Source: a virus
Length of the DNA: 22,871 bases
Reading direction: 5' to 3' (one strand)
Virus record (IMG/VR): IMGVR_UViG_3300012936_000186
Span: 1-22,871 of that record
In this document: positions 1 to 22,871 of the stretch, piece after piece
Numbering within the stretch: the stretch's first letter is position 1
Layout: every line of letters begins with the position of its first letter
Translations under genes and position numbers: made by a program
The notes under the pieces: model-generated
Databases searched by the model: none
Told to the model about the DNA's origin: nothing
What the model saw: only the letters and a program-made list of their open reading frames with translations

Positions 1-1
1 A

Positions 2-1414
2 GAAATAGAACAATTTGTAAATAATCTAGTGCCTACAGATGTAGGAGTAGATAATGTTGGCGATTATGTTGTACGTTACGAAGGATTTACAGATGAATGT
101 AATGACGGACACGATGACAATTCTATAGATGATGTTTACGCAGATGCTTATCAAGACTTTGACAACAGACAAGGTCAGGAAGCAATGGTTAGAGGTGTAG
201 CATACGATGAACTTGGCTGTGATAATAATCCTGTGTTGTATAGTGTGTACAAAAATATCAATGAAGCAGTAAACCCAGATAAGATGACTGGTGATGAAAT
301 GAGGGAGTTATTGGATAAGAAACATTCATGGGACGATGGCATCCACAATCCAGAATTTATAAATGATGTAAGACGTCACAACTGGGTTTTAATAGACAAT
401 TACCCACTTGCTAAACTGGGTAGTGTAGAAGATCCTTATGATAGAATAATAGACACAGATGATGATTATGCTATGAGAGACTCAGATTTGTCAGAGCCCA
501 TTGTGATTGCTCCTGACAGAAAAAGTGTTATGGACGGAAATCACAGAGTACACAAAGCAAGGGAAATGGGTAAAACTCACTTACCAGCATACTTTCCAAT
601 GATAAAAGAAAACAAGTTTAACTTTAAATTAATAGACAATGAAATTACAGAAGGCAGATTGCTAAGGACTACCAATAACTTTAAAAAATTAACTGGACGT
701 GATGTAGCAGATTTACTATACTTAAACAGTTTGGTTATATACATTATGGCAAAAGATTCCAAGCAGTCAGATTTTGCACTAGGGTATGCCAGAAAAACAA
801 CACAATATGGTAATTACACTTTGTTTAGAACACATGCTACAGACATGTATTTGCTGTCATATATTGTAAATGATCCAGATTCCAAACAAATAAAATTAAA
901 AGACAGTATTTTTAGTAAACGATTTTTAAAAAGTTGCAAGTTCCAACCTAAAGAACATTCCAAATTCTTTTACAAACTTGCTACACAAGGCAAAGTACCA
1001 TTGGCTACAACATACTTTATGAGTTTGGAAAAACAAATTAAAATAAATGATTCCAGATATAAATCCTGGAGAAGAATGGCAGTGGATTGGGAACATTTAA
1101 AATACAGATCCAGACAATATATTGTAGCAAAAATTATACAGGAGTTTAGACGAATTGCTGTAACAAGCGAATTAGTTAGCAACCTTCAAACAATGACAAA
1201 ATATAGAAGTTATGATATCACTGACAAGTACAGCAGAAAACCTAGTACTGGTAGAAAAGTTGCTGGAGCAGTTGCTGGAGCAGTTGCAGGTGGATACGCA
1301 GGTAAAAAGATTGCTAAAAAATTAGGTAAAGATTCTGATAAATATAAGAAAGCAGGTGCAGGTATAGGAGCCATAGCAGGTTACTGGGCCGGAGGAAGAC
1401 AAAGACAAAAATGA
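2..1414 (+). CDS. ParB-like domain protein with C-terminal glycine zipper (5' partial)
   Basis: The reading frame is open from base 2 with no stop, so the gene starts upstream of the window; the GTG at 29 is only an internal codon. About 470 residues are visible. The nt 485-610 region has a ParB/sulfiredoxin-like fold signature: a strand (PIVIAPDRKSVM), then DGNHRVHKAREMG with the GxHR-type box at about nt 533-550. The middle (nt 640-1200) is a basic, aromatic helical region I do not recognise. The C-terminus (nt 1258-1400) is a Gly/Ala zipper (AGAVAGAVAGGYAGKKI and AGAGIGAIAGYWAGG), a pattern common in membrane-inserting segments. It overlaps the next gene by ATGA, so the two are translationally coupled. 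ParB-like modules without a partner ParA also occur in phage nucleases and modification proteins, so DNA segregation is not implied. A second ParB-like module lies in the 11046 gene. The fold call is moderately sure; the function is unknown. Confidence 0.75.
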   Translation, partial: EIEQFVNNLVPTDVGVDNVGDYVVRYEGFTDECNDGHDDNSIDDVYADAYQDFDNRQGQEAMVRGVAYDELGCDNNPVLYSVYKNINEAVNPDKMTGDEMRELLDKKHSWDDGIHNPEFINDVRRHNWVLIDNYPLAKLGSVEDPYDRIIDTDDDYAMRDSDLSEPIVIAPDRKSVMDGNHRVHKAREMGKTHLPAYFPMIKENKFNFKLIDNEITEGRLLRTTNNFKKLTGRDVADLLYLNSLVIYIMAKDSKQSDFALGYARKTTQYGNYTLFRTHATDMYLLSYIVNDPDSKQIKLKDSIFSKRFLKSCKFQPKEHSKFFYKLATQGKVPLATTYFMSLEKQIKINDSRYKSWRRMAVDWEHLKYRSRQYIVAKIIQEFRRIAVTSELVSNLQTMTKYRSYDITDKYSRKPSTGRKVAGAVAGAVAGGYAGKKIAKKLGKDSDKYKKAGAGIGAIAGYWAGGRQRQK

Positions 1415-1896
1415 AAATAAACGATATTATATTAGAAAAACTAGATCAAGCCGCGGTTGACCAGGTTGCCACGTCTTTAAAATCAAGTCCTGATCCAGAA
1501 GCTCAATTAACATATTACCATTTACAACGTGAAAGAGGTAACCCTGCTCATGTTAGTGTTGACTCTGCACAGCAAGTAGCAGAAAGAAAAGCCAAACTAC
1601 AAATGAAGCAAATAGAGGATATGAAAAAAAATAAGGAAGATCCTAATAATAAATTAAAACTTAAAAATAATGATGAAGTAAAGCAATATAGTGATAATTT
1701 CCGTGGAAATCAGTATGTTACTATAGCAAGAAAAGGATTACCTACAGAGTTAAAAGCATATTTACCTATTATAGACGAAGTAAATCCAGAAAAATTTTTA
1801 AAAGGAAACTGGAAAATAGGCGATAACCTTGCTAATCTAGGCGGTATTCAACAAATTAAAACACAGTCCAAATTAGGACGTAGTGTAAATCAATAG
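1411..1896 (+). CDS. Small putative internal head protein with capsid-targeting-like N-terminus
   Basis: This 161-residue protein starts at an ATG that overlaps the previous stop (ATGA). The N-terminus MKINDIILE|K matches the pattern of T4 internal-protein capsid-targeting peptides: a short amphipathic helix ending in I-L-E, the (L/I)xE recognised by the gp21 prohead protease. The body is a charged helical stretch rich in Lys, Gln and Glu (about residues 45-95), followed by a compact C-terminal part (NFRGNQYVTIARKGLP through KGNWKIGDNLANLGG). No enzyme motif is seen. I infer a capsid-internal virion protein from the tag and from the similarly tagged neighbours; the family is not recognised. 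Confidence 0.75.
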   Translation: MKINDIILEKLDQAAVDQVATSLKSSPDPEAQLTYYHLQRERGNPAHVSVDSAQQVAERKAKLQMKQIEDMKKNKEDPNNKLKLKNNDEVKQYSDNFRGNQYVTIARKGLPTELKAYLPIIDEVNPEKFLKGNWKIGDNLANLGGIQQIKTQSKLGRSVNQ

Positions 1897-1925
1897 ATAA
1901 TAACTCCCATTAAAGACACAATTTA

Positions 1926-1933
1926 GATAAATA
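1926..1933 (+). promoter_or_regulatory. T4-type late promoter (GATAAATA)
   Basis: Exact GATAAATA 46 nt before the ATG at 1980. T4 late promoters have TATAAATA at about -10 with no -35 box, and NATAAATA is the variant expected in marine T4-like phages. It is followed by a leader hairpin and a strong AGGAG ribosome site at 1968-1972. Confidence 0.8.
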
Positions 1934-1942
1934 AATGTAACG

Positions 1943-1957
1943 GCGATATTTTATCGC
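1943..1957 (+). promoter_or_regulatory. Leader hairpin of the first small late gene
   Basis: GCGATA (1943-1948), loop TTT, TATCGC (1952-1957): a perfect 6-bp stem between the late promoter and the ribosome binding site. It is placed like the hairpin at 2302-2315, with 9 nt after the promoter motif in both. A 5' mRNA-stabilising role is inferred. Confidence 0.55.
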
Positions 1958-1979
1958 TAAACATTTTAGGAGAAATATA

Positions 1980-2228
1980 ATGGCACAAGCAAACCCAAAT
2001 GCTGACGTAAGAGCGGCAAACGGACTAGTTGGTACAACTCATATTCTTTCAGTAACAGACGTTTCAGTTGTTTCAGTTGCGGCGGCTTGTTTAGAAGCAC
2101 AAAACGAAGGTTTTGTAGTTGTAGCAGTTGAAGATGACGTTACAAATGACGGATGTCACATCGCTTTACAAGGCGGAGCGGCAACACCTTCAATCACAGG
2201 TACCTCACTAGTTGTAACATTTAGTTAA
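1980..2228 (+). CDS. Small abundant virion protein (hypothetical)
   Basis: This 82-residue protein begins MAQANPNADVRAANG and has no signal peptide. It looks like a small alpha/beta or beta-rich domain (THILSVTDVSVVSVAAACLE, then EGFVVVAVEDDV, and ITGTSLVVTFS at the end). Its start is fixed by TAGGAGA at 1967-1973. It is a single-gene unit with its own late promoter, leader hairpin and rho-independent terminator, the arrangement expected for a protein made in high copy late in infection, such as a capsid decoration or minor head or tail protein. No similarity to a named family is recognised. The role is inferred from context only. Confidence 0.8.
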   Translation: MAQANPNADVRAANGLVGTTHILSVTDVSVVSVAAACLEAQNEGFVVVAVEDDVTNDGCHIALQGGAATPSITGTSLVVTFS

Positions 2229-2244
2229 GTTTTAACAACTTTAT

Positions 2245-2274
2245 AAAAAAGGGCATTTTACATGCCCTTTTTTT
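2245..2274 (+). terminator. Strong intrinsic terminator
   Basis: GGGCAT (2251-2256), loop TTTAC, ATGCCC (2262-2267), preceded by A6 and followed by T7. It closes the 1980-2228 unit. The A and T flanks would let it work in both directions. Confidence 0.92.
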
Positions 2275-2284
2275 ATCTTGAAAA

Positions 2285-2292
2285 GATAAATA
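2285..2292 (+). promoter_or_regulatory. T4-type late promoter (GATAAATA)
   Basis: Exact GATAAATA 45 nt before the ATG at 2338 and 10 nt after the T-tract of the previous terminator. Confidence 0.8.
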
Positions 2293-2301
2293 AAAGTAAC
2301 A

Positions 2302-2315
2302 GCGATATAAATCGC
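2302..2315 (+). promoter_or_regulatory. Leader hairpin of the second small late gene
   Basis: GCGAT (2302-2306), loop ATAA, ATCGC (2311-2315). Same stem core and same position relative to the late promoter as 1943-1957, but a different loop and different flanks. AGGAG at 2326-2330 follows. Confidence 0.55.
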
Positions 2316-2337
2316 GAAAGTAATTAGGAGAATTAAA

Positions 2338-2607
2338 ATGGCACAAGCAGATAGAAGAGCGGCGGCGGCTGGTGAGTTTATTGGTAAAGACGTATTCCTT
2401 AAGAGTTTTACTCAGCAATCAGGAAATATTAGTGCGGCACAATTAACAGCATTAGTTAGCTCAGTCCAAAACTTAAACCTTTCAGTATTAAAAGTTGGCG
2501 ACTTTACAGCAGACAGTCAAGCAGTTGTAAACTTTATTGTTGAAGGTGCTGACAACCTAGCAAACGGTGACATCGCAGGTCACGTTATTGCAGACGTTAG
2601 TTTCTAA
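2338..2607 (+). CDS. Small abundant virion protein (hypothetical)
   Basis: An 89-residue protein beginning MAQADRRAAAAGEFIGKDVF. It has a helix-rich first half (ISAAQLTALVSSVQNLNLSV) and a strand-rich end (AVVNFIVEGADNL, then GHVIADVSF). The start is fixed by AGGAG at 2326-2330. Like its upstream neighbour it is a monocistronic late unit with a leader hairpin and terminator. The shared MAQ start and unit architecture suggest a similar expression class, but clear paralogy between the two proteins is not visible by eye. The family is not recognised; an abundant structural role is inferred from the transcription signals. Confidence 0.8.
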   Translation: MAQADRRAAAAGEFIGKDVFLKSFTQQSGNISAAQLTALVSSVQNLNLSVLKVGDFTADSQAVVNFIVEGADNLANGDIAGHVIADVSF

Positions 2608-2625
2608 GTTTTTTTAAACTTATTT

Positions 2626-2654
2626 AAAAAGGCAGTTTTTTACTGCCTTTTTTT
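2626..2654 (+). terminator. Strong intrinsic terminator
   Basis: GGCAGT (2631-2636), loop TTTTT, ACTGCC (2642-2647), with A5 upstream and T7 downstream. It ends the 2338-2607 unit. Confidence 0.92.
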
Positions 2655-2668
2655 ATGACAGAAAAAAA

Positions 2669-2676
2669 GATAAATA
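2669..2676 (+). promoter_or_regulatory. T4-type late promoter (GATAAATA)
   Basis: Exact GATAAATA 30 nt before the ATG at 2707. A short AT-only inverted repeat (CTATT, loop AAG, AATAG at 2677-2689) follows immediately. If transcription starts about 6 nt after the motif, that repeat would be only partly transcribed. Confidence 0.8.
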
Positions 2677-2706
2677 CTATTAAGAATAGCAACATAGGAG
2701 AACAAC

Positions 2707-3078
2707 ATGGCGCAAACTAAAGTAAATCCAGTATGGGTTGACGAGGAAAACTTTTTTATAGGTTTAACTCCTTCATTTGTAGAAATTGGTTTTGGTGCGG
2801 CTGTAAATGCCAAAACTGGGCCAACTAGCACAATCCAAACAGTTATTCATGCCATACAAAATGAAAACGTAACTATTCTTGGGCATAGTGCATTGTATGA
2901 TACTAATCAGTCAATGGCTATTATGATTCAGGATGAAAAAGGTACAGATACATGGGACGGTTCAAACAGTGAAACTTTTGCCGCTCACTTGGAAGACGTT
3001 ATTCAAGCACTAGGAACAGTTGACGGTGTCAACTTAGCAAGTGCTACAGTTACAGCAAAAACATTTGAATTAGCATAA
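2707..3078 (+). CDS. Small virion protein (hypothetical)
   Basis: A 123-residue protein beginning MAQTKVNPVWVDEENFFIG, with AGGAG at 2696-2700. It has an acidic, mixed alpha/beta composition: a helix around IQTVIHAIQNENVTILGH, a strand around SMAIMIQDEK, a helix around FAAHLEDVIQALGTV, and a strand at ATVTAKTFELA. It is the third consecutive late promoter-gene-terminator unit. No signal peptide, membrane segment or enzyme motif is seen. It is probably a minor structural protein; the family is unknown to me. Confidence 0.8.
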   Translation: MAQTKVNPVWVDEENFFIGLTPSFVEIGFGAAVNAKTGPTSTIQTVIHAIQNENVTILGHSALYDTNQSMAIMIQDEKGTDTWDGSNSETFAAHLEDVIQALGTVDGVNLASATVTAKTFELA

Positions 3079-3097
3079 TAACTTATTCTTATTTTAG

Positions 3098-3126
3098 AAA
3101 GGGGACTTTTTAGTCCCTTTTCTTTT
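3098..3126 (+). terminator. Intrinsic terminator
   Basis: GGGACT (3102-3107), loop TTTT, AGTCCC (3112-3117), extendable by flanking A/T pairs and followed by TTTTCTTTT. It ends the 2707-3078 unit. Confidence 0.9.
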
Positions 3127-3150
3127 GACTGACATTTCTTCAACAAATCT

Positions 3151-3158
3151 GATAAATA
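3151..3158 (+). promoter_or_regulatory. T4-type late promoter (GATAAATA)
   Basis: Exact GATAAATA 30 nt before the preferred ATG at 3189. It is the likely driver of the long operon that follows, since no terminator is seen after 3593. Confidence 0.78.
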
Positions 3159-3188
3159 GTGTAATACAGATTAAGATTGGAGACACAG

Positions 3189-3593
3189 ATGGTTGGACAA
3201 AGATCAGGAGCAATGGGAAGTTCGGAAGTAGTTTCCGGAAACATTGAGTTTTATACATTGTTTACAACTATGGATATTACTAGAACAGGTGATTATTCAG
3301 ATAACACACAAAAAGATTTCGAAAGTATTGTACAGGTAATTGGTTTGAGAGCTCAGCCAGTTGTAATGAATAACCCAGTACAATTAAATGGTGTAGGTGC
3401 AAATGTATTAGAAAATTATGGAGCACCTAGTATCACTGGAGCAGGTTTTATTTTTAAATTTGCTTTTGAAAGAGAAGGAGTTCACACAGTTGATACACTT
3501 AAAGATGAACTAGATGGTATAGTTTTAAATGCTGGTACAGTAGATACTAAAAGTTCAATTAATATGGAATTTACTAAACAAGACTTATTATAG
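3189..3593 (+). CDS. Conserved-type T4-like phage virion protein (hypothetical)
   Basis: A 134-residue protein beginning MVGQRSGAMGSSEVVSGN. The ATG at 3189 is preferred over an in-frame TTG at 3177, because TTG lies inside the GGAG ribosome site (3179-3182) that serves the ATG. Sequence features (IEFYTLFTTMDITRTGDYSD, KDFESIVQVIGLRAQPVVM, and a C-terminal FIFKFAFEREGVHTVDTL) resemble, from memory, small structural proteins of marine T4-like phages. That resemblance is not verified here. It is strand-rich with no membrane segment. It follows a late promoter and has only 8 nt before the next ORF with no terminator, so it probably heads the operon running through 12836. Confidence 0.78.
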   Translation: MVGQRSGAMGSSEVVSGNIEFYTLFTTMDITRTGDYSDNTQKDFESIVQVIGLRAQPVVMNNPVQLNGVGANVLENYGAPSITGAGFIFKFAFEREGVHTVDTLKDELDGIVLNAGTVDTKSSINMEFTKQDLL

Positions 3594-3601
3594 AGAATAC
3601 A

Positions 3602-3841
3602 ATGCCTAAAAAGAGTGAACCCAAAACACAAATAAAGCCTTATATAGAGGATGGAAATATAGAAGCACATATAATTGCTGATATGTTAAGAATAGAAAGC
3701 ATCACTGCTGAGATAAGAGAATTCAAAGAAGTTACTAAACATAGATTAGACAAATTAGAAAATTGGATAATTGCTATTGTTGGATTAACATTTACAACTC
3801 TCGTCAGTATAGTAGTTGCATTAGTTACAAGTTTAATATGA
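3602..3841 (+). CDS. Small coiled-coil plus C-terminal membrane protein, XhlA-like (candidate holin)
   Basis: A 79-residue protein. Residues 20-52 form an amphipathic, coiled-coil-like helix (IADMLRIESITAEIREFKEV, then HRLDKLENW). Residues 53-79 are a strongly hydrophobic membrane segment (IIAIVGLTFTTLVSIVVALV) ending in TSLI. This order of a charged helix, a Lys-Leu-Glu-x-Trp turn and a terminal membrane span matches the haemolysin XhlA/holin-like architecture. A membrane role in lysis, or anchoring of an injected protein, is possible; neither is shown. The ribosome site is weak (AGAGAA). The stop overlaps the next ATG (ATGA), coupling it to the basic tagged protein downstream. Confidence 0.75.
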   Translation: MPKKSEPKTQIKPYIEDGNIEAHIIADMLRIESITAEIREFKEVTKHRLDKLENWIIAIVGLTFTTLVSIVVALVTSLI

Positions 3842-4122
3842 GATTAGAAGAGTTTGCAGACCAAATTTTAGAAGGCAGAATGGTTTGGCGTAAGATGGGA
3901 AACAAAGTCAAACGTGCTGTCAGATGTACTTCAGGTCCTAGAAGGGGACGTGTTGTTGCAACAGTTAGTCAGTGTGCAAAACCAATTAATATTAAAAAAA
4001 GATTAACACTTAAAAAAACTAAAGCAAGAATGGGTAGCAGAATGACAAGGAAAGCCCAAAGAACTAAAAGAGTTAATCCTGCAAGTAGAAGATTAAAAAC
4101 ACTTAACAAGAGAAAGTTTTAA
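3838..4122 (+). CDS. Very basic tagged internal protein with paired-Cys module
   Basis: A 94-residue protein. The ATG at 3838 overlaps the upstream stop and gives MRLEEFADQILE|GRM, a capsid-targeting-like peptide ending in I-L-E. A longer ORF from 3763 is only out-of-frame read-through of the membrane gene. The rest is extremely rich in Lys and Arg. It contains a Cys-paired motif (RCTSGPRRGRVVATVSQC, about residues 29-46) and then an Arg/Lys tail (KKTKARMGSRMTRKAQRTKR onwards). I infer a DNA-binding internal head protein, cut after residue 12 by the prohead protease. It overlaps the giant gene by TAATG. Confidence 0.82.
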   Translation: MRLEEFADQILEGRMVWRKMGNKVKRAVRCTSGPRRGRVVATVSQCAKPINIKKRLTLKKTKARMGSRMTRKAQRTKRVNPASRRLKTLNKRKF

Positions 4123-7100
4123 TGAAGCCTAAAGATTTTAGATCTATAGAAAGTATTCTTAAAGAGTACTCTATGAAGCCTGGAAGGACTCCTCCAACAC
4201 CTGTAAAAGATCTAGGTTTGAATGTTGCAAAAGCAACAGCATCAAAGGCCAAAGAATTGCAAAACATAGCAAAACGAGGTTCAGATATAGGTTCCAAATT
4301 TGCAATGGCATCTTCTGGAAAAGGAGGATCTTTTTTCCCTACTGCATCTAAGTCCATAGCAACTGGCAACCAGCCTAAAACATATAAACCAGTAAAAGCA
4401 AAAGACTTAAAATTAGACGATCAATTTGCAGACAAAGAAGGCAAGCCATTAAAAGTAATATCACCTCATAAAATGGTAAGCACAGCAAACCCAAATGATG
4501 TTGAAGATGTTGTGTTAGTACAAGACCCAGAAGGAAAAAATGAACCTATTGCATTAGACCCTGAAACAGACATCAAAGTTTCAGAAGGAAAACTTAGTAA
4601 AATAGCCAGCCGTAAAGGTAAAAAATTAAAAGTAAAAGATCTCAAAGCCAAAATTAAAAAACTGTCCAGAAAAAGACTAAAAGAAGCACCAGCAGAACTT
4701 TTTGAAATAAATTTTAACAAAAAAGAAGTAGCTCAAGAGGCATTGGACATGCCTGTACGATGTGGCTTTGAAGCAGAAACATTCTTTTATAATGTGTCAG
4801 GTGGTTCAGGTGAATACATAGATGACATGAGTGTGTCAGACTTTGAATACGAATATGGTGATTTACCAGATAGTGCTTATGAGTACTATGAGGACTGGTT
4901 GCGAGAAAAAGCCGCTGATGAGTATTTGGAAGGATACATAGATTCCTGGATATCAGAAAATCGTGACGAAGACGAGTGGATAGATGAGTTTATGACTTCA
5001 GGTGATGGTCCCACAATGGATGCTGTGGAAGAATACAGAGACCAAATGAAAGAAGATGATCCAGCCGAATATGAAAATCGTGAAGAGGATGGATGGGAAG
5101 ATGAAAACTGGGCAAGAGATTATATCAATGAGGAATATGAAACAGAGTACATAAATTTTCTGGAAGATATAGCCAGAGAAGATGATGATGTATTTGAAGA
5201 GGCTTTAGAAGAAGCCAGATCTGATTACAGCATGGACGAGTATGTTTCAGATCAGTATTACAGTTTAAGCAGTTTTCTAGATGACTTTGGTGTGGAATAT
5301 AATTATGGTGGAAGCCTGGAAGGTGTTGCTGAAGAATTAAACTCCTGGATAAAAGATAATAGTAAGTATGATGATTATCCAGAAACTGGTGACTATGGTG
5401 ATACTTACACTACAACAGGTTATGCAGTTGAGTCAGATAGCAGTATAGATGCAGATGAAGGTAAAGGTGCTGAACTTATTTCACCAGTTTTTGAATCTCC
5501 CAGAGAGATGCTAAGTGAAATGAAAAGTTTATTTGGGTGGGCAGAAGATAATTTTGGTACAAACAGTACTACTGGACTTCATGTTACAATGAGTTGGCAA
5601 GGTGAACCCAGAGGTGGCTCAGAGAAAAACGGACCCAACAAAGTTAAAATGGCATTACTATTAGGTGATTTATATTTGCTTAAATTGTTCAACAGATTAT
5701 CAAACAGTTATACCAGAAGTCAATATAAAAGTTTACTAAAACAAGCAGAAAAAATTAAGCAGGGAGACATGGACAGTTTCTTAAAATTACAGTCTGCATT
5801 AGAAAAAGGTGTAAGTCCTGATAAAATGATGTCTATTCATTTTAAAGACAGACAGAAAGATGATAAATCTGGCAACCAACTGATAGAATTCAGAATTATG
5901 GGTGGTACAGATTACCAAAATATGTATGAGCATATTGTAAAAACTGTTATAAGATATGCTACTGTAATGAAAGCAGGATATGACGATAAGGCTTACCTTA
6001 AAGATTATGGTCATGCTATGTTTAGATTGCTTAAAAAAGCAAAAGAAATAGATCCTAAAGAATTAGAACAATATGATTTAGACTCTCCAATTTTACAATC
6101 AGCAAAAAATATTGCTGGAAAATCAGATATGACTGTGATACTTCATAATTTTGATGTTAGTGTTATAAATTTAAGAGAGTATGAGCAACTTAACCAACCA
6201 GATGCTGACAAGCAATGGAAACAGGAAATAGCAGATTATGAAAAAGGCACTGGTGAAAAAGTTGAAATAGAAGAAGCACCTGTTGAGATTGGTGAACCAA
6301 TTACAGGATATATAATGCCTTCAGCCACAGCACCTAGCAGAAGAGCACCAGGCGTACTTCAGAAGGCACAGAAAAGTTTTGCCAGAGGTTTTAGTTTGTT
6401 GGCACAAAATATAGCAGAAGAGAAAAACACAGCAGATCCTAAAGCCAAAGATATTGCTAATTTTAGAAAATATATTAAGCAATTATCATTAGATGAACAA
6501 GGGTTAGCAAAATTAATACAACGAGATGTCACAGATAACGACAATAATGCCTCTGAAAATGATGCCATTAGATTACAGATGGTTAAAAAAGGTGTAGCAA
6601 AATTACTTAGAAAAGATATAATAACAGTTCCAGACTTTTTTAAACACCAGGACCTAGATAAAGTTGTAGACAGTATGTGGCAGTTCTTCCAGTCAGATGA
6701 TGCAAAAGATAATAAAGTAATAGATCAATTAGCAGACTTGTTTACACAAATAAATCCCAGACTTAAAAACAGAAAACCAGAAGTATTTAGAACTATAGTA
6801 CAACTTAGTAAGAAAAGACAAAAAAATGATTTATTCAGATACATCAAGGATGCTGGTTATGGTGCTGATGTAACTTTAATTACCCCTAATATGATTTCTG
6901 ATAGCAAAGCGATATCTAAATTGTACAAATTTTTAGAGCCATATCAAGGTTATGATCACCCAACAAGTAGAGATCATCATATTAATATCAGAAGTGATGA
7001 TAACTATGCTACAGTATTCCAGTATAGTATGGTACAAAAACTCAGAAACAGATTAGCCTATCTAAAAAATCTTGGTACCACAGATAAAGACAAATATGCT

Positions 7101-10100
7101 GATATCAAAGAGAGATTATTAAACATTGGTGACGAATTTTTAAGAAAATTAAAACCAGAAGATGAATATTTTAACAATCTTGAAAGAGATTGGAATCTCT
7201 ATTCAAAAGTAAGTGATGGAACTAGATTTTTAAGTATCGGCGATCTTGACAGATGGAATAATATGAGTGACAGGTTAGTAAAAATTAGGCAAGATGAAGA
7301 CGAAAGTACTTACAACTTTCCTCAGGCTTATGATGATTATGTATTAGGTAGTATAAATTTAGAAGCATATTACAACGCGAAGAAAAATGAAGAATACACA
7401 GACTTGTTTAAAGATAAATTTATAAAAAGTTTAATTAAGAAAAGATTTAAAGCATTAAAAGACTTCTTGACAAGTTTTGATAAAATATTTAGAGAAGAAG
7501 GTTTTTCAGATCTCAAAAATGAAATTTCAGGTAAAAATCAGTTAATTAAACGTAACAAAGACTTTGAAAAGAACGTCAGAGACAATGCCAAAGCAACATT
7601 AAATATACCTAGTCACAGTTATGTGTATTTAAATCGAGATTTTTATGATACAATTACTGATGATGATTATGGTGACAGAGCGGAATATTTAGATAATCAT
7701 TTAGAACATTTTAATGACAAAGTAAACAGTGGCGGAAAAGTTTATGTTATTCCTGCCGCACACTTTGGACAGGCAGAAGATGCCTACAGTGGACTAGAAC
7801 TTATAGAAACTATGGAAGGCGCAAATAACTATTATCACAGTTGGCGTAAAACAGGTTATAAAAAAATTATAAGTGCATTCTATGACAAATACAATGTGTA
7901 TTTTAGTGATTTAGTATATAGTAAAAATAAAACATATTTCCATGCTGGTGGAGATGAGTATGCTAAGTTACAACAATTAGGAATAGAAATTACCAGAAAA
8001 GGTGACAGCAGAACAGGTCAACCTGGTCAATCAGATTTAGTTGATAGAGATGAACTAAGAAATCCTAGAAGTGACGAGCCTATTGACAGAGGTAGTGCCA
8101 TGATGTGGAATCAGGGCGATGATCTAGATAAAGAACTAAAACGATTTAATGCTTTTGACTGGAGTGTGTACCCAGAAAAAATGAAAGGGTTAGTTGCTAA
8201 AGATCTCAAAGGCATGAAAGATCGCGAAGGATATTACAGTTTTAAAATAGCATTAGAAAATGTACTTAAACAAATATTAGATGGAGATATTGATTTAGCA
8301 TTAAACTATCAGGATAATGTAGAAGGAATGATAAAGGCGGCTGGTGTAGAAGATTATAAAGATGCCTCATCATCCGAAGTTGCTGATAGAACAAACTGGA
8401 ATAACCTAGCAAGATATTTAAAACTTAATTTAGGTGTAGATGACCAAGGTGTAAATTTACTTAGAAAAGTTTACAATCAATATGACAGTGATCACAACTG
8501 GAGACCAGAAGATCCAAGAGCAATAGGCACAGAAAGATGGGCCGCCGCAGTCAAGGCCGCATATGAATATATAGAAAAGAATTATACTGTAAGTGCTGGA
8601 AATTATTTTAGAAAAGATGCTGACGGTAATGCTGGTGATGATGTCAGTAGCATATATTCGAAACAACGAGATGATGACTCAGGATTCGATGTAACAACGC
8701 AAGATTATGATGATATGCGTAGAAAGTATCCTGATTTTAATACTATGATGGTGAATGGTATGCAGAATTATATATTAAGACCAGATACAAACAGACTAGT
8801 ATCGTTCCTTAAACAGCCAAAAAATGATGAAACATTCAAACGTGCTGTTTTAGTCAGTATGCAGAGAGAATATGAAGCAGATGCAGAACCAAATGATTTC
8901 CAAGGTCATTTAGCCAGAGCCAGAGTATATCTCCAAAATAGAATGAGAGATCTAAATAATAATCCTGGAGAAAGTGTATTTACTAAGTTCGATAAACTGC
9001 CTTTAGAAGAACAGTTGATTATTGTAAATGAATCTGAAGTTTTAGAAAAGTGGAGCAAAAAATACAAAGACAGTATAAATTGCAGTAATCCAAAAGGCTT
9101 TAGTCAAAAGGCTCATTGTGCCGGTAAGAAAAAGAAAACAAAAGAAACTATAGAAGCGGCTCAAGACTTAAACGCACTTATGAAAGGTATAGATTCTGAT
9201 TTAAAGAAACGTAAAAAAGATTCAAAAAAATTAGCAAACAAAAGTGTTTATGAAAGACCTTTAACAAAAGATGAAAAGAAAGATAAAGAAAAATATGTTA
9301 AAGGCATGAAGAAAAATACAAAAGACTTTAAAAAAAGATATGGTAAAGATGCTAAATCAGTAATGTATGCAACAGCAACCAAGATGGCAAAGGAAAGTAT
9401 TAGTGAAAATGTAAGCGAAGGTCCTAGCAGTCAAGCATTGCCAGACAATAGTATTCCAGGATTACTAAATGATATTTTATCACAGCCATTTCCTGCATGG
9501 GATCTTAAAAAACAATTTTTGGCCTACTATGCTGTACCTGATCCACAAATGCTATCAGACTTTAGGTATCATAGAGCAACACACGGAGATAATGGTTGTT
9601 TAAGAGGTATTTTACGTTTTTATATACAAAAACAATTAGATCCAAGAATTGTTAAAAAAATTAATTTAAATGAGCAAAGCAAATCCAGAGTAAAAGAAAT
9701 TATAAATGAATCTAGGGGACTGTATGGTAGACTCCCAGGTGATAAATTTAAAAGAGAAAATACTGAGATAGAGTTTCAAGATGTTACAAACTATCCTGAA
9801 ATTGGAAAGTTTGAAGATCCAGACAAAAGAGACGAAGCAATATCCCAATTAGAAAGTCAAATAGGTTCTCAAATAGAATGGATGAATATTCCTAACAAAG
9901 GAAGTTTAGGTTTTGCAATAGCAACATTAACAAACACTGAAAATAACGAAAAAATGTTTTGGGGAAGATACTTTAGAGAAATAACACCTAATATGATGGG
10001 TAAATGGTCCAATAAAGAAGTCCCACCAGGATGGCAGTTACAACATAATACTGCTCTTAAAATGGAAGCCGGCCTAGACCCTCAGCACTTAATTGCAACA

Positions 10101-11045
10101 GGTAAATGGATAGGCAATACAGATCAAGTAATTCAACTTATAAAAGAAAATGGTGGTGATAACCCTATAGTACCTAAATTATTAAATGCACTACAAGAAT
10201 TAAGTTCAGGTAACATGCCAAACTTTGAAAATGAAAGAGAGCAATTACCTGCTATAAGAGATTACTTTGGTGAAATTATGGGACCTATAGCTCTAAGAGG
10301 TGGATTAGATAGTAATGGACAAAGTGAAACTGCTAGACAGGAATTATTAGACAATGCTAATTGGAACGATTGTCAGGTTAGATGGCCACAGGAAATGAAT
10401 TATGCATTAGTAGACAGCCTATTTAAAGGACCTAATGGTGCAGAAGTAGGTATTAGCAGTAAAGGTGGTAAAGGTGCCAGTGCTGGAGTTACTAATATAG
10501 CAAAAGCAATGGCAAGAGCAAGTGAAGAGTTATTGGAAACTCACAGCAAAGCAGTAGAAATAATAAAAATAATAAATGACAATAGTGCCTTAAATGGTCC
10601 ATTTAGGTTAGCAGAGTATTTTGGATTTTTGCCTGAAGGTTTAGAAGAAGAAGTTAATTCATATATACAGCAAGTTAAAAAAGACTTTACAGGTTTAAGT
10701 AAAGGTGCTAAAGAATTGTTATCAGGCAAGTATGGAGAAGTACAAGATCCAGATAAAGTACCAGGGTTTAATACTGGTTTTGCATTAATGTCAAAATTAG
10801 CGAAAAAAATCACTATGCATATAAATACTAATATACCAGAATTCAGTGATGGATGTTTAGCATTCCTTAATCAGTCTGCTATTGTACAACTGTATTGTAA
10901 GATGGGCGTAAAAGGTCCAGATACATTTGTAGCAGAATGGAGATCAGTATATCCTCCACAGTTTGCAGGTAAAATTTTATTAGATAGTGGTAAAACATAT
11001 TATAGTAGTAGGATAGGAAGTAAGTTTTCCTTTAAGTTTAGTTAA
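4122..11045 (+). CDS. Giant (2307 aa) tagged virion protein with amidoligase-like domain
   Basis: The ATG overlaps the previous stop. Residues 1-15 (MKPKDFRSIESILKE) resemble a capsid-targeting peptide with an L-K-E protease site. Residues 16-205 are basic linker; L186-K187-E188|A is a second such site. Residues 214-640 carry amidoligase-like (COOH-NH2 ligase, GCS/GS-fold) motifs in order: GFEAE (215-219), ESDSSI (437-442), GAELISP (449-455), TGLHVTM (484-490), IEFR (588-591). A hyperacidic insertion fills about 224-430. Residues 650-1640 are helical with no recognised fold. Residues 1650-1760 hold Lys-rich modules: a C1654/C1666 pair around NPKGFSQKAH, then FKKRYGKDAKSVMYATATKM. The C-terminal 540 residues are another unknown domain with a GISSKGGKGASAG stretch near 2110-2122. 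It is probably a packaged, possibly processed, multi-domain effector. The amidoligase call rests on motif order only. Confidence 0.85.
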   Translation: MKPKDFRSIESILKEYSMKPGRTPPTPVKDLGLNVAKATASKAKELQNIAKRGSDIGSKFAMASSGKGGSFFPTASKSIATGNQPKTYKPVKAKDLKLDDQFADKEGKPLKVISPHKMVSTANPNDVEDVVLVQDPEGKNEPIALDPETDIKVSEGKLSKIASRKGKKLKVKDLKAKIKKLSRKRLKEAPAELFEINFNKKEVAQEALDMPVRCGFEAETFFYNVSGGSGEYIDDMSVSDFEYEYGDLPDSAYEYYEDWLREKAADEYLEGYIDSWISENRDEDEWIDEFMTSGDGPTMDAVEEYRDQMKEDDPAEYENREEDGWEDENWARDYINEEYETEYINFLEDIAREDDDVFEEALEEARSDYSMDEYVSDQYYSLSSFLDDFGVEYNYGGSLEGVAEELNSWIKDNSKYDDYPETGDYGDTYTTTGYAVESDSSIDADEGKGAELISPVFESPREMLSEMKSLFGWAEDNFGTNSTTGLHVTMSWQGEPRGGSEKNGPNKVKMALLLGDLYLLKLFNRLSNSYTRSQYKSLLKQAEKIKQGDMDSFLKLQSALEKGVSPDKMMSIHFKDRQKDDKSGNQLIEFRIMGGTDYQNMYEHIVKTVIRYATVMKAGYDDKAYLKDYGHAMFRLLKKAKEIDPKELEQYDLDSPILQSAKNIAGKSDMTVILHNFDVSVINLREYEQLNQPDADKQWKQEIADYEKGTGEKVEIEEAPVEIGEPITGYIMPSATAPSRRAPGVLQKAQKSFARGFSLLAQNIAEEKNTADPKAKDIANFRKYIKQLSLDEQGLAKLIQRDVTDNDNNASENDAIRLQMVKKGVAKLLRKDIITVPDFFKHQDLDKVVDSMWQFFQSDDAKDNKVIDQLADLFTQINPRLKNRKPEVFRTIVQLSKKRQKNDLFRYIKDAGYGADVTLITPNMISDSKAISKLYKFLEPYQGYDHPTSRDHHINIRSDDNYATVFQYSMVQKLRNRLAYLKNLGTTDKDKYADIKERLLNIGDEFLRKLKPEDEYFNNLERDWNLYSKVSDGTRFLSIGDLDRWNNMSDRLVKIRQDEDESTYNFPQAYDDYVLGSINLEAYYNAKKNEEYTDLFKDKFIKSLIKKRFKALKDFLTSFDKIFREEGFSDLKNEISGKNQLIKRNKDFEKNVRDNAKATLNIPSHSYVYLNRDFYDTITDDDYGDRAEYLDNHLEHFNDKVNSGGKVYVIPAAHFGQAEDAYSGLELIETMEGANNYYHSWRKTGYKKIISAFYDKYNVYFSDLVYSKNKTYFHAGGDEYAKLQQLGIEITRKGDSRTGQPGQSDLVDRDELRNPRSDEPIDRGSAMMWNQGDDLDKELKRFNAFDWSVYPEKMKGLVAKDLKGMKDREGYYSFKIALENVLKQILDGDIDLALNYQDNVEGMIKAAGVEDYKDASSSEVADRTNWNNLARYLKLNLGVDDQGVNLLRKVYNQYDSDHNWRPEDPRAIGTERWAAAVKAAYEYIEKNYTVSAGNYFRKDADGNAGDDVSSIYSKQRDDDSGFDVTTQDYDDMRRKYPDFNTMMVNGMQNYILRPDTNRLVSFLKQPKNDETFKRAVLVSMQREYEADAEPNDFQGHLARARVYLQNRMRDLNNNPGESVFTKFDKLPLEEQLIIVNESEVLEKWSKKYKDSINCSNPKGFSQKAHCAGKKKKTKETIEAAQDLNALMKGIDSDLKKRKKDSKKLANKSVYERPLTKDEKKDKEKYVKGMKKNTKDFKKRYGKDAKSVMYATATKMAKESISENVSEGPSSQALPDNSIPGLLNDILSQPFPAWDLKKQFLAYYAVPDPQMLSDFRYHRATHGDNGCLRGILRFYIQKQLDPRIVKKINLNEQSKSRVKEIINESRGLYGRLPGDKFKRENTEIEFQDVTNYPEIGKFEDPDKRDEAISQLESQIGSQIEWMNIPNKGSLGFAIATLTNTENNEKMFWGRYFREITPNMMGKWSNKEVPPGWQLQHNTALKMEAGLDPQHLIATGKWIGNTDQVIQLIKENGGDNPIVPKLLNALQELSSGNMPNFENEREQLPAIRDYFGEIMGPIALRGGLDSNGQSETARQELLDNANWNDCQVRWPQEMNYALVDSLFKGPNGAEVGISSKGGKGASAGVTNIAKAMARASEELLETHSKAVEIIKIINDNSALNGPFRLAEYFGFLPEGLEEEVNSYIQQVKKDFTGLSKGAKELLSGKYGEVQDPDKVPGFNTGFALMSKLAKKITMHINTNIPEFSDGCLAFLNQSAIVQLYCKMGVKGPDTFVAEWRSVYPPQFAGKILLDSGKTYYSSRIGSKFSFKFS

Positions 11046-12836
11046 ATGAGATTAAAAGAATTTACAAAAAATATATCAGAAGAGATTTATACATCTACAT
11101 TTGATAGCGACTTTGTTACTAAAGCAAAGACCCTTTATAATAAAGGAGATAAATTAGCTCTTATTAATCATATAAACCAACTGCAAATAAAAAGCAAACA
11201 AATCAATAACAAAGAACTAGACAAATATCTTGTAGACTTAAAATTAGAAGTAGAAGAAAATTTTGATGATGAAGAAGATATAGAATTACTAATAGATATG
11301 ATCGATGAGTTATTAAATCCTAAGCGACGTTTAGATGCAGAAGCCGGAGGCGGTGGTGGTGCCGGTGGCGGTGGTGCTGGTGCTGGTGGCGGTGGTGCTG
11401 GTGGCGGTGGTGCCGCAGGTGGTACTGGCGGAGCAACAGGCGGAACATCAGGCGGTGATGGTGGCGGAACAAGTTCAGGTGGAGACGGAGGGTCTGCAGA
11501 TGGTGGTAGCACCGGAGATAGTGGTACTACATCCTCCGATTCCACTTCCAGTGATGCTCCAGTTAGCAGAGGTTTTTATGGCATAGGAAGTATAGCACCA
11601 TATAAAAAATCTAAAAAGAAAAAGAAAAAGAAAAAATCCAGTTTTAAATTTGGACAAGGTATATATGAGGCAATAAAAGAAGTAGAAATTTGTCCTAAAA
11701 CAAGATCTAAAAATTGTCAGTGTGAAAGGCTTACAAGAATTTCAGAGGCAGAAGAAACAGTTAAAGCAATAGCACAATTAGAACATGCTGATGATGGTGT
11801 AGAAGGTGTTATTAAATTTAAACAAAGAGCAGGCAAATCCACAATTATAAAAGGTATAATCAGAGGATTGACTCCAGGTAAACACGGATTTCATATTCAC
11901 GAATTTGGTGATCTAAGTAATGGATGTGAATCAGCAGGTGCTCATTATAATCCAGACGGAGTAGAACATGGAAGTTTAGAACAAGGACATGTGGGCGACT
12001 TAGGAAATATCATAGCAGATAAATCAGGTACTGCTAGATTCCAAATAAAAGCAAATAGAGTTACACTTTCTGAAGTAGTTGGTAGAGCTATTGTTATACA
12101 TGCTGATGAGGACGACTTGGGTAGAGGTGGTGATGAAGAAAGTTTAAAAACAGGTAATGCTGGTGACAGAGTAGGTTGTGGTGTAATACGTTTAAGAGAA
12201 GTTATAGAAGAAAAATACATAAGGCCTACTTCTGATAAACATTTTGCTAGAAACGATCTTCCTCAAATTAAACGACCTGATATAGAAAATTCAGATTTTG
12301 AATACAAAGAAGGTAAAATCAGTATAGAAAAAATTAAACCTGTACAAACTCAACGTGTAGATGGATTAAGTAAAAAAGCAGAAGATGTATTTTTAAACAA
12401 TGAAGACAGACCATTTATTTTAGATAAAAACGGTTATTTAATAAATGGACATCATAGACTGGATGCCGCAAATATATTAGGTATTAGCAAAGTACCAGCA
12501 ATAATGATAGATGCAAACATTGAAGAAGTAATGGATTATTTCAGTCACAAGGTAAGTAACACACCAGTAATGTCTGAGTACGATAATTTTAATTTCCTTT
12601 TAAATAATTATCTTACACAAAAGAAAATCCTAAATGAATTAAAAGATGCCACAGACGAAAACTTTAAAGATGGCAAAGTAAAAGGCAAAAGTCGTCCAGG
12701 ACGAGTAAAGAAGGCAGGAGCCAGTTGCAAAGGTTCAGTAACCAGTTTGCGGAAAAAAGCAAAAAACAGCAGTGGTGAGAAGTCAAAAATGTACCACTGG
12801 TGTGCCAACATGAAGAGCGGTCGTAAAAAATCCTAA
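11046..12836 (+). CDS. Tagged fusion: Cu/Zn superoxide dismutase, ParB-like and basic C-terminal modules
   Basis: This 596-residue protein starts directly after the giant's stop. Residues 1-12 (MRLKEFTKNISE) are capsid-targeting-like. Helices lie at 15-95, a Gly4-Ala-type linker at about 99-168, and a Lys8-type run near 190-200. Residues 240-390 are a SodC domain with every metal ligand: H283 and H285 (GFHIHEFGD), H300 (GAHYNPDG), H308, H315, D318 (GHVGDLGN) and H352. The C294-C378 disulfide pair, R375 and the GNAGDRVGCGVI signature are also present. It should convert superoxide to peroxide and oxygen. Residues 410-500 are ParB-like (NGYLINGHHRLDAANILG, H469-H470-R471). Residues 545-596 form a basic module (SCKGSVTSLRKKAKNSSGEK, then YHWCANM) of a kind found in marine phage proteins. 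No secretion signal is seen. I infer packaging in the capsid. Confidence 0.92.
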   Translation: MRLKEFTKNISEEIYTSTFDSDFVTKAKTLYNKGDKLALINHINQLQIKSKQINNKELDKYLVDLKLEVEENFDDEEDIELLIDMIDELLNPKRRLDAEAGGGGGAGGGGAGAGGGGAGGGGAAGGTGGATGGTSGGDGGGTSSGGDGGSADGGSTGDSGTTSSDSTSSDAPVSRGFYGIGSIAPYKKSKKKKKKKKSSFKFGQGIYEAIKEVEICPKTRSKNCQCERLTRISEAEETVKAIAQLEHADDGVEGVIKFKQRAGKSTIIKGIIRGLTPGKHGFHIHEFGDLSNGCESAGAHYNPDGVEHGSLEQGHVGDLGNIIADKSGTARFQIKANRVTLSEVVGRAIVIHADEDDLGRGGDEESLKTGNAGDRVGCGVIRLREVIEEKYIRPTSDKHFARNDLPQIKRPDIENSDFEYKEGKISIEKIKPVQTQRVDGLSKKAEDVFLNNEDRPFILDKNGYLINGHHRLDAANILGISKVPAIMIDANIEEVMDYFSHKVSNTPVMSEYDNFNFLLNNYLTQKKILNELKDATDENFKDGKVKGKSRPGRVKKAGASCKGSVTSLRKKAKNSSGEKSKMYHWCANMKSGRKKS

Positions 12837-12843
12837 ATAAATA
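12836..12843 (+). promoter_or_regulatory. Late promoter variant (AATAAATA), leaderless geometry
   Basis: AATAAATAG overlaps the stop codon of the SodC fusion gene (TAA at 12834-12836) and ends 5 nt before the ATG at 12849. No ribosome site fits between. With T4 spacing, the start of transcription would fall at or next to the ATG. The same arrangement recurs at 13893. Confidence 0.55.
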
Positions 12844-12848
12844 GTCAT

Positions 12849-13901
12849 ATGACTATGGACCCCAATTTTTATATCTATAATTACTATGATACGTTAAGCG
12901 ATAGCATAAAGAAATCTTTAGATCATAATCATCATTACAGTACCAATAAAATAGATTTACATAAAATTAGGGAAACTTTTTACAATTCCACATTCAAATC
13001 TCCTTTACATGAAGATTGGATGGTAGATTGTCAAGATCCAAACTATACATACGAGTCTAAGTTTAGTATATCTGATACGCCTGAAAGGCATCAGGAATTA
13101 TTCAAAGATAAATTAGAAACTAAAATACTTGCAAATAATGGATATGCATATTTAGATGAAACTACAACCTGGAGGATAAAGGATAATGTAAGGTACAAGT
13201 ATAACAGTATGGGATTTAGATCACCAGAACTATCAGATACTCCTTGTGTTGCATTTTTTGGTTGTAGTCATACATTTGGCACAGGACTAGATCAAGAGCA
13301 TATTTGGCCAGAAGTATTATGTAAACAACTTGGAATGAGGTCTGTAAATATTGGTTTTCCTGCTAGGGGTATAGATATGTCTGCCATATATGCCAAATAT
13401 TTTTTTAAAGCGGAAATAAAAAACTGTAAAGCAATCATAATATTTTTACCTCCCCCAACAAGAAAAAGTACATTTCAACATATGATAGACCCTTATAAAA
13501 GTAAAATGAAATTTGCTTTAAGGCAAATGGAATGGCTTGACTCTAATAGAGAAGATTATTATGGTGGGGAACTATTTAGTGGAGACATACAAAATGGAAT
13601 GGCATATACATCTACTGATAACGATTGGCAAATAGCAAATGAAACAAAATTGTTAATGGCTCAGGATATTTTGGAAAAACATAATACTTTTGAAAGAACG
13701 TCCACTGCAATATCAGATATAGAACTATTAGCCAGAGATTTAAATATTCCTTTGCTTACATATTCCACTTTTACAGATGTTGAAATAGGCACTAGGCAAT
13801 CAACAGAATTTGCCAGGGACAATATGCATGGTGGAAAAAATATACATGAGGCATTTGCGAACAAGGTTGCACAAGAATTAAATGCAAAATTAGATAAATA
13901 G
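12849..13901 (+). CDS. SGNH/GDSL-hydrolase-like protein
   Basis: A 350-residue protein beginning MTMDPNFYIYNYYD; a second ATG at 12855 is possible. The SGNH-type core starts at about residue 130. Block I is AFFGCSHTFGTG with the nucleophile candidate S140. Block II is NIGFPARGID. The catalytic Asp-x-x-His is DNMHGG (D324, H327), near the C-terminus as in the family. Block III (GxND) is replaced by IIIFLPPPTRK, so it is atypical. Likely substrates are esters, for example acetyl groups on surface glycans, but nothing in the sequence fixes this. It lacks the capsid-targeting tag of its neighbours, so it may be a tail-associated or non-packaged late protein. No Shine-Dalgarno is visible; see the promoter at 12836. 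Confidence 0.8.
   Translation: MTMDPNFYIYNYYDTLSDSIKKSLDHNHHYSTNKIDLHKIRETFYNSTFKSPLHEDWMVDCQDPNYTYESKFSISDTPERHQELFKDKLETKILANNGYAYLDETTTWRIKDNVRYKYNSMGFRSPELSDTPCVAFFGCSHTFGTGLDQEHIWPEVLCKQLGMRSVNIGFPARGIDMSAIYAKYFFKAEIKNCKAIIIFLPPPTRKSTFQHMIDPYKSKMKFALRQMEWLDSNREDYYGGELFSGDIQNGMAYTSTDNDWQIANETKLLMAQDILEKHNTFERTSTAISDIELLARDLNIPLLTYSTFTDVEIGTRQSTEFARDNMHGGKNIHEAFANKVAQELNAKLDK
13893..13900 (+). promoter_or_regulatory. T4-type late promoter (GATAAATA), leaderless geometry
   Basis: Exact GATAAATA whose last bases are part of the upstream stop codon (TAG 13899-13901). It ends 5 nt before the ATG at 13906, and no ribosome site lies between. The following bases differ at one position from those after the 12836 motif (ATAAATAGTAATATG here, ATAAATAGTCATATG there). 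Confidence 0.65.
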
Positions 13902-13905
13902 TAAT

Positions 13906-14190
13906 ATGCTAATAAGAGAAATAATTACAGAAACGTCAGCAGGAGCAGTTGCCACAGTTGTAATGCCTATGAATAGCGATATGATAAAACGTCCTGGGCC
14001 TGTAGTTAAAAAGAAGAAGAAAAAGAAAGCCAAAGAAGGCACACGTTGTTGGAAAGGTTACGAAAAGAAAGGCACAAAGAAAATGTTTGGTAAAACTGTA
14101 CCAAATTGTGTCAAAAAAGAAGGCAAATCGCCTCACAAGAAAGGCACTAAAAAATACAAAAAGCATATGGCGGCCATGCACGCCGGGTAA
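13906..14190 (+). CDS. Lys-rich tagged internal protein with CW...C module
   Basis: A 94-residue protein. The N-terminus MLIREIITE|TSAG is a capsid-targeting-like peptide ending in I-T-E, which supports the ATG at 13906 despite the absence of a ribosome site. After a short linker and a Lys7 run comes a compact motif, CWKGYEKKGTKKMFGKTVPN followed by Cys (residues 48-68), which I know as a recurrent short module in marine phage proteins. A second basic motif (SPHKKGTKKYKKHMAAMHAG) ends the protein. I infer a DNA-binding internal head protein. It is followed after 1 nt by the next ATG. Confidence 0.82.
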   Translation: MLIREIITETSAGAVATVVMPMNSDMIKRPGPVVKKKKKKKAKEGTRCWKGYEKKGTKKMFGKTVPNCVKKEGKSPHKKGTKKYKKHMAAMHAG

Positions 14191-14191
14191 A

Positions 14192-14413
14192 ATGAAAGCA
14201 GTCAAAGACAAAAACAACTATGTTAATTTAATAAGCAGTTTAGAGGCTAAACTTTTCAATAAAGTTGACTTAAACGGCTTTTTAGGTGTAAATAATATGG
14301 ACGAAAGGGAATTTTATATTGCAGAAGAGATGTATAAAAAAGACATTCTGCAAAAAATTAATAAAGGTGAAGAACTTGGCTACAAAATCTACCCACAAAA
14401 AAAGAAACTATAA
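14192..14413 (+). CDS. Small hypothetical protein (possibly the 5' half of a split gene)
   Basis: A 73-residue protein beginning MKAVKDKNNYVNLISSLEAK. The ATG at 14192 lies 1 nt after the upstream stop; in-frame codons further upstream (from 14087) only shadow the Lys-rich gene. It is helical, with an acidic middle (MDEREFYIAEEMYKKDI) and a basic end. There is no capsid-targeting tag. It ends 10 nt after an A7 run (14397-14403). Removing one A would join it in frame to the ORF ending at 14795, giving one protein of about 200 residues. I cannot tell which arrangement is real. The function is unknown. Confidence 0.6.
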   Translation: MKAVKDKNNYVNLISSLEAKLFNKVDLNGFLGVNNMDEREFYIAEEMYKKDILQKINKGEELGYKIYPQKKKL

Positions 14414-14795
14414 TAAAAAACAATTAGCAAAAAAGTTAGATAATATTACTAAAAATGTTGCTAAACGCGGTGTTTATGTGGTTAAAAAAGTTGATCCTGG
14501 CTTTCATGTAGTTAATTATGTAACAAATAAAGTTTATGCTGAAAATGTTCCTTTTATTAAAGTAGCAAAAGATATTTGTACAACACTTAATGATAAAAAA
14601 GTTAAAGACAAGCCAGACTCACAAAGAATTAACAAGTTATGTGATAAATTTTATAAGCATTATAATGATATTCATTTTTACAAGCACACAATCTACTCAA
14701 CAAAAGACTTAGAACGTAGACTAATAGCACAGACTCGTTTGGAAGAAAGTGTTATGATGCTCAAAGAAGTCAAATACCAACTTTCTATCTACTAA
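14376..14795 (+). CDS. Basic helical hypothetical protein (start uncertain)
   Basis: This frame is open to 14795 and encodes a basic protein: NYNKKQLAKKLDNITKNVAK, then a possible small beta element (RGVYVVKKVDPGFHVVNYVT), then helices (INKLCDKFYKHYNDIH, and TKDLERRLIAQTRLEESVMM). No ATG lies near a natural start. The ATG at 14319 is deep inside the upstream gene, whereas TTG 14376 has an AAAGG 8 nt upstream. Alternatively this is the 3' half of the 14192 gene, separated by a one-base difference in an A7 run or by +1 frameshifting. The amino-acid character is continuous across the junction. The function is unknown. Confidence 0.55.
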   Translation: MATKSTHKKRNYNKKQLAKKLDNITKNVAKRGVYVVKKVDPGFHVVNYVTNKVYAENVPFIKVAKDICTTLNDKKVKDKPDSQRINKLCDKFYKHYNDIHFYKHTIYSTKDLERRLIAQTRLEESVMMLKEVKYQLSIY

Positions 14796-14799
14796 AAAC

Positions 14800-14821
14800 T
14801 TTTCAAATATTTTCTTGAAAA
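14800..14821 (+). repeat. AT-rich inverted repeat before late promoter
   Basis: TTTTCAA (14800-14806), 8-nt loop, TTGAAAA (14815-14821), ending 1 nt before the GATAAATA at 14823. It is a 7-bp stem without a following T-tract, so at best a weak terminator of the upstream genes. Confidence 0.35.
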
Positions 14822-14822
14822 T

Positions 14823-14830
14823 GATAAATA
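14823..14830 (+). promoter_or_regulatory. T4-type late promoter (GATAAATA)
   Basis: Exact GATAAATA 33 nt before the ATG at 14864. An AT-only inverted repeat (TATAA, loop CAT, TTATA at 14835-14847) and AGGAAG at 14852-14857 follow. Confidence 0.8.
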
Positions 14831-14863
14831 AGACTATAACATTTATATTTTAGGAAGATTATC

Positions 14864-16192
14864 ATGTTTATAAGAGAATTTAACCCAGCAGGAAAAACAA
14901 AGATTGATAAAATCAATAAGTTGTTATCCGAGCAATTCGGAGTGAAAATTGGTACTGGATTTCCTAAAAAAGAAAAACTTGAAACAGTTAGAGAAATGTC
15001 AAATATGGCAATTGTCAAACTTAAAGGAACCAGTAAACAATTTCAACTCGAACCTGAATATGCAAAATATTTAGGAATAAAAGATGTAATAGATACTATG
15101 CTAACAGAAGGCATGTATGCTGAATCACCAGCATATCAGTCCATGAAGCAAGAGCTAAATGACAACATTATCAAACTAATGGATTCAGGTTGTACTAATG
15201 AAGAAGCAATTTCACAATGTATGAACGACTTCAGAAAAGATCCTAGATATTCATATGATGATGAGCACATTAAGCCTATGGTTGTTTTAATGGCACAAAG
15301 ATATTTAGATGAGGCCGGTTGTGCTTCAGAATCAGTTGAGCACCCACTATCCAGTTCAATTAATGAGTTCCTTTTAAGTGAGTTGGCAAGAGAAACAGGT
15401 GTTGAACTTGATGAAAAAGGTTTCGGTGCTATAGAAGAAAAACTTAATGCATTTGCAACAGCAAGTGGTAAAAGCAGAGACTCAGTTGTAGAATTCCTTA
15501 ATGGGTTAGAGGAAGATGCAGTTGTAAATGGTATAAAATTCTTTGGTGCTAAAATTAGAGAAGCCAATTTTGCTGAAGCAACAAGATATGGTCATAGCCT
15601 TAGAGATAAAGGCATGAGCGATGAAGAAATTGGAAAAGAATTAAACATGTCAGCAGACGAAGTTAAAGACATGTTATCTAAAACTGAAGAAAAACCAAAA
15701 GCAAAAGCCAAAAAAGAAAGTATGTTTGATGACATCATAGACGATATGTTAGCAGAAGAACTTGAAGGCACATCAGTAGAAGAAGCAGAAGTTGTTATGG
15801 CTGTTAGAGCATTAGCAGACGACATTCAGGACCACGTTGAGAGATTGGGTAGAATGGTAAACGAAGATATTCCTGCTATTGCTGATCAAATGATACACGA
15901 ATTTGGTGCTGACAAGGCCGCTCAGTTTAAAGACTCAGCAGAGCAAACATTAAGTACAGCATTAGAAAGTGCCAAGCAAGCCAAAGACGGAGTAAATGAA
16001 TTAGTAGGCAGTATTACTGGTGAAGAAATGAATTTATCCTCAGGCGGAATTGGTGACTTAGGTGGTGACGATATGGCTGAACCAGGAATGGACGATTTAG
16101 GTGGTGACGACTTAGGAGATATAGATGTCAACGAACCAGCGGCGGCTGGACCTGAAGAAGAGCCATTGGGAAGAGCACCTATAGAGGTGTAA
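14864..16192 (+). CDS. Acidic tagged virion protein (442 aa)
   Basis: The start is fixed by AGGAAG 6 nt upstream and the late promoter at 14823. The N-terminus MFIREFNPAGKTKIDKINKL followed by LSE is a long capsid-targeting-like peptide, with (I/L)xE at residues 3-5 (IRE) and 21-23 (LSE). The body is helical and acidic. One helix-turn-helix-like stretch is visible (KGMSDEEIGKELNMSADEVK, about residues 250-269). The C-terminal 60 residues are Gly/Asp-rich and disordered (GGDDMAEPGMDDLGGDDLGD and following). No enzyme motif is seen. It starts a late unit with the next two genes. I infer an internal or prohead-core-like protein; a scaffold-like role would fit its acidity but is unproven. Confidence 0.82.
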   Translation: MFIREFNPAGKTKIDKINKLLSEQFGVKIGTGFPKKEKLETVREMSNMAIVKLKGTSKQFQLEPEYAKYLGIKDVIDTMLTEGMYAESPAYQSMKQELNDNIIKLMDSGCTNEEAISQCMNDFRKDPRYSYDDEHIKPMVVLMAQRYLDEAGCASESVEHPLSSSINEFLLSELARETGVELDEKGFGAIEEKLNAFATASGKSRDSVVEFLNGLEEDAVVNGIKFFGAKIREANFAEATRYGHSLRDKGMSDEEIGKELNMSADEVKDMLSKTEEKPKAKAKKESMFDDIIDDMLAEELEGTSVEEAEVVMAVRALADDIQDHVERLGRMVNEDIPAIADQMIHEFGADKAAQFKDSAEQTLSTALESAKQAKDGVNELVGSITGEEMNLSSGGIGDLGGDDMAEPGMDDLGGDDLGDIDVNEPAAAGPEEEPLGRAPIEV

Positions 16193-16193
16193 A

Positions 16194-16523
16194 ATGCTAA
16201 TACGTGATATTATCAGAGAAGGGTACGAAGCAGACTTAATCCAAAAAGTACAAGACATACTTGTAATGAAAATGGACTCTGGTGATTCACTATCTACAGA
16301 AGAATTTCAAAATTTGTTAAAAGACGAAGGTTATATTGCAACCACAGACGAAGTCATAAAAGCAGTAAATGACAGTGGTTATGCAAGTAGCATAGATAAA
16401 GAACAAATTAAACTTAAAAATCAAATGCCTGCAGACGTTGATACTGGTGAAGAAGAGCCATCAGTAGATGTAGGTAAAATGGCTGGCGATCAAGCCATGA
16501 AGGATATTAAGTCGGAGTTATAA
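16194..16523 (+). CDS. Small acidic tagged virion protein
   Basis: A 109-residue protein whose ATG lies 1 nt after the previous stop. The N-terminus MLIRDIIRE|GYEADL is nearly the same as that of the 13906 gene (MLIREIITE), although the bodies are unrelated, which shows a transferable tag. The body is a helical, EF-like alternation of helices (ADLIQKVQDILVMKMDSGDS, then STEEFQNLLKDEGYIATTDE) and a disordered acidic tail. I see no proper calcium loop. It overlaps the next gene by TAATG. I infer a capsid-internal protein. Confidence 0.8.
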   Translation: MLIRDIIREGYEADLIQKVQDILVMKMDSGDSLSTEEFQNLLKDEGYIATTDEVIKAVNDSGYASSIDKEQIKLKNQMPADVDTGEEEPSVDVGKMAGDQAMKDIKSEL

Positions 16524-16843
16524 TGGCAAATATATTTGTAAATGCAACACAGGCCAGAAAGGATAGTAGAAATAATAGTGTTATCCATTCTGAAGTCAGA
16601 GCTATTGAAAGTATAGTTTTAGCAAATGTAGATGCAGGAGTTCTTTATGCAAATGTAAAGTCCTCATCTGAAATGACAAACAGTAATGTTTATTACAATG
16701 TATGGAATAGCATTACTACAGACCCTACTAAATTAGATCAAATGAACTATGTTAAAAAACACTTCGAGGATCTTGGATACGGAGTGAGTGTAGTCACAAA
16801 TTTAGATTCCAATAATACAATAAGTTGGAATATTTCCTGGTAA
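16523..16843 (+). CDS. Conserved-type small marine phage protein (MANIFVNATQARKDSRNN)
   Basis: A 106-residue protein starting in a TAATG overlap. It begins MANIFVNATQARKDSRNNSV, continuing IHSEVRAIESIVLANVDAG, which resembles, from memory, small proteins of T4-like cyanophages annotated as hypothetical or structural. The N-terminal half is helical; the C-terminal half (VSVVTNLDSNNTISWNISW) is strand-rich. It is not tagged for the capsid. The family resemblance is not verified. The function is unknown; a virion role is inferred from the late operon. Confidence 0.75.
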   Translation: MANIFVNATQARKDSRNNSVIHSEVRAIESIVLANVDAGVLYANVKSSSEMTNSNVYYNVWNSITTDPTKLDQMNYVKKHFEDLGYGVSVVTNLDSNNTISWNISW

Positions 16844-16864
16844 ATACTTAGTAAATTATTTTAC
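16839..16864 (+). promoter_or_regulatory. Weak late-promoter-like motif with short stem
   Basis: GGTAAATA (16839-16846) differs from GATAAATA at one base and overlaps the end of the upstream gene. GTAAA (16851-16855), loop TTAT, TTTAC (16860-16864) forms a 5-bp stem just before the nuclease ATG. No Shine-Dalgarno is visible here. Confidence 0.25.
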
Positions 16865-16869
16865 ATTAT

Positions 16870-17538
16870 ATGCTGATATCAAAATACGACTATCCGTCCT
16901 TGCGACGAATTCAAACAAAACAAGGTAGACAATATGTTGGTGAGGATGATAATCCTGTACCAAGTGTTACTACTATCTTAGGTGATACTGGTGATAAGAC
17001 AGCTCTTATTGCCTGGCGTAAACGTGTAGGAGAAGCAGAAGCAACTCGTATAAGCACAGAGTCTGCAGGACTTGGTACAAAAGTTCACAATGCATTAGAA
17101 AAATATATACTTGGCGAAGAATGGGATAATTTTGGAACCAATGTTGTAAGCCAATTAGCAAAAACAATGACAACAAACATGATAAATGAAGCCTTTTCAA
17201 AGGTAGATGAATTATATGGTGTTGAGGTTGGACTTATTGCACAAGGTTTATATGCAGGAACATCAGATGCTATAGGAATGTATGAAGGCCAAGAAGCAAT
17301 TATAGACTTCAAAACAGCCAAAAAGATGAAAAAACGTGAGTGGATAGATGATTATTTTTTACAAGGTTGTGCCTATGCACTTGCTCATAACGAAATGTTT
17401 GGTACAAACATATCTAAAATAGCAATACTAATGGTAGATAGAGACGGCAAAGTAAAAGATTTTGTTATAGAAGGCCCAGAGTACGAAAAATATTGTGAAA
17501 TGTGGTCAGAAAGACTAGCAACTTACTATTCAAAATAA
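16870..17538 (+). CDS. PD-(D/E)XK family nuclease (RecB/Cas4-like exonuclease)
   Basis: A 222-residue protein beginning MLISKYDYPSLRRIQTKQGR, a usual length for stand-alone phage members. The RecB/Cas4-type motifs are present: H73 in GTKVHNALEKYI; D133 in GLYAGTSDAIGM; D146-F-K148 in AIIDFKTAKK, the core D...DxK metal site; and Q165-x-x-x-Y169 in LQGCAYALAHN (motif IV). A Mg-dependent DNA exonuclease is expected, for recombination, replication or genome processing. The second residues (LIS) superficially resemble the capsid-targeting tags, but no (I/L)xE site follows. No ribosome site is visible, so the start is set by the first in-frame ATG. Confidence 0.88.
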   Translation: MLISKYDYPSLRRIQTKQGRQYVGEDDNPVPSVTTILGDTGDKTALIAWRKRVGEAEATRISTESAGLGTKVHNALEKYILGEEWDNFGTNVVSQLAKTMTTNMINEAFSKVDELYGVEVGLIAQGLYAGTSDAIGMYEGQEAIIDFKTAKKMKKREWIDDYFLQGCAYALAHNEMFGTNISKIAILMVDRDGKVKDFVIEGPEYEKYCEMWSERLATYYSK

Positions 17539-17548
17539 ATTCAAAAAT

Positions 17549-17556
17549 GATAAATA
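17549..17556 (+). promoter_or_regulatory. T4-type late promoter (GATAAATA)
   Basis: Exact GATAAATA 25 nt before the ATG at 17582, overlapping an 8-nt palindrome TACTAGTA (17555-17562). AGGAG follows at 17567-17571. Confidence 0.8.
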
Positions 17557-17581
17557 CTAGTAGTTCAGGAGAATTATTAGT

Positions 17582-20260
17582 ATGGCAACAGCAAATAACA
17601 ATGTAGTTATATCCAGAATCCAAAATAGGAGAGGCCTTAAGCAGGACCTTCCTCAGCCTTTAAGAGAAGGTGAAATTGGATTAGCATTAGATAGTAGTCA
17701 AGTTTATATTGGCGGTGATATTGATTCATCTACATCAAACATCAGTAGTTTTGAATCTACTACAAGTTCTATTACATTAACACAAGATGTAGCCAATACA
17801 AGAATAATTCATTTTACTGTACCTCATAAAAGATTATTAGCAGGTCATTTTGATGGTGTAAGCACTATTGCAAACTGGTCTACATCTTCAAATACATATA
17901 CAGGAAGTGGATTGCCAGTATTTTCAGATGAAATAACACCTGTAGTAACAAGCTCAGTAGATGCTACTGTACACAATGCTGTTTTTCAAAGTAATATAAT
18001 TACACTTACAGCATCTAACTCTTATATAGGAGTAGGTGACGTTGTTACAGGAAATGACATAACAGGTACTGCAACAGTTAGTTCTATAGATGGTGCTAAT
18101 ATTACAGTATCAAGTAATCAAACATTAGGTAATGCAAATACAATAAGTTTTACACCTAACAATATAAAGAGTATTTCTACAAACGAAAATTTTAAAGCAT
18201 CAGATATAACTGTAGTTAAAAATGAAACAGTTTTATTAGGTGATAATGCTAACTATACCCCGGCAACATCTAAAGATTACAGTTTTAGTACTTCAACTTT
18301 AGCAAGTAATACGCATGTATTAAATTTTAGAGTAGCACCACTTACTAGTGATAAAATTGCAGTAACGTATTATAGTAATGCTAGTGTAATAAAAGCATTA
18401 TCAAACAGTGGTGTAATATACGCAGGTTCATCTACAAACAGTTTTTATACTGATTATAGTGTACCAACTTATAGACAATTAAATCATGATTTAGTAAGAG
18501 TTTCACCATCAGCAGGAACAGGACATATAGGTTTAGATTATAAACATATTGCTGTTTTTGAAGACAGTACAGCAGTTTCAAATCCAACAGGACTTGTTTT
18601 AGGTAATTTTTTAATAAGTGATAATTCTTTAAAGAGTACAGCAAATGTTGGAATTAGTGCAAGTGGAACAACAGTTACAATAAGTACAGGTTCAAGTAAT
18701 TCACCAGCATATGGTAATTCAGGTGCTACATATGATTTTGTTTACCTTACAGATTTAGATTCAAGTTGTTGGCTTGAAGGAAAAGCATTAGCAGTTAGTA
18801 ATGTTCAATCCAGCACTATGGAAGTCAGTTTACCATCAGGTAATAGTGTTGCTACATTAAGAGCAGTAACATCAGGAGCATCTGGTGCCGGAAATGCAGT
18901 TACAATTACAGGTAATGTGGAAGGATTAGTACAAGGTGATTATGTTTACTTCACAGGCTCAAACGCAAGTGTGTTTAGTGCAAATCCTTATCAAGTTACA
19001 GGTGTAAGTGGCACTACAAGTTTTACAGTGGTCCAAAGTGGTGTAAGTGAAATAGCAGGTGATTTAAATTATATTAACTATGGTTCAGATAACACTGGTG
19101 GCAATATACAATTAATAAGTTCACTACATGGTTTACCTGTTAGTAGTCAAATAGATTTAAGTAGCTCATCTAATACTTCAGCAATAGCAAATGGTACTAA
19201 AACATTATTAAGCACTAGGGTTACAAATAATACTTTCTTTATTCCAAGTACTGCGGCTGTAGTAGGAGACGTTAATGCATCGTTTAGCCCTGTGTTAGGT
19301 AGTGCAACAGTAACACATCATACACCAATAAATAGCATTGATTTATCAAATGTAGTTACTCTAGACAATGTTATAAGTACTTTCCAGGGACTTGCAGAGT
19401 TTCCAAATTTAACATATATACCTGGAACAACTAATCAAGTATATATTTCAACCAAAGCATCATTCGATAGTTTAGGTTCATCAACATCTGGTGGTGTTGA
19501 ATTTACATTACATGAAGATTCAGCAGGAACTATGTCAGCATTAAGTTTGCCTATAGGTAGTAAAACAAGAGGTACTCACACAATAAAAGCCAAATTAGAA
19601 CAATGGTTACATAATTTGGTTGTTGATAAAAATGTTCCTTTATTTACTAGTGCTCAGTCTAATGATAAGTTTTACACTTCTGGTACTAATTTAGGAACTT
19701 ACACACTTGCAATTACCAATGAAGATGACAACAAATTTATTACATTCCATGGAAGAGACCAAGCAAGTGACTTTAACCATATTGTAAATCAAATTTATTT
19801 TAAAACAGCAAATCCTGATATAAAAGGTTTGCTTAATATTAGAACAAACATAGAATTATTAACATCAGAATCCAGTGGTGGTGGTTCTAAAGTTACAACA
19901 TTTGATGATGTTGAATCCGTTGCCATACCTGCCGCAGGAAATACCACAGTAGCAACAATTTCTACAGTAAGTTATGACTCTTATATAATAGATTATACAG
20001 TAGACTTTACAGGAACAAGTGATGGTAATTATAGACGTGTTGGGCAATTACATGCAAGTAGTTTTTATAATAGTTCAACAGGTAATGCTACAGTTGTATT
20101 TAGAGACGATGCATCAGAAGTAGCAGACACAGTTACAGGTAGTGTTAGTTTTACAGCAGAATTAAATCCTGCTAACAACACAGATATTGTAGTAAATGCT
20201 ATTAGTACCGTAAACAAAATTACTTCAATGAAATATATTACAAGACGTTGGAACTCTTAA
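17582..20260 (+). CDS. Large beta-rich tail fibre/structural protein with Mtd-N-like start
   Basis: An 892-residue protein with a late promoter and AGGAG. Residues 9-46 (ISRIQNRRGLKQDLPQPL, then REGEIGLALDSSQVYIGGD) match the start of many phage receptor-binding proteins: an RRG box, then PL..GEIG.A.D...YIG, as in the N-terminal domain of the major tropism determinant. Most of the rest is Ser, Thr, Asn and Gly-rich strand (segments such as DVVTGNDITGTATVSSIDG and GNAVTITGNVEGLVQGDYVY), typical of tail fibres and adhesins. The last 130 residues (from VTTFDDVESVAIPAAGNTTV to the ITRRWNS end) look like a terminal phage structural beta-sandwich domain. I infer a tail or baseplate-attached fibre. 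Host specificity cannot be read from it. Confidence 0.82.
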   Translation: MATANNNVVISRIQNRRGLKQDLPQPLREGEIGLALDSSQVYIGGDIDSSTSNISSFESTTSSITLTQDVANTRIIHFTVPHKRLLAGHFDGVSTIANWSTSSNTYTGSGLPVFSDEITPVVTSSVDATVHNAVFQSNIITLTASNSYIGVGDVVTGNDITGTATVSSIDGANITVSSNQTLGNANTISFTPNNIKSISTNENFKASDITVVKNETVLLGDNANYTPATSKDYSFSTSTLASNTHVLNFRVAPLTSDKIAVTYYSNASVIKALSNSGVIYAGSSTNSFYTDYSVPTYRQLNHDLVRVSPSAGTGHIGLDYKHIAVFEDSTAVSNPTGLVLGNFLISDNSLKSTANVGISASGTTVTISTGSSNSPAYGNSGATYDFVYLTDLDSSCWLEGKALAVSNVQSSTMEVSLPSGNSVATLRAVTSGASGAGNAVTITGNVEGLVQGDYVYFTGSNASVFSANPYQVTGVSGTTSFTVVQSGVSEIAGDLNYINYGSDNTGGNIQLISSLHGLPVSSQIDLSSSSNTSAIANGTKTLLSTRVTNNTFFIPSTAAVVGDVNASFSPVLGSATVTHHTPINSIDLSNVVTLDNVISTFQGLAEFPNLTYIPGTTNQVYISTKASFDSLGSSTSGGVEFTLHEDSAGTMSALSLPIGSKTRGTHTIKAKLEQWLHNLVVDKNVPLFTSAQSNDKFYTSGTNLGTYTLAITNEDDNKFITFHGRDQASDFNHIVNQIYFKTANPDIKGLLNIRTNIELLTSESSGGGSKVTTFDDVESVAIPAAGNTTVATISTVSYDSYIIDYTVDFTGTSDGNYRRVGQLHASSFYNSSTGNATVVFRDDASEVADTVTGSVSFTAELNPANNTDIVVNAISTVNKITSMKYITRRWNS

Positions 20261-20272
20261 TAAACCAAAATA

Positions 20273-20704
20273 ATGTTTTTTAAAAATCATTCTGCAAATG
20301 ATCGTCTATCTATATGGCGAAATTTAAGACAAAAAGAATTTAACACATCTAAAGATCTTGTAGCAGAATACGAAAACATCAAAGTTTTATCCAGATACAT
20401 AGATTATTATACGCCTAAAAGTTGGCCTAATCCTTTTGAAATAGTTAGTGAAGGGTATTTTTGCCACAGTGGTGTAACACTTTTAATTACTAGTCATTTA
20501 TTGCACAAAAACTTCATATCTAGTAATGAAATCCAACTTCCAGTGATAAGTAATAACATAGATGGAACACATGGATTAGTCCTTGTTGATAATAACGATG
20601 TCTATAATTTCGTTCCAGGTAAAATAATTGACCTGGATTACGTTAAAGAAAACAGCACAATATTTACGGTCCATAAACTAGCCAAAAATCAATTTATATA
20701 TTGA
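20273..20704 (+). CDS. Hypothetical marine T4-like phage protein
   Basis: A 143-residue protein beginning MFFKNHSANDRLSIWRNLRQ, starting 12 nt after the fibre gene and probably co-transcribed. No clear ribosome site (AACCAAAATA) is seen. A distinctive core (YYTPKSWPNPFEIVSEGYFC, then HSGVTLLITSHLLH) is followed by strands (ISNNIDGTHGLVLVDNNDVY). It has no capsid tag. A similar SWP..FEIV core is familiar from marine phage hypothetical proteins, but I can assign no function. It is cysteine-poor and soluble in appearance. Confidence 0.75.
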   Translation: MFFKNHSANDRLSIWRNLRQKEFNTSKDLVAEYENIKVLSRYIDYYTPKSWPNPFEIVSEGYFCHSGVTLLITSHLLHKNFISSNEIQLPVISNNIDGTHGLVLVDNNDVYNFVPGKIIDLDYVKENSTIFTVHKLAKNQFIY

Positions 20705-20729
20705 CTTTTGTACAGTTTTATAGTAGACT

Positions 20730-20758
20730 TTGACAAACATAAATATATACTTTAGATA
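20730..20758 (+). promoter_or_regulatory. Candidate sigma70-type promoter of nrdA, with an overlapping late-like motif
   Basis: TTGACA (20730-20735), a 17-nt gap, then TAGATA (20753-20758) as a poor -10. Inside the gap is CATAAATA (20738-20745), which fits NATAAATA and lies 30 nt before the ATG. nrdA is early or middle in T4, so the sigma70-type reading is the more natural; both are tentative. Confidence 0.4.
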
Positions 20759-20775
20759 TACAATAAAGGACACAC

Positions 20776-22871
20776 ATGCAAGTACAAAAGAGAGACGGCA
20801 CACTAGAAGAATTAAACATCGATAAACTCCATAAAGTCGTAATGTATGCATGTGAAGGCATTTCTGGAGTTAGTGCAAGTGAAGTAGAAATTAATTCTAA
20901 AATTCAGTTCTTTGAAAAAATAGCAACAGAAGATATTCAAGAAACACTTATTAAAAGTGCCGCAGATCTTATCTCAGAAGATACACCAAATTATCAGTAT
21001 GTAGCAGGTAGACTTATTAATTACCATTTGCGTAAGCAGGTATATAATACATTTGAGCCTCCTTGCCTTTGCGATATTATACAAGATAATATTGATGCTG
21101 GTATGTATGATTCAGAGTTTACTGACCTCTACACTAAAGATCAAATTAATCAATTACAAGAATATATAGATCATAACAGAGATGAAGTTTTAACTTATGC
21201 GGCCATGGAACAGTTTCGAGGCAAGTACTTAGTACAGAATAGAGCCACAGGTAAAATATATGAAACTCCTCAAGTTGCATATATGATGATTGCGGCAACA
21301 TTGTTTGCAAACTATCCAGAAGAAACCAGAATGAGTTATGTAAAAGCATATTACGATGCTATTAGCACATTTAAAATTTCCTTGCCTACGCCAGTTATGG
21401 CAGGTGTAAGAACACCACAAAGGCAGTTTAGCAGTTGCGTACTTATAGAAACAGGTGATAGTTTAGATAGTATTAATGCAACAAGTAGTGCTATCGTTAA
21501 GTATGTAAGCCAGAAAGCAGGTATTGGTATAGGTGCAGGTAGTATTAGAGCTTTAGGCTCTCCTATTAGAAGTGGTGATACTACACATACAGGAGTTATC
21601 CCATTCTATAAAATGTTCCAGTCAGCAGTTAAAAGTTGTTCACAGGGTGGAGTAAGAGGCGGAGCGGCTACATTATACTACCCTATTTGGCATTTAGAAG
21701 TTGAGGATTTATTAGTATTAAAAAACAATAAAGGTGTTGAAGATAATCGTGTAAGGCATATGGACTATGGCGTACAGTTTAATAAACTTATGTATGAGAG
21801 ATTAATTAAAGGTGAAAATATTACTTTGTTTAGTCCACATGATGTACCAGGCTTATATGATACATTTTTTACTGATCAAGACAAATTCCAAGAACTATAT
21901 GAAAAAGCAGAACGTATGACTAGTATTAGGAAAAAGTCTATTCCTGCTATAGAACTATTCAGTGCCTTTGTACAAGAACGTAAAGATACAGGTAGAATTT
22001 ATTTAATGAATGTTGATCATGCAAATACTCATGGCGCATTTTTAGAAGATATTGCACCAGTAAGACAAAGTAATTTATGTTGTGAGATAGATTTACCTAC
22101 AAAACCTATGGACAATATTAATGATGAACAAGGCGAAATTAGTTTATGTACATTGAGTGCTATTAATTGGGGTGTTATTAAAGACACTATGGAGTTACAA
22201 AAAGTTGGTAATTTGGCAGTTAGAGCTCTAGATGAACTATTAGATTATCAAAGTTATCCTGTAATTGCGGCAGAACTTAGCACAAAGAAAAGACGTCCAT
22301 TAGGTGTAGGTATAATTAATTTTGCATACTGGATGGCTAAAAATGATAGCACATATCAAGAGCCTAATTTAGAATTAATAGATGAATGGTCAGAAGCATG
22401 GAGTTATGGGCTTATAAAAGCAAGTATGGAGTTAGCTCAAGAAAAAGGTAAGTGTCCAGGAACAGATGAAACAAAATACGGACAAGGTATTACTCCTAAT
22501 CAAACATATAAAAAGGATGTTGACGAATTAGTTAAACATAAAGAAAGGCTTGATTGGAAACAATTAAGAAAAGATTTAAAAGAACATGGTATTAGAAATA
22601 GTACTCTTATGGCACTAATGCCTGCAGAAACGTCTGCACAAATTAGTAACAGCACAAACGGTATTGAACCACCACGTAGTTATGTAAGTATTAAACAAAG
22701 TAAACATGGTGTTTTAAAACAAGTCGTGCCAGGCTTTCCATATTATAAAAATAAGTATGATTTACTATGGGATCAAAAGTCTCCTCAGGGCTATTTGAAG
22801 ATTATGGCTGTATTGCAAAAATACATTGACCAAGGAATATCTGTAAATACCTCCTACAACCCTGAGCATTA
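20776..22871 (+). CDS. nrdA: Class Ia ribonucleotide reductase, alpha subunit (3' partial)
   Basis: About 698 residues are present and the gene continues past the window; E. coli NrdA has 761. It reduces ribonucleoside diphosphates to deoxyribonucleotides together with the radical-bearing NrdB, supplying dNTPs for phage replication. The N-terminus MQVQKRDGTLEELNIDKLHK is an ATP-cone (about residues 1-90). Active-site residues align by motif and spacing: C221 (RQFSSCVLIETGD), N433-L-C435-C-E437 (thiyl-radical loop) and C458 (GEISLCTLSAIN). C435 to C458 is 23 residues, as from C439 to C462 in E. coli. The paired radical-transfer tyrosines and the C-terminal redox cysteines lie beyond the edge. 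The ATG follows AAAGGA at 20765-20770. nrdB is expected nearby downstream. Confidence 0.97.
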   Translation, partial: MQVQKRDGTLEELNIDKLHKVVMYACEGISGVSASEVEINSKIQFFEKIATEDIQETLIKSAADLISEDTPNYQYVAGRLINYHLRKQVYNTFEPPCLCDIIQDNIDAGMYDSEFTDLYTKDQINQLQEYIDHNRDEVLTYAAMEQFRGKYLVQNRATGKIYETPQVAYMMIAATLFANYPEETRMSYVKAYYDAISTFKISLPTPVMAGVRTPQRQFSSCVLIETGDSLDSINATSSAIVKYVSQKAGIGIGAGSIRALGSPIRSGDTTHTGVIPFYKMFQSAVKSCSQGGVRGGAATLYYPIWHLEVEDLLVLKNNKGVEDNRVRHMDYGVQFNKLMYERLIKGENITLFSPHDVPGLYDTFFTDQDKFQELYEKAERMTSIRKKSIPAIELFSAFVQERKDTGRIYLMNVDHANTHGAFLEDIAPVRQSNLCCEIDLPTKPMDNINDEQGEISLCTLSAINWGVIKDTMELQKVGNLAVRALDELLDYQSYPVIAAELSTKKRRPLGVGIINFAYWMAKNDSTYQEPNLELIDEWSEAWSYGLIKASMELAQEKGKCPGTDETKYGQGITPNQTYKKDVDELVKHKERLDWKQLRKDLKEHGIRNSTLMALMPAETSAQISNSTNGIEPPRSYVSIKQSKHGVLKQVVPGFPYYKNKYDLLWDQKSPQGYLKIMAVLQKYIDQGISVNTSYNPEH

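Follow-up and report, generated by a model that had tools for sequence, protein, structure and literature searches.

Seven proteins encoded in the window, a 22,871-nt stretch of DNA from a marine giant phage within the extended T4 group, start with short N-termini that very probably are prohead-targeting propeptides working like the capsid-targeting sequences (CTS) of the T4 internal proteins (IPs), gp24 and Alt; we infer targeting, cleavage and delivery. The short hydrophobic helix would dock a tagged protein in the core of the prohead; cleavage after (I/L/V)xE by a gp21-type S77 protease would then leave the mature form in the head together with the packaged DNA. Among the cargo would be small proteins of very basic character, the amidoligase-like protein of 2307 aa, and a superoxide dismutase (SOD) joined to ParB-like and basic domains. 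Injected phage proteins are hard to spot from sequence because their bodies have nothing in common; the tag (hydrophobic-x-[DE]-hydrophobic, then [IL]xE) offers a pattern that can be searched for across a large marine lineage and the cultured phages related to it.

Table 1. Positions of the tags, domains and neighboring features in the window
Feature	Position	Strand	Remark
IDNEITE, possible internal cut site before GRLLR	632..652	+	in gene 29-1414
Tag MKINDIILE of 161-aa protein 1411-1896	1411..1437	+	predicted cut after E9; fits compact pattern
Untagged protein	3189..3593	+	ortholog of PA5oct virion protein gp250, HMM E 1.9e-26
Tag MRLEEFADQILE	3838..3873	+	predicted mature start G13; body 82 aa, very basic, pI 12
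Tag MKPKDFRSIESILKE of 2307-aa protein	4122..4166	+	predicted mature start Y16
Amidoligase_2-like region of 2307-aa protein 4122	4734..6041 (approximate)	+	PF12224 in relatives
Tag MRLKEFTKNISE of 596-aa fusion protein	11046..11081	+	predicted mature start E13
Internal leader GIYEAIKEVEICPKTRSKNCQCERLTRISE	11661..11747	+	predicted cut before AEE; matches N-terminus of stand-alone SOD homologs
Cu/Zn superoxide dismutase domain	11799..12188	+	PF00080 E 6e-45 over whole domain
ParB-like domain of 11046 protein	12201..12602	+	several PHROG ParB-like families, best 6.7e-6
Conserved basic Cys-containing domain	12648..12833	+	alone behind own tag in L053/G003 (MKIVEITENFADGKKKGKSRPGRVKKAGASCK...)
Tag MLIREIITE	13906..13932	+	predicted mature start T10; body Lys-rich, pI 10.4
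T4-type late-promoter-like NATAAATA	14823..14830	+	41 bp 5' of gene 14864
Tag region MFIREFNPAGKTKIDKINKLLSE (MFIREF...NKLLSE)	14864..14932	+	predicted mature start Q24
Tag MLIRDIIRE	16194..16220	+	predicted mature start G10
Untagged protein	16523..16843	+	ortholog of PA5oct virion protein gp245, HMM E 4.4e-25
Untagged tail-fibre-like protein	17582..20260	+	Mtd_N-like N-terminus

Tag pattern compared with T4 and with chance

The seven N-termini had been picked out in a sequence-only reading as attached to unrelated bodies. This was borne out: letters and predicted mature starts were exactly as described there, and the bodies proved mutually unrelated. The predicted propeptides comprise 9, 12, 15, 12, 9, 23 and 9 residues (genes 1411, 3838, 4122, 11046, 13906, 14864 and 16194, respectively); T4 capsid-targeting propeptides range from ∼10 to 20 residues (PMC5694885). 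Mutagenesis of the IPIII CTS has shown that residues 4 and 7 direct targeting and residues 8 and 10 processing (PMC9026906). This determinant spacing is kept in MKINDIILE, MLIREIITE and MLIRDIIRE, shifted one residue earlier, and a proline takes the place of the first hydrophobic residue in the 4122 tag.

A sizeable fraction of all genes has a loose [IL]xE motif in the first ∼25 residues, and this motif means little alone. In PA5oct, a Pseudomonas jumbo phage, (I/L)xE alone showed no link to virion membership (p = 0.28), and the loose motif was dropped as a virion predictor on both counts. The informative signal is M-[KRLF]-hydrophobic-x-[DE]-hydrophobic ahead of (I/L/V)xE. A compact pattern modelled on the T4 determinants (hydrophobic-x-[DEQNK]-hydrophobic-hydrophobic-x-E) was present in 3 of the 20 window genes and in 93 of the 1785 genes of related loci, where internal positions gave an expectation of 3.2. 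The tag exceeds chance. When each phage was taken singly, the association of the compact pattern with virion proteins was not significant in S-SCSM1 (p = 0.43) or PA5oct (p = 0.1). A pattern built on the T4 determinants selected 6 of 275 T4 genes (ipII, ipIII, gp24, Alt, gp2 and 61.1). A position matrix trained on the marine tags and tested blind on 275 T4 genes placed gp24 first and the IPs only at ranks 49–61; with gp24 alone on top it was rejected as a T4 detector, and these low ranks indicate that the resemblance is one of pattern, not of sequence.

A convergent resemblance, in which late proteins have ordinary amphipathic helices at their N-termini and (I/L)xE is incidental, is improbable: the matrix ranks, the commonness of the loose motif irrespective of virion membership and a varying cut site in the 14864 family speak for it, but the 3838 tags vary and yet stop at a Glu that never does, with a conserved body behind it, the N-terminal extensions of two unrelated SOD families both end in (I/L)xE, and the compact pattern is ∼29-fold over the null in the loci, while the T4 genes selected encode mostly known virion proteins. 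The earlier proposal of a T4-like capsid-targeting tag thus gains from the IPIII spacing and, as described below, from clustering in one block, from gp21 in relatives and from enrichment in PA5oct virions, but (I/L)xE alone is uninformative.

Conservation, genomic setting and virion proteins of relatives

Among orthologs, [ILV]xE was present at positions 7–25 in 6/8 (3838), 7/7 (4122), 12/13 (13906), 33/34 (14864) and 32/34 (16194), versus mostly 0–20% in untagged families; the exceptions, with 40–53%, were 2707 (only two members), 12849 and 16870. The 3838 misses were due to start calling (a TTG start in L053, an upstream ATG in L003), and the tag was present in both once this was corrected. 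Varying tags followed by [ILV]xE-[AGT]-[RK]-MVW were found in the 3838 orthologs, and nine distinct tags, each ending in [ILV]xE ahead of Y-[SG]-M, in those of 4122; 10 distinct tags were counted for 13906 and 31 distinct N-termini for 16194. The cut sites predicted earlier are conserved in these four families, but not strictly in 14864, where SK (L081 and L050), GD (L099) and KS (PA5oct) occur. For 1411, one distant relative was found outside the window, too few for conservation to be judged.

The window is a 22.9-kb fragment that contains neither head genes nor a gp21 of its own. By gp23 comparison, its lineage is the PA5oct/GAP32-like jumbo group (marine relatives), and the capsid proteins of PA5oct (Arenbergviridae) and a relative of the window share ∼70% identity. 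A cyanophage-type marine T4 origin was ruled out by the same comparison, and the setting assumed in the sequence-only reading had to be replaced. The gp21-type protease and gp23 were found on contigs bearing tagged genes, including tagged SODs; the S77 protease is present in relatives G003, G013 and G014, all with tagged genes. In cultured phages, tblastn found no direct homologs of 14192, 14864 or 16194, and 13906 had nothing in common with cyanophages but a short Cys motif.

Tag cores are clustered in the orthologous block of relatives, with 8 of 23 genes versus 2 of 349 elsewhere in G003 (p = 2e-9), 8/24 versus 0/98 in G002, and 6/20 versus 3/129 in G001. Sites similar to NATAAATA were found at 1926, 2285, 2669, 3151, 17549 and 20738 in the window, and 8 of 12 copies of ATAAATA lie in the 633 bp of intergenic DNA (12.6/kb versus 0.52/kb overall). 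A late-expressed block 5' of nrdA would encode virion proteins, part of them tagged.

Measured against the PA5oct virion list, which contains likely contaminants (e.g., RNR and thymidylate synthase), the tag core (window-derived plus aliphatic residues) occurred in 11 PA5oct proteins, eight of them MS-detected in the virion (background 90/483, p = 1.1e-4), and the window-only core in seven, with five detected (p = 0.003). Among the core-bearing virion proteins are the orthologs of genes 14864 and 16194. The 14864 and 16194 families, the only tagged ones of the window with orthologs in a measured virion, correspond to the MS-detected PA5oct virion proteins gp247 (HMM E 6e-40) and gp246 (MKIKDILVE; HMM E 2.7e-11), respectively. 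The PA5oct gp333, encoded in the portal-protease interval at the gp67 position, starts with MKINDIITE, was MS-detected in the virion, and is probably a core protein. The untagged neighbors had been proposed as an internal contrast; this fails, since the orthologs or counterparts of 3189, 16523 and 17582 are PA5oct virion proteins, and a comparison of tagged with untagged genes is therefore invalid. The counterpart of 17582 is gp243, with a like start at the same position (N-terminal resemblance and gene order only).

Because T4 gp24 and PA5oct gp333 are also tagged, the tag points to entry into the prohead core, not to injection. Of the earlier claim of a capsid-loaded, host-delivered locus, the loading is what the tag predicts; the delivery is not. 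Prohead targeting might be true of proteins that are structural or core components, the SOD shielding both the particle and the DNA in it from oxidation in sunlit water, with no purposeful host delivery. We regard this as unlikely, even though neither tagged gp24 nor tagged PA5oct gp333 is an effector, families 14864 and 16194 are acidic, with 14864 modelled as nearly all helix like a core protein, and untagged neighbors are virion proteins too; tagged Alt, a T4 head protein, is an enzyme acting in the host, enzymes fused to a CTS are delivered (PMC9026906), and the PARP-like activity of one relative's tagged block protein makes little sense within the particle.

Superoxide dismutases and other cargo

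The identity of the cargo (the SOD of gene 11046, the amidoligase-like and the ParB-like domains) was absent from the sequence-only reading. When the 11046 SOD was aligned to solved SODs, the Cu/Zn ligands, the disulphide cysteines and the catalytic Arg were all present; SOD, ParB-like and basic domains form one protein, with late-promoter-like sites near. The Cu/Zn-SOD matched at least 128 stretches on viral contigs, and 36 of 37 leaders of related phage Cu/Zn-SODs end in [ILV]xE before A/S/D, mostly Ala. In L053, L042, L011 and L010, the Cu/Zn-SOD is replaced by a Fe/Mn-SOD that is not homologous to it and has a tag of its own (MKLHDFLTE-D...); solved SODs match this enzyme only from residue 17 onward, and the two SOD types were never found together in one locus. 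The tagged SODs suggest that the particle of these phages is supplied with finished enzymes, and the swap of unrelated SODs under like tags points to selection by superoxide, acting either on the particle or in the earliest minutes of infection. That SOD is an exchangeable capsid cargo of marine PA5oct/GAP32-like phages, with Cu/Zn and Fe/Mn families similarly tagged at one locus and entering along with the DNA to keep host superoxide down as infection starts, seems to us a possibility slightly short of even. A literature search on phage SOD and the tag found no relevant paper.

As an addition to prohead targeting, the gp21-type protease may also cut internal tag junctions, freeing separate mature enzymes in the head. 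This is put forward tentatively and with some doubt: the 11046 protein has a second leader and a RISE-A junction, its residues 206–234 corresponding to the N-terminus of stand-alone homologs, and gene 29-1414 has EITE-G, near which stand-alone homologs start with (I/L)xE-S-[RK]-L or CE-SRL, whereas in some fusions the SOD domain is placed far within the protein and need not obviously be released (L209). The N-terminal part of 11046 also occurs as a separate protein starting MKIRQLYE (L084:2535-3107).

PF12224 was matched by 12 of the 17 aligned members of the 4122 family (best E 3.7e-11), the window member itself giving no match. A fold search with 4122 returned glutamine synthetases as the best, weak matches, and a PDB sequence search with the 2307-aa protein gave no match. 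A tagged ADP-ribosyltransferase-like (PARP-like) protein in the block of one relative recalls T4 Alt.

Comparison with known systems

The Cu/Zn-SOD of chlorovirus PBCV-1 (A245R) is packaged in the virion (PMC7019647). A Cu/Zn-SOD is likewise encoded by the virus here, with packaging reported in PBCV-1 and predicted for the phages. PBCV-1 is a eukaryotic virus, and its SOD is not known to carry a CTS-type leader; in the phage enzymes, by contrast, a CPxT...CxC leader is present and fusion to further domains is frequent.

Polyvalent proteins are injected by phages (PMC5512222). In the literature found, they were described without SODs or a cleavable CTS tag; like them and T4 Alt, the proteins described here include large late proteins that combine several domains, ParB-like and ADP-ribosyltransferase-type ones among them, and are predicted to enter the host with the DNA.

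In cyanophage S-SCSM1 (Kyanoviridae), whose virion proteome was defined by MS, NMNAT (ORF91) is among the virion proteins, and no remark on a tag was found in the paper describing it. Its N-terminus, MKSFLQFLKE-A, is in the T4 register, and an enzyme is present in the particle by MS, as predicted here. The PA5oct proteins gp245–gp250 are orthologs, in conserved gene order, of window genes 3189, 14864, 16194 and 16523, likewise just 5' of nrdA, and the tag is common to gp246 and gp333; PA5oct differs in that neither a SOD nor a 2307-aa amidoligase-like protein was found in it, nor any member of families 3838 and 13906.

The CTS is proven in T4 only. The tags differ from it in having M-[KRLF]-[IL]-x-[DE]-[IF] for MKTYQEF, one residue shorter at the start, with a spacer of 0–14 residues and a far larger set of bodies. 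Like the CTS of T4 IPI–IPIII, gp24 and Alt, they are N-terminal and short, with hydrophobic residues at the mapped positions and an (I/L/F)xE end; as in T4, unrelated bodies stand behind them, and a gp21-type S77 protease is found within the group.

The N-terminal tag and its conservation

The window is a complete IMG/VR record of 22,871 bases, a genome fragment in which every substantial gene lies on the + strand. Seven N-termini had been read from the sequence as tags like the T4 capsid-targeting sequence (CTS), ending in the (I/L)xE after which gp21 cuts in T4; on re-reading they were exact, and the bodies behind them are indeed unrelated, with no common Pfam or PHROGs family and separate ortholog groups. 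The motif (I/L)xE alone was rejected as evidence for a tag because it is too common, occurring within the first 25 residues of 89 of the 483 called genes of the Pseudomonas jumbo phage PA5oct with no excess among virion proteins (odds ratio 1.2, p=0.28). The informative residues lie in the tag's first half. In mutagenesis of T4 IPIII, residues 4 and 7 proved the main determinants of targeting, and residues 8 and 10 those of processing (PMC9026906, a review). In MKINDIILE, MLIREIITE and MLIRDIIRE, the hydrophobic residues and final Glu keep the IPIII spacing, shifted one residue toward the start. A search with a pattern built on these determinants found only six T4 genes (ipII, ipIII, gp24, Alt, gp2 and 61.1). 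In related loci it matched 93 of 1785 genes, where internal protein positions gave an expectation of 3.2; the count is inflated by orthologs because the loci were fetched using two tagged proteins. A broader version of the core was found on 69 separate body clusters in these loci, some chance matches among them.

Orthologs vary at the N-terminus in the way that a removable tag should. The tags of family 3838 differ in sequence and length and close with [ILV]xE followed by [AGT]-[RK]-MVW; families 4122, 13906 and 16194 behave likewise (variable tag, conserved end). In family 14864 the N-terminal core persists but the Glu is sometimes missing, which leaves the cut site uncertain. For gene 1411 a single distant relative was found (MKISDIILE), on the 340-kb contig G003.

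Virion detection and lineage

Virion status in PA5oct was taken as ESI-MS/MS detection marked in the record's annotation. PA5oct gp243-gp250, immediately upstream of nrdA, share the gene order of the window's late-gene block. Detected were gp247 (ortholog of tagged 14864, E 6e-40) and gp246 (ortholog of tagged 16194, E 2.7e-11, starting MKIKDILVE), and likewise gp245 and gp250, orthologs of untagged 16523 and 3189; because untagged neighbours are also virion proteins, the internal contrast that the sequence-only reading drew from them is invalid. The tag core derived from the window, widened to further aliphatic residues, found 11 PA5oct proteins, 8 of them detected (p=1.1e-4); unwidened, 5/7 were detected (p=0.003). 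The tag thus marks virion proteins. The PA5oct protein encoded between portal and protease, where T4 has its core protein gp67, begins MKINDIITE and is present in the virion. In cyanophage S-SCSM1, NMNAT is on the virion protein list and starts MKSFLQFLKE-A, an independent instance of an enzyme bearing such a tag.

Synteny of the block extends over three contigs (340, 130 and 102 kb) and, in part, over a fourth of 82 kb. G003 encodes both a gp21-type protease and gp23, the latter 70% identical to those of the Pseudomonas jumbo phages PA5oct, MIJ3 and Paride and 62-64% to those of Cronobacter GAP32 and a Vibrio jumbo phage; the window is therefore placed in the PA5oct/GAP32 jumbo branch of T4 relatives, and a cyanophage assignment was ruled out by the same comparison. 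The core occurs in 8/23 block genes of G003 vs 2/349 others (p=2e-9), and the relatives' contigs G002 and G001 are concordant. In the window, late-promoter-like NATAAATA sites stand ahead of transcription units, and 8 of 12 ATAAATA copies fall within 633 intergenic bases.

Predicted cargo

In the best reading, propeptides would dock cargo into the prohead core, gp21 would then cut after Glu, and the mature proteins would stay alongside the DNA. By analogy with Alt and the internal proteins of T4, they would then be delivered into the host. Fused cargo may also be cut at internal junctions, at RISE-A in 11046 and at EITE-G in gene 2-1414, the latter being the junction where stand-alone homologs start. 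One part of that gene, joined at this site to a glycine-zipper domain, is similar to the ParB-like region in relatives of the SOD protein.

The protein of gene 11046 carries a Cu/Zn superoxide dismutase (SOD) with all ligand motifs and, C-terminal to it, a ParB-like and a basic domain. A separate protein in locus L084 is the counterpart of most of residues 1-205, and residues 206-234 are the counterpart of the N-terminal leader of stand-alone SODs. This leader, CPxT...CxC..., is common to marine phage Cu/Zn-SODs and ends in [ILV]xE in 36/37, with Ala next in 30. The CxC leader beside the SOD recalls copper chaperones and could load copper before its removal. In four loci (L053, L042, L011, L010) a tagged Fe/Mn-SOD (e.g., MKLHDFLTE-D) takes the place of the Cu/Zn-SOD, and its alignment to solved SODs starts only from residue 17; none of the loci holds both. 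More distant Fe/Mn-SODs (L058, L062, L068) also have N-terminal extensions, containing LTE, FLE or ILE. The chief rival explanation accepts the tag but has the SOD protect the particle.

Protein 4122 (2307 aa) has an amidoligase-like region: PF12224 was matched by 12/17 homologs (best E 3.7e-11) and not by the window's 4122 alone, and a fold search gave only weak glutamine-synthetase matches. The predicted mature forms of 3838 and 13906 are strongly basic (computed pI 12.0 and 10.4); DNA-associated internal proteins are usually basic. T4 gp61.1 shares the layout of the 13906 family (tag, TTSAGAVATV, Lys-rich) and, on this sequence likeness, may be an overlooked internal head protein of T4. A tagged PARP-like protein in a relative's block is reminiscent of T4 Alt.

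Coordinates of features in the window and in related or reference loci
Feature	Position	Observation
5'-truncated gene	2-1414 (also 29-1414)	ParB-like-region relative joined to glycine-zipper domain
EITE-G junction	632-652	
4122 residues 1720-1758	9279-9395	motif KWSKKYKDSINCSNPKGFSQKAHCAGKKKK, also in cyanophage P-TIM68 gp111 (directly downstream of capsid gene; tag-like N-terminus MMKSFIDFSE)
Cu/Zn-SOD leader	11661-11747; L176-L255	conserved C-P-x-T...C-x-C directly ahead of predicted cut site
~55-aa basic domain of 11046	12648-12833	GKSRPGRVKKAGASCKGSV..LR..AK...KMYHWCANMKSG; dozens of phage loci (L012-L071), identity up to 80-90%; no clear Pfam family matched
T4 gp61.1 (annotated hypothetical)	L107:18966-19130	MKTFKEFIKE...TTSGAVVNKGPEQIPKKKK
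PARP-like (ADP-ribosyltransferase-like) protein	L092:256-1050	MRFHEIVAE-KK...VYHGTS; score under Pfam's cut-off
S-SCSM1 ORF30 (hypothetical)	L144:44215-44535	T4-like tag MKTFKQFMSE-S...; flanked by two virion proteins; missing from MS list

CTS tags are already known in T4. Within the literature searched, their spread in the PA5oct/GAP32-like jumbo lineage and their presence on two unrelated SODs at one locus are new. A virion SOD is known from PBCV-1 (PMC7019647), which belongs to a different virus group; in the window phage packaging of the SOD is predicted.

Follow-up and report, generated by a model that had tools for sequence, protein, structure and literature searches.

The locus examined here raises the question of what a Cu/Zn superoxide dismutase (SOD) is for when a phage encodes it within a long patchwork protein. 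The window, i.e., the whole stretch of DNA that was analyzed, is a virus record of 22,871 bases and represents a fragment. Comparison of the locus with its relatives suggests that a large family of marine phages carries an intact Cu/Zn SOD in patchwork proteins that look as if they were built for loading into the phage head.

The SOD Domain Is Complete and SOD1-Like

The open reading frame (ORF) at 11046-12836 encodes a protein whose residues 252-381 match the Pfam family Sod_Cu (PF00080) with E=6.1e-45 and a score of 153 bits (curated cut-off, 28.9). The Cu/Zn ligands H283, H285, H300, H308, H315, D318, and H352, the C294-C378 pair, and R375, which the original prediction had named as intact, were all found at these positions. 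A scan of viral contigs yielded 135 related stretches, with identities of 64-85% in the 80 that were kept. The seven metal ligands (six His, one Asp) and the Arg were invariant in 51/51 distinct marine viral relatives, and the disulphide cysteines were invariant among these 51 sequences except in one truncated row, while dN/dS was ~0.04-0.13 in the less saturated pairs. Chance can be excluded for the SOD because of the number of related viral stretches, the invariant ligands, and the low dN/dS. Structure prediction, which had been proposed as a check, bore out the fold: AlphaFold2 modeled the SOD core from 47 sequences as a Greek-key SOD1 fold with a pLDDT of 95.5, and Foldseek placed the predicted core with solved SOD1s at TM 0.92-0.96 and ~1 Å. 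A model of residues 201-596 from 13 sequences reached a pLDDT of 56, a low confidence at which it supports no claim.

The SOD domain is almost certainly active. Retention of the fold for structural reasons, e.g., to form a stable dimer within the core of the head, with incidental catalysis, would have a parallel in the inactive SOD-like virion proteins known in poxviruses, but as all seven ligands, the disulphide pair, and the catalytic Arg are conserved throughout, this is exceedingly unlikely.

The original prediction had called the enzyme a SodC. Judged by its sequence, however, the domain is SOD1-like and not a classic periplasmic SodC. The loop DDLGRGGDEESLKTGNAGDR (DDLGxGGDEESLKTGNAG) is of the SOD1 type, the best solved sequence matches are eukaryotic SODs, and the identity to solved SOD1s is ~45-50%, compared with 31-34% to the Salmonella prophage SodC. 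Inspection of the N-terminal sequence of the SOD protein revealed no signal-like stretch, the N-terminus being hydrophilic. Since such a stretch is missing, the loop is of the SOD1 type, and the best sequence and structure matches are SOD1s, the domain does not belong with the bacterial periplasmic SodC enzymes.

The relatives are metagenomic virus contigs, and those genome bins that bear a name are marine. A tree that included 41 sequences from genome contigs placed the marine viral SODs in one cluster. Four MAG contigs (L108-L111; 61-67%), GTDB genome contigs from bins labeled Betaproteobacteria, Pelagibacter, and Rickettsiales that carry the phage-type SOD, were considered as close relatives of cellular origin. 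This origin was rejected, and the four look like binned phage DNA, because they fall inside the phage SOD clade and have the phage N-terminus.

The SOD Is Part of a Mosaic of Exchangeable Modules

The ORF starts with the base that follows the stop of the 2307-aa ORF upstream (TAAATG), and its product can be divided as follows (all on the + strand; arrows mark candidate cuts):

11046-12836, +: SOD mosaic protein, 596 aa (ORF and Pfam search)
11046-11084, +: putative CTS-like (head-targeting) N-terminus MRLKEFTKNISEE, candidate cleavage NISE↓E after residue 12 (T4 L/I-X-E rule, PMC9026906)
11085-11333, +: N-terminal module (STFDxxFVxKAKxLY), C-terminal in relatives L077/L078 (comparison with relatives)
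11334-11657, +: Gly-rich, then Lys-rich cassette with the end FKFGQGIYE, before or after SOD in relatives
11691-11753, +: prosegment CPKTRSKNCQC...RISE↓AE, residues 216-236, with three conserved Cys and the [IL]xE↓A motif
11799-12188, +: Cu/Zn SOD domain (Sod_Cu), residues 252-381, active site complete (Pfam, alignment, AlphaFold)
12333-12533, +: ParB-like domain with INGHHR motif (domain searches)
12657-12833, +: basic Cys/His tail E↓NFKDGK... (SCKGSVT..YHWCANMK), a stand-alone gene in other phages

The module following the CTS-like start opens with STFDSDFVTKAKTLY. The linker anticipated by the original prediction is present, its Gly-rich stretch comprising residues 97-172 and its Lys-rich stretch residues 173-204. 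The strongly basic tail that had been predicted was likewise recovered (net +14, residues 511-596), while the ParB-like assignment held in part: residues ~430-495 match ParB-like PHROG families (best ParB-named one, E=4e-7), but Pfam ParBc_2 stayed under its cut-off (E=0.0026). As regards a full ParB with N-terminal ParB domain, HTH, dimerisation domain, and partner ParA, the domain search returned a ParB-like segment only. The sulfiredoxin and ParB folds are related; a sulfiredoxin identity was set aside because the GHHR motif lacks a Cys. A second ParB-like motif (MDGNHR) occurs in the product of 29-1414, together with a glycine-zipper-like C-terminus, and a stretch resembling part of this product (YEGFTDECNDG) is fused behind SOD in L018. 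The conserved CxC prosegment, which reads CPKTRSKNCQCERLTRISE↓AE in the window, had been overlooked in the original domain list.

The fusion itself had been thought unusual. A survey of the domain architectures of viral SOD proteins showed that it is no one-off, since fusions are common in these viruses, with many architectures in dozens of loci. Plain CxC-SOD accounted for 41/81 of the relatives surveyed, mostly stand-alone enzymes of ~190 aa, and others combined CxC-SOD-ParB with or without the tail. The Gly/Lys cassette may precede SOD, follow the ParB domain, or separate ParB from SOD, and the N-terminal module of the window forms the C-terminus in L077 and L078. In L027, a single chain of 2472 aa comprises the SOD protein together with the counterpart of the 2307-aa ORF that lies upstream in the window. 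In L098 (MRAREFVIE↓NFADGK) and in L010, the basic tail is encoded on its own as a small protein that opens with a CTS-like sequence, and elsewhere it forms the end or the middle of unrelated proteins; a search against phage isolates gave no matches for it, to which the low-complexity filter may have contributed. This module shuffling provides a list of interchangeable cargo modules with testable targeting and cleavage rules.

Further fusions were observed among the relatives. SOD lies inside other large mosaic proteins with DUF5824 and a weak DUF5754 match (L036:1493-4720, L079:326-2650), the start of which (FTFGRLNPPTVGHEKL) was read as nucleotidyltransferase-like, and in L032:7368-8453 it follows an HD-domain-like module in one fused protein (Pfam HD, below threshold). 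The product of 4122-11045 in the window has a module NCSNPKGFSQKAHC that also occurs in cyanophage proteins encoded either between gp16 and gp17 or immediately behind gp23, as well as a module KKRYGKDAKSVMYATATK; its motif GFEAET..GLHVTMSW (no Pfam match) is one that we take to recall amidoligase-type enzymes.

The survey bears on the main rival explanation, namely that the SOD is a late-expressed auxiliary enzyme of the cytoplasm that is left unpackaged and shields ribonucleotide reductase, replication, or assembly from superoxide. Such a role would fit the plain, mostly stand-alone CxC-SOD of about half of the relatives and a SOD protein without export signal, whereas fusion to shuffled, strongly basic modules would not be expected of it.

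The SOD Gene Lies Among Counterparts of Virion Genes and Is Probably Transcribed With Them

The surroundings of the SOD gene were compared with the structural cluster of the Pseudomonas phage PA5oct, and the following features were assigned:

3151-3158, +: GATAAATA late-promoter-like site, the last one before the gene run 3189-12836 (cyanophage late promoter, PMC2984593)
3189-3593, +: counterpart of PA5oct gp250, an MS-detected structural protein (collinear match)
4122-11045, +: 2307-aa CTS-like mosaic protein directly upstream of the SOD gene, fused to the SOD protein in L027
14864-16192, +: counterpart of PA5oct gp247, an MS-detected virion structural protein (collinear match)
16194-16843, +: collinear with the MS-detected PA5oct proteins gp245 and gp246, the latter a weak counterpart assigned by position

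ORFs 3189, 14864, 16194, and 16523 match gp250, gp247, gp246 (weak), and gp245 in order, and ORFs 16870, 17582, 20273, and nrdA match gp244, gp243, gp242, and gp241, again in order. According to the PA5oct annotation, gp250, gp247, gp246, gp245, gp243, and gp249 are structural proteins detected by ESI-MS/MS, and gp249 holds the position of the window genes between 3602 and 14795. The SOD gene sits between the gp250 and gp247 counterparts, a position that it also has in dozens of relatives' loci. In PA5oct, no SOD was found and other genes occupy this position; therefore, the MS evidence concerns the neighbours of the SOD gene. Its place within a virion-protein cluster argues against an unpackaged cytoplasmic enzyme, in favor of which the presence of nrdA in the same cluster can be cited.

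A second group of SOD-bearing phages (e.g., G010 and G012) has a stand-alone SOD at another place, in G010 shortly before a gene that was read, by eye, as the large terminase. The major capsid protein of G010 shares 67% identity with those of PA5oct-type Pseudomonas jumbo phages. Adjoining the SOD gene in the window, 12849-13901 has a DUF6473 match (E=2e-6) and occurs in about a dozen relatives.

The late promoter of T4-like cyanophages is NATAAATA (PMC2984593). The sequence GATAAATA occurs at 8 sites in the window (1337, 1926, 2285, 2669, 3151, 13893, 14823, and 17549), all on the + (coding) strand, compared with 2.4 expected; 7/8 lie 6-47 bases ahead of a gene, and the strand bias in the relatives is 108:3. 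The classical T4 late promoter TATAAATA was rejected as a candidate, being not enriched (1 site vs. 4.5 expected). Four small genes in a run at 1980-3593, the last of which is the gp250 counterpart, have a late-promoter-like site each. Directly upstream of 11046, no GATAAATA was found. Since the nearest upstream site is at 3151, the SOD gene is probably read as part of the gene run 3189-12836.

N-Terminal Peptides and Cleavage Motifs Resemble Those of T4 Internal Proteins

In T4, an N-terminal CTS of 10 residues directs internal proteins into the prohead, and the protease gp21 cleaves behind L/I-X-E (PMC9026906, PMC9958956). Several ORFs of the window start in a similar manner: MKINDIILE, MRLEEFADQILE, MKPKDFRSIESILKE, MRLKEFTKNISE, MLIREIITE, MFIREF..LLSE, and MLIRDIIRE. 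A strict CTS-like pattern was present in 4/17 window ORFs vs. 0.09 expected from shuffled N-termini, a pattern that was defined after the sequences had been seen and whose enrichment is weaker in the distant contigs G010 and G012. Like starts are found in the MS-detected PA5oct proteins gp246 (VKIKDILVE), gp247 (MFLKDVKITE), and gp249 (MNKIKLEQILKE), and protein 108 of cyanophage S-SM2 has the CTS-like start MKTLKQFLKE. The candidate head-targeting peptide of the SOD protein, MRLKEFTKNISE↓E, is a short peptide ending in L/I-x-E. The capsid tag of the original prediction is accordingly plausible as a CTS-like start of a kind enriched in the window, its support being a sequence match.

Nearly all relatives have CPxT-x4-CxC followed by [IL]xE↓A, a motif of the T4 prohead-protease type, ahead of SOD. 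In 44/47 distinct relatives, [IL]xE lies ≤14 residues from CxC (17.5 expected from shuffling), in 43 of them at one offset; these motif statistics come from related, non-independent sequences. The residue after [IL]xE is mostly A or S. In the loci examined, CPxT-CxC was found solely directly N-terminal to SOD and is the only module tied to it, and its use as a general tag was rejected for this reason. Among 76 bacterial relatives, no CPxT-CxC was found upstream of SOD in the coding part, two regex matches seemingly lying before the start codon. At the junction with the basic tail, E precedes N in 29/29 contexts and P3 is usually hydrophobic; the window's own junction, TDE↓N, fits poorly at P3.

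S77 proteases are encoded by PA5oct and by the SOD-bearing contigs G010 and G012. No match to an S77 protease was obtained in 28/30 related contigs, all of which are possibly partial, and a prohead protease gene is absent from the 22.9-kb window fragment.

An unpackaged cytoplasmic enzyme would account neither for the CTS-like N-termini nor for [IL]xE↓A ahead of SOD even in many stand-alone forms, and taken with the evidence above we regard this explanation as unlikely.

A Possible Route From Late Expression to the New Host

The explanation that we consider the most probable, derived from sequence comparison, is that of a mosaic protein that is made late, packaged in the head, and trimmed by a protease, and that delivers active SOD when the phage infects. 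The SOD gene would be transcribed late together with other virion genes, and an N-terminus resembling those of T4 internal proteins would carry the SOD protein into the prohead core. A prohead protease of the gp21 type (S77) would then cut after Glu at [hydrophobic]-x-E between the modules, the most consistent site being [IL]xE↓A right before SOD, and release the basic tail and SOD, the latter either alone or still joined to the ParB-like domain, as internal head proteins. Both would stay attached to the packaged DNA or lodged within it and leave the head together with it, and the ejected SOD would remove superoxide in the first minutes of infection. These parts differ in strength: the SOD protein is likely packaged in the head and is probably trimmed by the prohead protease, and its action after ejection in the new host is put forward tentatively, as something that may or may not hold. 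Quenching of a host oxidative burst, which the original prediction had also considered, is speculative.

Alternatively, a packaged SOD could have its role before the next host is entered, by shielding the particle or the packaged genome against superoxide in sunlit seawater. The evidence for packaging applies to this alternative as it does to the entry role, and the marine origin of the relatives described above would suit it. However, T4 internal proteins of known role act after ejection (PMC3012670, PMC9958956). Furthermore, superoxide is short-lived and diffuses poorly through a packed head, and we consider protection of the particle very unlikely.

If delivery at infection is correct, antioxidant enzymes would join the nuclease inhibitors and ADP-ribosyltransferases that phage heads deliver, ocean phages would seem to face superoxide as a genuine hurdle early in infection, and uncultured marine jumbo-type phages would prove to have a cargo system that is modular and processed by a protease.

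Comparison With Known Systems

No report of a SOD in a phage head was found in the open-licence literature, covered mostly by titles and abstracts. The Salmonella prophages Gifsy-2 and Fels-1 also encode a Cu/Zn SOD, at the 31-34% identity given above. Their SodC proteins are virulence enzymes that the lysogen makes for its periplasm and are not known to be virion cargo.

The Cu/Zn SOD of chlorovirus PBCV-1 (A245R) is encoded by a late gene and packaged in the virion (PMC7019647), and giant viruses such as Megavirus have a SOD as well (PMC9405923). Like the enzyme described here, these are viral SOD1-type enzymes, proposed to lower superoxide during infection (PMC7019647, PMC9405923), but they are stand-alone enzymes of eukaryotic viruses, while here a tailed phage has SOD fused to modules and a CxC prosegment.

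The CxC of the copper chaperone of SOD1 (CCS) acts in SOD1 disulphide formation (PMC6383938). CCS likewise joins a SOD-like domain to a CxC, its domain II is one of the closest structural matches of the viral SOD, and the CPxT-CxC element recalls its domain III. In contrast to CCS, the viral enzyme bears the CxC in its own chain, on the N-terminal side, an MxCxxC domain was not seen, and any function of the CxC is speculative. It is conceivable, although we think it quite improbable, that the head cargo consists of protease-processed polyproteins of swappable modules in which CPxT-x4-CxC is a disposable in-cis metallochaperone or disulphide catalyst that, with a function like that of CCS, matures SOD in the prohead and is then removed by the prohead protease.

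The structural cluster gp254-gp241 of the Pseudomonas jumbo phage PA5oct (Arenbergviridae) has the same gene order and orthologous MS-detected neighbours, and differs from the window in having no SOD and other genes at its position. The T4 internal head proteins (IPI, IPII, IPIII, and Alt) are variable cargo made late and led by a short targeting peptide, with L/I-x-E at its end, and occur in T4-superfamily phages that have an S77 protease (PMC9026906, PMC9958956). Compared with these, the cargo of the marine phages, the packaging of which we infer, would be a metalloenzyme embedded in a large protein of many shuffled modules that offers several candidate internal cleavage sites.
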